From Clytia hemisphaerica (taxonomy: Eukaryota > Cnidaria > Hydrozoa > Leptothecata > Clytiidae), in contig CACVBU010001155.1 in the NCBI GenBank assembly GCA_902728285.1, positions 262,093 to 326,092 of the forward strand: a stretch of 64,000 nt of DNA, written 5' to 3'. Under the pieces are notes generated by a model. That model was not told where the DNA came from. It made no database searches and was given only the letters and a program-made list of their open reading frames with translations. Positions 1-64,000 of the stretch are shown here, one piece after another (the stretch's first letter is position 1; every line of letters starts with the position of its first letter). Position numbers and translations under genes: made by a program.

Positions 1-423
1 CATTCTGATGCCGTGGGCTAATTGAGTACGCGATTAATGTAAAACTTTTCCCTTCGCGGAAGGATAATTAGGCCTAATTAGGCTTCCAACACATCTCTGG
101 TTTGTTTTGTTATGAGGGATCCGAATCGGCCGCGAAAATCACTCAGCAAAGTCGATGTCATCAAAATTCCAGTGAAGATATCATGGTACACATAAGGTCA
201 TAAACTTGCTTTTTTATTCAACTTCTTTAGTGACAAAAGTGAAATAAAAAGTGGCACAACACGAAAATTTATTCCGCTGAGCGGAAGTGTTTTTCGAGTC
301 TGATTCGCATCAATTATAAAAAAATATTTTAGGAATGCTTCCCGTCTAAAGGAGAATAGATACAACAAAATTTTGTTGAGAAGAATATTTTTACACATGA
401 TTCATTAAAACAACTAAACTTAC

Positions 424-3400
424 TCAAATTCAGATTGATAATATCGATATTCAGCCGTTGGAAGTTCGGTCCCTGGTCTTCACCTTTGTGGTAACAATCG
501 AGCTGAAATGACAATAAAAGATCCCTGTTAGTACAGTTGGATTTTTGTAATTGAATCTTCTACGCATGTATGGCGAGGCGCTGTAGTATAGTGGTCATTG
601 ACCTTAGTTACTGCACAGGCGACTGAGGTTCGATCACCACTCGCAGCAGTTCACTTGGTAAGTGAATGAACCTTCGCCCGGGTCAATCTATGCCATGTGA
701 GGGGAATGGGTAGTCAGTCCAAGGTGCTCATTGAAAGCGTCTATAGTTGCGAAAACAGGCCTTAAAGCCTCCTCCAACTCAACCAAATAGAATGGAGTAT
801 GACAACACCCCAAGCTGAAAAGGCCAGACCTTAATCAAACGGAAAATGAGTTCGGAAAAACCTGGTAAGCTAGGAGAATTGACACCCACTACCAAAAACA
901 CGTTATTTTGATTCGTCCCTACGTTTTAGTCAAGTGATAAGATTTCTCCAACTGAAGGGGGTTATCGATTTCCAAAATCACCCGAGAATACCATGTTATG
1001 TTATTCCGCGTTAATTATAAGGTCAAAAAAAGAATTGAAGAACACTCAATCGCTATTCTTTTGGAACTTATAAAAACATTCGAAACTATAAAAAAACATT
1101 CGACTGACACTTTTATTTTGATTGCCTCAAAAATTTCGTACGATATTTTGTTAACCAATAGAAATTTTTGTTTACATCAGGGTGATTACAAAAAAGCGGG
1201 GCTATTACGGATTTATCGCCCCGCTCGTCCTTTACAGGGGGGGGGGGGTTCAGGGGGTATCCGATTCCGCAATTCCGCCAATTTTTTCTCCAATTTCCGT
1301 CAAACCGTCTTAAATTGAACCAAAATACCGTCACCGAAAATTCCTTTGAAATTCAATATTTTTGTCGAAAATTCCGCAAATTTGGAATATCTTTTACCAA
1401 TTCCGAAATTCCGCTATTTTTTTTGCTAAATACCGTTTTTCCGCACTAAAATTGTCTAATTTTCCGTCTCCGTCAGAGAACCCAATTTCCGTAATTCCGT
1501 CTAAATTTTCGCCAAATTCCGCCACTCCGTCCGAGAAAAGGGCCGATTCCGCTCCTCCGCCAAACGTGAAACCCCCCTTTACAAATATAAGCTAAATGTG
1601 ATCAACCATATAATTAAGTTCAAATTAAGAAAAATTCGAATAACACACGTTCGAATAAGAGAGACTTGACTGTAAAGTTGTTGAAGTTTTGAGCACTCAC
1701 GATTGAAACTCCTAATTTTATTTCATGAACCCTTTTCTTGCAGGGAACCATAAAAGAGTTTTCTAGATCGCTAAGTCATTGGGCGAAGCTTGGAAATTCT
1801 TATTTTATTAGAAACATGTATCAACGTTAGACTTCAGGGAAGAACACATCGTGAAACATGTGAATCTCCAAAACGAGACCATTATTAAAACATATTATCA
1901 AAAGCTATAGATACTTGCATATTTGCCATGCGTAATGAAAGTAGTGGTCAAATAGGTAACAGAGAAATAGTGAGAGGATGTTTACAAATAGAAATCATAA
2001 CATGACTGTGACAATCTTATATTCTGAAACCCCTACTGTGTCTTGTGTCCACGTTTTATTATGGATAAGCTAACGTCATCATGACTTTTGCGTTACTGTT
2101 TTATGAAAATGACGGGGTTTTCGATATATGTATTTGCTAGGCAATCAAATGGCAAATGAATAAGTCTGGATTCTGCACAGTGTAATCCTTGTAATTGAGT
2201 CTGCAGTATTGATTTTACCACGAACCCGGGGGGGGGGGGTACTTAGGCAAATTAAGACGGCTATTAAGTACCCGAGAGTAGGTATTTTAATAAACCAAGA
2301 CATTAAGGGTATTACACTGGTTTGACATAGAAGGATTTCGATGTAGTACACGCTTCTTTTATAAGAACAATCTTATTAAGAACATCAGGCTGAAAGTTTA
2401 AGACCAAAACTTAAGAACAAATGAAGAACAATCTGAGCCTCAGCTCTCAGGAATTATTGATTTTAACAGATTTTAACAGATTTTAAACGCATATTAAGAA
2501 CGCCGTAAGAACATTTAAGCCTGAAAATTTCAAAAATTAAGAACAGCCCAGCTTGATTCAAAATTTACTGATTCTTATTAAAAAAAAGCGTGTTTTATCA
2601 AGAATATGAAAACTGTGAGACACAGTAGGCCGTAGGAAGATTGATATTAAAAATCCAGACTTAATTAAATTTTTTGTATTTTCAAAATTGCCTACATAAA
2701 TTGCAGCCTTTACACACACAGTGTCCATATTTGATGACGGAGAGAGATTAGGAGGGCGTGGTGAAGCCTTCTTACAAAGTTATTACATAATGAAATAAAG
2801 ACGTTCTTTTATCATTAAAACTTTAACATGCTGCTCTTCTCCCCATTGCTGGGAAGACGTTTCTCTGGTATGAACTTTTTTCTAAGAACAAACAATTGTA
2901 ATTCCTGCATAATGAAATTGCCAAAACGATTTCTTGGTTTTGAGCCTTTAGATTTACACGAATAAATTATTGAAATTCATAATAATTAGTGAATGAAAGC
3001 CAAGCAAGCAATACTTTAGCTCAAGAGCTCATTAATAAGGAATTTAACCAATTAAAGATTCTTATAAAACGGATTTCTTATACGACCATTGCACCTGTAG
3101 GTTTGAAAACTGGACAGTCTATAATACCTCACCGTCAAACAGAGTACAGAGGCAATGTAATAAATTCTCATTTGAACGGAATTGTGAATCTATATATAAA
3201 GAAGGATGGGATAATGAAAAAAATATTAAAGTGTAACCAGAGGTGAAAGCAAGCTATCGAAATCAGTTGGACATCGTTACGAGTTCAACTTTAGTTGGCT
3301 GTAGGTTCTGCAGTTTCACACACAAACCATGACGCGCCAATTCATCTATTTCGCAATTCTCTTTGTTGCTGTTTACAGTATCGAGGGCGCGCCAAAAGAT

Positions 3401-6400
3401 GTAAAATCAGATTTCTATCATGATTTGGAGAATCTAGACAGAGAACAGATTGTGGAAAGGATAGATGACCCTTTGCCAGGTGGCAATGTTTCATGTGATG
3501 ACTTTTTCACCGTTCGTCACAAATGGGGTAAAGGAATAAATGGTAAAATGAATTTTGATGTTCCCCAAGATGTCAGCGGATGGAAAATTACGGTAAATAA
3601 ACTTTTTTTGCTGCAGCTGACTAGCAATATTGTTAAAAGCGCCCAGGGGTATGTGCAGACGATAAGGGTCGGTTTTTTTACCTTTCAAAGTCTCTCTAAG
3701 GTTAAAATATCAGAAAATTTCAAAGTAGTCACTCTAAAGGTCGAATAATTCATGATTTTTAGGAATTCCTTTTTTGATTTCGAGAAAAAAATTGTAAAAG
3801 GTCTCTCTAAGAGTAATTTTTAAAAAAGGGAGGACAACTTTTCAAAAAAGTCTCTCTAAGGGGCACTTTTTCACTAAATATTTGGTTTCTCTAAGGGTCG
3901 GTTTTCGGAGGTCCTGTCCGCACATACCCCTCATTCGCCAACCCTAGCAACCCCCTTCCGGGTTAAAGCGGCGCTTCTTTGATCACTTTGTTGGTCTATC
4001 ACGTTTTACAGTTTTGTTTTAGTCAATCCCTTTAACAGTACTACAATGACTTAAAGTGACGACACCCCTAGGGACATATTTGTAAAAAGTTACAGACGGA
4101 ACGGTGTCGAGAGAAATGCCGTCTCCTTCTGGCACAGAAAGAAATTTATTGATTAATGTTAGTCTTGGTTATTGCAGTCTATTGAAGTCTTCGTTATTGC
4201 AGGACCATACTAATTAGAAACAGGTAAAGATTTTAGGCACCAATACCGCCACAAACCCAGAGCATCCCAGTTCAAACTCGTTTCCCGATTCGAACCTTAT
4301 TCCTATCATGTTATGTTTAGAAAATACCATATTCTTATAATTGAAAATGCTCTAAAAATGGTATTCTTAGCTTGAGTAGCAAAATTCAATGATGGTGATA
4401 TTCTTAGCATTATTCTTAATGTTTTGGCCATTTTCATCATGGACATTCTTATAAAGTGCATTCTTATATAAGAAAAGCGTTTAGTACGTTAAGTACGCTA
4501 ACTAATACAGTATTTTATGATTTTTAAAACTACTCCACTTCGAATCTATCAACCTCACCTTTTTTTCTATAGGTCCAATTGACAGATGGTCTTGGGAAAT
4601 TGTACATGCAACAAGCACGTGCACCAGGTAGAATACAGATAGGCTGTAAATTCTCATTCACCAACTACCGATACAATAAAGTCATCAAAGCTAATGCAAC
4701 GTTTAGCAACAGATTCACTTTATTTTCATCAAAAGCAAAAATCGGATACATCAAGTTCGAAAGTGGATCTTTCAGCATGTCGTGTGGCTCTCCCGTCGTC
4801 TGCCCCACACTACCTCCAGGCGTAACTACCACTCGAGCACCAAAACCCACCCTTCCGCCTTTAGGAGGCGACTGCTCAAATTTCACACGAGTTAAACGAA
4901 GTGTTCCAGGTTTTGACATAGGTGTTATAAAATTTTCACTTCCTGCTGCTTTGAGACGATGGAGGTTGAAGGTATGTGTTCTCCTTTTTTATTATATTCT
5001 TTATAAGCCAATCACAAGTTTCCAGCTAGTCTCCCAGTCTGTATCAATGATCTCCTTAGTAGCTTATGTGTGAAAAACGAAACACACGTCCTAGCCACCA
5101 GCGTCAAATACTCTCGTCTTGGTAGTTTTTTGTTCGCATTCCATTTTACAATTACCTTTAAAGCTCCCTAAGCCTCAGATAATACAACAAAGAATGGACT
5201 ATTCCAGAAATAGGAGGTGTAACGTCCAGGGTGGTCTGAAAAGAATTCCAGAGGCGTCTAGTTTTCGAAGGAAAAATATAGAATGGTCAATTGAATGAGT
5301 TGGAAAATCCAGGATGGTCAGCAAAACGAGATCGAAAATCCAGGGTGCTCCAAAAATTGAGACAGAAAAATCCAAGAGGGTTCTGAAAATTAAAAAAAAA
5401 ATCCGGGGGTGACCCTTCCCCAAAAAGACCTACCCAACATAGGGAGTATAATTTTTTTCAGGAATAACCCATTGTTTATGTTTTGATTCTCATATACAGG
5501 TCGGCTTCGTCGAGACTGTATCTAATTTTCAAATCCAACGTGGCGCGAACATGATGGGTATCATGCAAAAATGTCCTCAAGCCAAATTCTACAATTACGT
5601 CAAAGCATCTAACAGACGAGACAGAGCTGGCAAACCCATGGTGTTCCCTTACGCTTTACACTACAACCAAAACAGCGCCAAACCCACCATTGCTTTCTTT
5701 GAGATCAGTGATGGTAAAAATACATTCATGTGTGGAACTAAGCCCAGTTGTCCATCCACCCCCGCCCCTACAACAACGGGTGCACCCACCCCAACCAACT
5801 ATACAGGTCCAACTACCAACGCCACGGCTGCACCCACTACAACAATGGCGCCCACTTTACCACCACCCATGCCGTTGAGTGGAGCTGATTGTTCCGTATT
5901 CTTGAAAGGAGTCGAACAAGGTTTCAGTGATCAACGAGGTGTTATGGAATTCTTGGTTCCACAAAAATCTAATGAATGGCAACTTCAGGTAATTTTCAAT
6001 TTTGAACCAAATTTCTTCGCAAGATGTTGTAAAAATTGTGATCCAATCACAAATGTGAGTGACTCCCTAAGCAATTTTAAGTACCTAAAAAGCGCACTGG
6101 TTTTGAAACGAGCGGCCATGAGCGTCTACGAGCGGCCAGGACTGTTCGAAATCTGATTTTCTAGGAGATTAGACAGCTCTTAATCAGGTACTTTGAATCG
6201 TTTTGGGAATAAAAAATTACTTGCAAACTTTATACCTAATAGACTCTGAAGAACACGATAAACCTTCGTGATCTTTAACAAATGATTCAGGAAACCGTGA
6301 TGTGAGAAAAAGAAGCCTTATATCTAGCTGTAAACAGTTTGGATTCCAAAACGAATGGACAAACGTCAAACTTTTACATTTAAGGTTGGATTCAAACCTG

Positions 6401-9400
6401 ACAAACTCCCTCGGAAATTGATGGTTTTCAATAGAGTCATCCGTGTTCAATCGCAAGATAAATGTTTATATAAATATCGAAACGAACCAGAAAACACATA
6501 TGATGCGAACACCACTTTCAGAAAGCAATACAGATTCGTTTTCAACAGACGCATTGGTCGACCCCAAATTCAATACATCAGCTTCAAGTCTGGTAATTTT
6601 GAAATGTCCTGTGGAGCTAATGACTGCCCCGCTATTAACATCACCACTGCCCGCCCACCAACTACTGGCCCGCCACGTAACACCACCACAACACCCTTGG
6701 TGACTTCACCACCCCTGGCGGGAGACAGCTGTGCACCTTATATTGAGATTACTAAACAAAGCGCAGGACAAAAGTTTGGCATCATCAGAATTACCACATC
6801 ATCATCTTCAGCTAGCTTCAAAATCATTGTAAGTTATATTTTTCAGGTTCATTTATATAGAATATTTTGTCTGCTTGTGAATTCAAACAAAGGAAAGATA
6901 AAAATAACTTTAGATTGAAATTACTTTCAATAGAAATTTTTCGAGGAAAAACCACTATCATGGAGGCAAGCGTTCAAGTTTGTTGGGGCTTGCAAACTGC
7001 TTATACGTAAATCTAACGTTTCACAGTTACGTAAAAACCTTTTTCTCAATGACTAGGTTGGATTTAACGCATCCACAACTGGCTTCAACATCGAAAAAGG
7101 TGTTAATCGCATCGACAACCAAGACACGTGCGCAGGTTTCAGCTATGTTTTCCAGAGTATCCCTGGTGGTAACAAAGCACAAGGCTCAACTTTTGTTTAC
7201 CCTTTCTCGTTGAACTTTGATCAAACCACTGGAGTAAGTCCCATGATCACCTACATCAAGTTTGTTTACTCAGCAAACAATACTGAAAGCTGTGGCAAAG
7301 AACCAGTCTGCCCTGCAACAACTCAAGCTCCTGTTACTACCACCACTCCACAGCCGGCAGTAACCACCCAACAGCCTGAAGCCACCACTCAAAAGCCAGA
7401 GGAAACCACCCAACAACCCGAAGCCACCACCCAACAGCCTGAAGCAACCACCCAACAGCCCGAAGCCACCACTCAACAGCCCGAAGCAACCACCCAAGAG
7501 CCCGAAGCAACCACCCAAGAGCCCGAAGCAACCACCCAAGAGCCCGAAGCAACACACAGCATCAACAAACGAAGCACCCAGACAGAACGAACGACAGCAA
7601 CCACCCAAGAGCCTGAAGCTACAACTCAAGAGCCCGAAGCTACAACTCAAGAGCCCGAAGCAACCACCCAAGAGCCTGATGCAACCACCCAACAGCCTGA
7701 AGCTACTACCCAAGAGCCTGAAGCAACCACCCAACAGCCCGAAGTCACCACCCAACAGCCCGAAGTCACCACCCAACAGCCCGAAGCAACCACTCAACAG
7801 CCCAAAGAACCACCCAAAAGCCCGAAGCAACCGAAGGCCCAAGCACCACCAAGAGCCTGAAGAACCACCCACAGCCTGAAGCTACTACCCAAGAGCCTGA
7901 AGCAACCACCCAACAGCCCGAAGTCACCACCCAAGAGCCCGAAGCAACCACTCAACAGCCCGAAGCAACCACCCAAGAGCCCGAAGCAACCACCCAAGAG
8001 CCTGAAGCTACAACTCAAGAGCCCGAAGCTACAACTCAAGAGCCCGAAGCAACCACCCAAGAGCCTGAAGCTACCACTCAACAGCCTGATGCAACCACCC
8101 AAGAGCCTGAGGCTACAACCCAAGAGCCTGAAGCTACCACTCAAGAGCCTGAAGCTACCACCCAAGAGCCTGAAGCTACCACCCAAGAGCCTGAAGCTAC
8201 CACTCAAGAGCCTGAAGTTACCACCCAACAGCCCGAAGCAACTACCCAACAGACTGAAGCTACCACCCAAGAGCCTGAAGCTACTACCCAAGAGCCTGAA
8301 GTTACTGAAACATTCACCGAAGTTTCAACTGAGGGTGGTTCAGGTGAGACCCCTTAAAAATAAACTTTAACAGAGTCAAAAATAAAAACAGAAACGGCCC
8401 TTCCAAGAAACTAACCAAGAGGAGACCAAAAAATGATAAACACGTTAGTGAGGAAGGTTTTGGATTGGTTAGAATGATCTCAGCATTGAGGTAAAAAGTA
8501 AAGAAAATTGTATCACCTCTTTGTAAGTTTAATTATTTATTTGATAAAGACAAATTTGATGAAGTGTATACTGAATTTGTTGTTGTTGTCAGGCAATACC
8601 TTTATTCTATATTGGGCTTTTCCAGAAAAAGATTTTACCCCCACTGTTGAGGATATTGATTTATCTCTTATAAAGATGCTTACCCCTGGATATCGTATTT
8701 TTTACTTGTAAAGACATTTTACCCCCCGGATATCCGCTCTCTTGTAGATATTTAACCCCCTGAATATCCACTTTTGAACAAAAATTGTTAACCCCCTGGA
8801 TATCCAATATCCTCAACTGGGAGGGGGACGCACGGGGGGCCCATTACCCTCCCCTTTTAAGAGAATTGATAAAATTAGGGGTGGACACACGCAATGTTCT
8901 TTTGAAATGGGGATATCTTGCGCAAGTTAGGCCAATTGATATTTTTTAGCTCTTATATAAAAACGCACTTACAGTTAATCTTGTGATAAAGCAATAATAA
9001 ATAAATTGAGGGTTTAATATATATGATGGCCCACACAAACACGAACCTTATTCCTATTATGCTGGCGATCTATTAGAAAATACTGCTGTGATCCTTCTTT
9101 GCTTGACATTGCTTTCTGAACCCAGTGTGATAGAGCACCTGAAATGTAATTATTGTTTGAAAAATTTAAAATTACTTTTGCCTCGTTCTTGTTCCATTGC
9201 CTGAGTGTTTCATAAGCTTTAGAGAAAAATTAACACTCCCTTTAATCTAACTGTCATTGTGTACTCTAAGTGGGAGCTAAAGATTCATTAAAATTCATTT
9301 CGGGTCCTAGAGAAAAATCTAAGACGAAGAAGAGAATCTGATATGGGAGCCAAAAGTTTTTGCCAAGTCAAAAATCGTAGCGAGTAAAATAATGTAAAGA

Positions 9401-12400
9401 CTCTTGAATCGTCATACTTTAGATGAGACTGTTTGAATTATTTATATACGTTCAAAGGGTCATTCTTTATATAAATTTATTTTAACAATATTTCAACCTC
9501 CTTTAGTGGGGGATGAGCTTAAGTTTTAACAAGATACTTCACTAATTGGTCATTTAAAGTGATAGAGATGACGCGTTCTTTAGAAAAAGTAATAAAATTA
9601 TTTTATTACATCTTAACGACCAACCAAATCAAATAAGAGCTTGTAAAAACTCCAGCTTGTCCCCTTAGTGGAGGTCTTCATCAAGTTTAATTTAATATGA
9701 GACATCATATCTTTTATTCGTCCATTGATGTACCTGGTAAACTTCAGTGTTTTTAAATATTTTCCAACTGGTTAAACAAATAAAAAAGTCCTCTTCCCTT
9801 ACCTCTACCTGCACCAAATTCAATAACATTGACATCATGACGGAAGAATTCATTATCATCCAATATCTGAATCAGTGACCCCTGAAAAGTTCAAATTCAA
9901 AGTTTGAATATAGATAATTCATTAAGATCACCTAACCAATAGCTTGTCCTTACATATTATTATAATAACATCTTCTAACTTCTATGAATGCATGAAAAAT
10001 ATTTTCATTATTTATATCAAAAAGATTTACAGCAAAATTATCAAACAGACAGGCAGACAGGTAGACAGACAGACAGACAAATGCAACTTGCTTGTTACCT
10101 GTTGAACCAGATGCTTCTTAACATTTTGTCCACAATCCTTTTGAGTTTCAATCTCATTGGAAAGTAATTGATGAATTGTTGTGTTCTCAGATTGACTGAT
10201 GAGGTTGATGACTTTCTTGTGTATATCCCTAAGCTTTTCAATCAAATTTTTCAACTCATCAATTGGTACCTCATAGAGACGCAACTAAAATTGAACAAAA
10301 AGAAGCGTAATAGAGTACAATCATTAATTTATTAAAAATAGGTGAATTGCAGAAAAATCATACAATGTCCTGTCCGCAACAGGCACTTTTTGAGGACCCA
10401 TAACTCAACTTTGGCAAATGCAATTTCTAAGAACTTTACATTTTTGTGAACTTTACTAAATAGCCTTCCTTAGCGTGTTATAGAATTTTTTTTGTTACAG
10501 CAAAAAAAAAAAGGTGCGGACTTTGTTGCGGACAGGACAAAAGTTTTTCACTCATAGCCAGTACATGTCTCTAAAGTCAAGTAAAAGAATACTGCTGTAA
10601 AAAGCATGTAGGTCCCTATAGTTTATTGGCTTGATACAGTTAGAACATTTAAGTTGTCTCAAAAAGTGAGAAATTAAGACTTTTGTGCCGTTGCGAACGG
10701 GACAAATTTTTGGACCGTATTAGTTTTTACAAATTAAAAAATTCAGAATAGATTATTCAAAGGCGATAAATGTTTTTAACGGAAGAAACAAAACAACAAA
10801 ACAAACATGGGGGTTCTCTAGTTCCCAGGTCTTGACTTTGTAAGCATAAATGGCGCTTTTGTTGCGGACGGGACATTGTATGATTTTTCTGCAATTCACC
10901 CAAATATGAAAAGATTTACAGTAACGTTGTCATTTTTTGAAATTGTACCAAAAATTTAGCAGATTCCCAACAGTTTATTCATTTGTCAAAAGTCAAAAGG
11001 TTGCTGAGAGGCATCATCAAAAATTTTACCTCCATATTTACTTTTGAGTGTACACAGGTAATGTTTACCTTTTCTTTTTCACTTCTAATATAATGATTGA
11101 TACCAATGTTTATATTCTTGTCAAAAAAAGGCTGTAAAAGAAAAGGAATCAAAGTTAAAAAAAAAAATAATGATAATTAGTTCACACAGACAATCAATCA
11201 TAAATTATCATCAACAAATTAGGCTAATCAGCTAAGAATCACTGTATTTAAAATTATGGACTTTTGAATTATGACCTTTGATCTTTTGATATTACACAAT
11301 CATGTTTTCATATATATTCTCTGTAGTACAATATCTTACTATAAGCCTTTGCAGTGTCGAAATATTTCAACAGTGATAACTACTGCGGTTCTCTAATGTG
11401 GTCTTCTTTAGCAAATATGAGGAATTATTTTGCTTCACCTTTTTCAAGGCTTGGGAATGATAGAGACACTCTATCAAATGTTTTACATAAAAAATCTGTT
11501 TTCTACAAGCATATTATAGTAAAACACAAATTTTTAAAAACCCTTGTGTGACAGACAATAAATACCCTGGAATTTTATTAAGTTAAAAAGTTTAAAAATT
11601 GCACTCCAAAACCATCCCCACTGGATTTTTTAACCTTTGAACAATAAAATTTCTATCCCCATTGGGATTTCAATGGGAGTTTTTATCCCCACTGAGGAAA
11701 AAAGTTTTACCAGGGCTGTAAAGACAGTCTTTTTAAAAACCATATTTCTTAAAGGATTCCAAATTGAAGACAAACAAAGACAAACCAAATTAGTTTTCTT
11801 TGTTGCATTACATTTCTTCATATGTGATGATAATTTATCCTCAAAAACAGAGCTGAAATGAAAAAAAAAATACATGATACATTTGATACATGATAAATAC
11901 ATGCAATTTCATTATCATTATCATTATCACACCCCTTGGTCTTAATGACCAAGTGGCTTTTAATAATTTCACTACGATAATTTTTTTTAAGACGAAAAAA
12001 ACAGTGGGGAATTTCGATAACATTTTTGGTACAGGGACAATGTTTTTATATTGTCATTTCAGAATATATCTATGTGATAATGATGGTTTGCAGTTATTCA
12101 ATGGTGTGTTTATATCATCAATTATTTTAGAATTTTTGTTCTTTGTTGTTTGTGGTAACAGGGAGGAGGACTTTCTACAGAATTGATGAAGATAAATCTA
12201 GGCTTAAAATTTTCAGTGGGGGAAAAATACTGGCCATTTGGTTGCTGCTCAGGGACAATTTTTTGGCTACTTTTTTCACCAGGTCAAGGGGGGTGGTTGT
12301 TTTAAGTTAAACACGATTAATCATGCCTTAAAAACAGTAATTTTAGCCTAAGTTTTTTAGATCAACCATAGCAGCCATATACAGAGATCTACTAAGGGAT

Positions 12401-13777
12401 CAAAACACCCCTGTGTCACAGACCCAGTGGACCCCCCGCCCCGGTGAAAAAATAGGCCAAAAAATCGTCCCCGGTGGAAAAATACCCTACATTTTCAACC
12501 CCACTGGGAAATTGCCCTATGATTCTATCCCCATTGAAAATTGAATGGAAAAAATCGGACTAAAAAACCATCCCCACTGGAATTTTTGAGCTGGAAACGA
12601 TTTTCTATCCCCATTGGGATTTCGATAGAAATTTTCATCCCCACTGAGGGAAAAGGTTCCATCGGGGCACTGAGACAGGGATGTATCAAAAGTTGCTCTA
12701 TACCTTGAAGATTATGAAACAGTTTTTGACCTAATTAAATATCACCCCAAAAATTAATATTCAAAGAAAGTGTAATCATGACGTCATGTTTTGATCAAAT
12801 TTGATGATGTCACGACTCGTAAAATCGCTGTAACATTAAAAGTACTTGTCCAATCTTTATAAAGTTTGCCCGAAAATGCATGTAATTAATTTGTAGCTTT
12901 TTGTTTTAAAGTTATTTAAAAAAAAATTTAATTACATTTTTCTGTTTTTGCATTTTTAGGTGACGTCATCAGAATTTTCAAATAAGATTTTTATTTAAAG
13001 TTAGGCATTAATAAGATTTGTTCAACAGGCACTTTCGAAGTTATAGCTTTTTTACAATATATGACGTCATAATTTCAATTTGATGACGCCATAATTCACA
13101 TTTTCCTCAATAATTTATTTTGAGGTTAATATTTATTTATGACACAACCGAATCCTTGAACCTTAAGGTATCAACTAAAGATCCACAAATGAATTTCTGA
13201 GAATGGGTGCTATTGATATTAAATTTGGGATTTGAAATTCTTAAGAATTTAGATACGCGCTAACTCACCCAATAAGGGCACAAACAGGTGCTTGATGATT
13301 TGCAGTTCTTTTATCAAAGGTTAGTTTTCAAGTTTGTATGATTACAAAATAAGAAAAGAATTCACTCTAAAGAAGTTTTAGTATCAGCTGAAAAGAAGGC
13401 TTTGCAGGAGAAAGACAAATATGTAATCTGTTTCTTTGACTTACTGTTTAGGATCTAGGGGACATGGTATCCTTTTCCTTTTTTCTCCCTCATCCTGAAG
13501 AACAATATTACAAGATTATGTAACTGTTCAGTAGGGGACGTAAATATAATTAAATACAATTCAACTTCTTGTACCTTCAGCATTTAAATTTAGTTAAAAT
13601 ACAATATGAGTGAATTGGTACCTGTTCTTTGTCAAATTGAGCATGTTCAGCACAAAATTGATTTCCTTTGGTAGGTTTCATTTTACAATAACGTTGTTTC
13701 CTCTTGACAAAGAACCCACATCGTCCTTCAACTGGTGGCTTGATATTATTCTTTGCAAATATCTTGGAGCTTTCCAT
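424..13777 (-). CDS. TRMT13: tRNA:m4X 2'-O-methyltransferase, TRM13 family (5' part, eight exons)
   Basis: The product should methylate the ribose at position 4 of certain tRNAs using S-adenosylmethionine (family knowledge). I joined exons by GT-AG borders and frame: 13777-13622, 13494-13445, 11852-11786, 11131-11069, 10284-10099, 9881-9803, 9138-9047 and 502-424. Together they give about 257 codons with no stop. Residues 20-45 form the TRM13 CCCH zinc finger (C20, C31, C42, H45, around RCGFFVKRKQRYCKM). Residues 63-83 form a CHHC finger (C63, H69, H79, C83, starting IPCPLDPKH). Exon 6 carries SAM-binding motif I (VIEFGAGRG), exon 7 continues with ALSHWVQKA and YFLIDR, and exon 8 has FQRLNIDI. 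These match my memory of the human protein in the same order. The ATG at 13777 opens exon 1. The catalytic C-terminal part is beyond base 1. Intron 7 is 8.5 kb and holds another gene. The exon 3 end (TTG|GTTTGT) is the least certain border. Confidence 0.88.
573..840 (+). mobile_element. tRNA-derived SINE-like element
   Basis: Bases 573-644 look like a tRNA: A-box-like TAGTATAGTGG, B-box-like GGTTCGATCAC, and a GCGAG/CTCGC acceptor pairing at the ends. The sequence runs straight on into unrelated, non-tRNA sequence up to roughly 840, as in a SINE with a tRNA head and a body. The right boundary is a guess. A free-standing tRNA gene is less likely because the anticodon arm does not fold cleanly by eye. 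It lies in intron 7 of the TRMT13-like gene. Confidence 0.45.
1237..1575. mobile_element. G-run-ended non-autonomous DNA element with ATTCCG array, 8-bp TSD
   Basis: The element begins with a run of G (1237-1248) and ends in a run of C. It is flanked on both sides by CCTTTACA (1229-1236 and 1576-1583), a perfect 8-bp target-site duplication. The interior is a loose array of AATTCCG(T/C) units. No protein is encoded; short open frames here are by-products of the repeat. Confidence 0.75.
2226..2280. repeat. partial G-run repeat end (GGGGTACTTAGGCA)
   Basis: A CCC plus poly-G block followed by TACTTAGGCAAA matches the left end of the full element at 20567. Only one end is present, so this is a fragment. 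Confidence 0.5.
3329..8357 (+). CDS. secreted multi-domain protein: four CBM2-like domains plus mucin-like TTQQPEA stalk
   Basis: Five exons: 3329-3592, 4573-4971, 5500-5988, 6385-6828 and 7057-8357. All joins are phase 0 with canonical GT-AG borders. Residues 1-20 are a signal peptide (hydrophobic core after MTRQF). Four roughly 95-residue domains follow. Each starts near a Cys (SCDDFF, DCSNF, DCSVF, SCAPY), has a Trp or aromatic before the intron (GWKIT, RRWRLK, NEWQLQ, SFKII), continues with V-x-F/L, and ends in a conserved CG (SMSCG, MCG, MSCG, ESCG). This pattern, with an N-x-x-YN-like middle, recalls family 2 carbohydrate-binding modules; that assignment is inference. Thr/Pro linkers separate the domains. 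The last exon encodes seven-residue TTQ(Q/E)PEA repeats, probably O-glycosylated. The frame from 7057 stops at 7858-7860, but the same repeat continues in another frame to a TAA at 8355-8357, so one or more indels lie near 7800-7880. AATAAA signals lie at 8359 and 8381. Likely role: extracellular or mucus matrix binding; substrate unknown. Confidence 0.82.
3642..3961. mobile_element. G-run element with TCTCTCTAAGG array inside intron 1 of the secreted gene
   Basis: The ends are inverted (AGGGGTATGTGC near 3646 and GCACATACCCCT near 3920). The element is flanked by GTTAAAAGCG (3632-3641) and GTTAAAGCG (3962-3970), a near-perfect duplication of about 8 bp. Inside are four or five copies of AGTCTCTCTAAGGGTC-like units. 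It sits about 50 bp after the intron 1 donor site. Confidence 0.7.
5200..5440. repeat. short tandem-like repeat in intron 2 (AAAATCCAGGRTGGTC units)
   Basis: At least five diverged copies of a GAAAATCCAGGGTGGTC-like unit lie in the second intron of the secreted protein gene. They end in a CCGGGGGTGACCC stretch. The layout resembles the other G-ended elements, but I could not fix the boundaries or a target duplication. Confidence 0.5.
7345..8310 (+). repeat. 21-bp coding minisatellite (Thr-Thr-Gln-Gln/Glu-Pro-Glu-Ala units)
   Basis: About 45 imperfect 21-bp units form the stalk of the secreted protein. Units alternate between CAACAG and CAAGAG at the third and fourth codons, giving QQ and QE versions. 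A non-repeat insert at about 7553-7598 (HSINKRSTQTERTT) and an irregular stretch at 7800-7880 break the periodicity. The second one shifts the frame. Length polymorphism or assembly error is likely in such an array. Confidence 0.9.
8630..8850. repeat. repeat with TTAACCCCCTGGATATCC units
   Basis: Four diverged copies of TT(A/T)ACCCCC(T/C)GGATATCC occur between the secreted gene and TRMT13 exon 7. G and C runs flank them (GGGAGGGGG, ACGGGGGGCCC). The design resembles the G-run elements; no clean boundary is visible. Confidence 0.5.
10341..10900. mobile_element. 560-bp inverted-repeat element in TRMT13 intron 4
   Basis: The left end GGTGAATTGCAGAAAAA is repeated inverted at the right end, with the identity running about 40 bp into a TGTCCYGTCCGCAACA motif. 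The same GTTGCGGACRGGAC motif recurs inside at about 10520 and 10690. No coding capacity and no clear target duplication. Confidence 0.75.
11545..11725. repeat. diverged copy of a CCCCACTGG-array repeat (copy 1)
   Basis: ATCCCCACTGG/ATCCCCATTGGG units alternate with A/T-rich spacers. The block aligns in the same order with 12555-12680. It lies in intron 3 of the TRMT13-like gene. Confidence 0.55.
12412..12680. repeat. CCCCACTGG-array repeat (copy 2)
   Basis: A longer copy of the 11545 repeat, starting TGTCACAGAC and containing about seven TCCCCRYTGG units. A CCCCCCGCCCCGG block sits at its left end. It lies in intron 2 of the TRMT13-like gene. Confidence 0.55.
12770..13100. repeat. AT-rich stretch with repeated TGACGTCAT motifs
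   Basis: TGACGTCA or close variants occur at about 12778, 12808, 12961, 13063 and 13082, in both perfect and degenerate forms. This is probably an old repeat copy in TRMT13 intron 2. Such motifs also match CREB/ATF sites, but nothing shows regulation here. Confidence 0.35.
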
Positions 13778-14745
13778 TGCTGTTGTTTCTAAATGAATAA
13801 GGAGGTACTCGTGACATTATTTGGCTCATGCTCATACGAAGGTCCAGTACAAAAATTCGAAGCAACTCGAAATTTCAAACCAGACAACACAAATACTTAG
13901 AATTAGAAATATATAATTTCATTGAGGAAAATGATCAGAGTAATGGTTGTTCAAATCTTTTATTGGTCTGTTCAAAGCTGCTTTCCTTTGATGCACTTCT
14001 TAAGGAAGAAACCTTTGCAGAAGAAACTTCCCCAAGGCCCATTAGACTATATTTTGTGAGGATCAACTTTCGCTAATGACAAATTTGAGCATATTTCATG
14101 AGAATTAACTTGCTGGAGAAAATGCAATAAATACGTTTTGAGAAAACTTACATACATCCAGAAAATCAGAGAATTAAAGAAAGCACTGGACCCTTTTATT
14201 TGCCCTTCCTGCTTAAAATGCAATTGTACTAGAAAGTTTTCTTTTTTTATGGATGATCAGTACAGGGTCGAACAAAAAGGAAGATCAAAATTAGAGTTTT
14301 TCACTCTAAATATATTCAACGTACTGTGCACCATTTCCATGCTGGCTGAAGTGTAGAGTAATTAGTTATGCAATAAACGTTCTCCTAAACGACTATTATA
14401 GAAAAATGTAAATTTTATAAGGGGTTCACCTATCCTCAAGAAGAACTATTTTTTTAAACTTTGGTAAGTCTGGCACATGCTTGCAATTGCATGGGATGTG
14501 CAGTTAAGACAGGTTTTCCATACCCAGTGTAAATGCTATAGAATATCTTGGGCAAAACATGCTAATTTGACCTTTAAATTGAAAATGATAAAAGAAAAAT
14601 TTAAACGGCAACTTCATTTCTTCTGTAAAATAATCTTCAAGTAAGAAAAGAATGACCCATTGGAAAAAAATTTTATCGATCCAATTTTCTGGAAATACTA
14701 TTTTATCTATTCCCCTAATGCAATTACACTGAGTATTACCCGAAG
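13778..14745. other. upstream flank of TRMT13, no gene recognised
   Basis: I see two short open frames of 70-80 codons on the plus strand but no recognisable protein, splice pattern or repeat. The TRMT13 promoter should lie in the first few hundred bases; I cannot point to a core element. Confidence 0.4.
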
Positions 14746-14749
14746 GTGT

Positions 14750-15110
14750 CAATCAAACAAGTTCAAACAAAAATTGCAATCGAACTTATCAAAACTCAAT
14801 CAAATGGAGGATTCCAGATTCAATTATGTTTGATTGCGATTGAATTACGTTTGATTGATATTCGATCATGTTCGATTAGTTCGCTTACAATAATTTTCAA
14901 TAAGATTGATTGCAATTAAATTAACCCACTTCTCTAGAGCTTTGGAGCATTAGCGTGGACGACCATTGGAAAATTAGATAAGAAGGAGAGCCTAAGTACT
15001 GCACAAGACGAAAGCGATTAATATGAGCGAATGCAATTTAATCGATCAAACGTAATCAAACATAATCGAATACAATCGAACTTAATCGAAGCAATCAACT
15101 CAGGCAAGTT
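14750..15110. repeat. palindromic array of AATCGAAC / GTTCGATT units
   Basis: The left part carries TTGATTGCGATTGA-like units and the right part carries AATCGAACTTAATCG-like units, so the block is roughly self-complementary. It is the same family as 34250-34442 and 35078-35304. Confidence 0.6.
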
Positions 15111-15279
15111 ACGACGTGTCCAACTCCAATGCAAACCAATAGCACTCATTTTAGGGTACTCATTTATACATCAAAAGCAGCGTACATTAACAAAATTACT
15201 GTGTTGGAATTATTTTTTGCAACCAAAAAAGGTTATTACTCAAAAACATGGTTTTTGACGTCATAACAATGGGAACTTG

Positions 15280-15830
15280 AACTCTCATCCAAGTTACCTG
15301 AGTCAAGTTCAAGTTCCCAAGACATTAATTAAAACTTGAAAACTTAAAATGAGACAATATGACCGATTGCAAACGTGCAGCAACCAGAATATCAACCAAC
15401 CAAATTTTGTCATTCAATTCCTGAGACAGCACTTCGATTTTTAAGGCCTTGTTTGTACGCTAAAATAACAATAATTCAGCTGATGTAAATGGGTAAGTGT
15501 TTGAGGTCTGGCAAAATTTCCGGGAAATAGCCTATCCGGCGGTTCGCGGATCCGGGTTGGTTCTGTCTCCCCCGTAGATCTTTTTCTTGGGAAGTTGATC
15601 TTCAAATTGGTTTTCAAGGTCGGCTTGGCTCAAATTTTTTCATCTATGGCTCAAATTTTAGGAAATTTCATTAAAAAGCGGCGGGTTATTTTTTTCCTGA
15701 ATCCCTTTAAAAGTTTTGCGACACATTGTTTTTGCTTTTGAGTCAAGTAAACGATATAGCACTTTTGCGGCATTAATCTTTGATATGCATTTCGGCAGGA
15801 CTCTAGTGTGACTAACTGATCATTGGCATT
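15280..15830 (+). repeat. dispersed repeat, inverted copy at 35395-35740
   Basis: Shared landmarks in the same order are CAAGACATTAATTAAAACTTG, a CAACCAACCAAA block, GGCCTTGTTTRTACGC, a TTTCCGGGAAATAGCCTATCCGGC block, and CTAGTGTGACTAACTG at the far end. The copy at 35395 has them reverse-complemented. Both copies lie beside an AATCGAAC array, so array and repeat probably belong to one larger element. Confidence 0.65.
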
Positions 15831-16303
15831 ATAAAGTGTAATCTTGTAGAAGAAAGATTAAATTTACTTCTCTTGAAAACTAAAAATAATTGAATTCGCT
15901 CATCTCTTAGAACAAGCAAAAGCACTACAAAAAACCATAACATTAGACATAAACTTAAGCTAAAAAATCATCAGCAAATGTAAAAAAAAAAAGATTTTTA
16001 TTCAGCTGACGGTAAATTCTCCTGGGAGTAGAACTGCCAAATGATTAAATCAAAACATTGATCTGAACCCCTTGATTTAAAGCGGCTTTTACTAACGTGT
16101 TGCGCTTGACTTTGTATATCAAAACGGGGGTTTTAATATTTTCTTGCACCAGAAAGAATGTGTGACGTCATATATACTGCTTTCAGTTTGCGTGTTTTGA
16201 AAGTTTGAAGTGTGTACTTGGTCTTCGTGGAATTTCGCAATGGCATGATACTTATTTTTTTTTAAATACTTTTTGAAGGCTTCTTTGTTCGTCTCAACTA
16301 TCA

Positions 16304-18780
16304 TCAGATTTGAGAAATCCGATGATGGACCATGACTTTGATGCTATTTGAATTAGCTCTCCTAAGAGGAAGGTAATTCGGCAGCAGTTGCTCGTCCGGT
16401 AGTGAATTGAGAAAATGGTCCAATTGATGTTTAAAATTAGTTTTGGAGCAATTTTTGAGGTTACGGATGGATTGTGGGAGGGCATTAAATAGTCTGGGAC
16501 CTTCTTCTGACAGGGAGTCTCTCCTTATGTTCACCTCTTTTAGATAACACTTTCTACCCAGTCTCTGGTTATCGTAACTGAAGATGCCACCTTTGTTTTC
16601 AGCATAGTTAAAATTTGGTACAAGCTGTTCTAGGATGCTCCAGGTGTAGATAATCCTGTATCTTTCTCTGCGCCGCTCCAGGCTGTATAGTTTAAGTTCA
16701 TTGAGCTTCTCCCAATAGTTGAGATGTTGAAGTGTAGGGATTCCATTCAGGTAAGATTTTTGAAGTAATTCCAGTTGTTGGATCAGATATCTTTTTGAAG
16801 GTAACCACAGCTGGGAGCAATACAATAGTCAATGTGTGGTAGTACCAGTGACTTCCAAAGAGTTAGCAATACTTGGTGACAATCTCTTGTTTTGAACGTT
16901 CGCTGGATCCAAGCAATGATACTTTTGACTTTCTCGATCTGGTTTGTGATGTGTTTGCTGTATATCATGTTCACGTCCAGAGTGACTCCCAAATCCATTA
17001 CGTCCATCTTGGTTTCGATAAGAGAGCCAGTGTCTGAGAGGTAACTTGAGTGTTCTTTTAGCTCTTCATTTTTTTCCGTATTTAAGATGTTCAAACTTCA
17101 AGCCATTGAGCTGCATGTTGTTTAATGATGTTCATTGATACACCAGATTAAGGTCGTTTTGTAGAAATTGAACATCAGTGTTATTAGAGATCTCCTTCAT
17201 TAAACGTGTATCGCCAGCAAATGAATATAGAAATGAATGTAGGATGTTAGTGTCAATATCTTGGATCATTATCAGGAGGAGAAGTGGACCAAGAACTGAT
17301 CCTTGGGGGACGCCAGAAATGACTTCAATTTTTTTGGAGAGGATGTAGTCAACAGATACTTGTTGGGTCCTACCGGTAAGGAAGGATCTGATCCATTGCA
17401 GTAATTTGCCAGTTATACCATTTCTCTCGATTTTATGGAGTAAGATTGTATGATCTACACGGTCAAAGTTTTTCTTGACTTTGCTGAAGTCAAGGTAAAT
17501 AACGTCAACATTACGTCCTTTTTCAATGTGATGGATGAGTCGTTCTGTGTGCGAAAGAAGTTGGCTAAGACATGATCTTCCAGACCTGAATCCATGTTGA
17601 TTATCGTTAAAGAGGTTGATTATCGTTAAAGAGGTTGTTTTCTTCTAGGTGATTTTGTAGCCGATTTCTGACAATCTTCTCGAAAATCTTAGTTACATGC
17701 GAAGTTAATGCTACATGTCAATAGTTTTCAGGTAGGCCTTGGTTGCCTTTTTTAAAGATGGGTGTGATGAAACTGGTTTTCAAAAGTTGAGGTGTGAAGC
17801 CTTTGTTTCCTTATATTTCTCCAGATTAGAGAGAGAGGGGCTGCAATCTGTGACTTGAGTTGTTTTAAGAAAATTGCAGGGAAGTCGTCTGGTCCTGCTG
17901 CTGCATTGGAGGATAAAGCGTCGATCTCTTCTATAATATCTTGCTCTGAGAAGTTGATATCACTTAGATTTGGTTGATTTTCGGTGATTTCTGGCAAGTT
18001 GTAGTTGGGTAGTGGTTCCATAAAAACAGAGGTATATTGATCTTGTAGAATGTTTGCCATTTTTTGACTGTCATTTGTCAGTTGATTGGTTTTTGGATCC
18101 AACCTTCGGTTTGTGTTTTGAAAAGCGTTTCGCGTATGAATAAAAATATTTTGGATTGGATTTTATTTTCAAAGTAGCATTTGTTTCTTGGTTCTTTCTT
18201 TCATTGGAGTATGATTCTTGAAGTTTAAGTTCAATATTGATACGTTTTTGGTGAATCTTTTGAGTTGGTTTCCTTTTCTTAAGCTTTAGGCGGTTTCGCA
18301 TCAGCACTCTTCTATCTCTGGGTATAATGGTTTTTGTTGATTTCTTTGACATTCTTGAAGGGACTTGATTTTCAGTGATAACGTTTAAGCATTTATCAAG
18401 AAAAGTATTATATTGTTTGTCTTGGTCTGAAATGGGGTTTAAAATAACATTCCAGTCAATATTTTGTAAATATTTTTAAATATTTTCCCAATTAATTTTG
18501 TGACTGTGAAAATTAAAATTGTCAAATTTGTTGTGTGAGGTTTTCTTGGTAAAAATTTTTACAAGTTTTGTCGAAAGTCATATGGGTTGCAACTTGGACC
18601 ATATTATGGTAATCTGAATGAATGGTAGGAGTGACTTGGTAATTGAAAACCATATCTGGATTGTTTGTTAGTAAAAAGTCTAAAATATTTCTGTCTTTAT
18701 GTGTTGGTTTATGTATTGTCTGATTTAAGTTTAGGTGCATCATAAAATCTGTTAAAATATATACTAAAGCATGAAAACAG
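16304..18780 (-). mobile_element. degraded non-LTR retrotransposon, CR1/L2-like, 5'-truncated
   Basis: Read right to left, pieces of one polyprotein appear in different frames. They are the endonuclease C-terminus (18743-18522, ending in an HSDYHNMVQV motif), a linker (18352-18071), the reverse transcriptase N-part (18102-17752, with AAGPDDFPA), the RT core around 17750-17100, and the C-terminal domain (17094-16304). The YADD-box position reads FAGD, so a catalytic Asp is lost. A 19-bp tandem duplication at 17597-17634 breaks the frame further. The copy cannot be active. The left boundary is just past the stop at 16304. Confidence 0.85.
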
Positions 18781-18939
18781 AATATGCTATGTCTTTAAGA
18801 ACAAATTTCTAGACGGCTTTTGTTGTTCTGTAAATATTTATTTTTTGATCAAGAAATTCGATCTTTTATTGTTCTAATGAATATAATATAGATGTTTTGG
18901 CGAACGCGAGAGTTTTTTGCATAACTACCCTTACCAAAA

Positions 18940-19190
18940 TATTGACTAGAAAAGTATATTTTCAGTATATAGAAAGTATACTGCATTCATACTTTTGTTC
19001 AAATTTAAGGATTAAAGTATACTAAAAGTATAAAATTTGTACTGCATTCATACTGCAATCAGAAAGTATAAGAAAAGTATACTGTTTTTATACTTTATTT
19101 GATTGTACTTGTTTTTGAAAAAAAGATATAAAAGAAAATATAATTGGGTGCATCAAATCAAAAAGTATACTTTAAGTATAATGCCCTTAG
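18940..19190. repeat. AAAGTATACT-rich repeat cluster
   Basis: About ten copies of the self-complementary motif AGTATACT or AAGTATAA occur within 250 bp, with two copies of CTGCATTCATACT. It is probably the interior of another small inverted-repeat element; its ends are not clear. Confidence 0.5.
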
Positions 19191-19544
19191 AGAGGGAAAA
19201 TTCTTATTGTTTTGAAGCCATTTTTCCTTTGTTAATCATGCATGAAAGATTTTTCTAAAAAGAAGTGGATTTTATAAAAACTTTAAAAAAAAATAAGTTT
19301 TTTTGACTAAAAAAATGCCTGTTTTTTGGCCACTTTTTTATAGATGGCTCTTGCAGTAAAATTCTGCTAATTTTTGCTCCAATCAGCTTCACAAAAAATC
19401 CAATAACTTTTTTTATATAAATGCTACAGAGGTCAGTGACCCTTCGTTGAAATGAGAAAAGATATAGCTTTCCAATGAACCAAGTTTGACAGGGGGTAGT
19501 TAAAAGTTCGAAAATCGGCCTAGAGTGCCTAATTACATACAGAA

Positions 19545-19665
19545 GCAGCTAAATGCGAGAAAACCCAAGTCGTCATTTTCCCCGAATTTCCCGATTAAAT
19601 CCGAAATTGGGTAGTATATCATTTCAGGATTCACTTTCGTTTTCGGACTTGTTCGCGAGAGTTTG
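19545..19665 (+). repeat. dispersed repeat A (inverted partner at 29015-29140)
   Basis: About 110 bp from GCTAAATGCGAGAAAAC to TTTTCGGACTT is matched, reverse-complemented, at 29015-29140. Part of it (TTCACTTTCGTTTTCGG) occurs again inverted at about 47083. The pair brackets the two Penelope-like elements. Confidence 0.6.
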
Positions 19666-20050
19666 CGTCATCTCAGATCTTAGCTTTTAATCAAAGAGAA
19701 AGTTAATCACGAGAAGACACAAATTACTTTTTACATGCTTTTCATTATAAAATAACTATAACATGCTTAACTTCAACATTGGCTCGACGTATACGTGTGA
19801 TAGAGAAAATCCTGAATTATACAGAGTGAGGCTAAATTGTTAACTTTGGGTGATAAACCTAGTTCCCGGACACTTAAAAAAAGAAGGGCTCGCTGGTAAA
19901 CCAAGAGATGGTTGGAACAATATTCTGAATAAAAAAGTACGAATCTGAACCAGGCAGTTCTTTGAACAAGAGAGAAAACGGAAAAACAAATAAGTTGTAA
20001 ATAACTGGTTATTCTTTCTTTGTAAACTATCATGAAGAACTAACATTAGT

Positions 20051-20444
20051 CTATTTGCGAGGTCTTTTTCTGAGACTTGGGCATTTTTCGCAGACCCAAT
20101 ATTCCTCTTCTTGTTGCAGCTTGACGCAATCCCTGTGTAAATAAATCGATTATCAATTTTATCATCACAGTACGAAGATGGGCAAACAGTACGACCTCAA
20201 ATTAGTATAGCGAAACTAAAGATTTTAACGAGGAAAGGAATTTTGTGTCAAAATTTGCTAAAGATTCTTAATTTGATTTTGTTTTTTTTTCGGGCTTTTT
20301 CAAAGGCAAAATTTGACTTCAAAAACATAACTTGCAGTTAGGGAAACCATCCAGGATCCCGCCATTCTATAAGCCAGCAAAAACTAAATGATACTTGTAA
20401 ACTTGAGTTTCTTACCATTTTCCATCGAAAACAACCAAAAACAT
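20051..20444 (-). CDS. possible small two-exon ORF with a WVCEKC motif
   Basis: Exon 1 (20444-20416) starts with ATG and ends at a good donor (TG|GTAAGA). Exon 2 (20132-20051) follows a CACAG acceptor and ends in TAG. The frame joins correctly (W codon split TG|G) to give 36 residues. The product contains KWDC, an acidic QQEEEYWVCEKC stretch and a basic tail RKRPRK, which could hold a metal. I do not recognise it. It could equally be the last two exons of a longer gene or chance. Sequence upstream (21014-20563) is a transposon. Confidence 0.3.
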
Positions 20445-20562
20445 TGCTACTTCCCAAAGCCGGAGACCAAAACAAATTATCTTCCAAGATTATGGCGCCC
20501 TTTTGGATTTATTGTTAAGGCCATCTAAAATGGTGGAAAGAGTTGCGGAAAAACAAAGGCAC

Positions 20563-21018
20563 CCGCCCCGGGGGGGGTACTTAGGCAAAAATGGGTGCTG
20601 GGTATGTGCGTGCCTTAAGGGTAGGGTTTTTCACCCTCCCAAAGTCTCTCTAAGGGTTACCAAAACAACAAAAGTCAAAATCAGTCTCTCTAAGGGTCGG
20701 TTTTTTCACAAACTCGGGTCAAAGAAAAGTGAAAAGTCAAAAAAGTGAGAACATTTTTAAAAAAAGTGAGAAAATTTTTCAAAAATTAGAGAAATTTTTC
20801 GAAAATTGGAGAAATTCTTTTAAAAATCGAATTTCTTTGGCCCATTATAGAAATTTTTTGTGAAAAAGTCTCTCTAAGGGTTGGGTTTTTCTACACTGAG
20901 TCTCTCTAAGGGTCACCTTTTCACCAAAATTCAGTCTCTCTAAGGGTAAGGGTCCAGAGGTCTGGCACGCACATACCCGACACCCATCAATCCTAGTACC
21001 CCCCCCCCCCGGGCACCG
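20563..21018. mobile_element. G-run-ended element with AGTCTCTCTAAGGG array (full copy)
   Basis: The left end CCCCGGGGGGGGTACTTAGG, followed by GGGTATGTGCGTGCC, is matched inverted at the right end (GGCACGCACATACCC, then CTAGTACCCCCC and GGGCACC). Six or so TCTCTCTAAGGGT units lie inside in both halves. Flanks CACCCGC and CACCGC may be a worn target duplication. No protein is encoded. Confidence 0.75.
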
Positions 21019-21501
21019 CTGCTTAGAGGGTGGTAACGCCAAAACCCCAATATGATCTTCCAACAGAAGGCGAGTGAATTGCCGCGCGAGTTACGTCATG
21101 CACTCCACCGCAGTGCACAACGAAGCGTGTTTCAATGAGTATCATCAATTATAAGAATATCTTATGTGCTTACCTTCAGTAAACTTTGAGTCCTTCATTG
21201 AAAATGAAGAAGGTAAGAAGATAAAAAATGCGCTGGATAATTTCATTGTAACAGTTTTGGTCAATCATCGCTGAAAGTTTGAAAAAGTTTTTCCGACGCA
21301 AAAAAAAATTTCAGCCAATTAAAAGACACAGTGTGCTTATACTTACTATGTTTGCTACATCGCCTAGGCTAAAAAAAGTGCGAAGAGACACGAACGCCGT
21401 TTTTTAATGAGTGATGTTATGGTTTTTTTTTATTGCGGCCGCGTACAGGAACTCGCCAAATGTTCCTAACTGACTTGAGAACAACTGAACCTGAAAATTA
21501 T

Positions 21502-21596
21502 ATATATATAGTCTAGAAGTATAAAACCTTCAACTACTCAAAATGGAAACAATAGAGACAAAAACCCACAAAACAAAAAGACAATACAAATACAAC
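21502..21596 (-). repeat. 3' terminal direct repeat of Naiad copy 1
   Basis: It runs from the TATATATA box through AGTCTAGAAGTATAAAACC to AATACAAC, and matches 25468-25561 in the same orientation with one clear mismatch (AATAGAGAC versus AATAAAGAC). Confidence 0.85.
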
Positions 21597-22389
21597 TATA
21601 TATATAGTGAAGATATGTAATATCTGTCATTTTAGAAAAAGAAAAGTATTGATATATAAATAACTCAAACTGATAAAAACGAAAAAAGTTAAGAATATTT
21701 TTGTTAATTGTGTGTATTTACGATTTTTTTGGTATTTTTTATTTTTTAATCATTCCGAAACAGAGGGTAATTTAGCAAAAAGTTAAAGGGAATTTAAATA
21801 GTGGTATGTGAAAGAAAAACCTAATCCAAATAAAGATAGAAGAAAAGTAATAGTGGAGAAACAATGAATTGCAAAAAACTTTTTTGATAAACACACTTCC
21901 GTAAGTTCATCAAAATACATACAAAATGGGGACAAATACAAAAGCAAACACATCAAATAAATTAAAAAAAAGAAAAGAGATACACAAACAAAACAAAACC
22001 CGAAGTCCCAGACTTGTGACTGGCATAGTGACTTTCCACATGTTTAAGGGCCCACACTCAGTCGCCTTCGGAAAACATAGTAGAAAAAGGAACTGACCAG
22101 CAGCTTCCAAATAAATAACAGACAACAAACAGACACTACAACAAAATACAGTACAAAAGGGCAGAAAGACACACTGTACCAACTATCCCACGTACACTAC
22201 AGGTGAAACAAACATTTGTAACAAACACAATCTTACATAAAAATAGAAAAAAATCACACAAAAACTGAAAAGAATAGAATCGTAAGTTGGCCGAGAACTC
22301 GGTTCGGCGTGCCGCGACGGGAGGACTGCACAGGGCAGAGAAAAGTAGGAAATGAATACCTCCGATGCTAATGCTAATTCTTTAGACAG

Positions 22390-22435
<46 letters not shown>
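22390..22435 (+). repeat. 46-base poly-A homopolymer
   Basis: An uninterrupted A46 run on the plus strand lies just outside the 3' end of Naiad copy 1's ORF. It may be the tail of a small plus-strand retroposed insertion, or a slipped homopolymer. Confidence 0.8.
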
Positions 22436-22436
<1 letters not shown>

Positions 22437-22479
22437 AAGAAAAACAAACAAACACACATACAATACACAAGAAACAATT

Positions 22480-25388
22480 TCACAATTTGAAAATATGTAA
22501 AAATTCTTCGACGGTTTTCCCATACTTCATAAAACAGTCAGGAAACCTGGAAAAACATTTGACAACTTGCTTCTTCAAGAAAGCGTTTGAAGCACCCTGG
22601 TTTCGCATTCGAATGAAAAGCTCAGTGACTCTAGGAGTCAGATCTTCAAACATGAGTGTGCTACGTGCTATCCGTAAAATTTCTGAAAAGACGGATCCAT
22701 AAAAAATGCACGATGGGATGTTACTGTCGGCATGTGGCATCCTTACAATGAAGAAGGGAAAGGCATCTCTCTTATCAAAAAGTTTATATCTAAAAATATT
22801 GTTTTCAACGGTGATATCTAAATCTAAAAACGATGCATGGTTTCCATGGTGCTCAACTTTGAGATCTAATTCTTTAGGGTAAATCTGTTTGTAGCAATTA
22901 TGAAACTCATCTCTGTCATTTAAGGCACACAAATCATCAATAAATCTACCTACAGAGTGGAAGTTATAGGCACTAGGCGAACTAGCAGAAATGAGACCTT
23001 TGACATACTCAGATTCAAAATGGTACAAAAACAGATTTGCCCAAAAAGGAGCAGGATCTATTCCCATGGGAATTCCAATGCACTGTTTAAGGATAGAATT
23101 GCCAACTTTGAAAAGCAATTTTTTATCAGAAAGGACACACACTCAGACAGTGAAGTACTAGTAAAGAACCTATCATCCTTCCCTTTTGTAGTCCAGTATG
23201 CTGAAGTATTTGAAAAACCAAGTTTATTTCTACAACCTAAATCAAACACAAAGTTAATAATTTTGGTTAAAATTTCAATGAGAAGATCGTGTGGAAGGGT
23301 TGTGTACAGTGTTGCAAAATCGAATGTCGAAATTCGTTTTGCTTTTTTCTTGGCATTGATTCTGTTAAGATGTCCAATAACAGGCGAAGAATTTTGTACA
23401 ACCCAGAACTTATTGAAACTAGAAAAGAAACGAGATTTATGATGGAATTGCTCAACATGTTTGTATAGAACTTTGAAGACCATGGATACAGCACGAGACA
23501 GCGGTTTGGTACTACATGATTTGGAAGCAATGATGAAGCGGCAACCAATAGGATTCTTATGCATTTTAGGAATCCAATACATAATGGGGAGAGTTTTCAT
23601 TTTGTCAGATAATGATAATCCAAATGTTTTACACAAGTTTTCGCTATTTTCTAAAATGGAGTTCAAATCAAGATTAGAAGGCTGATAGGTGTTATTTCCA
23701 GAGATTTCTCTAAGTAATCTAGAAACATAAAACTTTTTACAAATCAAAGCAAAGTTCTTAGATGCTTTGTCGATTGTGACAATGACAAATCTTTTCTGTA
23801 AGGTTTCCAGATATGCCAGCACTTCTGGATTCTTTAGAATAGGTTTAGTGTCATGTATTTTCGTTTTCTTTTTGAGTTTTCTAATCTTAATTTCAACTTT
23901 CGAAATAATTGTGTCCCTCCAAAATTTAAATGCCCTAGCTTTGAATTTAGTTTTTTGCTCTAAAGTATCAATGCATTCATCTAAACTAGTAATGATATTT
24001 TCTAAAGCTCTTTTAAAATTTACATGTTTTGGTTCACGGTAGTTGGGGCCTTTTGTTAAAAGTTTACGTAATTTAGAGTTTTCTACAATTCTCAAATCAC
24101 CAGTTATAATGTGTTGGTGGAAAGGATCACAAAATTCTGAATTAACACATTCACAACGATCAGAGTCAAGTGTAAATGAGACCTCATCATCGATAAAAAT
24201 AGAATTTACAGTGTCTTGATAATTGAGAATTTTATTTCGTATAGTTTTATGTAGAGAATAAGTGACAACTGGTCTATTTTCTTTGGTTGTGAAAGGTTCA
24301 GGAAGAAGTTCTAAAATGTCAGGTTGGTTTAAAATAGAAGGAAGATGAATGAGTTCTATGGCTTTGTTGTCAAAAAATACATTGCAAATATGTTTTGGTG
24401 CTACTTTCTTTGCTTTACTAGGGAGTGGAATATAAATAAGAGTTTCGATGATATCCAAAATGTAAAGATAGTGTTGCTCAGAGAAAGAGTCAAGAGAAAC
24501 CAAAGGACCACGTGAGATAATTTCGGAAGCAATTTTCTTCAAAGTCGATTTCTTTAGCCTGTTAAGTGCAACTCTGATATCATAGAAAGAATCAATGATG
24601 TCATTCTGAAGATGATTGTCAAGAAAATTGAAAAAGTCTGTGTGGCTAGAAAGTATTTGATGGTTATTTCTATTATTACCACTGTGTGTCATTCGAGAGA
24701 TAAATCTGGTGATTTTAGGAAATAGTTTTCCCACTGGAAGATTTTGATCATGTCCCCTAGCTCTCTCATTAAGACCGTAGGGGAAGACAGTTCGGAGCTC
24801 CTTCATCCAGAAATTTTCTCGGTCTACACGTTGTTTTCTAGCTTCTGGACAGACTTTCTTTTCTACATAACCATCCCCATTGAAAACTTCAATGACCTGA
24901 ATATTGAAACCTGCACCTGGGCAAGCATCTTTGAAATGATTTATCATATGTTGACAACCAGTCTTTGCAGTTCTATGGATGTTCATTCGGATATTTAATT
25001 GTTTTGTAGTTTCTCCAACATATTGTAGTTTACAATGTTTGCAAGAAAGAAGATATATAAGATTTTGAGAATGGCAGGAAATGGTTTCATTGGAATGATT
25101 TATTATTTGATAAGTTTTTTTAGTCACATTAGACATGAAAAAAGAATTTGTTGAAAGGTTAGGGCAAGTCATGCATCTAAGCCTGTGAGACTGTGCACGA
25201 CCGGATGGCTGATCCCCATTGGCTGATGAAACAGATGTGGAAGGACTTCCTGCTTCCGCTGAAACACCAACTACGGCTTTACCCTGTCGAGGATTAACCA
25301 ACCTCCTAGGGCGATTCCCACCATCCCTAGGGGAAGTCACCCGGGGAGGGGGCTGCCCTCCCCGAGTTTGCGATCTGGTTATAGGCAT
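22480..25388 (-). CDS. Naiad-type Penelope-like GIY-YIG nuclease / reverse transcriptase, one frameshift
   Basis: The protein copies element RNA into DNA at a nicked target. From the N-terminus I see a basic, Pro-rich leader, a CMTC zinc-knuckle-like motif, and a GIY-YIG nuclease (NLIYLLSCKHC..LQYVGE..R..IHR). After a linker come the TIDKASKNF motif, the palm motif FDFATLYTTLPHD, the B motif GIPMGIDPAPFWANLFL and the catalytic FIDDLCALND. The N-terminal nuclease followed by RT is the permuted order of the Naiad clade (known from published PLE work). The frame changes near 23111-23114, where one base is missing from a short A run (plus-strand view), between KNCF and KVGNS. The two parts, 25388-23058 and 23142-22480, otherwise join without loss. 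The ATG at 25388 has no earlier in-frame alternative that I trust. Confidence 0.88.
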
Positions 25389-25467
25389 GTCTAGAAAATA
25401 TAATAATTGAATCAGTGGTTAAAAAGTTAGATTTTTCATTTTAGTGGCTATATGTTCATGAACGGTA

Positions 25468-25561
25468 TATATATAGTCTAGAAGTATAAAACCTTCAACT
25501 ACTCAAAATGGAAACAATAAAGACAAAAACCCACAAAACAAAAAGACAATACAAATACAAC
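25468..25561 (-). repeat. 5' terminal direct repeat of Naiad copy 1
   Basis: Partner of 21502-21596. It lies about 80 bp upstream of the ORF start and may hold promoter sequence for the element. I looked for a hammerhead ribozyme core (CUGANGA followed by GAAA) here and found none. Confidence 0.8.
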
Positions 25562-26222
25562 AAAAATCTAGAATGAACATTCACAGAAAATCAATCAGGT
25601 TGGAGTAGAAAAGGAAAATATGATGACATAGAAATCCGTCAATGTAAAACTAGTGATCTAAAATGACTTTAAGGAAGAAAGTAACTCAATATGAGTTAAG
25701 ATGGAATGAAGTAACTCAATATGAGTCAAAAAAATATTTCAAGAAAACACATTATCTGTTCCTCAGTTTTCGACCTACACAGGATTTCGGCCTTTTACGA
25801 AAATATCCTCCTATATGATGGAAATAGGGTTGTGTAGGTAGGCCAAGCAGTGTTAATTAAACACCACCACAGATAAAAGATAGTAAAAAGATGTGTTTAT
25901 TGAAAGTATAAAACGCGCGCAATAATATAAAATAAACTAAAACGTAAAAACCACGGAACCAGCCGAAGAAACTAAAATTACAATGAGAAAAGAAGTATAC
26001 TTTCTACTAGACAAAGTTGCCACACCTTTGACACGTTTCTGCCACAACGTTGAAGAAAGCATACTAGAAGAGAAGGAACTGGGATTGGATTGCCACTATC
26101 CAACCCTGTGGCTCTCACACACATTTTACAGTTCAAAGAATAAGATGGAAAGAGTGGGGAAAGAATGAGAATTTAAAAAATCGGACTATAACCCGGTTCG
26201 AAGCCCCGTACACCGTGACCGC
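25562..26222. other. spacer between the two Penelope-like elements
   Basis: Probably 5' flank of copy 1 and 3' untranslated tail of copy 2. I see a 14-bp direct repeat AACTCAATATGAGT (about 25685 and 25714) and a GGTTCGAAGCC stretch at 26190 that resembles a tRNA T-arm but has no A box. No host gene. Confidence 0.4.
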
Positions 26223-28929
26223 TCACCGCAAGAGCTGGCGAACGAGTGAATCTTGAGAGAGTTGAAATCTTGAAAATTCTGAAAAATGACGAACTATAAC
26301 CCGTCGAAGACTGCAATCTAACTTTGCGTTTTCAGCACCTTGACATCGCATTCTTTGTATAAAAACTTTGGCTTTAACTTTCAAGTCCTCGAAAAGTAAC
26401 GTAGAACGAGCAATCCTGAGAAGTTCACCAACAAAAGAAGAATAAAAAATCGATTCTGGCAAGTTGCTATCTTTATGTGGCATTCGGACTATGGAAAAAG
26501 GAAATGCATCCCGTTTATCAAACAACTTATAAATAAATATCCCGTCTTTGATGGTAATATCCAGGTTTAAAAAAGAAGCATGATTACCCGAGTGCTCAAT
26601 TTTGAGTTCAAGCTCATCTGGATAGATATCTCTATACACAGACTGAAACAAGTTACCGTCATTGATAGCACACAAATCATCAATGAATCTTTTAGTCGAA
26701 TGAAAATGGCGAGCCTTAACCTTATTTTCCTCAATGACCCTGCTCATATACCTTTGTTCGTATTGGTAGAGGAAAAGATTAGCCCAAAATGGCGCCGGAT
26801 CGATTCCCATGGGAATCCCGATCACTTGACACATAACAATATCACCTGCATTGAAAAAACAATTTTTTATCAGATGTTTCATAGCAGTTTTCAAAGAATT
26901 CTGTGTAAAAGACACAGAAGATTTGGGTTTTGTTTTTGACCAATACGCTTTATCATTTTTAGAAATAGCGATAAACTTGCAGTTACCTGCATCAAATACA
27001 AAATCAATGACCTCTGATAGTTCTTTAATCAGTTTGTCATGAGGAATCTTTGTGTACAATGTACTAAAGTCAAAGGTGGAAATAGATTTGGCGTTTTTCT
27101 TTTTATTGATTCGGTTGAGTGAATCTAGTACTGGATCACAATTTTGAAGTACCCAAAATTTATTATAATTGCTCAAAAACTTTGCTTTTGTATGGAAATT
27201 TTCAACTTGTCTGTAAACAAGCTTAAAAACTAGACTGACAGATCTAGAAATCAGTTTGGTGGAACAATGTTTTGAAGCGATAATGAAACGTTTACCAGTA
27301 GGAGTCTTGTGTTTCTTTGGAGTCCAATAGATACATGGAAGATCCAAGTCCTTCTCAGAAACAGCAAGACCAAAACGTTTAGAAAAACGAACATTTTCAT
27401 TCACCATTTCTGCTTTATTCTGATTAACTCTAATGTATGTTTCATTTCCTGCACCCAAAATCCCAATCTCCTTCAAAATTACTTCAACATAGAAACGTTT
27501 ACAAATAAATGCAACGTTATTAGCAGCTTTATCAATGGGGACAATAACAAAATTAGTGTGTAAAACATTCAAATAATCAGTAACATCTTGTCTTTTGAGC
27601 ACAGAGCTCACTTTATTGTACCTGATCTTCTTTTTCAAAAACTTTATCTTTTTATCCACCTGTTTTAACACTTCAACTTTCCATTGAAGAAAGTTTTCGT
27701 CAGTCTCATTAATTTTGGCTGAAGTTTTATTCACAAAACTATCCAGACCACTAGAAATAACATCTCTGCATTTATTCCAATTGATATTTCGAGGTTCACG
27801 ATAATTTGGTCCCTTGGATATCAATTTTCGCAAATGGTTATTTTTAATGAAACTTAAATCTCCGGTCATGACATGACCATGGTCTAGATCAATAAAAGGA
27901 GAATCGTGACACTCACAAGATGGAAGGTTGGTGCCAAAAGTTTCTAAATCTGCTGTATTGATGGAATTTACAGTTTCTTTATAATTAAAGATTTTATTTC
28001 TAATCGTAGGAGTTAAAGAGTAAACAATCGATGGTGGATCTTTTTGAAGTATTTCAGGAAGTTTGGAATTCACACAAGGCTTGCGAAGAATATTTTTGAG
28101 CTGAATAAACTCAAGACCTTTATTGTGGAAATAAATAGGAAGGATGTGGGAAGGAGATTTCTTAACATTAGCTTTATCAATTTTCATAGTCTTTGTGAGA
28201 AAAGTATCGATCAATAATTCATACCATCTTTTCAGATGACTTTCGCAAGAAAAAAGTGAAGTGCTAGCTTGTTCTGCAAGTTTTCGTAAATTTGACTGTC
28301 GAAGCCTATCAAACAAAATGCGACATTTCTTGGAACGTTCTTCCGGAGAAAAAGAAAAAATGGAATGAACAAGAGAATCTAGATCAGAGATCCTAGCCTT
28401 AACTTTGGAGCGGTAACGGTGCTCAACAAACTTAGTGCCATGTCTGGGAAGAGGTGGAAATAATTTCCCAGCCGGAATGTCCTTGTTCATAGATTTTACT
28501 CGCTCATTCAAACCATATGGATAAATAGATCGTAAAGTTTTTATCCAATGATCTTCTCTTTCTAGTCGAAGTTTTAACATTGCAGGATCAATTTTCCCAT
28601 TTAAATAACCATCACCGGGCAAAAGTTCAAGAATCTGGATGGTAAAAGTAGCACCGGGACACACATTCTTATAGTGATCAATGGAAATTTCACAACCTGA
28701 TTTTCCTTTTCTGTGAATATTCATTCTAAGATTAAGAGAGACAGCACTTTCACCAACATATTGGACAAAACAAGACAAACACTGAAGAACATAAACATAA
28801 TTTTGCACTTTGCAATTAATGTTATCCACATCAACATCAAGTGCATGGACTCTGCCAGTCATATTTGATTTTACAAAGTTATTTTTAAGTAAGGCAGGAC
28901 ATATATATACCAAGTTTCAATTTAGTCAT
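26223..28929 (-). CDS. Naiad-type Penelope-like GIY-YIG nuclease / reverse transcriptase (copy 2)
   Basis: One long frame from 28913 to 26223 (about 896 codons) carries the same domains as copy 1. They are GIY-YIG (YVYVLQCLSC..QYVGE), PIDKAANNV, FDFSTLYTKIPHD, GIPMGIDPAPFWANLFL and the catalytic FIDDLCAINDG. All expected catalytic residues of the RT are present. The protein is clearly diverged from copy 1, so this is a different family, not a duplicate. The 5' end is imperfect. The frame has no ATG before stops at 28917-28919 and beyond, while an ATG at 28929 lies in another frame that meets this one at a short TA run, consistent with loss of a dinucleotide. The N-terminal CxxC of copy 1 is not conserved (only one Cys). 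No terminal repeats were found. Confidence 0.87.
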
Positions 28930-29014
28930 CAAGCCATCAAGCCCTCATATTTTTGGGTTACACGTTTTTTCTTTTTAGGAAACACACTTCCTTCCACAGG
29001 TTCCTGAGAAATAG

Positions 29015-29140
29015 TCTGAAGAAATCACTAAGTCCGAAAACGAAAGTGAATCCCAAAATGATAAACTACCTGATTTGGATTTAATCGAGAAATTGGGAAA
29101 TTCGGGGAAAATAACGACTTGCGTTTTCTCGGCATTTAGC
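29015..29140 (-). repeat. dispersed repeat A, inverted copy
   Basis: Reverse-complement match to 19545-19665. On the minus strand it falls within a 93-codon open frame (29256-28975). Both copies could encode EKTQVVIFPEFP, so the repeat may derive from a coding sequence. Whether that frame is real is unknown. Confidence 0.55.
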
Positions 29141-29492
29141 AGTGCGACACAAACAGCCATATAAACAAAACTCAACATTCTCACAAAAGTTGTCTTTTTG
29201 TTTTCCCAGACATTCGTCTCAAGCGTTCCCTTCCACAATAATTTATGTAATTGCAATTGCGGTCAGTCCACAGTCGGCTTCAACATATACACGTGTTTTT
29301 ATTTACGTGACCGAAGTGCCTACTAAAACAATCCGGGGGTTAATAGCGAAGCAACACAGCAGATTATTCGTAAGTATCTTTTGGCATTGACAATCAAATA
29401 CAATATATTATACTATATTTCCTTAATTCAAAAATCAAAAATTCATTTTTCATTCGCGAAAAATAAAAATAAAATAAAAATGAATTAATATT

Positions 29493-30602
29493 ACATACTA
29501 AGACGCCCCCGTCTTTTACTCTCATTTACTTTCCAATCTCGGCACGTGCAAAACGCCCGTCCGCCCAATATCCACCCAATCAGCTTAAATTCACTTTAAT
29601 TGTCCTTTGACATTCAAAAAATAGTATTTAAAAATTATAAAGTTATATTAATTACAAAAAACAAAAAGTTTGATACTTCATTAGTGAAATATTCAATAAA
29701 TTCCTGGTTTCAATTTTCAGTGGGCGTTCTTCTAGGGCTTCGTTTATCGCGCAATTTTTGCGTCACACAAACTTTCTCGGCCGCTCGTAATAATTATACA
29801 TTGCCAAATTTGGTTCTCCATTGTCGAGTCAGATCGATGGTGACGTCACCTAAGCATAAAAAAGAAAGGATTTCGTCAGTTTTATGCATATATTAATTTG
29901 CGAGATATTCTATTCGCCGCGCGAGCGCACTTTTCGTAGACTAGTCGGAGTACTTTCTTTTACTCGCGGGATTGATGGTAACTTTTCATCTTCGTTATTT
30001 TTAAAATGAAGCACAACCGAAAAAAAACGAAACTTCAGAAAGTTGCGTATTTCCAGTGAGTAAACGACTCTGACAATTAACAAAATTGATGATGATGATT
30101 TTTTTTCGGTCAGGCCAATGTCTCGTATTGGGGGTTCTAGTCTTGAGCCCAAAGCCTACGCAGGATTGCAGCGTTTGGGTAAACGAGACAAAACTCTAAA
30201 AAAGCTGGTGTTTTGACGCGCTTCCGTGCTCTCGAAATATCGCGGTTTGAGACGCACTGTTTAGCTGCTTCTTTACATACTAAAATGCCCCCATCTTTTA
30301 CTCTCGTCTAATTTAAGATCTCGGAACGTGCAATTAACGCCCGCCCACTCAATCATCTTTTAAGATTTAAAAATTCACTTTAATTGTCCTTCTTTGACTT
30401 TCAAAAAATAGTATTTAAAAACTATGAATGTCAGGCAAATGGGCAAATGTCTCGTATTGGGGGTTCTAGTCTTGACCCCTAACCTAAGACTACGCGAGAT
30501 TGAAGCGTTTGGCTTGGGTAAACAAAACAAAACTAAAAAAAGGCTGGTGTTTTGAAGCGCTTCCGTGCAATCGAAATATCGCTCTTTGTGACGCACTGCC
30601 AA
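29493..30602 (+). repeat. local duplication in A-B-A'-B' order
   Basis: Block A (29493-29642, from GCCCCCGTCTTTTACTCTC to AAAAAATAGTATTTAAAAA) recurs at 30272-30428. Block B (30110-30265, from CGTATTGGGGGTTCTAGTC to GACGCACTG) recurs at 30445-30600. Copies differ by scattered substitutions and small indels. I see no protein match in them. Confidence 0.65.
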
Positions 30603-30657
30603 TATGTTTTGCTACATTGTATTTGCAACCGAACCAGTCCGTCACAGCCCACTAATA

Positions 30658-30841
30658 GACCTTTTTTCAAAGAGGCCACCCTGTTGAATAATTATGTAGT
30701 CCAGCAGAAAAACAATGATAAAACCATGCATAATTATACAATATGCATGATACGGTAATTATGCATGGCTCTATCATTGTTTTTATGGCTGGACTACATA
30801 ATCATAATTATTCAACAGGACGTCCTCTTTGAAAAAAGGTC
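30658..30841. mobile_element. 184-bp palindromic MITE with TA target duplication
   Basis: The arms GACCTTTTTTCAAAGAGG... and its complement pair along almost the whole length, and the element is flanked by TA on both sides (30656-30657, 30842-30843). The centre holds ATTATGCATGG-type sequence. Tc1/mariner-like by target site; no transposase is present. It ends about 90 bp from the PIGBOS1-like stop codon. Confidence 0.75.
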
Positions 30842-30934
30842 TATAATAAAAGGCAGAAAGATATAATTGGAAGAATATCCCTGAACGTTTTTCTGTTTGA
30901 TTGAGATCAAGATAAAATCAAGATATACCTATAT

Positions 30935-31138
30935 TCATTGTTTCTTTTGTTGTCTGTCTGTATCAACAGCAGCAGTAGTAGTGGTGAGGTTCGTTGTGGT
31001 AATTTCGTGTTCTCTTTTTTCAAGTTCAGTTCTGTTTCGATGAACAAAATAGATAGGGTTGAAAATATAGAACCCACCTGCAATACCAACAAGTGATGCA
31101 ACAACAAGCTGACTGAAATGTATCCCTCTTACTCTCAT
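30935..31138 (-). CDS. PIGBOS1: PIGBOS1-like mitochondrial microprotein
   Basis: A single-exon ORF of 67 residues. Residues 8-27 match the PIGBOS1 signature as I remember it from human: F-x-Q-L, then an Ala, then GIAGG-x-YIF-x-P (here FSQLVVAS..GIAGGFYIFNP). That stretch is one hydrophobic segment near the N-terminus, followed by a charged tail (ELEKREHE) and a Thr-rich, then basic end. In mammals PIGBOS1 sits in the mitochondrial outer membrane and binds CLCC1 at ER contacts to tune the unfolded protein response (established); the same role here is inference. Human PIGBOS1 is 54 residues, so this is slightly longer, mostly through its C-terminal tail. No PIGB gene is visible beside it. The ATG at 31138 is the only good start. 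TGA ends the frame at 30935. Confidence 0.78.
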   Translation of the reverse strand: MRVRGIHFSQLVVASLVGIAGGFYIFNPIYFVHRNRTELEKREHEITTTNLTTTTAAVDTDRQQKKQ

Positions 31139-31492
31139 TGCTTTTCTTTCCGTTGTTGGTTGTAGTTACTTCAGTTCTTCCAGATTCTTCAGCCAGCTTT
31201 CAAAAAAAACATGTGTATTTGGTATTTGGTCCGTTTGCGTCCGCATGGACATTTTACATGAAAATTAACTCTGTTGTGAAGCAATACCTAAATTTGAACT
31301 TGGAATTTTTGGGCTTTAAAAAAACCTTCCATATCGAAAGAAAAGCTCATAGTTTTTTGAAAAAGTGTTTCAATCTATGGGAGAAAGCCTTTTAGGCCTC
31401 AACTTTCTTTTCATTTCGTCGAAAGAAGGCAAGAAAAGGGAATGGTAGAGGTGTGCAATGCAACGTGTTCCGCTTCCTTACCTCAACATCCG
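31139..31492. other. upstream flank of the PIGBOS1-like gene
   Basis: No repeat or second gene is recognised. The promoter of the microprotein gene should be here; no clear TATA box. An 85-codon plus-strand open frame (31138-31395) resembles nothing I know. Confidence 0.35.
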
Positions 31493-31501
31493 TTCGTAAA
31501 C

Positions 31502-33107
31502 GAGGCTCGGAAAACACGAGTTAAAAAACACGAGTTAAAAAACACGAGTTACAAAAAACACGAGTTACGTTAAATGTGACGTCATCAATGGGAAATGATG
31601 ACGTCACAAGTAGATAATTTAACTCGTCAATTTATGGTGCACCATAATCTTACGAGTTAATTAACTCGTCAATTTATGGTGCACCTTAAACTGACGAGTT
31701 AATTAACTCGTCAATTTATGGTGCACCTTAAATTGACGAGTTAAATTTTCATGAAACCAAGTTGGTCAAAAATTCTAAAATGGTGGTTAAATTATTTTTT
31801 GAGCCTATTTTTAGTTTAAAACTATTGGAATGGTAATTTTCTCTCATAATATTCTATAGTCTTTAACTGAGACAGCAGTTGACAAAAAGTATTTAGGCTG
31901 GCTCAAATGCTAAGGGAGGTCATATGTATAGAGTTTTGTTTCCTGTAGAGATTTAAAAATAAAATTACGAATTTTGAAGCTTTATAGCAAAATGAGGAGC
32001 TTTTCTTTTGGTAGCTGTGAATTTTTTGAAAAATCAATAAACGGGGGGGGGGGGGGGGTCCTAAAGTCTATTCACGATAAGTGTGCACTCTTTTTTCTTT
32101 TACCTATAACTTTTGAAGGAATTCTTCAATCTTTATAAATTTGGTATCGTTGGAAAGATATTAGTGAGTGGAACAATTTGAAATAAAAAAATCTTTAAAA
32201 GAATTCTAAAAATGAAGATGAAAATGAAGAAGAAAAAAATGAAGATCTTGTAGAAAAGTGCTATAACTTTCATTTTCACTGGAGAGATTCTTTGATCTTA
32301 GGAGATCATCACTGTGAAAAAATTTCATTAAAATATTTATTCAATATAAAGTTATGATACAAAGTTAATAAGTGATTGACCCCAAAAAACAGCAAAAAAC
32401 TGCAGAAAACAGCGTTTTTAGACGTCAATCAGCTTATAACTTTGTTTGATATCTTTTGACTGAATGATTATTTTTGAGAATTTTTTTCACAGTGATGACG
32501 TTCGATGATTAAGAATTCACTTCAGTGAAAATGATAGTTATAGCACTTTCTACAAGATCTTCATTTTTTTCTTCTTCGTTTTCATCTTCATTATTATAAT
32601 TTTTTTAAAGTTTTTTTTATTTCAAATTGTTCCACTCACTAATATCTTTCCAATGATACCAAATTTATAAAGATTTAAGAATTCCTTCAAAAGTTATAGG
32701 TAAATGAAAAAAGAGTGCACACTTATCGTGAATAGACTTTAATAAGGTCCGGGGGTTGGAAAAAATCGAAAAATTTTAATCTGAATTTTAGAATTTTTGA
32801 CCAACTTTGGTTTCATGAAAATTTAACTCGTCAATTTAAGGTGCACCATAAATTGACGAGTTAATTAACTCGTAAGATTAGGGTGCACCATAAATTGACG
32901 AGTTAATTAACTCGTAAGATTATGGTGCACCATAAATTGACGAGTTAATTAACTCGTAAGATTGAGGTGCACCATAAATTGACGAGTTAAATTATCTACT
33001 TGTGACGTCATCATTTCCCATTGATGACGTCACATTTAACGTAACTCGTGTTTTTTGTAACTCGTGTTTTTTAACTCGTGTTTTTTAACTCGTGTTTTCC
33101 GAGCCTC
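31502..33107. mobile_element. 1.6-kb foldback DNA transposon with 9-bp TSD (MULE-like)
   Basis: Inverted ends of roughly 285-310 bp begin GAGGCTCGGAAAACACGAG. They are flanked by TTCGTAAAC on both sides (31493-31501 and 33108-33116), a perfect 9-bp duplication. Each arm contains three or four ACACGAGTTA units, a palindromic TGACGTCAT pair, and several ACTCGTCAATTTATGGTGCACC-like units. No transposase is encoded. A 9-bp duplication fits Mutator-like elements. A second element (32064-32739) is inserted in the middle. Confidence 0.85.
32064..32739. mobile_element. 676-bp palindromic TA-flanked element (copy 1, nested)
   Basis: It starts AAGTCTATTCACGATAAG and ends with the exact complement, with TA on both sides (32062-32063, 32740-32741). 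The two halves pair along nearly the full length, with a centre around the CAGCAAAAAACTGCAG stretch. It is inserted inside the foldback element and is therefore younger. Confidence 0.85.
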
Positions 33108-33607
33108 TTCGTAAACAAAAGTATTTCATTAATTAATTCAAGTGAAACGGCGAGAAAACATAAGCTGTCTGTCTTAATTTATTGTTCGCTTAACATGAAG
33201 CGAAGGAAATTTAGAAGGGCAAAGGTCAATTCTATGATGAGGGGGTGCTTTTAAAAGTCCGTGTCCAGCACAAACAGACAAATCAGCAGAAAGAATCAGC
33301 AAAAACCCACCAGCATTTAAAACCTCAACAAAAAGATGCTGATATAGGATGATATTGCAATCTTGTTGTGTGATAAGCTAAGTAATTTTTGATTCATTTT
33401 CATTCCATTAGCTTGCCTTAACAAAGGTGCCTAAAAGATTAGAGATTTTTTTTTTAAATTGTTTTTGTTGCTCTTGTCATATTTTTGTTTTTGGAATCTG
33501 GATGGAGGGAGGATTTGGAATGGTTGGCAAACGATTTCATCCACCAGGATGCAAGTGAAATTATTCAATCTGCTGACCTAGACGGGGTTCGGCTATTATC
33601 AGTTACT

Positions 33608-33802
33608 GTGAGATTGGGTAACTTGCATCAGTGGAGGCTAACATGCATAGCCCTCAAATGAAAATACAAAGTTAAATCAAAACAAAAATGTTAGAGTAGA
33701 GCTGCGAGCAGAGATGCGTAGTTGTATTTTAATGACCACCCAGGTCTTTCATTTGAGGGCTATGCATGTTAGCCTCCTCTGATGCAAGTTACCCAATCTC
33801 AC
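33608..33802. mobile_element. 195-bp MITE with GTGAGATTGGGTAACTTGCATC ends
   Basis: Inverted ends of about 53 bp include AACTTGCATCAGTGGAGG and TGCATAGCCCTCAAATGA. A related, longer copy lies at about 47810-48327. No clear target duplication. Confidence 0.7.
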
Positions 33803-34014
33803 GGACACGGTGGTAGATCCAATGTTAGAGGGCTAGGGTTGATGGAGCTCGAGAAGGAGAGTAGTCGCAATGTATAAAGGCTGAAGGCCTTCTTCTTAGT
33901 GGCATTCGTACACCCTCTGAGACTTAACTTAGAATCTTGTAGGGGCACCTGTAGGATTGGGAGCTTTTTCTGTAAATAACACACTATAAGTCGTGTCTTG
34001 TTGGTGCAATCCAC
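33799..34014 (-). other. unidentified open frame, possible transposon fragment
   Basis: A 71-codon frame begins with an ATG (MDCTNKTRLIVCYLQKK) and is unusually rich in Leu/Ser in its second half. I cannot assign it. It directly abuts the MITE at 33608-33802, so it may be remnant transposon sequence. Confidence 0.2.
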
Positions 34015-34249
34015 AAGTGTTTCAACCGGTATTCCAACGAAGCCATATTTTGGTTTGTACAGAAATTTTGCCCGCTCAAATCATCACAACAAAATGGTCA
34101 ATCTCACTAAAGCAAAACATTGCGGCCACGGCATTTCCCTGGCTGGATAAAAATTCCACCAAAATGCGTATCAAAGATTAATGCTGCAAAAGCGCTTTAT
34201 CGTTTACCTGACTCTCAAGCAAAAAATGCGCCACAAAACTTCTAAAGGG

Positions 34250-34442
34250 CCAGACGATCTCAATCGAACAGAATCGACGATCGAACCAGTTGAACCAAAT
34301 CAAACGCAATCGACCGATTGAAATTTGATTGTCGAACGCAATCGAATCTCAATCGAACGTCAAAATTCTGGGTAATATTCGATTGGTTCGATTGTTGTTT
34401 GACTGGTTCGATCGACGATTCCGTTCGATTGAGATCGTCTGG
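34250..34442. repeat. palindromic AATCGAACG element
   Basis: Ends CCAGACGATCTCAATCGAAC and its complement pair over most of 193 bp. The interior is built from ATCGAAC / GTTCGAT units. Same family as 35078-35304 and 14750-15110. Confidence 0.7.
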
Positions 34443-34526
34443 CTTTATTCTTGCAGCTTTCCAACATCCAAGCTCTCAAACATCACAAGCCGTATGAAAT
34501 TACTTTCGATTTCCTGTAGAAATTAT

Positions 34527-35045
34527 TAGGGGGGATGTTAGGACTAATTTTTTAAGCCCATTTGTCAAAAGTTGCCATTGGGTATAAAAAGAAGAAAAAT
34601 TCATGTGAAAACCCTGTGGAACTTTTTTCAAGGTTGCCACGGGTAGGGTGCCACCGCCGCTCCGCCAGCAAAATCGAAATTTCAAAAATTTTCAAAACAT
34701 AGTGAAGTGACCCCTCATTTGAAAGGTATTTTCATGCTGGTTAAGAAAATCAATATAATGAGGTTGAATAACACTGTCACAAAAAGTAATTTCCAACAGT
34801 TGGCAAAATTTTGAGGATTTTGCTAAAAACGCAATTTTTTGATCGTTTTTCTTAAGTTACATCTTGTGAGAGTGTCTTTCACCCTTACAATATTGATTTT
34901 CTTACGGTGGCACCCTGCCCGTGGCAACCTTGAAAAGGGTACCACAGGGTTTTAACATAATTTTTTCTTCTTTTTATACCCAAAGGCAACTTTTGACAAA
35001 TGGGCTAAGAATTTATGCCATTTTTGCAAAATAACATCCCCCCTA
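34527..35045. mobile_element. 519-bp inverted-repeat DNA element with 7-bp direct flanks
   Basis: It starts TAGGGGGGATGTTA and ends with the complement. The arms pair over about 130 bp (sharing GCCCATTTGTCAAAAGTTGCC-like and CACAGGGTTTT blocks). It is flanked by AAATTAT on both sides (34520-34526, 35046-35052). No coding capacity. Confidence 0.75.
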
Positions 35046-35077
35046 AAATTATGCGATGAACAATCCGGGGTCAATGA

Positions 35078-35304
35078 ATCGACGATCAAACGCAATCGAA
35101 CATCAATCGAATGCAATGGAACATCAATCGAACGCAATCGAACATCAATCAATCGAACGCAATCGAATATCAATCAAATCTGAAAATTGCGGTAATATTC
35201 GATTGAGATTCGATTGCGTTCGACAATAGAATTTCAATCGGTCGATTGCGTTCGATTTGGTTTGACTGGTTCGATCATCGATTCTGTTAGATTGAGATCG
35301 TCTG
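35078..35304. repeat. palindromic AATCGAACG element (second copy)
   Basis: Repeated CAATCGAACATCAATCGAACG units lie on the left and complementary units on the right, ending ...GATTGAGATCGTCTGG like the 34250 copy. Confidence 0.65.
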
Positions 35305-35394
35305 GAAAGGGATTCAGGCTGGACTTAAAAAATTGTTGGTTTGCCGTCACCCGACCGACCCTACCTCAAACCTGCCGACCCAAAAAATTTTATT

Positions 35395-35740
35395 GCCATT
35401 TTAAAGAAGAAAAAGATCTTAGGGGAGGGCGGAACCCACCTAGATCTTCGCACTGCCGGATAGGCTATTTCCCGGAAATTTTGCTGGACCTCAAACACTG
35501 ACCCATTTGCATGTGCGGAATTGTTTACATTAGCGTATAAACAAGGCCTTAAAATCAAAGCGCTGTCTTGGGAATTGAATGACAAACTTTGGTTGGTTGA
35601 TTTTGGCTGCTGCATGTTTTATATTTTGTTTCAAACTTTCAAGTTTTAATTAATTGTCTTGCGAACTTGATTCATGTAACTCTCATCCTTGTTGTTGCAA
35701 ATACATCCTAGTGTGACTAACTGTTTGGTGGTTTGAGCCG
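35395..35740 (-). repeat. dispersed repeat, inverted copy of 15280-15830
   Basis: It holds the landmarks of the 15280 copy in reverse order: GCCGGATAGGCTATTTCCCG, CAAGGCCTTAAAAT, CAAGTTTTAATTAATTG and CTAGTGTGACTAACTG. Confidence 0.65.
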
Positions 35741-36467
35741 GAGTCAGAGACCTTTTTAACCAGTATGGGCAAATTTCAGAAAAATATACTTAGAAAACAG
35801 TAAGAAGCACTTGAGAAAGTCAGAAAATAATCAGGATAGAAGAGAGGAAAGGCCAGGCCCAATTGATTGTTTGGTTCGTGTCCTAGCTAGAAGCTTTGAA
35901 AAATGGGTGGATCTGTCGGTAGCTAAAATTGGAACCTTTTTTTCATTTTCCCACCAAAAACTTCAATTTTTCTGGAATCAAACCGCAAATGTAAAGAAAT
36001 AGCCTAAAGCCCAGATCCACAAAGGCACACGCCACGATCGCAAGATAACTTCTAGTTGGAGATAAAGGCATTCATAGTGTGCGCTTAAATGAATACAGCT
36101 GTGACTCTCTGCTTTTAGGTGCTTAATATTTGTTTTTAAGTACAGGTTACACCGGGACATTTTCTGTGTGCAAAGTGGATGTTCTTTATAGAAGAATCAA
36201 AGCAGTCAGTTAAAAAAGAACCGCAGGGATAGTTGTTATCATGTGAAAAGGAGGTAACATTTTTTTGATTTTTCCGACTCAAAGTGAAACACTTTTTCTC
36301 AAAAACTTAGAGTCGGTTGGAGGAAACAAACCAAACTATCAATTAGGCATGGCCAAAGTAGAAAAAGGGGAAATAAGAGAGGATGCATGATATAGGTGGA
36401 TGATATCGTTTGCCAACCAGCTTGAATGACACTCTCAGAGGTTCCTACTGTCAGTTATTGGCAGCTT

Positions 36468-36660
36468 GGTAAAATCTGTTTGTTTTTCTTTTGATATAAA
36501 TAAGCTTTCTTCACATTCTTTTTATACCCCCTGACAGCTGACAATTAGGGTAGACTTACCTCTTTTCTATTCCAACAATAAAATGCTTACATAATTGACA
36601 TATAATACACATTGAAAGTGGTCTCTTCTCAGTTGCTTTGTAATTTGCTCCATCGGAAAG
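36468..36660 (+). repeat. dispersed repeat, direct copy at 38750-38940
   Basis: Both contain AGCTTGGTAAAATCT, then CCCCCTGACAGCTGACAATTA, CTTACC and CAACAATA(A/C)AATGCTTA in order. Diverged by substitutions and indels. Confidence 0.6.
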
Positions 36661-37594
36661 TCTTTTTTAAATTTCAACCAATGAGATTGCCGTGTATGGT
36701 GAATGTTAATGACTGGCCCTACTTTTTGGCGCTAATGGCTTTTTGGCCCCTTGGATAACGAGTAGTCATATAACTTTATTTGTTTCAATTGTTTTCTTAT
36801 CTTTAGTTCTCAAGCGAAAGCAGGAATTTTGATGCAAGCATTATTTTTTCAAAGAATCCTTTCTTATTGGATGAAAGTGCTTTACCTTTATTTGATTGGA
36901 TATTTCTTTTTAAACAATCGCACAGCAATATTTTTATCGGGCAAAATAAAACAATCGATATCGCCGTGATTGGATATTAAAATATTTGGTGCTTTCATGA
37001 GCGTTTGCAATTTAACAAAATAAAACAATCTAAATATTTTCCAGTGAATTTTTAGATTTTCTTCTATTTCCTTCATGTATATCCGGCACAGACTCAAGAT
37101 TGGCCTTGGTGCATTGGTGCATAGTAGCTAGCGCCAGATTTAATCTCACTACACGCACCTGTGGCTGATTTGGGCTGGCTTCGGTGATAATTTCCTATTA
37201 CCTTTTGGCACAGCTTTTGGCTACGCCTAAAATGCCTCTGGCGCAACATTTTCCTCATTTCCAGATTGTGTTAATTCGGGGAATCTTCATTTATACCACA
37301 GACAGGAAAACTTGATTTTAGTTTGGCAAATTCCCAAGATTGGCGAACAATCATTTTTCCCACTTATGGCTTTTCTCTTTGGTCTTTTATTGGTTTCTTT
37401 TGTTGATTTCTTGGGTCATTGATGTCTTGGGCTTCATTTCTTGAAATGGAAACACATGGTATTTCCCGAGCTGATTTAGGAGGGGCATTTATTCAAAGCA
37501 ATACGGTTTTTATCTATTATTATTATTATTATTATTATTTTTATTATTGTTGTTAATTCATTTATCAACACAGGTCAGGTTCTATATACAAAAC
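36661..37594. other. no gene recognised
   Basis: AT-rich sequence with a short ATT microsatellite at about 37517-37545. I see no coding frame or element boundary. Confidence 0.4.
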
Positions 37595-37596
37595 TA

Positions 37597-38277
37597 AAGT
37601 CTGTTCACGATAAGTGTGCACTCTTTTTTCTTTTACCTATAACTTTTGAAGGAATTCTTCAATCTTTATAAATTTGGTATCGTTGGAAAGATATTTGTGA
37701 GTGGAACAATTTGAAATAAAAGTCTTTAAAAAAATTCTAAAAACGAAGATGAAAATGAAGAAGAAAAAAATGAAGATCTTGTAGAGAAGTGCTATAACTT
37801 TCATTTTCATTGGAGAGATTTTTTGATCTTAGGAGGTCATCACTGTGAAAAAATTTTACTAAAATATTTATTCAAGATAAAGTTATGATACAAAGTTTAT
37901 AAGTGACTGACCCCAAAAAACAGCAGAAAACAGGAGAAAACAGCGTTTTTAGACGTCAATCAGCTTATAACTTTGTTTGATATCTTTTGACTGAATGATT
38001 ATTTTTGAGAAATTTTTTCACAGTGATGACGTTCGATAATCAAGGATTTGCTTCAGTGAAAATGATAGTTATACTTATAGCACTTTTCTACAAGATCTTC
38101 ATTTTTTTCTTCTTCATTTTCATCTTCATTTTTAGAACTTTTTTATCGATTTTTTTACTCCAAATTGTTCCACTCACTAATATCTTTCCAATGATACCAA
38201 ATTTATAAAGATTGAAGAATTCCTTCAAAAGTTATAGGTAAATGAAAAAAGAGTGCACACCTATCGTGAATAGACTT
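37597..38277. mobile_element. 681-bp palindromic TA-flanked element (copy 2)
   Basis: A near-identical relative of 32064-32739: same ends, same central CCCCAAAAAACAGC region, and TA flanks at 37595-37596 and 38278-38279. The two copies can be compared to estimate age. No coding capacity. Confidence 0.85.
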
Positions 38278-38749
38278 TAAGTATACAAACTGTATACATA
38301 TAATATTGGAAGTAAAAACTGATGTGGACCTGCAGGCTAAGAAAAAAAAAAAGTAAAAAAAAAAAAAGGAAAACCGCTGCAAAGGCAAAATAAGGCTGTG
38401 TTGTTGCTGTATCTTTTTATTTCGAAGTTGATATGTGAACAGTGTTTTTCATTTCTCCATAATTTTGCAAGACCACCAAACATTATCAGGTCATGTTTGG
38501 GCTTGGTTATAAAAACGTTCTTTTGGCCTGGATAAGTAATCCACTGTTTTCATCTTAAGCCAGGGATTGAATTAGCGTATCGCATTTCGCAATTCGCGAT
38601 GCGTTTTTGGATTACTTACAAGCTAAAATTTGAAAATTGATCCATTTTAGGATCAAAAGTCATGCTTATCAAAAAATTGCAATGCACTTTCTATCTCTTA
38701 TTCCGATGCCTGTAAGCATGGAATGTTTATTTTGAGATCGTTTTTACAG

Positions 38750-38940
38750 CTTGGTAAAATCTCTGTTTTGTTTTTGATAAAAATAAACTTGTGTTCTTTT
38801 AACACCCCCTGACAGCTGACAATTAAGCCTGCTTGACTTACCTTTTTTCTCTTTCCTATCCCAACAATACAATGCTTAAATAGTTAACACATAATAAAGA
38901 CATTGAAATACTACATGAAAATTCAGACCGCTCTTAGGCA
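38750..38940 (+). repeat. dispersed repeat, direct copy of 36468-36660
   Basis: See the partner entry; the CCCCCTGACAGCTGACAATTA core is identical. Confidence 0.6.
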
Positions 38941-40338
38941 TTTTTTTAGTGAATATTGTTTCATTACCCTTAAAGATTAAAAATAACAAACCACCCAACC
39001 ACCTGTTTGATCAACCCAGTGAGAAAAGTCACATTAGCAAAATTATTGTCAAAAAAGTCAAAATTACCCCACAAATATACCTTCATGATTGCTTCAAGAT
39101 TGCTACCCTTAAATAAAAAAAAACTGTTGAAGAGTTTAAATGAAATTTGCCAAAAAGCATCTGACCATGAGGTGGTCCTTCCAAAAGTATATGAAAGCAA
39201 TTTTTTCGAACTATTTTTACCAGCTTTTTCCAACCTTATACTTGAAAAATCATAATGACAATCTTAGGAGAACCCAAAAAATATCTTTGTTCACAGTCTA
39301 GCACGTGAAGTTGTTTTTATTCACCTGACTTGTGTAATCTATAATATATCAACCTATTATAATCTTTAACTTTCTTTAAATTTGGTCTTGTCTTCAAATA
39401 ATTATAGCATTAAAATATCAAGACCGCACTTTTGTCAGTCAAATTATCTGGCCAGCTGGTAAGTTTCTTTGCAGTGTTTTCTGGGTGGCTGTTTTAGATC
39501 TTTTAATATGATGAGAGGTGTTTACATGACTTGACCGAATATATTTACATTGTAAGACATTTGTTCTGAACTGAATAAATCCTAATACATAACCTAGGAT
39601 CCTTGTGCTAATATTTCAGTATCAAAGAACCTTCATCTCGTCTTGTTGATGTTGGTTGATGGTCAGGCTTGAACTCATCCTTGCTGGAGAGAACAGGCTC
39701 TTATAAAGCCAGGGTGGAGAGCTCACTCAGGTCCATTCTTCCAACAAAGATGCAAAGGAGGAGTGCACTGGGACAAACGGAGATCAAGACTCAAGCATGT
39801 TATGCATATATAACATTTTCATTTCAGACGACTAACATTAAATCATCATATACAAAGGCTGAAAGTTTCAAATCTATACCCAACAGACACACCTTTAGGT
39901 TAAGGACTTAAGCTCTAGGCTTAGTTTTTCAATATTATTCATTTTCTGATTTTAACTGACATTTTGACTTAAAATTTAAGCATTCATCCCCCTTTTAAAG
40001 TCTCTTGACTCAGAATGTATTTATTTTCTCCTCAAAGAGTACTGGGTAGTTCAATAGAGCAGTATAATAATTACAGGTGACTAAATTCTTATTTTTTACT
40101 CTGTGAGTTCAGCTCTAGATATCCATTCCATTAAGGCTCAAATCTCAATTTATTATTAATATTAGATATTCCAGATTTTAAGACTCTAATACTGCTTAAA
40201 AAGGATCTTTTCAAAAGATACTTAAATTAAGGGAAAGTGCTTTAAATGAGAGGAAAACAGAACCTTTATCCATGTCATCCAAATTAGTAATGTATTATTT
40301 TTTTTCTTTTAAGTGTCCAAAATAATAATAAACACAAA
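38941..40338. other. upstream region of the fructose-bisphosphatase gene
   Basis: No protein recognised. A pyrimidine tract ending in AAG (about 40295-40313) shortly before the start codon looks like a 3' splice site, so a non-coding first exon or a trans-spliced leader may join here. Confidence 0.4.
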
Positions 40339-43300
40339 ATGGCTGGTTCAATCGACACTGATTGCATGACCTTAAACAGGTTCATTTTACAAGAACAGAG
40401 AAAATCACCAAATGCTACTGGGGACTTGACTCATCTCCTTAACTCAATTTTGACTGCTGTTAAAGCTATATCAACTGCTGTCAGAAGAGCTGGGATGACT
40501 AAAATGTAAGTCCTTCATTTCAAAGCATAAAATACTAAGATTTTATACTTACCGAGAATTACCCATTATAAATTCTGATAAATTATTCATTGCATTTTCT
40601 ACATTGTATATCATTGTTTGTTTCTCACAAGTCAATACTTTTAACACTGTTTTACTCTTATCAGTATGTTGTTTGGTGTTATTAAGGGAGGAGGGTAGAG
40701 AGTTAGCTTAAAAGGGAAGAAATTTTCACGGAAAGAAATTTTCGCAGAATTTAATTTCGCGGTTCACAGCTCAAAATTCGGAAGTTTCAAGGAATTTAAT
40801 TTCGCCGCTGAGAGGATTTCTTGTTTAAAATATGGCCTATTTCGCCCTAAAAGGACCAATTTTATATGTGATTTTTTAAATCATGAGAATATTCGTTTTT
40901 CTCGGAATTTAATTTTACAGGTTTGTCCAAAAATTGCGAAATTAAATTCCGCAAAAATTTGTTCTGTGAAAATTTTTTCCCGCAAAAATCTTTTCCCTTA
41001 AGGTATTAAAAAACTTCCAAACTTTAACTATTTTTGAACTATTTAAACCTAGAATTCTGTATCGTAAGGTTACCCTATTTTTGAAGGTTTGGAGTTGCTG
41101 GACATGACAATGCGACTGGGGACAAGGTGCAGAAATTGGACGTATTATCAAACGAACTGTTTATCAATATGTTGCAATCATCTTATACTGTCTGTGGCAT
41201 GGTTTCAGAAGAAAATGAAAACATGATTGAAGTAGAAACAGAACGTCAAGGAAAATACATTGTTTATTTTGATCCATTGGACGGATCTTCAAATATTGAC
41301 TGTCTTGTTTCTATTGGTTCAATTTTTGGTATCGCCAAAAAGGTTTGTTAAAATTCGAATATGTGTCTCATAGAAGGTTTCTGGCCCTGTAAAGTCAGTT
41401 TTTCCCCAATGATTGTTTTAAATAGAGGTAATGATAATATTAAAGTTTTTACTGTGTTTTTTTTATCACTTTTCACAGGGGAAAAATCACAAAAAATACT
41501 CTAAAATTAATCTAATTAAAGTAATCTAAATCTACTTTTCAATCCCATTTCAGAGATGTATAGTTTTGAAAAGGTAATAAAAGTTACCATACATTATTAA
41601 GTTTGCCATGCTTCAAATTGTCAATTTTATAATTATATTGATTTTTATTGTTTTGTTATTCTTATTTCTTATTTATTTATAATTGTAGGACGATGATGGA
41701 CCATTAACTAAAGAATCTTGTCTTGTACCAGGAAGTCAATTCGTAGCATCTGGGTATGCTTTGTATGGTAGTGCAACCATGGTCGTGCTGACTACTGGAA
41801 ATGGTGTTAACGGCTTCACTCTCGATCCTGTAAGTTTCCACTTCATTTGTATGAGATTACATACTGCATTCCTTGAAAATATTCTTTGAAAATCTTTGCA
41901 CCGCAAAGGAGACAAAGATCAAGTCGATTGATTCTTAAGAGTTTAAATAGCATTGATATGGGGCATTTGAATTGATCTTCATTTTTTGATTTGTTTGAAA
42001 AAAGTTATCAACCAGTACCGACCTGCCCTTACAGCAGTACGAAATTAGGCTTTAATTTATACCAGATTTCAATCTGTTGCAATGATCTTATTTCAATACA
42101 ATGGCATTTAACCTAGTCATGTCATATAAGCTTCTTCATGTTTGAATACACCTATCAATCTTAAAACCACAATGTAGAGATAAGATTCAAATAATCTTAA
42201 AAACGTTTCAACACGATACCCTATTAAGCTTCATGTCTGAATATGCATCTATCAACCTTAAAACCACAATGAGATGAGATTCGATTTTACCGCATCTATA
42301 ATGACGTAAAATGCATGTATTTGTTAGCATGGTAATGAAATGACATCAAATGATTCTACTAAATATGCCAGGCTTAAAAAATCAGTGCTAACTACAGGCC
42401 CGCCGGAATAACCGTAAAAGTGTGGAGGCTGAAGGCTCAATATGAGATAAAATTCGCTAGGAATTTGAGAAAAAAACTTCGTTTACTTAAAAGTGGGGAG
42501 GCTGGAGTCTCCCCAGTCTCCTCGCTTCCGCCAGGCTTGAACTATATTATACATTTGATTGGAAAACATTTTCCTACGGAGTTTGTTATTAATTTCGTTA
42601 TACCCAGGGGGGGGGTTCAAGCAGTTAATCCAAAACACTATGCCTGTTTTGACCGTGGTGGTCCATTTTCAAATTTTGAAAAATAGAGTTAATCCAAGAG
42701 TGGATTAACTGCCAAAGGGGTGGTCTCTGAAAGAATTCTGGGAAAAAAACGTGGACTAACTGCATTTTCTGTCATTCTGGAAAATTCATTTATTCTGATT
42801 CATGCTCGTTTTTGCCTCTTCTTCTGTCTTTTAAAACGTCAAATTGCATCAAAGTCTTGCTTTAACTTTCTTTAAAGTTAAAATTACTTAGAAAGTCGAC
42901 CAACATCAATTAAAATAACTTAATGCATGCCAAAATGCCGCGGTGGACTGTTTTAGGGGGTGGTATACAAAGATTGTGACTGAAAAACAGTAAATCCAGT
43001 GTGGATTAAGTGTCAGAATGGGTGGGTGGTCCTAAATATCATCCAAAATCAGTTACTACGGATGATGTTCTGGGTTAACTGCTTGACCCCCCCTGTTATA
43101 CCATGTGATCAATTTTCAATGTTCTCCTTTAAGGCTATTGGTGAATTTTTGCTAACAGACCCTGACATGAAGATTAAGCCACGTGGAAAAATTTACAGTT
43201 TGAACGAAGGTTATGCAGCACAATTTGATGAGCCGCTCAAGAAATACCTGGAATCTTTAAAAAACCCATCTGTAAGTTCTTTGATCGCTCCCAAAAATTA

Positions 43301-44661
43301 ATTTTGCAATTTCATAGTCTCCAGTAAAGGTTAATTGTTGTTTTTCTGGATAAGCTAATAATTTCAGTATCCATGCTTGATTTGATTATACGAGCCACAT
43401 TTCTAAAAGGAAGACTTCGATTATTTCATTGAGAAGTGATGATTTGCAATATCATCCGCAACCAAACTAGTATTCACCAGGGAGCCAAAGTCATTAATTA
43501 AATGAAAATATTATATCCACATCTTAGGTTATTTCACAAGCTTTTCCATTCTCTTTATTCTAAAAAGGGTGACAAGAAAGCATATGGAGCACGTTACATT
43601 GGATCTATGGTGGCTGATATGCATCGTACCATCAAGTATGGTGGTATCTTTATGTACCCTGCAAATAAGTCTGCACCTAAAGGAAAAGTAAGTAGACATT
43701 GTATGAATTTGTACAAATCCATCCTTATGGATTATAAGTCACATAACCCTCTCAGCGTTTGCTTAGATTTTGGGACAAATAGTTTTCAATATTTTGTCAA
43801 CACTTCAGATGTATACAATTTTCAACTGCATACAATTTTCAACTGCGTTCATGCTTTTTTATTCCAAGATACCTCAGCTTCTAAAGTGTGAACAACAGAC
43901 CCGGGGGGAGGGGGGTTACTACCCTTGTCGATCGACGGGATGCTCCGCTGAGGTTCGAAAAATGGGCCCTACGTGAGACTCGTTTTTCAAAAATTTTGCC
44001 GAAATTTGCGAAAAAAGTAACCCTGAATGGGACTGAAATTCCAAAATTTTCTTCTACTTTTACCTTCGCCTTCCCCAAGACTCTCTACGAAGGGTTACAA
44101 AAACAACGAAAAGTCGAAATAGTTTCTCTGAAGATCAGGATTTCTCCTTTTTATGGGTCTTAAAAAATGAAAATCCAAAACTACTGTATCCCTCAAATGT
44201 TAGAGGATTTTTCGAAAATTTGCTTAACGGTCATTTTTTTGGCTGCTTTTGTCTCTGTAAAGATGACGAATTTTTCGCAAAAATTTTGTGTTTTTAAGGG
44301 TCGTTTTCAAAGGTCACATTCTCCAACTTCTCCAACCCTAGACCACAAGTATGAGACTACAGTATGAGCTGGTTTGAGTAAGACTACACGCATTATAACC
44401 ATGAAATTTTGTTAATCGAAGTTCCTCCAGTCCTAACGAAGCTTTCAGTATTAGCTTTAAGCTGGATGTGTTTTATTTTTTCAGTTACGTTTATTATACG
44501 AATGCAACCCAATGGCGCACATTGTTGAACAAGCAGGTGGCATGGCAACCGATGGTAAACAAAGAATTTTGGATCTCAAACCGTCTGCTCTTCACGAGCG
44601 ATCTCCTATCTTTATTGGATCGAAAGAAGATGTCGAAGATTTCTTGAAATTCCAAAGCTAA
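40339..44661 (+). CDS. FBP1: fructose-1,6-bisphosphatase, complete, six coding exons
   Basis: The enzyme hydrolyses fructose 1,6-bisphosphate to fructose 6-phosphate, the committed step of gluconeogenesis in the cytosol. Exons: 40339-40505, 41087-41342, 41689-41829, 43134-43271, 43568-43687 and 44485-44661. All have GT-AG borders and the first intron splits the Met codon of TKM. The spliced frame is 999 nt, 332 residues, close to the usual 335-340. The N-terminal [20 protein letters not shown] is the AMP-binding allosteric segment. VSEENE and [10 protein letters not shown] are metal and phosphate sites. [15 protein letters not shown] and [20 protein letters not shown] carry the substrate-binding Arg/Tyr residues and the family signature. 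No key residue is missing. Transposon-derived repeats occupy introns 3 (42605-43094) and 5 (43899-44346). A candidate polyA signal is at 45480. Confidence 0.95.
42605..43094. mobile_element. 490-bp CAGGGGG-ended element, 8-bp TSD, in FBP intron
   Basis: Ends CAGGGGGGGGGTTCAAGCAG and the complement are flanked by GTTATACC (42597-42604 and 43095-43102; the first G of the right copy also completes the CCCTG end). The interior repeats (A/G)GATTAACTGC-type units derived from the ends. It lies about 40 bp before the exon starting at 43134. Confidence 0.8.
43899..44346. mobile_element. G-run element with GGGACTCG/CCAAAATTTTC units, right end lost
   Basis: The left end CCCGGGGGGAGGGG...TACTACCCTTGTCG matches the element at 46259. 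The right side stops at CCAACCCTAGA without a C run. It lies in the FBP intron between 43687 and 44485. Confidence 0.6.
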
Positions 44662-45840
44662 GTTGTCGTGTTTAACTCTTATAGTTAAAAACTTGAATTT
44701 TAATACCACGTTTGCTCGCACTTTCTTGAAAGAATTCTGGATAAATTATGGATCATAGTTTTTGAATCTTTTTTGAATATGCACCAAATAACAAAACCTA
44801 GAACTGTTTGCCTCTCATTACTTTAGGATAGTTTCCACTGAATATATTTTGGATTAGAAAAGATAACTTTGTGGACAAAATGCTCCTATTTATACTATTT
44901 GCACATACATATGTTATTTTTTCATGTTAGCAAATCAGTTTTTTTAAGGTAGTGAAAATTTAAATTAAAAAAAGCCCTTTGCACTTTTCCTAAGATAGAT
45001 CAATAGCCATGCAGGCTTTTTTTACGACGAAGATAATTTTTTGCCGATGCCGTAGAATTTCTTTCCATAATTTTTTTACCCAATATTTCAATTTCTTTTA
45101 GATATTTTCTTTTCTGTTTAGATAATACTTTATTTTTTATTGTTTTTTAAAACTATTTTTTTGGACTGTGTTTAGGACTTTGTTAACGATATAATACTAA
45201 TTTTTGGTATGGAATCTTTAAAGATTTTTAAAGGTAAATGTGAAAATATTAAAGATAAAGTTGAACAGCATCGCATCGTCCCGGCAGAGAAGTCTTTCGG
45301 TATTACAATATCGTCAATATTTTTTAGCATTTAGAATTTTTGTGTTAGATTGCTTTTGTCTATTTATTTCTTATTTCTAGTTTCTTTGAATACTAAAGAT
45401 ATAGATGCTATATAAACGAGAATATAGATCATTCTCGCCTTTCTAATTCGTATCGTTTTGGATTCACTCGAAACATACAAATAAACATTTCCAAATAAGT
45501 CATTGTAACGCCGCTGAAAAATTCTATTACCATTTTAACAACATTTTGAGATTCTGGAACAATTGTCTCACGTTAGGAAATTTTACAGAACTTTTACATT
45601 TAATTTTTTTCCCGCTAAAAAAGGTGTGAAAGCTAGCCAAACCTCTCCTCTTTTCTTTTGAATGAGTGCACTACAAGGGTCATATTTTAGCAGGATACAC
45701 TGTATGGTGTTTGGTAACTTTATAGATTTGGCTCGCACCCATTTTGATTTGTTTTGCACGCATTATGTCGACATCTCGGGCTCATTTTCAGGTGGTTCCG
45801 GCAAAATAAGAATATTAAATCAAACTACACTGTCAGGTGA
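44662..45840. other. FBP 3' untranslated region and T-rich flank
   Basis: A long AT-rich stretch after the TAA with AATAAA at 45480. No other gene or repeat recognised. Confidence 0.5.
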
Positions 45841-45849
45841 TATGTCACA

Positions 45850-46075
45850 TGTTCGACAACCCATTTGTTCGACAACTCACTTGTTCGACAAATTCGTAAA
45901 ATTGTCGAACAAGTGGGTTGTCGAACAAGTAACTGTCGAACAACTGGTCTGTCGAACAATTAAACGATCAGTTGTTCGACAGCGCATCAGTTCGACATTT
46001 TTTAAGATTTGTCGAACAAATGTACCGTCCCACAAGTATACTGTCGAACAAGTGGGATTTCCCCCACTGTCAGGG
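45850..46075. repeat. inverted minisatellite of TTGTTCGACAA / TTGTCGAACAA units
   Basis: About a dozen copies of GTTCGACAA or its complement TTGTCGAAC occur in 220 bp, in mixed orientation, so the region can fold on itself. Several are followed by GTGGG. No boundaries found. Confidence 0.65.
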
Positions 46076-46258
46076 TCAGAAACGTTCCGGACGTTCTTTA
46101 AAGGCTCTGTAAGAGTATCTTTACACTGCTCAAGGGCTGCACTGTAAGACGAACCCCCAGGTTCTGCTCTCATGATCAACTAATGGTGATTCCAAACAAT
46201 TTATAGTAGAGGTGTGTGTGACTCTTTTTATATGTCCATGGTGTGATCAGACAACCTC

Positions 46259-46566
46259 CTGGGGGGGGGGGTACTACCCTTGTCGACCGACGGGGGTGCT
46301 CCGCTGAGATCTGAAAAATGGACCCTACGTGGGACTCGAAATTTGCGAAAAAAGTGACCCTGAATGGGACTGAAATTCCAAAATTTTCTCAAATTTTCTA
46401 CTTTTTCCCCAAATTTTCCAAAAATAGGCACCTTACGAGGGACTGATTTTTCTATTTCGGTGTTTTTGCGACCCTACCTGGGACTCGTGGAGGTTAAAAA
46501 AGGTACCCTGACCAGCGGAGCATCCCCGTAGCCCATCTTGCCCTAGTACCCCCCCCCCCCCCGGGG
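46259..46566. mobile_element. 308-bp G-run-ended element with perfect 8-bp TSD
   Basis: It starts CTGGGGGGGGGGGTACTA and ends TAGTACCCCCC...CCGGGG, and is flanked by ACAACCTC on both sides (46251-46258, 46567-46574). Inside are CCTACGTGGGACTCG units and AAAATTTTC spacers. It is the best-preserved member of the class in this window. Confidence 0.82.
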
Positions 46567-46661
46567 ACAACCTCTTATCTGGCACCTGCGCTTGGTGTAG
46601 AAACTCTCTCGGCTCTCTGAAGAAGGACACCTTTTCAGTGTTTCAGTCTGGGAGCAAACAA

Positions 46662-46945
46662 CATGCCAGTATGTATACTTTTATTGTGTGCTTTGAGTTC
46701 TATTTTAATCAACCCTCTCAACTGCTGATCTTTCAACTATCATTTAGGAGTATAGAATGGACTTCCATAGTACCATTTTCTCTAAGTATTTTGTGCAATT
46801 TTTCAACAAAGTAGACTTCTTGACTGTCCTTGTCCCTTATGTTAAAGTTGTTCTGAAGGAGGACATTGCTATTTTTGGTAGCCTTCACATATCAATAAGG
46901 AGCTTTGGTGTAAATGTTTTTTCTGATGAAATCATACTAATCTGA
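46662..46945 (+). other. possible short coding region, unsupported by homology
   Basis: An ATGCCA directly precedes GTATGT, and a TTTAG acceptor at about 46747 joins in frame to a 64-codon open frame ending at 46945. I recognise no domain. It could be the start of the gene to which the exon at 47365 belongs, or chance. Confidence 0.15.
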
Positions 46946-47364
46946 AACTATTAGGCCTTTATGAACTTTCTAGAACAATAATCTTGCTCCAATCTTGAGA
47001 AACACTGGAAAAATAGGTTAGCATTCCCTGCTATAATTTCACAGATTTCCTCTGCTTTCTGCTTGAAAACGCTGTCGTATAGCCGAAAACGAAAGTGAAA
47101 CTGTGAAAACGTCCGCAAATTCGGGCCCAGTCTCTTCCGAGACGGAGGCTAATACAAAGCGAAGCGAGCGGAAGTTTTTTGAGGGAAAGTCAAAGCGAAA
47201 AGCTAAAGGTCAAAAAACTGCGAAGCGAGCGGTCTATCTTGTTCAGTCGGGTCAAGCTCAAACATAAGATAGATAATATAGACATTTTCATAACGGAGAT
47301 ACCTTAAGGATAAAAAAGATTTATATCACGAAATCATTATAAGGCTTTGTATCACATATTGCAG

Positions 47365-47466
47365 CTGCACTCGACTGTACATCGATCGATACTGCGCACA
47401 GTGCAGAACAGAAGGCCAAGCAAGGCACAAGGAGCTCTCAGACGTCCCACAGTTTGACTTTGCACC
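47365..47466 (+). CDS. orphan internal exon, Cys-rich, gene unidentified
   Basis: A 102-nt stretch lies between a good acceptor (ATATTGCAG) and a good donor (GTGAGT), with one frame open through it. Its composition is visibly more GC-rich than its surroundings. The open frame reads C-TRLYIDRY-C-AQ-C, then RTEGQARHKELSDVPQFDFAP, with three Cys and a His that could bind zinc. I do not recognise the family and found no convincing partner exon within several kb. It could be one exon of a gene with large introns that runs out of the window, or a relic. Confidence 0.45.
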
Positions 47467-47809
47467 GTGAGTATTTTGCTCTAACATCTAAAGAAAATCA
47501 TTTGACATATTTCCTCCCATTTACTTAAACAGCTTTTTAAGACAAAAAGAAGAACAATTTTCTCACTGCTCTTATGGCATGTCCAAAAAAGACATGAAGT
47601 TTTTTGCCCCCAGAAATCTCCAAGGTAGCTAGGATATTTTCTTCATAAAAGCGAAAGACTCAAATATATATTTTTTGGATCCGACATGCAGGAATAGTGC
47701 AAGGATCTGCCAGGCAACCTAGCAGGGTTGGGTATGAGTGTGGTCTGGACTGGGTGTGGTTGTGCATAATTGGCAAGGAATTAGGTTGTTACCGCGTGCG
47801 AAGTCGAAT

Positions 47810-48327
47810 ACTTGCATCAGTGGAGGAAAAAACTTGCATAGTCCTCAAATGAATGACCCGGTTGGTCGTTAAAATACAAAGTTAATCAAAACAAACCTGA
47901 TACAAAAGGTGCGGGATGGTAACAATGTATAAATATCTCCTAATCATGAAGTGGATGTCATGCATAATTATGTTTAATATTATTACAATAATTATTAAAT
48001 TTGAGGTGTTAAACGTCTAGCAGCCATCAAGAAATGTCTGAATTCCTATCCATCCATGTTGAAATTTATGATCTTGCATACAATTTTTTATTATCAAACC
48101 ACTCTGTTTTATTTACCCACGATTCTGTTAAGTGAGTATATAACTCGCCAAAAATATACGGATGGCAAATTATAAGATTCTAAAATGGTATCAGTATATA
48201 TAGAGCTCTGAGAGCAGGGCTGCATAGTTCATTTGTTTTGGAATTTTCATGCTTTGATTGGCCAGGCATTTGATAGCTATGCAACATGCAAGTTTCCCTC
48301 CACTGATGCAAGTTACCCAAATTCACT
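47810..48327. mobile_element. longer relative of the 33608 MITE
   Basis: Left ACTTGCATCAGTGGAGG and CTTGCATAGTCCTCAAATGA, and right CCTCCACTGATGCAAGTTACCC, are inverted ends shared with 33608-33802. The middle is unrelated. Confidence 0.55.
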
Positions 48328-48442
48328 GTATCAGTTAGGGTCAGAGTTGGAGCTCAAAACAATTACTCTTTTGTGATTTTTTCTTAATATAGTCTGGTCT
48401 GTAGTTTGTACAATAAATAGCCGTCAGAAACACTTCCTGGCA

Positions 48443-48527
48443 TGAATCCGTAGTGCAGTGGTTTATAGAGCATTGGGTTTCTAAACATTGGAACTTTGCA
48501 TTTAGTGGATTCGAATCCCCATCCACC
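48443..48527 (+). repeat. tRNA-like sequence, probable SINE head
   Basis: It contains an A-box-like TAGTGCAGTGGTT and a B-box-like GGATTCGAATCCC at about tRNA spacing. The acceptor arm does not close cleanly, so it is more likely a tRNA-derived repeat or pseudogene than a working tRNA. Confidence 0.4.
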
Positions 48528-49640
48528 GGTGGCGATCTATCGGAAAATCATTCAAACAGTTAAAAAACATAGAAAACAACTCTCAAAGTCCTAAAAAGTC
48601 AGAAAAATACGAACTAGAGACTGAAAAGTACAGAGTGAGTCCAGTTGTGTCTTTCGGTTTTACGAAGAAGCCACAACCAAATCTTGCTGGGGGGGCCTTA
48701 GGCATTGTCATTTACTAATATACGTCAAAAGCAGCCTAGGATGTAGCATGCCTGTTAATAAAATTATAAAATTAATTTTTTGTCTTTTCTGAGAAATTTG
48801 GGAAAAAGTGCTTTATGATGCATATTTTATGACATCATAAAACTTGAAATTTAACACCATCCCGACACGACCTCGAACATAATATGCGCTGACTCCGTTT
48901 GGGCTTCAAAACCATATTCTTCAATAGGCTCAAACAAATGTTAGGGGTATGTTTGGGCCATAAAATTCTAACTGGCTCTAAATATTGTGGGAATAAGAAT
49001 TAATGGAATCAACCTTCAAACGAGACCAGGAGTTTTTTAAGCATAGAGACGCTGAGCCCTCAATCAAATTGCAAGATTAACCAATCAGCTGTGAGTCAGA
49101 AGTCTTAAAAGTCTCTGGTCCAAATGTTAAGGTCCAGTCTGCAAAACATTGGTGGGGTGGACAAAAACTATCCAGGCCGACATTTTTCTTTTGCTGAAGT
49201 TATAGTAATTTAAGTTTATGTAATTCTCACAAGGTAATTATTCATTAGATGGAGAGTAAAAAAAAATGTACCTAAAAAGATATTTTTTGGGTAGTACGTT
49301 TATAAAAGTTTAATTTATAGTGTGCACTATAAAGGGGCTATAAAGTGTGTTGGTTGAATTTACCATACAGAGTACAATGTAAGAAAATAGAACGTCTTTG
49401 AAAGGTCTGACTTGGGTCTGACTAAATTATCTAAATCTGGTTTTTTTTATTTAAACACTTGCGTTTTATTTTTTCTAGGAAAGTGAAAATTATATATATA
49501 TAAATTTTACCAAAATACTATGACTAGTACTATAGGGGTGGGAAGCATCGAGAAATCCAGAATCAGCTGATCTGGATTGCAAGATACTTCCCACCAATCA
49601 TCATATCAGCAAGAACAACTAGAAAAAATATATTAGAAAA
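48528..49640. other. no gene recognised; 3' flank of the RTE-like element
   Basis: AT-rich sequence. A short TATATATA run at about 49490-49503 may mark the 3' end of the retrotransposon, since RTE elements often end in short tandem repeats. Confidence 0.4.
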
Positions 49641-52600
49641 TCATTTTCTCAACATAGCACTGTTGCAGAGACCATCTGTTGTAAGGGAGTTTTGATCAGT
49701 TACTTGATCTAGCAGAGTTTTAAATGGTCTTCCACGTTTCGTATACTTATCATCGTTGAACATCAACAGTTTAATGGAACGCTCGTGGGTCATACGAATA
49801 ACATGTTTAGCATATTCCAGCTGCTGTTTTCCAATGAAATTGGACAAATCTGATGTACCACATATTTCATGGAGTCTTTTGTTGGTTACCTGATAACGGA
49901 AATCGTTGTTAGACTCATTTACGAAACGAAAACCACCTCTAATCATTCGACGTAGGAATCGACGATATGTGACGTTTAGTCGCTCAAGTTGGCTTGAATA
50001 TAAATTCCAATTTTGGCATGAGTAGATTAAGCGACTACGTACATAACTATTTAAGAAGATGATACGAGTTTTCAAATGGACATTGAAATTTTGAAGAAGG
50101 TTGGTCATTTCTGCGAATTTGTTAGTCGCCTGTTGAATACGGTAATTAATCTCGATGTCACCGGTATTCGGTTCCTCAAAGTGAATGAAAGCTCTGAGAT
50201 ATTTGAACGTTTTGACGTTTTTGATATCAATGTTCCTCAATTTGGTGATGGATTTTGGGTAATCCTGTTCGGTACAGTTAAGTATCATAGATTCGGTTTT
50301 CAAAGCGTTTATTGATAGTCCAAATCGAGTAAACGTTTGATCTAAAAAGTTGATAGAGCTTTGCAAATCTAGTTGACTGATGAGAAAAAGGATGAGATCG
50401 TCCGCGTATCCGCACCACGGTAATGTCGAATGTCCCCCAATTGCGTAAATTGTTCTCTCTCATAGATATTCTATTTGCTCTAGAGATACTTCTTGGATTC
50501 AAACGGTATGAATGTTTATAGAAGTTGATACTTTCTGCATTGGCTTCACTCATAAAGACACGCATGACAAAATCGATGTAGAGATTAAAGAGGAACGGGC
50601 TCTCTGGTCCTCCTTGGCGGACTCCAGATGTAGTTTGAAAGGTATTTGATTCCTGGAAAGTGAGAGTTGTCTGTTTGTAGAGTTGTTCGAGTATAGTGAA
50701 CAGTGGTGGTAGATTGTTATCGGGAAATCGCATTTTGATTGATTCGAATAACCAATGTCTCGGAATGTGATCAAATGCTGCAGATAAATCTACAAACAGT
50801 AGGAAGAGGGGCTGCTTCTTTCGGTTAGTGATTTGCTGTACAGGTTTCAGTTCAAAAATGCCGTCCGTCGTCCCTCTATCTTTCCTGAAACCGTTTTGCT
50901 CATCACTAAGTTGAGCTTCATACCATGGTTGCAGGCGATTTAAGATAATGTTAGTCACAAGTTTGCATATTGTTGACCCTATGCTGATCCCTCTATATTT
51001 TGAGGGGTCTTGTTTGGAACCTTTGTTTTTCCAAAGAGTTTTAAGGCGCGAGTTGCTCCATGCTTCTGGGATATCATTATTCATCCATAGGTTTGTTGTA
51101 ATATGGTGGATTATTTGTGATAAGACGGGATCATCGCATAGTTTTAGAAGTTCAGGATCTACGTCATTATTAGCCTTATTGTCTTTTAAGCTGGCGATTT
51201 GTTTTTGGATTTCTTCAATAGTGGGTGGGCTGTCTTCAATATCTGTGTTTGCTGATATTTGACGAAGTTCTTGAATAAAACGAGGGAGATTATCATAATC
51301 ATTGCGCAATTCGTTTGGCATTGTTTCATCTGGTTGTTGCGGGGGGTTAAAATGTGATTTGAAATGTTCAAGAAGTTTATTTGGATCACATGAACTCGGG
51401 ACTGGTTTAAGAGTACTATTTTGATTTTTGGCTCTTTGAAAAAGTTTTTCGATTTCTCTGTTAATGGCCAGTTGGTTGATCTGGTCTGCTTCTTGTTTAA
51501 GATAAACATTCTTGAGGTGTTTGGCACGATAACGAATTTTCTTTCGTACAGCTTTGATAGAATTTATATTTGCATTCTCAGTAAAGAGTTTATCTCTGAG
51601 GTTAAACAGTTCATTCAATTTATCATCATTATGCCAGGGTTGACGTGAGACATTGTTCACTTTCTTTGGGAGGGTTTCGGTTGCAGCATCGTTTATTGCT
51701 TTCAGAAGGCTGTTGTTGAGGGTGTTGTTGTCTACGTCTAAGACTAAAGAATTCAACCTATTAATTGCCATAGTTTTAAAGTTTGTTGCAATTGTTTGAT
51801 CTTTCAGGGCTGATAGATTGTGTTTGAGGGGTTGCTTTATTTTCTTTCTATTGACGAATCGAGCAGCTTTAGAAGTCGGGGTTTTGATTATGGCTGTTAC
51901 GAGTCGATGGTCGCTGTCGAAGTCGAAGCTGTTGTAAACTCTGCAGTTTTTAACATACTGTCTAATCCAGCTACACGATAAAATAAAATCTTATACTTTT
52001 TGAGTTTTTCGGTCTGGTGAGTGCCAGGTTACCCTTCTACATTTCTTGTGGGTAAACCATGTATTAAGTACTGATTGATTTGTTTCGTTGAAGAAGGTGT
52101 GAAATCTTTGACCGTTGTCGTTAACTTCGAGATTATCAATTACTATGTTTTCTCTCAGTGAGGAATTATACCATGCCGCAGAGGTGGTTGCATTAAAGTC
52201 TCCTAAACATATTACTTTCCGACATTTTTCGACTTTCATTTGCTTTTTCAGTGTAGAATAAAACAAATTCTTACTACTTTCGGTTGCATCTTCGGTTGGG
52301 GCGTAGCAGTTGATTATCCGTAACGAGCATCCTTTTACATTTACATCGGCGATTATAATACGTGCATTGATATTTAGGATCTCTTCGACGAGAATGTCTT
52401 TATCAACTTTGACAGCTATTCCAACTCCATGGATACGTTTTAATGAATATCCTGACCAATAAACTTCATATTTAATATTTTCATTTGATATCAAAGCTGA
52501 ACCGGTTTTGATGCGTCTCATCTCTTGCAGTCCACAAATCGATAGATTAGCTTTTCGTATTTCCTTTACAATTTGTTCAAGTTTTTGGTCTTCCCTGCCA

Positions 52601-52650
52601 GTTCGAACGTTGATTGTCCCGAGTTTCCAACGAAAGTTTTTTCGAGTCAT
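49641..52650 (-). mobile_element. RTE-like non-LTR retrotransposon, near full length, frame-broken
   Basis: The ATG at 52650 opens an APE-type endonuclease (GTINVRT, LQEMRR, NCYAPTED, LGDFNA) that stops at 51991. The missing FDSDHRL endonuclease motif lies just downstream in another frame. The reverse transcriptase (51771-50278) shows FRKDRGTTDG, DLSAAFDHIPR and GVRQGGPESPFLFNLYIDF. The catalytic YADD lies beyond a second frame break near 50430, in the frame that runs on to the C-terminus (50366-49641). Domain order and motifs fit the RTE clade. All key motifs survive, so the copy is fairly young, but at least two frameshifts make it inactive. Confidence 0.87.
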
Positions 52651-53923
52651 ATTTTGCTGATATGGTAATTTTCAACCAGGGTATTGGAGCGTGTGTGGTT
52701 AGTACTCTCGTTCCAAGACAATCAAAAATCGTCACACCATCTTCTCAGTAATTGTTGATGTGTTCTTCTTGGGTGTGGTGGACCTCTCTTAGTTGTGTAG
52801 GATTACCACCACACCCTTTGTTTTAGTTTTTGATTCTATAAGAAGAACTTATTCACTAATTCTTAATGGAGTGAATTTTTTTATCTGTATATGCATGTTA
52901 CATATGTTATACCGGATGCACCACACAAAAAAGTTTCTCTCTTTCAGGTGAATATTCTTGATATCTGTCCATTAAAAAGAAGAAAGATTAACTTTAATTT
53001 TGATGGTTAATTTATTGAATTTGGTTCATTAGATCAAAAGCTATGCTCCATTGAATGAAAATGTTACTTTCAAAAAGAAATCATAACGTTAAAAATCAGC
53101 CTATCAAATTAAACAGAAGCATGATCACATGCGTCACATGATACACCAGTAAAATTGTTGTACTTTAGTCATTAAAAATTATAATTAGTTGTCAAAGTGA
53201 CCAATTGTTATATAAAGGAAAGTTTAATTTCAACTAAAGGAAGAAAACTTGTCGGAAAATGCTAACAAGTCTGGTAAGATTTATGAAAGTACAACAAGTA
53301 TGGGTTTCGAGATAAATTCAGCCTTACATTGACTTTCAATGTTGCAAATGAGGAAAAGATTATGGAGTGACAAAATAGCTCTATACTATATTTTGGTTTA
53401 AAACACCACCAAATGTTCCTCTAGTCATTGAATGCTAATGATTATGAGAAGATAAAACAATTAACAAATAAAACAGATCAGAGACAAATGAGTGGTTCAT
53501 TACATTTTTTCAACAAGTTTCAAGTCTCAAGTTTTCACCGCACAAGTAAAATTTAACCTTCAAAATGGCCAGTGGAAACCGAAAAGGGACTGGTGATTAC
53601 CAATCATCCCAATCACTGGCCATTTTTTTCAGCTCTGACATTATCTAGTCAAGAACCAAAATTTTGACGATAAACTTTTTCTGTATGAAAGAATTTTCAC
53701 TTTATCCACTTTTTCCTCTAACGGTTAACAAATCTTTATAATAAAAAAGTACGATGCGGACCTTTTGCTGTTGCTTAGATCTAAACAGGTAACGTCAAAA
53801 TTAAAAATTTGAGAAAAGTAGGACGAGAAAAAGTTTGTACTTACCACTTCCATTATAGTAAAAATATAATGCTCATTTGGACCTACTCTGGTGGGGTGGA
53901 GGTACTATAAATTAACCAGTGTT
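52651..53923. other. 5' flank of the RTE-like element and AT-rich sequence
   Basis: The first 180 bp are probably 5' UTR of the retrotransposon. A short hairpin (AAAATGGCCAGTG...CACTGGCCATTTT) lies at about 53564-53627. No gene recognised. Confidence 0.4.
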
Positions 53924-55303
53924 TGTTCGTTCGTTCGTTCGTTCGTTCGTTCGTTCGTTCGTTCGTTCGTTCGTTCGTTCGTTCGTTCGTTCGTTCGTTC
54001 GTTCGTTCGTTCGTTCGTTCGTTCGTTCGTTCGTTCGTTCGTAGTTCGTTCGTTCGTTCGTTCGTTCGTTCGTTCGTTCGTTCGTTCGTTCGTTCGTTCG
54101 TTCGTTCGTTCGTTCGTTCGTCGTCGTTCGTTCGTTCGTTCGTTCGTTCGTTCGTTCGTCGTTCGTTCGTTCGTTCGTTCGTTCGTTCGTTCGTTCGTTC
54201 GTTCGTTCGTTCGTTCGTTCGTTCGTTCGTTCGTTCGTTCGTTCGTTCGTTCGTTCGTTCGTTCGTTCGTTTCGTTCGTCGTTCGTTCGTTCGTTCGTTC
54301 GTTCGTTCGTTCGTTCGTTCGTTCGTTCGTTCGTTCGTTCGTTCGTTCGTTCGTTCGTTCGTTCGTTCGTTCGTTCGTTCGTTCGTTCGTTCGTTCGTTC
54401 GTTCGTTCGTTCGTTCGTTCGTTCGTTCGTTCGTTCGTTCGTTCGTTCGTTCGTTCGTTCGTTCGTTCGTTCGTTCGTTCGTTCGTTCGTTCGTTCGTTC
54501 GTTCGTTCGTTCGTTCGTTCGTTCGTTCGTTCGTTCGTTCGTTCGTCCGTCCGTCCGTCCGTCCGTCCGTCCGTCCGTCCGTCCGTCCGTCCGTCCCGTC
54601 CGTCGTCGTCGTCCCGTCCGTCCGTCCGTCCGTCCGTCCGTCCGTCCGTCCGTCCGTCCGTCCGTCCGTCCGTCGTCCGTCCGTCCGTCCGTCCGTCCGT
54701 CCGTCCGTCCGTCCGTCCGTCCCGTCCGTCCGTCCGTCCGTCCGTCCGTCCGTCCGTCCGTCCGTCCGTCCGTCCGTCCGTCCGTCCGTCCGTCCGTCCG
54801 TCCGTCCGTCCGTCCGTCCGTCCGTCCGTCCGTCCGTCCGTCCGTCCGTCCGTCCGTCCGTCCGTCGTCGTCCGTCCGTCCGTCCGTCATCGTCCGTCCG
54901 TCCGTCCGTCCGTCCGTCCGTCCGTCGTCCGTCCGTCCGTCCGTCCGTCCGTCCGTCCGTCCGTCCGTCGTCCGTCCGTCCGTCCGTCCGTCCGTCCGTC
55001 CGTCCGTCCGTCCGTCCGTCCGTCCGTCCCCGTCCGTCCGTCCGTCCGGTCCGTCCGTCCGTCCGTCCGTCCGTCCGTCCGTCCGTCCGTCCGTCCGTCC
55101 GTCCGTCCGTCCGTCCGTCCGTCCGTCCGTCCGTCCGTCCGTCCGTCCGTCCGTCCGTCCGTCCGTCCGTCCGTCCGTCCGTCCGTCCGTCCGTCCGTCC
55201 GTCCGTCCGTCCGTCCGTCCGTCCGTCCGTTCCGTTCCGTCCGTCGGTCCGTCGTCCGTCCGTCCGTCCGTCCGTCCGTCCGTCCGTCCGTCCGTCCGTC
55301 CGT
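53924..55303. repeat. 1.38-kb compound tetranucleotide microsatellite (TTCG)n(TCCG)n
   Basis: Bases 53924-54545 are almost pure TTCG units and 54546-55303 almost pure TCCG units. Occasional single-base deletions give CGTCG, and short insertions give CCCG. The open frames of several hundred codons on both strands (RSFV, RPSV, RTNE, RTDG repeats) result from the absence of stop codons in such units and are not genes. Confidence 0.97.
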
Positions 55304-57461
55304 TTGTCTGTTACCAACAGACGGTTGAATCATAGGAATCTTTTGATTTTTGGTAAAAAGGTGCAAAATGGGGGTGGCCAAAATGTGACGGAGCCCGATT
55401 TTCGAGAAAAAAAATTCTTTTGGGCAAATTTCAGCCAAAAAACGGCTAAAAAACAGGTTTTTAAGACTTTGTGAATTAAATTGGACTATTAATTTTTTCT
55501 GATTTTTTGCATGAAAGTAGGCTAACATCATTGGTAAAAGATGGCTGCAGCAGATTTTCATAAAAAAAATATTTAGGCTCAAAAAAACGAATCTTTATCC
55601 ATAAGAATTGCTATTTTTAAGCATAGATCAATGTTCTTGTAGTCATATTATTATTTTTATTAGTTTTTTTTCAGATGAAAATGTTACGGTGGAGGGCAAT
55701 GCTTGGAGTCTTCTAGTAGAAACACTTATTATTTTTTTGGCTGTAAAACGAATCTGTAAAATACTTTTCTAGAAACCTTATTTATTATTTAAAGCTGAGC
55801 ATTTTTCTGATTGTGGATTGTTTTTTTAAAGAAAAGCGTTTTATAGCTTTTTTACTTTTTTTTTCAAAACTTTTTCATAGTGTTGATAGTTTCTCCCAAT
55901 AGATATGCTTTCATTATATATTTTTTATTTTGTCCAGTTTTGTCTTATGTGTTTCATTGTTTCAATGCTCATTGATTAGTTTTGATAACCAAGTAGGTCC
56001 ATAAAAGTATCACTTGTTTAAATTTATATTTAAAGTGTTTCAATCTTCACTATGGTTTTTTAATGCTATCAAAATCATTGTAGTAAAAAAACGTAATGTT
56101 TACGCATGCGTTTTAAACACCTTTGAAAAAATTGTCTCGCTTAAAGTATATTAATTTAACTTTTTTTTGGTGTCTTTTAATCTCAATGGTTTTAGTCAAT
56201 ACAGAACACATAATCAAAGCAAAAGCAAAGCGTAAACCCCCTAAAAATAATTACACTTTGAGGAAGGTACGTTAGGGTACATTACAGGAATATTAAAACT
56301 CTCAGAGAATGAAATGTAAGGTGAGTAATGTGTTCATAGAGATAAGCGAGTTAAAAATTTATTTCAATTTAAAAAGGAGATTTTACTTATATATCCACTC
56401 TGTTAGAACGGCTCACTTTTTCCTTTAAACAGCAACCTAACAGGAAAATAGCAACCCTAAGGGAACTTGTTTTGGTGGGAAGTAATTTAGACAAAATTTG
56501 CCAATATCAGTTCCCGCCAAAATTAAATATTTTGCTCACTCGCCAAAATAATATTTTCAGAAACTTATGTTATGAGTTGTATGTTATAAATGTGCGTTAC
56601 ATTTTCTGGTCTGTTATTTGTATAACCTGCATGTCTATGGCCTGTAACCTGTGATCTGTTGACCTGTGATAAGTTGATAAGTTTAAAAGCAAGAACGTTG
56701 TTCATTTCTGTCAAAATATCGATAGTAACATAATCTTCAATAAAAATATCAATTGCTTTATTATGTGAGGAATGTATGTGAGAATTTTAGCCACCTGATT
56801 TAATGTACTTAATGCTGTGGATGCTCTGTGTCTTTTTGTTTAAACTAGCTAAGGTTCTAAGCTAATGAAGTGTTTCTAGAATATAAACAATAGCTTAAAG
56901 TCACAAACTAAATAAAGGGGTCAAAACATGCTTGCCTTTGCTAATTATTTTTGATATTCCCAAGTCAATGAAAAATGCTTTAAAATGCAATAATCAGAAT
57001 TATTGTATGAGTATGTTAAAGAGCAAATTGTTTCTCTAATAGTCCAGAAGTCAACTTCGGTTTTAGCTTGGAGTAACTTAATACTCTTCTTTGATTTCAA
57101 GAGTGTTTGCAGAGAAAGTGAAAATACACCTTATTTTTGTTTATCATGCTGCCATCCAATTTCTAAGGCCCCACAACTTGCTATCAATTGCTAGATAACC
57201 GTTTGTTAGATAACACTAGAACCTGTTAGAACTATAATTTTTGCACTCTCAAAAGATCACTTCACTCTCTTAGTTGTCAGAATGAGATGATCTTATTTAC
57301 ACTATTATGACAGAAAATATTGCTATTCACATGTAATGTGGAGAGGCTTATAGATCATAAAGACCTTTAAGAATTTCTGCTGCCATCTACATCTAGAATT
57401 AAATTGAATGCAAAATTTTGAAATTTTTTTAGCCTGGGGTGAGTTTTTAGGAAAACAAAGC
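55304..57461. other. AT-rich sequence without recognised genes
   Basis: T-rich on the plus strand, with only short open frames. I see no repeat with definable ends. Confidence 0.4.
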
Positions 57462-57463
57462 TA

Positions 57464-59455
57464 CAGTATATGGCCCCCAAAACGGAGGTCGTCATTAAAA
57501 TGAGGATTCTGACTTGTAGATTTATCAGAATTAAACGATTTTTGTTTATTTTGAGAGGATGATGGTTATACTTAAAAATGAGCAGGGCTGCAAATAAATA
57601 TTTTTAGTCAATCGGACATCATGTCCGACAGAAATGAAATCCTGTCGGTCAAACTCAAAATCCTGTCGGTCATACAGTGTATATATTTTTTTAAAGTTAC
57701 GGAGAAAGCGAGTAGGAAAAATAAAAGTTACCTTTGAACAGTTTGTTACTGTATATAACAGAGAAATTGATTCGATAAAAGTGATCTTAGAAACACCCTT
57801 GGAAGTTACGAAGAAAGCAAGTTGATAAAAGTTAACTTAAAACTCTTAAAAGTTAAGAAGAAAGCGAGTTGATAAAAGTTAACTTAGAAACACTTATGAA
57901 AGTTATGAAGTAAGCAAGTTGATGAAAATGGTCTTAAAAAAACTCTTGAAAGTTACGAAGAAAGCGAGTCGATAAAAGTTAAACTTTGAAACACCCTTGA
58001 AAGTTACAAAGAAAGCAAATTGATAAAAGTGATCTTAGAAACAAAGAAGGTTACGAAGAAAGCAAGTTGACAAAAGTAATTTAGAAACACCCTTAAAAGA
58101 GTTACAAAGAAAGCAAATCGATAAAAGTTAACTTAGAAACACCCTGATAGCTACAAAGGATTCGAGTATTAAAAGAATAGGCTATGTAAGAGACAGGGGT
58201 GTAATAGATTTATTTTCAACTCTCAAGTTAATGGTTTATTCCTTTTTTCATTCGGACATCATGACCGACACAAAAGATTTTCAGTCGGTCAAATAGCTTT
58301 TTCAGTCGGACATTGACCGATGACCGACGCTTATTTGCAGCCCTGAAATGAGCATGTTTTTGATGGTTTGAGACAGCTTCAAGATAACATATTTGCGTCT
58401 GAAAGAAATATTTTAACACGAAAATTAGATAAAGATTGCATATAACTCACTCTAGCTCCTTGAATATTGAAAATTGGTTATGAAAATGGGGTATAGGAAA
58501 CTTTCTACACCTAATGCCGTTCAGAAAATGCAGATACATCTGTGACTTTAGATCAACCAATATTTTGGGACCCTAGAATCAGCATTGATAAAACCAAAAA
58601 TTCTAAATATGAGAAACACAAAAATCTTGGAAATCCATTCCTATCAGCTTAAGTTAATAGTTTATAACAATTAACATTATATATAACATTTTTCGCTGAA
58701 TCAGCAAAAACGGCAAATTCTGTCATTTTTTTGCAAAATATAGGAGAAAAATACCTTTAAAGCTTAATATTTTCAGTTTCAGTTAAGCTTTTTTTCTCAA
58801 ATTTTCACAGCCTATTCCATACATAAATGGGACTATTTTAAAAAGAGATTGGTTTTCAGATACTTCATTAAGACGTTGTTAAATCAAATTGTCATTTTGA
58901 AAATTTCTAAAATTTCAATTTGGACTTAGCAATCTGTTGCAATATCAAAAATCTAGAAATATTTCGTAAAATCAAAAATTTTACATCCATCGGGTCATAA
59001 ATTTAAGGGAAAACACAAATATGTTCGAAGTTTTCCCCCCTATTACCACTGGGCTTAATAATTTGATTTTAACTACACCTACGTTTTGGGGGCCCCAAAC
59101 CTCCGTTTTGACAACCAGGGGTATACTGTAAAAAATTTATCAAACAAATTTATGCCCAAAATCCTCTAAATCACATTTCCAAACTATCGTCAAAATTTTG
59201 TATTCATATCTTAAAGATATCTCGAGAAATCGCTAAAATCGCAAACCTCCGTTTTTGGGGCCATTTAAAAAAAGCTACCTACCTTTAAGCGATTGAAAAG
59301 TATTGTTGAAATTGAAAATTTTGAAAAAGAACTTCCGGGAAATAAAGTAGAGATATATAAAGTTTTTCATGCAGCAAAAATTTTTGTAAAACCTCTTTTC
59401 CTCTAGATTTGAGAGAAATTTTAAATTTGATCCACGTTTTGGGGGCCACATACTG
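57464..59455. mobile_element. TA-flanked element with CAGTATATGGCCCCC ends
   Basis: The left end CAGTATATGGCCCCCAAAAC and its complement at the right end (GTTTTGGGGGCC...TACTG) are flanked by TA (57462-57463, 59456-59457). The same CAAAACGGAGG-type motif recurs inside at about 59078-59130 and 59245. A hAT-like element is nested at 57583. No transposase is visible. Confidence 0.65.
57583..58345. mobile_element. 763-bp hAT-like MITE with internal minisatellite
   Basis: Ends CAGGGCTGCAAATAA and the complement are flanked by AAATGAGC (57576-57583 and 58346-58353, one base shared with the end), an 8-bp duplication as in hAT elements. GTCGGTCA motifs sit near both ends. The middle (about 57690-58140) is an array of roughly 45-50-bp units containing GTTACGAAGAAAGCGAGTTG. 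It is nested in the TA-flanked element. Confidence 0.8.
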
Positions 59456-62400
59456 TACAACTTTGGTTCAGTCAAATGATTTCAAAAGTGATTGTATTTG
59501 GCTGAAATTTTACATCTTTGTTTCTTTTACCATGAACTTTAATCTTGCGGGTTTTTTTGCTTAAACAAGGCGGAACCTTTGGGACAGCTTGGTGACCTCA
59601 TTCTAGGCAAGCAGCCCAAAATCCTTAGAATAACATAGTTTCATGGTGTTCCTTTGAATATTCCCTATTTGTTTGTTAGAAATAGATTGGGCTGGATTGG
59701 AATATAATTTTGTAAAGTTTATAGGTTCAAAGTAAGTTTATATTAAATTATCTAGGGAAGAAAAACGTTCAGTTTCTTTCTCACTCTCTTAATAGGCAAC
59801 TGAAGAGGTTTATTCATTTATGACGATTTCATTATAGCATACTTTTTGTCTCTCTATAATGAGGTTTGAAATTCTTTAGGCCAGACAGAGACAGAGATAG
59901 GGGTTAGATTTTACATCAGATCTATAATCATTTTGAAAGCGATAATATACATGTAATATTACAGCTATTGATGGATTATACTATATCAGATATTATGTTT
60001 CTGCAACCCTAATTTGTTTCACTGCGACTCTCTATTACAGCCCTCTTTTGTTTTAGCATATCATGTATTAGAAGCTAACATTGTTTTTGAAGGAGGCATA
60101 GCTTGAATGATGAAATTTGAATGTAAGGACTTCAATAAAAAGGGAAGGATATATTTTAAAACCCTTTACTAAAAGCTACTTGGAATAAACCAAAAACATT
60201 CGATCTTTAGGCCATTCCAAAAAAAGAAGATTTTAACTCCTGTGTTGAGAGTATTTGCCACTTTTTGGCCAGACCATCAGTTTAGAATTCTCAAAAAAAT
60301 CCTAGGCAGGGTCTATATAATTTTGGAAAAATCCAGGGTTGTTTGAATTTCTATTCTTTAAAAAGCAGTGTTTTAGTTTTTTTCCACAATTAATAATTCA
60401 TCGCATTATAGAGATTTAAGAGGATTTTATGTAATCCTAAAACTTTATGAGGTTAAACATTTTGCTAAGAAGAGCAGTTGAATTGAAGGAAGCAAAATAA
60501 GTCATAATCACCTTTTTTGTTTACTGAAATATAACTTTTATGAGCTTTTTACAACAAAAAAAGTTCAGTTTGTGGTCTGTCACATAAAATACTGATGGTG
60601 ATCTCTTTATAGATCTTTTTAATAGGTTGATGTTATCAATTTTACTTAGTGCAGGCTTAAATAAAGTAAGAATGTGGCTTAAAGATTGATGATGAAAAAA
60701 TAAATATTTTCTCTACACATTATTTCTGTTCATTGGTTTACTGGTTTATGTGATGTACCAAGAGTGTTCCTTGTTACCATTTGGTTCTTCCGTTGAAACT
60801 GTATGAAGGTCCAAAAAAGTTTAGGAAAAACATTGAAGATGGTTTGACATAATTTGACCTGGATATACCTTTCATGGTCTTGAGAAATTGAACTTTTAAG
60901 AACTTTTTGTTATGCTTTACAATGTCGAGATATATGTCTAATAATGCGCTCTTACACAGTTCTTACCTTGAAATTTTATTGTTTTCTTACTGAAAATCAA
61001 AACGTTGTAACTTTTATATCTCGACTTTGGAAAAATAGTTAGGAAATTATTTTGTTTTACCAGGTGTTTTGCTCAGGACAATATAAGGAATCCACATGCC
61101 GAAATCTCAAACCGTCTGATTATCCCTTTAAGGTTTCATTTTAGTATCTTCACTTCTAATTTGAAGTAAAAGTTCATCATTTTATATTTTAAGTTCACCG
61201 TAAACTTGACTGAGCTAGTAACTTTCACTTTTTCTGGCAAACACATGCTTGTTTTGGAGCACTTTGTATGGCAGATGCCTTCATGTTTGAGCTAGTATTT
61301 TTATCATATCATATTCAAAAACTTTGATGGAACTGATTTTTTGTTCAACCTTATGTATTGACAAAACTTAATCCAATTTTTGTGCATTAAAATCTGAACC
61401 TAATTTTAGATATTGCGCTTGTGTCAAGAAAGCTGTTATAAGAAAACTAAGTAGATGTAGCACCGAATCAAAGATTATTTCGTTTGGTTTTAAGAAGTTT
61501 AACGAAGTCTTATTAATTCAAATGCACAACATATAAATAGATCTCTGTTGATAAAACGAATTAGGAAGTATATAATAATCTAAAAAACTTTAAAACATAC
61601 ATCACCTCATAATCATTTCTTTTGAATGACTGATTATGAGGATGATTTTCGGATTAAGGGAATTTTCAATTTCTGTAAAGTTAGAAGTGAGAACTCAATA
61701 GTAGTAATCATAGGCTAATAGTGTTTTAATAATCGCATTCCCTTCTTTCGAATAAGATAGATGGGGTATTATCATTGACACTGACATTTTGTCAATTGAT
61801 GACAAGAGAGAATGATTTTTTGTTGTAATTTGAATCTTTGAACGATTTGTGGCTGATGAAGTGTGATAACTGATATGTTTTGATTTTCAAATCATGTTTA
61901 GTTGTCCAAAGTTGTTTCTCAAGGCTCAATGGTAGGGCAGGGCCTTTCTTTTTAATGTTTTGACCCATCAAAGTCAATAAGGATGTTGATTTTAAAGGTA
62001 CGGGTGATATACATTTCATGAAACTCACAAAAATTTGAGAATTTTCTTCCTCTCTACTTATTATTTTGGTCTGTTTTGATACTTTCATGGCTTTTTGTAA
62101 AGATGAACTTGCAGCTTAAATTGAAGAATGATTTTCGATTACATTTTGTCTATATATAAATAACCTTGTTCCTCTTTGAAACTTTACAAACTGCAAAATT
62201 AGAGATGTCTTGGGGAAAGTTACTAGTTTCCTTTGTGCATTTCTGGTGTTAGGTTGGGTAAACAAATAGATGTACTGTACTCTAACGACTTTAGATCAAC
62301 ATTTTGAGTATTAATAGAATTATTTTTAGCTAGTGATTTTTACATAAACTTCCTGATTTGTTATTAAAACTCTACTATGGTAACTTTGAGGAAAATTTAC

Positions 62401-64000
62401 AAAAGAAAAAAGAGAGAGGAAAAAATCAGTAAGACAACCTTTTGATTATATAAGGGGTAGAGAAGCATCATAGTGAGACATATTAAAAACATCAGTTGGA
62501 ACATGAAAAAAACGTTTGAAAACGTGCTTAAACTAAATAATAAATTCTAAATACAAAAATGAGAGATGTTAATGGAGGGAAAATTAATCATTACAGGATC
62601 GTCTTATTTTTTCAGGACTTAAGAATTCAATAACAATGTTTTTTGTAAGTCAAGTTTTAACTTGAGTTGAATCAATTCAAATGTTTATATTTTGCAGCTC
62701 AAGGCAAACTTTTTTGTTTACCAAATATCACACATAACTGTTTTTACGCTGTGAACTAATCTTGAGATTCTTAAATATCCTGTCATCTTCTTAAGTCAGT
62801 ATAAGTCTCAGTCTCGTGCTTTCAAACATTCTGTCCTCTAAAATGAGAAATTTAATGTATATTGTTTATCAATGATTGATGGTAAGTCTTTTTGAAAACT
62901 TGATAGCTAGTGAAGATTGTATGTACACTTTTTCATAAACGTCAAAAGCTTAAGCTGGCTTAAGATGAAAATTTAACGTTTTTATTATTTTTAGCATTTT
63001 GTGAGTAAAATTGGTGTGGTTTTCAAGGAAAGCTCTTGTTCTGGTGTCTGCGAAGCCTCAGTGGTATTATAAGATTTTGGCCAATATCCTGTGTTTCTAT
63101 TTAAAAGCTTGTAGGTTTTTGGAATGTGTATAACTATAAGTACATAGAATAATGATCTCCAAGTGCTCTTTTATTGCATTGTTTGAATCTCATGATTAGA
63201 CTTTTCTGTTGATTTTTAGAAACCAAATTGTCCTTTCGTTTGGAGCTTATGTAGTAAGCTCTTAAAGAGGCCAGAGTCTAAAAATAATGAACCTGAATTT
63301 AATGGTAAAGTATAATTTTACTTAGCTGTGGAAGTTTGTTAAAAAACAATGAAGGTTAGGAACTATAGAAAATTTATGTTATGTTATCAATTTAGTTATA
63401 CTTATCTCTCACTAAACTTTTCTTATAGAAAAAGAAATCTCTTTGAGGTTTCTGTCCAAACCACAGAAATGTACAGTGTCAAAGATTATTATAATTTGGT
63501 TTAATAAGAAGGGATCTACATTGGATAGTCTTTCTGTAAAGTAACTTGAATTGTATCTCCCATAAGTGATACCATAATTATTTCGTTTTCAATTGTTCCT
63601 AAAAGTCCTTCTAACCTAGTCATTTAGGCTTGTGTTCTATATGCAATTCGTCGTTGATGAAATGGATCATTCGTCTATTGTCATTTAAGTGTTCTCAGAA
63701 TGTTTTTGTTGTCATAGTTTTATTATTTTTGTTTAATTACTTGTGGTTCTTGCAGTTTGTTGATATAAAAAAATGTGTAGCTGTCTTTCAAAATGCTGGC
63801 ATTTCGTTTGATTAAGAGAGTGGTGTGTGACATGTGTGCGAAAGTGTTCGTCTGTTCTAACGAAAATGTCTGCGTGTAGACTTTAAAAGGAAAAGCTTAA
63901 CAGTGGAGTCTCTTTAAGTCGAACCTCTATAAATCGAATTTTCTATTTAAGTCGAACAAGTTTAATGGTCCCTTAACCTGGACAAATTTGTGTTCCCCGT
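59456..64000. other. long T-rich region, no gene recognised
   Basis: I found no frame longer than about 100 codons, no clear repeat ends and no protein motif on either strand. The steady T-richness on the plus strand would suit a long intron or untranslated region, but nothing proves it. Confidence 0.4.

Follow-up and report, generated by a model that had tools for sequence, protein, structure and literature searches.

The closest described systems to the elements reported here are found among hAT, KDZ and piggyBac transposons. Mar of Drosophila willistoni is a non-coding hAT MITE of 610 bp with ends CAG(G/A)GGTAGGC (PMC3517528, in the text available). Target duplications of 5, 6 and 7 bp occur in hAT lineages (6 and 7 bp in hAT6 and hAT7), Zisupton makes 8-bp duplications, and Kyakuja makes 7-bp duplications and has CA..TG ends, two of its families being described without terminal inverted repeats (PMC12730594, in the sections available). 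CMITEs of Acropora corals are MITEs whose families differ in their ends yet have one internal region in common; they have TTAA duplications, CC[C/T]T terminal motifs and a piggyBac affiliation (PMC2872659, in the text available). We compared these systems with five families of elements, A to E, in a 64,000-nucleotide stretch of a Clytia hemisphaerica contig (CACVBU010001155.1, positions 262,093 to 326,092; “the window”) and elsewhere in the genome. Families A and B resemble Mar in being non-coding, with short inverted repeats and 8-bp duplications; unlike Mar as described in that text, they mostly start with CCC, carry a variable G tract and a one-way 16-bp repeat, and show a weak nnnTAnnn-like target preference, and no parent transposase was found for them in the searches given below. 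The likeness of C (6 bp) and of D and E (7 bp) to hAT6 and hAT7, as available in PMC12730594, lies in duplication length alone, C, D and E having no linked transposase here. By the same source, Zisupton is similar to A and B, and Kyakuja to D, except that D has the terminal inverted repeats that those Kyakuja families lack. With CMITEs (PMC2872659, available text) the likeness is an interior common to families whose ends differ; membership among CMITEs or other piggyBac MITEs was rejected, TTAA being absent and the duplications here being 8, 6 or 7 bp of varied sequence. No published description of these families was recognised in the literature searched; with the end sequences as text, the single paper returned concerned HIV and, judging by its title, is unrelated.

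The window contained six G runs of ≥8 (mean of 0.11 in 100 first-order Markov simulations), two C runs of ≥8 (mean of 0.14 in 100 such simulations) and three run pairs (each run ≥7, spaced 250 to 600 bp; 0.00 simulated). These counts lie far above the Markov means; therefore, the G-run/C-run architecture is not a product of chance, and the original prediction of a shared G...C architecture was borne out. The G...C elements are mobile DNA of several classes in this 417-Mb genome, as the duplications, dispersed copies and uninterrupted sister sites described below support. The families (Table 1) are DNA transposons of several kinds, short and non-coding, with copy numbers that reach the thousands in some, and it was probably several different enzymes, not one, that moved them.

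Table 1. Positions of G...C-ended elements and of one empty site in the window.
Feature	Position	Strand	Structure or basis
Family C element	1237..1577	+	Gn-TTCA...TGAAA-Cn; 6-bp duplication TTTACA at 1231-1236 and 1578-1583
Lone family A left end	2225..2250	+	CCC-G12-TACTTAGGCAAA; missed by the original prediction
Old family A element, G/C runs eroded	3642..3962	+	Body matches family A; near-duplication
Family A element	20567..21013	+	CCC-G8-TACTTAGGC...CCTAGTA-C12-GGG; subfamily of ~440 bp
Family E element	34527..35045	+	TA-G6-ATGTTA...TAACAT-C6-TA; long inverted repeats; missed by the original prediction
Family D element	42605..43095	+	CA-G9-TTCAAGCAGTTAATCC...GGTTAACTGCTTGA-C7-TG; 7-bp duplication TTATACC at 42598-42604 and 43096-43102
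Apparent A/B chimera	43900..44345	+	B left end, A right part, right terminus eroded
Intact family B element	46259..46566	+	CT-G11-TACTACCC...CCTAGTA-C14-GGGG
Empty site for a family A element (L020)	46670..46804	+	Uninterrupted relative of target broken at GTTCTATT

Families A and B end in inverted repeats that read CCC-G(about 7 to 17)-TACT and continue with (T)AGG or ACCC. Their terminus is mostly CCC and seldom the G run itself; both this CCC ahead of the G run and the GGG beyond the C run had been overlooked in the original prediction. Genome-wide, the A/B end occurred 4616 times, compared with 7 for a reversed control, and the 19-base left end of A had 1534 matches, compared with 0 for its control. 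A 15-mer scan of viral contigs returned 22 matches, which we attribute to chance given the shortness of the pattern, and a scan of the genome_contigs collection returned no match. Within A/B, a single end type serves several interiors, which carry about four copies of a 16-bp motif, AGTCYCNNNNAGGGTC, in a single direction. The motif (≤2 mismatches) was found in 40 of 41 A elements (mean of 4.05 on the plus strand and 0.05 on the other) and in 14/14 B elements (mean of 3.86 on the minus strand and 0 on the other), a presence that is descriptive, the motif having been defined after reading A and B; the test is its absence from C (0/13 elements) and its rarity in the window (2 matches in 56.5 kb of other sequence). 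Two D elements gave one weak match and one E element gave none. The interiors had been considered unrelated, which is wrong for A and B, given the shared motif, and stands for C and, less securely, for D and E. Like MITEs, families A and B are short, high-copy (4616 ends) and homogeneous, apparently non-coding to judge by their size, and combine inverted-repeat ends (CCC-Gn-TACT) with a duplication of fixed length; that length, 8 bp, is also the one typical of hAT elements, and it is not the duplication length of C, D or E.

Of the 41 sampled A elements whose right end was recognised, 26 were flanked by an exact 8-mer at one of the offsets tried (0.2% in shuffled left-right pairings), the sample being the first 68 of 100 listed places out of 1534 matches and thus not random. 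Of the 29 ends set aside, at least 12 also showed an exact 8-mer, next to a right end of less canonical form. The strict right end was absent in 29/70 sampled ends, several of which appear truncated or interrupted, and distant right ends would be missed in the 40 of 68 stretches that were only 801 bases long. Run-to-run span was 179 to 446 bp in 40/41 elements and 826 bp in the remaining one. In the fixed CCC/GGG register, 17/41 elements matched at k = 8 and 1/41 at k = 9, and a register one C further in gave 8/41 at k = 9, so not all copies keep one register; termini of CA and CCCCA were each seen in one of 26 A elements. The window copy at 20567 is one of 10 sampled copies of 410 to 450 bp whose interiors average 99.4% pairwise identity. 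It had been listed (from 20563) without a clear duplication; an imperfect one, CACC(C)GC, is present (by eye, CACC-C-GC vs CACC-GC; best ungapped 8-mer, 6/8). The older copy at 3642 aligns with three family A copies at 84.2 to 84.5% identity over 317 bp, and the duplication reported for it was right, as that of an aged copy (TAAAAGCG/TTAAAGCG, 7/8 matching by eye in the CCC/GGG register). The stub at 2225 matches family A over 23 bp only; no partner end was found, and the adjoining sequence gave only short partial genome matches.

For family B, the predicted 8-bp duplication at 46259 was correct: the 9-mer GACAACCTC lies on both sides, and the 8-bp register is GACAACCT (46250-46257). No uninserted copy of this site was found in the assembly. 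Of 2009 first-look candidates, 40 were scored; among the 40 other matches listed, 39 were 96 to 99% identical and one 78%. In the best-scoring 12 copies (not a random sample), 11 had an exact 8-mer at some offset and the twelfth matched at 7/8, compared with 0/132 mismatched flank pairings; run-to-run span was 293 to 302 bp. The CCC/GGG register held for only 5/13 B rows because C and G counts vary. The element at 43900 looks like a chimera of A and B from its sequence matches: it is 79.7% identical to the 46259 element over 148 bp, 81.8% to that at 20563 over 66 bp and 70.4% to that at 3642 over 81 bp, and carries the internal motif in both orientations, those in the A orientation being weak (up to 3 mismatches). 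No duplication was seen there and the right end was unusable, in keeping with the original listing (from 43899), which gave it no clear duplication.

Families C, D and E differ from A and B in duplication length. The 8-bp duplications originally assigned at 1237 and 42605 were misread: at 1237 the leading CC of CCTTTACA matches the element's own C run, and at 42605 the eighth base is the G of the terminal TG. In C, 6-mers matched in 8/13 rows, 7-mers in 5/13 and 8-mers in 2/13, these rows being the 12 best-scoring fetched copies plus the window copy, not a random sample, and including two (L124 and L134) that share flanks and are one insertion in two contigs, and one (L128) with a wrongly placed run edge. 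Of 892 first-look candidates for the 1237 element, 40 were scored, and the 39 other copies listed were 96 to 98% identical. The duplication matched at k = 7 in 7/10 rows of D and at k = 8 in 2/10, a small sample in which rows 0, 1 and 7 fail the 7-mer register. The 42605 element is shorter than its relatives with paired ends, which run about 0.6 to 2.9 kb. The E element at 34527 is flanked by AAATTAT (34520-34526 and 35046-35052), and the 7-bp register held in 7/10 E rows (8-mers matched in 4/10, where the A of the terminal TA supplies the eighth base), again a small sample, in which L159/160 and L161/162 are each one locus in two contigs. The nine copies fetched for each of D and E were picked because both ends were found, and are not random.

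To detect insertions by their empty sites, 52 candidate insertions were considered, of which 41 had enough flank to be queried. Uninterrupted sister sites were found for four sampled A elements. The flanks of one (L020) were identical at 130/135 positions to a stretch of the window (Table 1) across the junction, where the 8-mer is exact and single; in the others (L052 against window 48582-48387, L068 against L006 and L047 against L024) the 8-mer is single but diverged. The single-copy 8-mer expected of an empty site was thus seen exactly in one element and in diverged form in three, and the flanking 8-mers of A and B exceeded chance pairings by far, as the original prediction required. G runs are prone to slippage and the interiors do carry repeats, as would be expected if the G...C pairs were minisatellite or slippage products with coincidental flanking 8-mers. 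Against such an origin stand duplications far more frequent than in shuffled pairings, thousands of dispersed and defined ends, and the empty sites; together these rule it out for A and B, and we regard it as extremely improbable overall.

Which enzymes moved these elements was approached through domains and flanks. The hAT domain (PF05699) had 99 genome matches and the KDZ domain 110, each among the matches listed. Downstream of 20 of the 99 hAT matches, no A/B- or D-type end was present among the G/C runs listed within 1.35 kb; hAT 3′ ends, where placeable, were ...CCACCACGCTACTG or ...GATCCGTCCCTG. No transposase was recognised in the longest D copy (2.9 kb), whose longest frame (136 aa) lies over an 84-bp tandem array, judged by frame only. 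Likewise, none was recognised with the partnerless B end in L014, or in L041, where an A left end leads into a foreign interior, and the next 4 kb; by eye, this locus is an A element into which a second inverted-repeat element of ~4 kb has inserted. No autonomous element with A/B ends was found in the 20 hAT 3′ flanks, L041, L014 and the 2225 stub, and the full-length hAT transposase with the same ends that had been anticipated did not emerge from this limited search.

We favour, with a probability of about 0.82, several MITE families, of which A and B were mobilised in trans by a transposase making 8-bp duplications and C, D and E by others. Families A and B would be one group of non-coding cut-and-paste MITEs that duplicate 8 bp of target on insertion. 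Both would depend on a transposase encoded at another locus and belonging to a superfamily with 8-bp duplications, for example hAT or KDZ/Zisupton; it would recognise the CCC/TACT end and perhaps the repeated motif as well. Because their end sequences differ and their duplications are 6, 7 and 7 bp, families C, D and E were probably moved by other transposases. The original prediction had one hAT-like machinery moving all elements, with the G-run ends as their sole constant part. G...C ends do occur in all families, hAT domains are abundant, hAT lineages with shorter duplications exist (PMC12730594, sections available), and the termini read CAGGG in D and TAGGG...ATG in E. However, the duplications are 8 bp (A and B), 6 bp (C), 7 bp (D) and 7 bp (E), with one register favoured per family, and the ends agree in the G run only: the sequence inside it differs, and in A/B the usual terminus is CCC, not G. 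How far a cut is staggered depends on the enzyme that makes it. Duplication lengths rule out a single class for all elements, a single machinery fits A and B only, and a common hAT-like enzyme is improbable.

The assignment to hAT had drawn on 8-bp duplications and the ends of the 42605 element, whose duplication is 7 bp; hAT is possible but unproven for any family. The D and E termini presumably resemble those of hAT elements, which are usually CAGGG; against hAT for A and B is their mostly CCC start. The hAT target consensus is nTnnnnAn or nnnTAnnn, and preference in A and B together was weak (T at symmetrised position 4 in 32/76, P = 0.04; at position 2 in 29/76, P = 0.15); A alone had T at position 2 in 23/52 (P = 0.04) and at position 4 in 25/52 (P = 0.01), and B alone showed neither. 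Target lists comprised 26 scripted A sites and hand-typed sites for B (12, including the window), C (10), D (8) and E (7), the latter restricted to exact or clear cases, so that the preference in C is possibly somewhat overstated. A KDZ (Zisupton-like) transposase could drive A and B in place of hAT: its domain is also common in this genome (110 among the matches listed), and the duplications of Zisupton and those, with the CA..TG ends, of Kyakuja would fit A/B and D, respectively; the terminal inverted repeats of D are absent from the two Kyakuja families (PMC12730594, sections available). We consider this alternative possible though doubtful.

Among the 10 A copies with interiors averaging 99.4% identity, G runs ranged from 7 to 17 and C runs from 7 to 16 in the assembly, a variation possibly inflated by misassembly of homopolymer lengths. 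Under the favoured reading of several MITE families, the G tract would act as an unstable spacer near the cut site, one that has grown longer in several families, and not as a common recognition sequence. A bolder and rather unlikely suggestion is that the G tracts were not inherited and instead arose or expanded independently in at least three lineages (8-, 6- and 7-bp) by a process tied to transposition, perhaps a step of end processing or repair in which terminal G is gained or lost. If true, the tract would be a hypervariable spacer, either tolerated by several transposases or exploited by them.

Elements that both end in G runs and seem to have 8-mer duplications are not thereby shown to share a transposase. 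Some copies are young (B up to 99% identical; one A subfamily averaging 99.4%), so the families might be used as insertion markers. Because A and B combine one end type with several interiors and a shared one-way motif, they are well suited to studying which internal sequences are required by a transposase and why homopolymer ends persist.

All runs of G or C of at least 6 bases in the window were catalogued and their frequency was set against simulated sequence. Long G runs, long C runs and G...C pairs were all more frequent than in the simulations, which bears out the G...C architecture of the original prediction. Pairwise comparison of the elements, searches of the assembly (417,433,876 bases in 951 contigs) and sampled copies resolved five families, A and B with CCC-Gn-TACT ends and C, D and E with other ends. 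The 19-base left end of A occurs 1534 times in the genome (control: 0) and a looser A/B end, GGGGGGGTACTNRG, 4616 times (control: 7), while first-look candidates numbered 2009 (B), 892 (C), 106 (D) and 111 (E), rough figures with 40 scored per family.

Window positions of the five G-run...C-run element families
Family	Position	Remark
A	20567-21013	
A	3642-3962	
A	2225	lone end
B	46259-46566	
C	1237-1577	
D	42605-43095	
E	34527-35045	missed by the original prediction

Target duplications in family A were scored in 70 ends, two from the window and 68 from the top of a list of 100 places; 41 of the 70 matched a strict right-end pattern. Within the offsets tried, an exact 8-mer stood on both sides in 26 of these 41, 7 of 8 bases matched in 5, and fewer in 10; shuffled A pairings gave 8/8 in 0.2% and 7/8 in 1.6%. 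At least 12 of the remaining 29 ends had an exact 8-mer beside a less canonical right end, and the others seem truncated, interrupted or ambiguous. Between duplication and run, elements with an exact 8-mer had CCC on the left (19/26) and GGG on the right (20/26), so the usual A terminus is CCC and not the G run. With the register fixed directly outside CCC and GGG, matches in A fell from 17/41 at a duplication length (k) of 8 to 1/41 at k = 9; one C further in, 8/41 matched at k = 9, and a following C is therefore common. Family B had an exact 8-mer in 11 of 12 copies, with only 5/13 in the CCC/GGG register at k = 8 because C and G counts beside the runs vary. Fixed registers gave 8/13, 5/13 and 2/13 at k = 6, 7 and 8 for C; from k = 7 to k = 8, matches went from 7/10 to 2/10 for D and from 7/10 to 4/10 for E, the added base in E being the A of a terminal TA. 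We read the duplications of A, B, C, D and E as 8, 8, 6, 7 and 7 bp, respectively. The proposal of a single class with 8-bp duplications thus stands for A and B and fails for C, D and E; the 8-mer CCTTTACA claimed at 1237 is TTTACA plus bases that belong to the C run of the element, and GTTATACC at 42605 is TTATACC plus the terminal G of the element. Targets of C prefer T....A (T at symmetrised position 1 in 16/20, P = 1.4 × 10−5; 10 hand-listed hexamers). One C insertion with shared flanks lies on two contigs (stretches L124 and L134), as does one within L159-L162 (E), which suggests that the assembly contains alleles left uncollapsed or segmentally duplicated regions.

For 41 candidate insertions the two flanks were joined and compared with 353 kb of sequence, which recovered uninterrupted relatives of insertion targets. 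The clearest is window 46670-46804, which agrees with the target of the copy at L020 at 130/135 positions and contains GTTCTATT once. Relatives of the L052, L068 and L047 targets carry one diverged target copy (77-81% identity across the junction), and L048 provides a further plausible case; L058 aligned poorly at the site. Candidates L016, L028, L044 and L063 were rejected as tandem arrays, self-matches or non-elements. No uninserted copy of the 46259 site was found in the assembly, where both flanks are single-copy.

Families A and B share an interior motif, AGTCYCNNNNAGGGTC (about four per element, ≤2 mismatches), on the plus strand in A and the minus strand in B. It was present in 40/41 A and 14/14 B elements, the latter including 43900-44345, and outside elements matched twice in 56.5 kb of window; it was found in 0/13 C elements, as one weak match in two D elements and not in one E element. 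Motif spacing in A was most often 40 bp (30 times) or 34 bp (25 times). The element at 43900-44345 seems to combine the left end of B with the right part of A; its internal motif agrees with such a chimera, but hits in A orientation have up to 3 mismatches. PMC3143072 describes hAT transposases, e.g., those of Herves, Ac, Tol2 and Tag1, as binding short repeats near the ends, and a transposase-binding role for the A/B motif is plausible on that analogy. Both candidate transposase domains are common in the genome (99 hAT and 110 KDZ matches among those listed). No TAGTACCC-type end was seen within at most 1.35 kb downstream of 20 hAT matches, and hAT 3′ ends, where copies were comparable, were CCACCACGCTACTG or GATCCGTCCCTG. 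In our judgement a hAT origin of A and B has a probability of about 0.5; KDZ is a distinctly weaker candidate, and another superfamily is less probable still.

In ten A copies of 410-450 bp, with interiors 99.4% identical on average, the runs spanned 7-17 (G) and 7-16 (C) bases, while the length of thirteen A or T tracts in the interiors (5-7 bases) was constant wherever measurable. Slippage is greater in longer tracts and homopolymer assembly errors may contribute, so this variation shows instability in the assembly, whatever its cause. Nor is it general, as the E run was 6-8 in ten of ten rows. In the 3′ flanks of hAT matches, hAT copies of one family (L091, L092 and L103) share an identically placed G run, 8-11 bases long, near their 3′ end; G runs of variable length therefore also occur inside elements with a hAT domain.

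An A element (L041 and L154, G000:C34:499790-504590) appears by eye to be split by what is probably an unrelated DNA transposon, a ∼4-kb inverted-repeat insertion with ends GTAGGACGGGGTGAATCGGAT. The longest D copy (L153, G000:C224:1584290-1587300; about 2.9 kb) holds an array of an 84-bp unit (4.3 copies) and no frame of >136 aa. In the window, the D element and the A/B chimera adjoin exons of a gene at about 43150-44660, one of them an exon for the C-terminal part of fructose-1,6-bisphosphatase (PF18913, frame 43502-43891), and probably sit in its introns. Just left of the B element (45846-46053), TGTCGAACAAGTGG recurs in short repeats, both inverted and direct; arrays built on TTAACTCG face each other at 31511-33098 with 42-bp units on either side, and a CGTC array (4-bp unit, about 346 copies), open in several reading frames, occupies 53928-55303. 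Minus-strand frames at 22480-28916, with a GIY-YIG match (PF01541) and a sub-cut-off reverse-transcriptase match, resemble Penelope-like elements.

Elements of this kind (MITEs) are already known, and these families are described from this genome only; they are genuine, well-defined mobile DNA.
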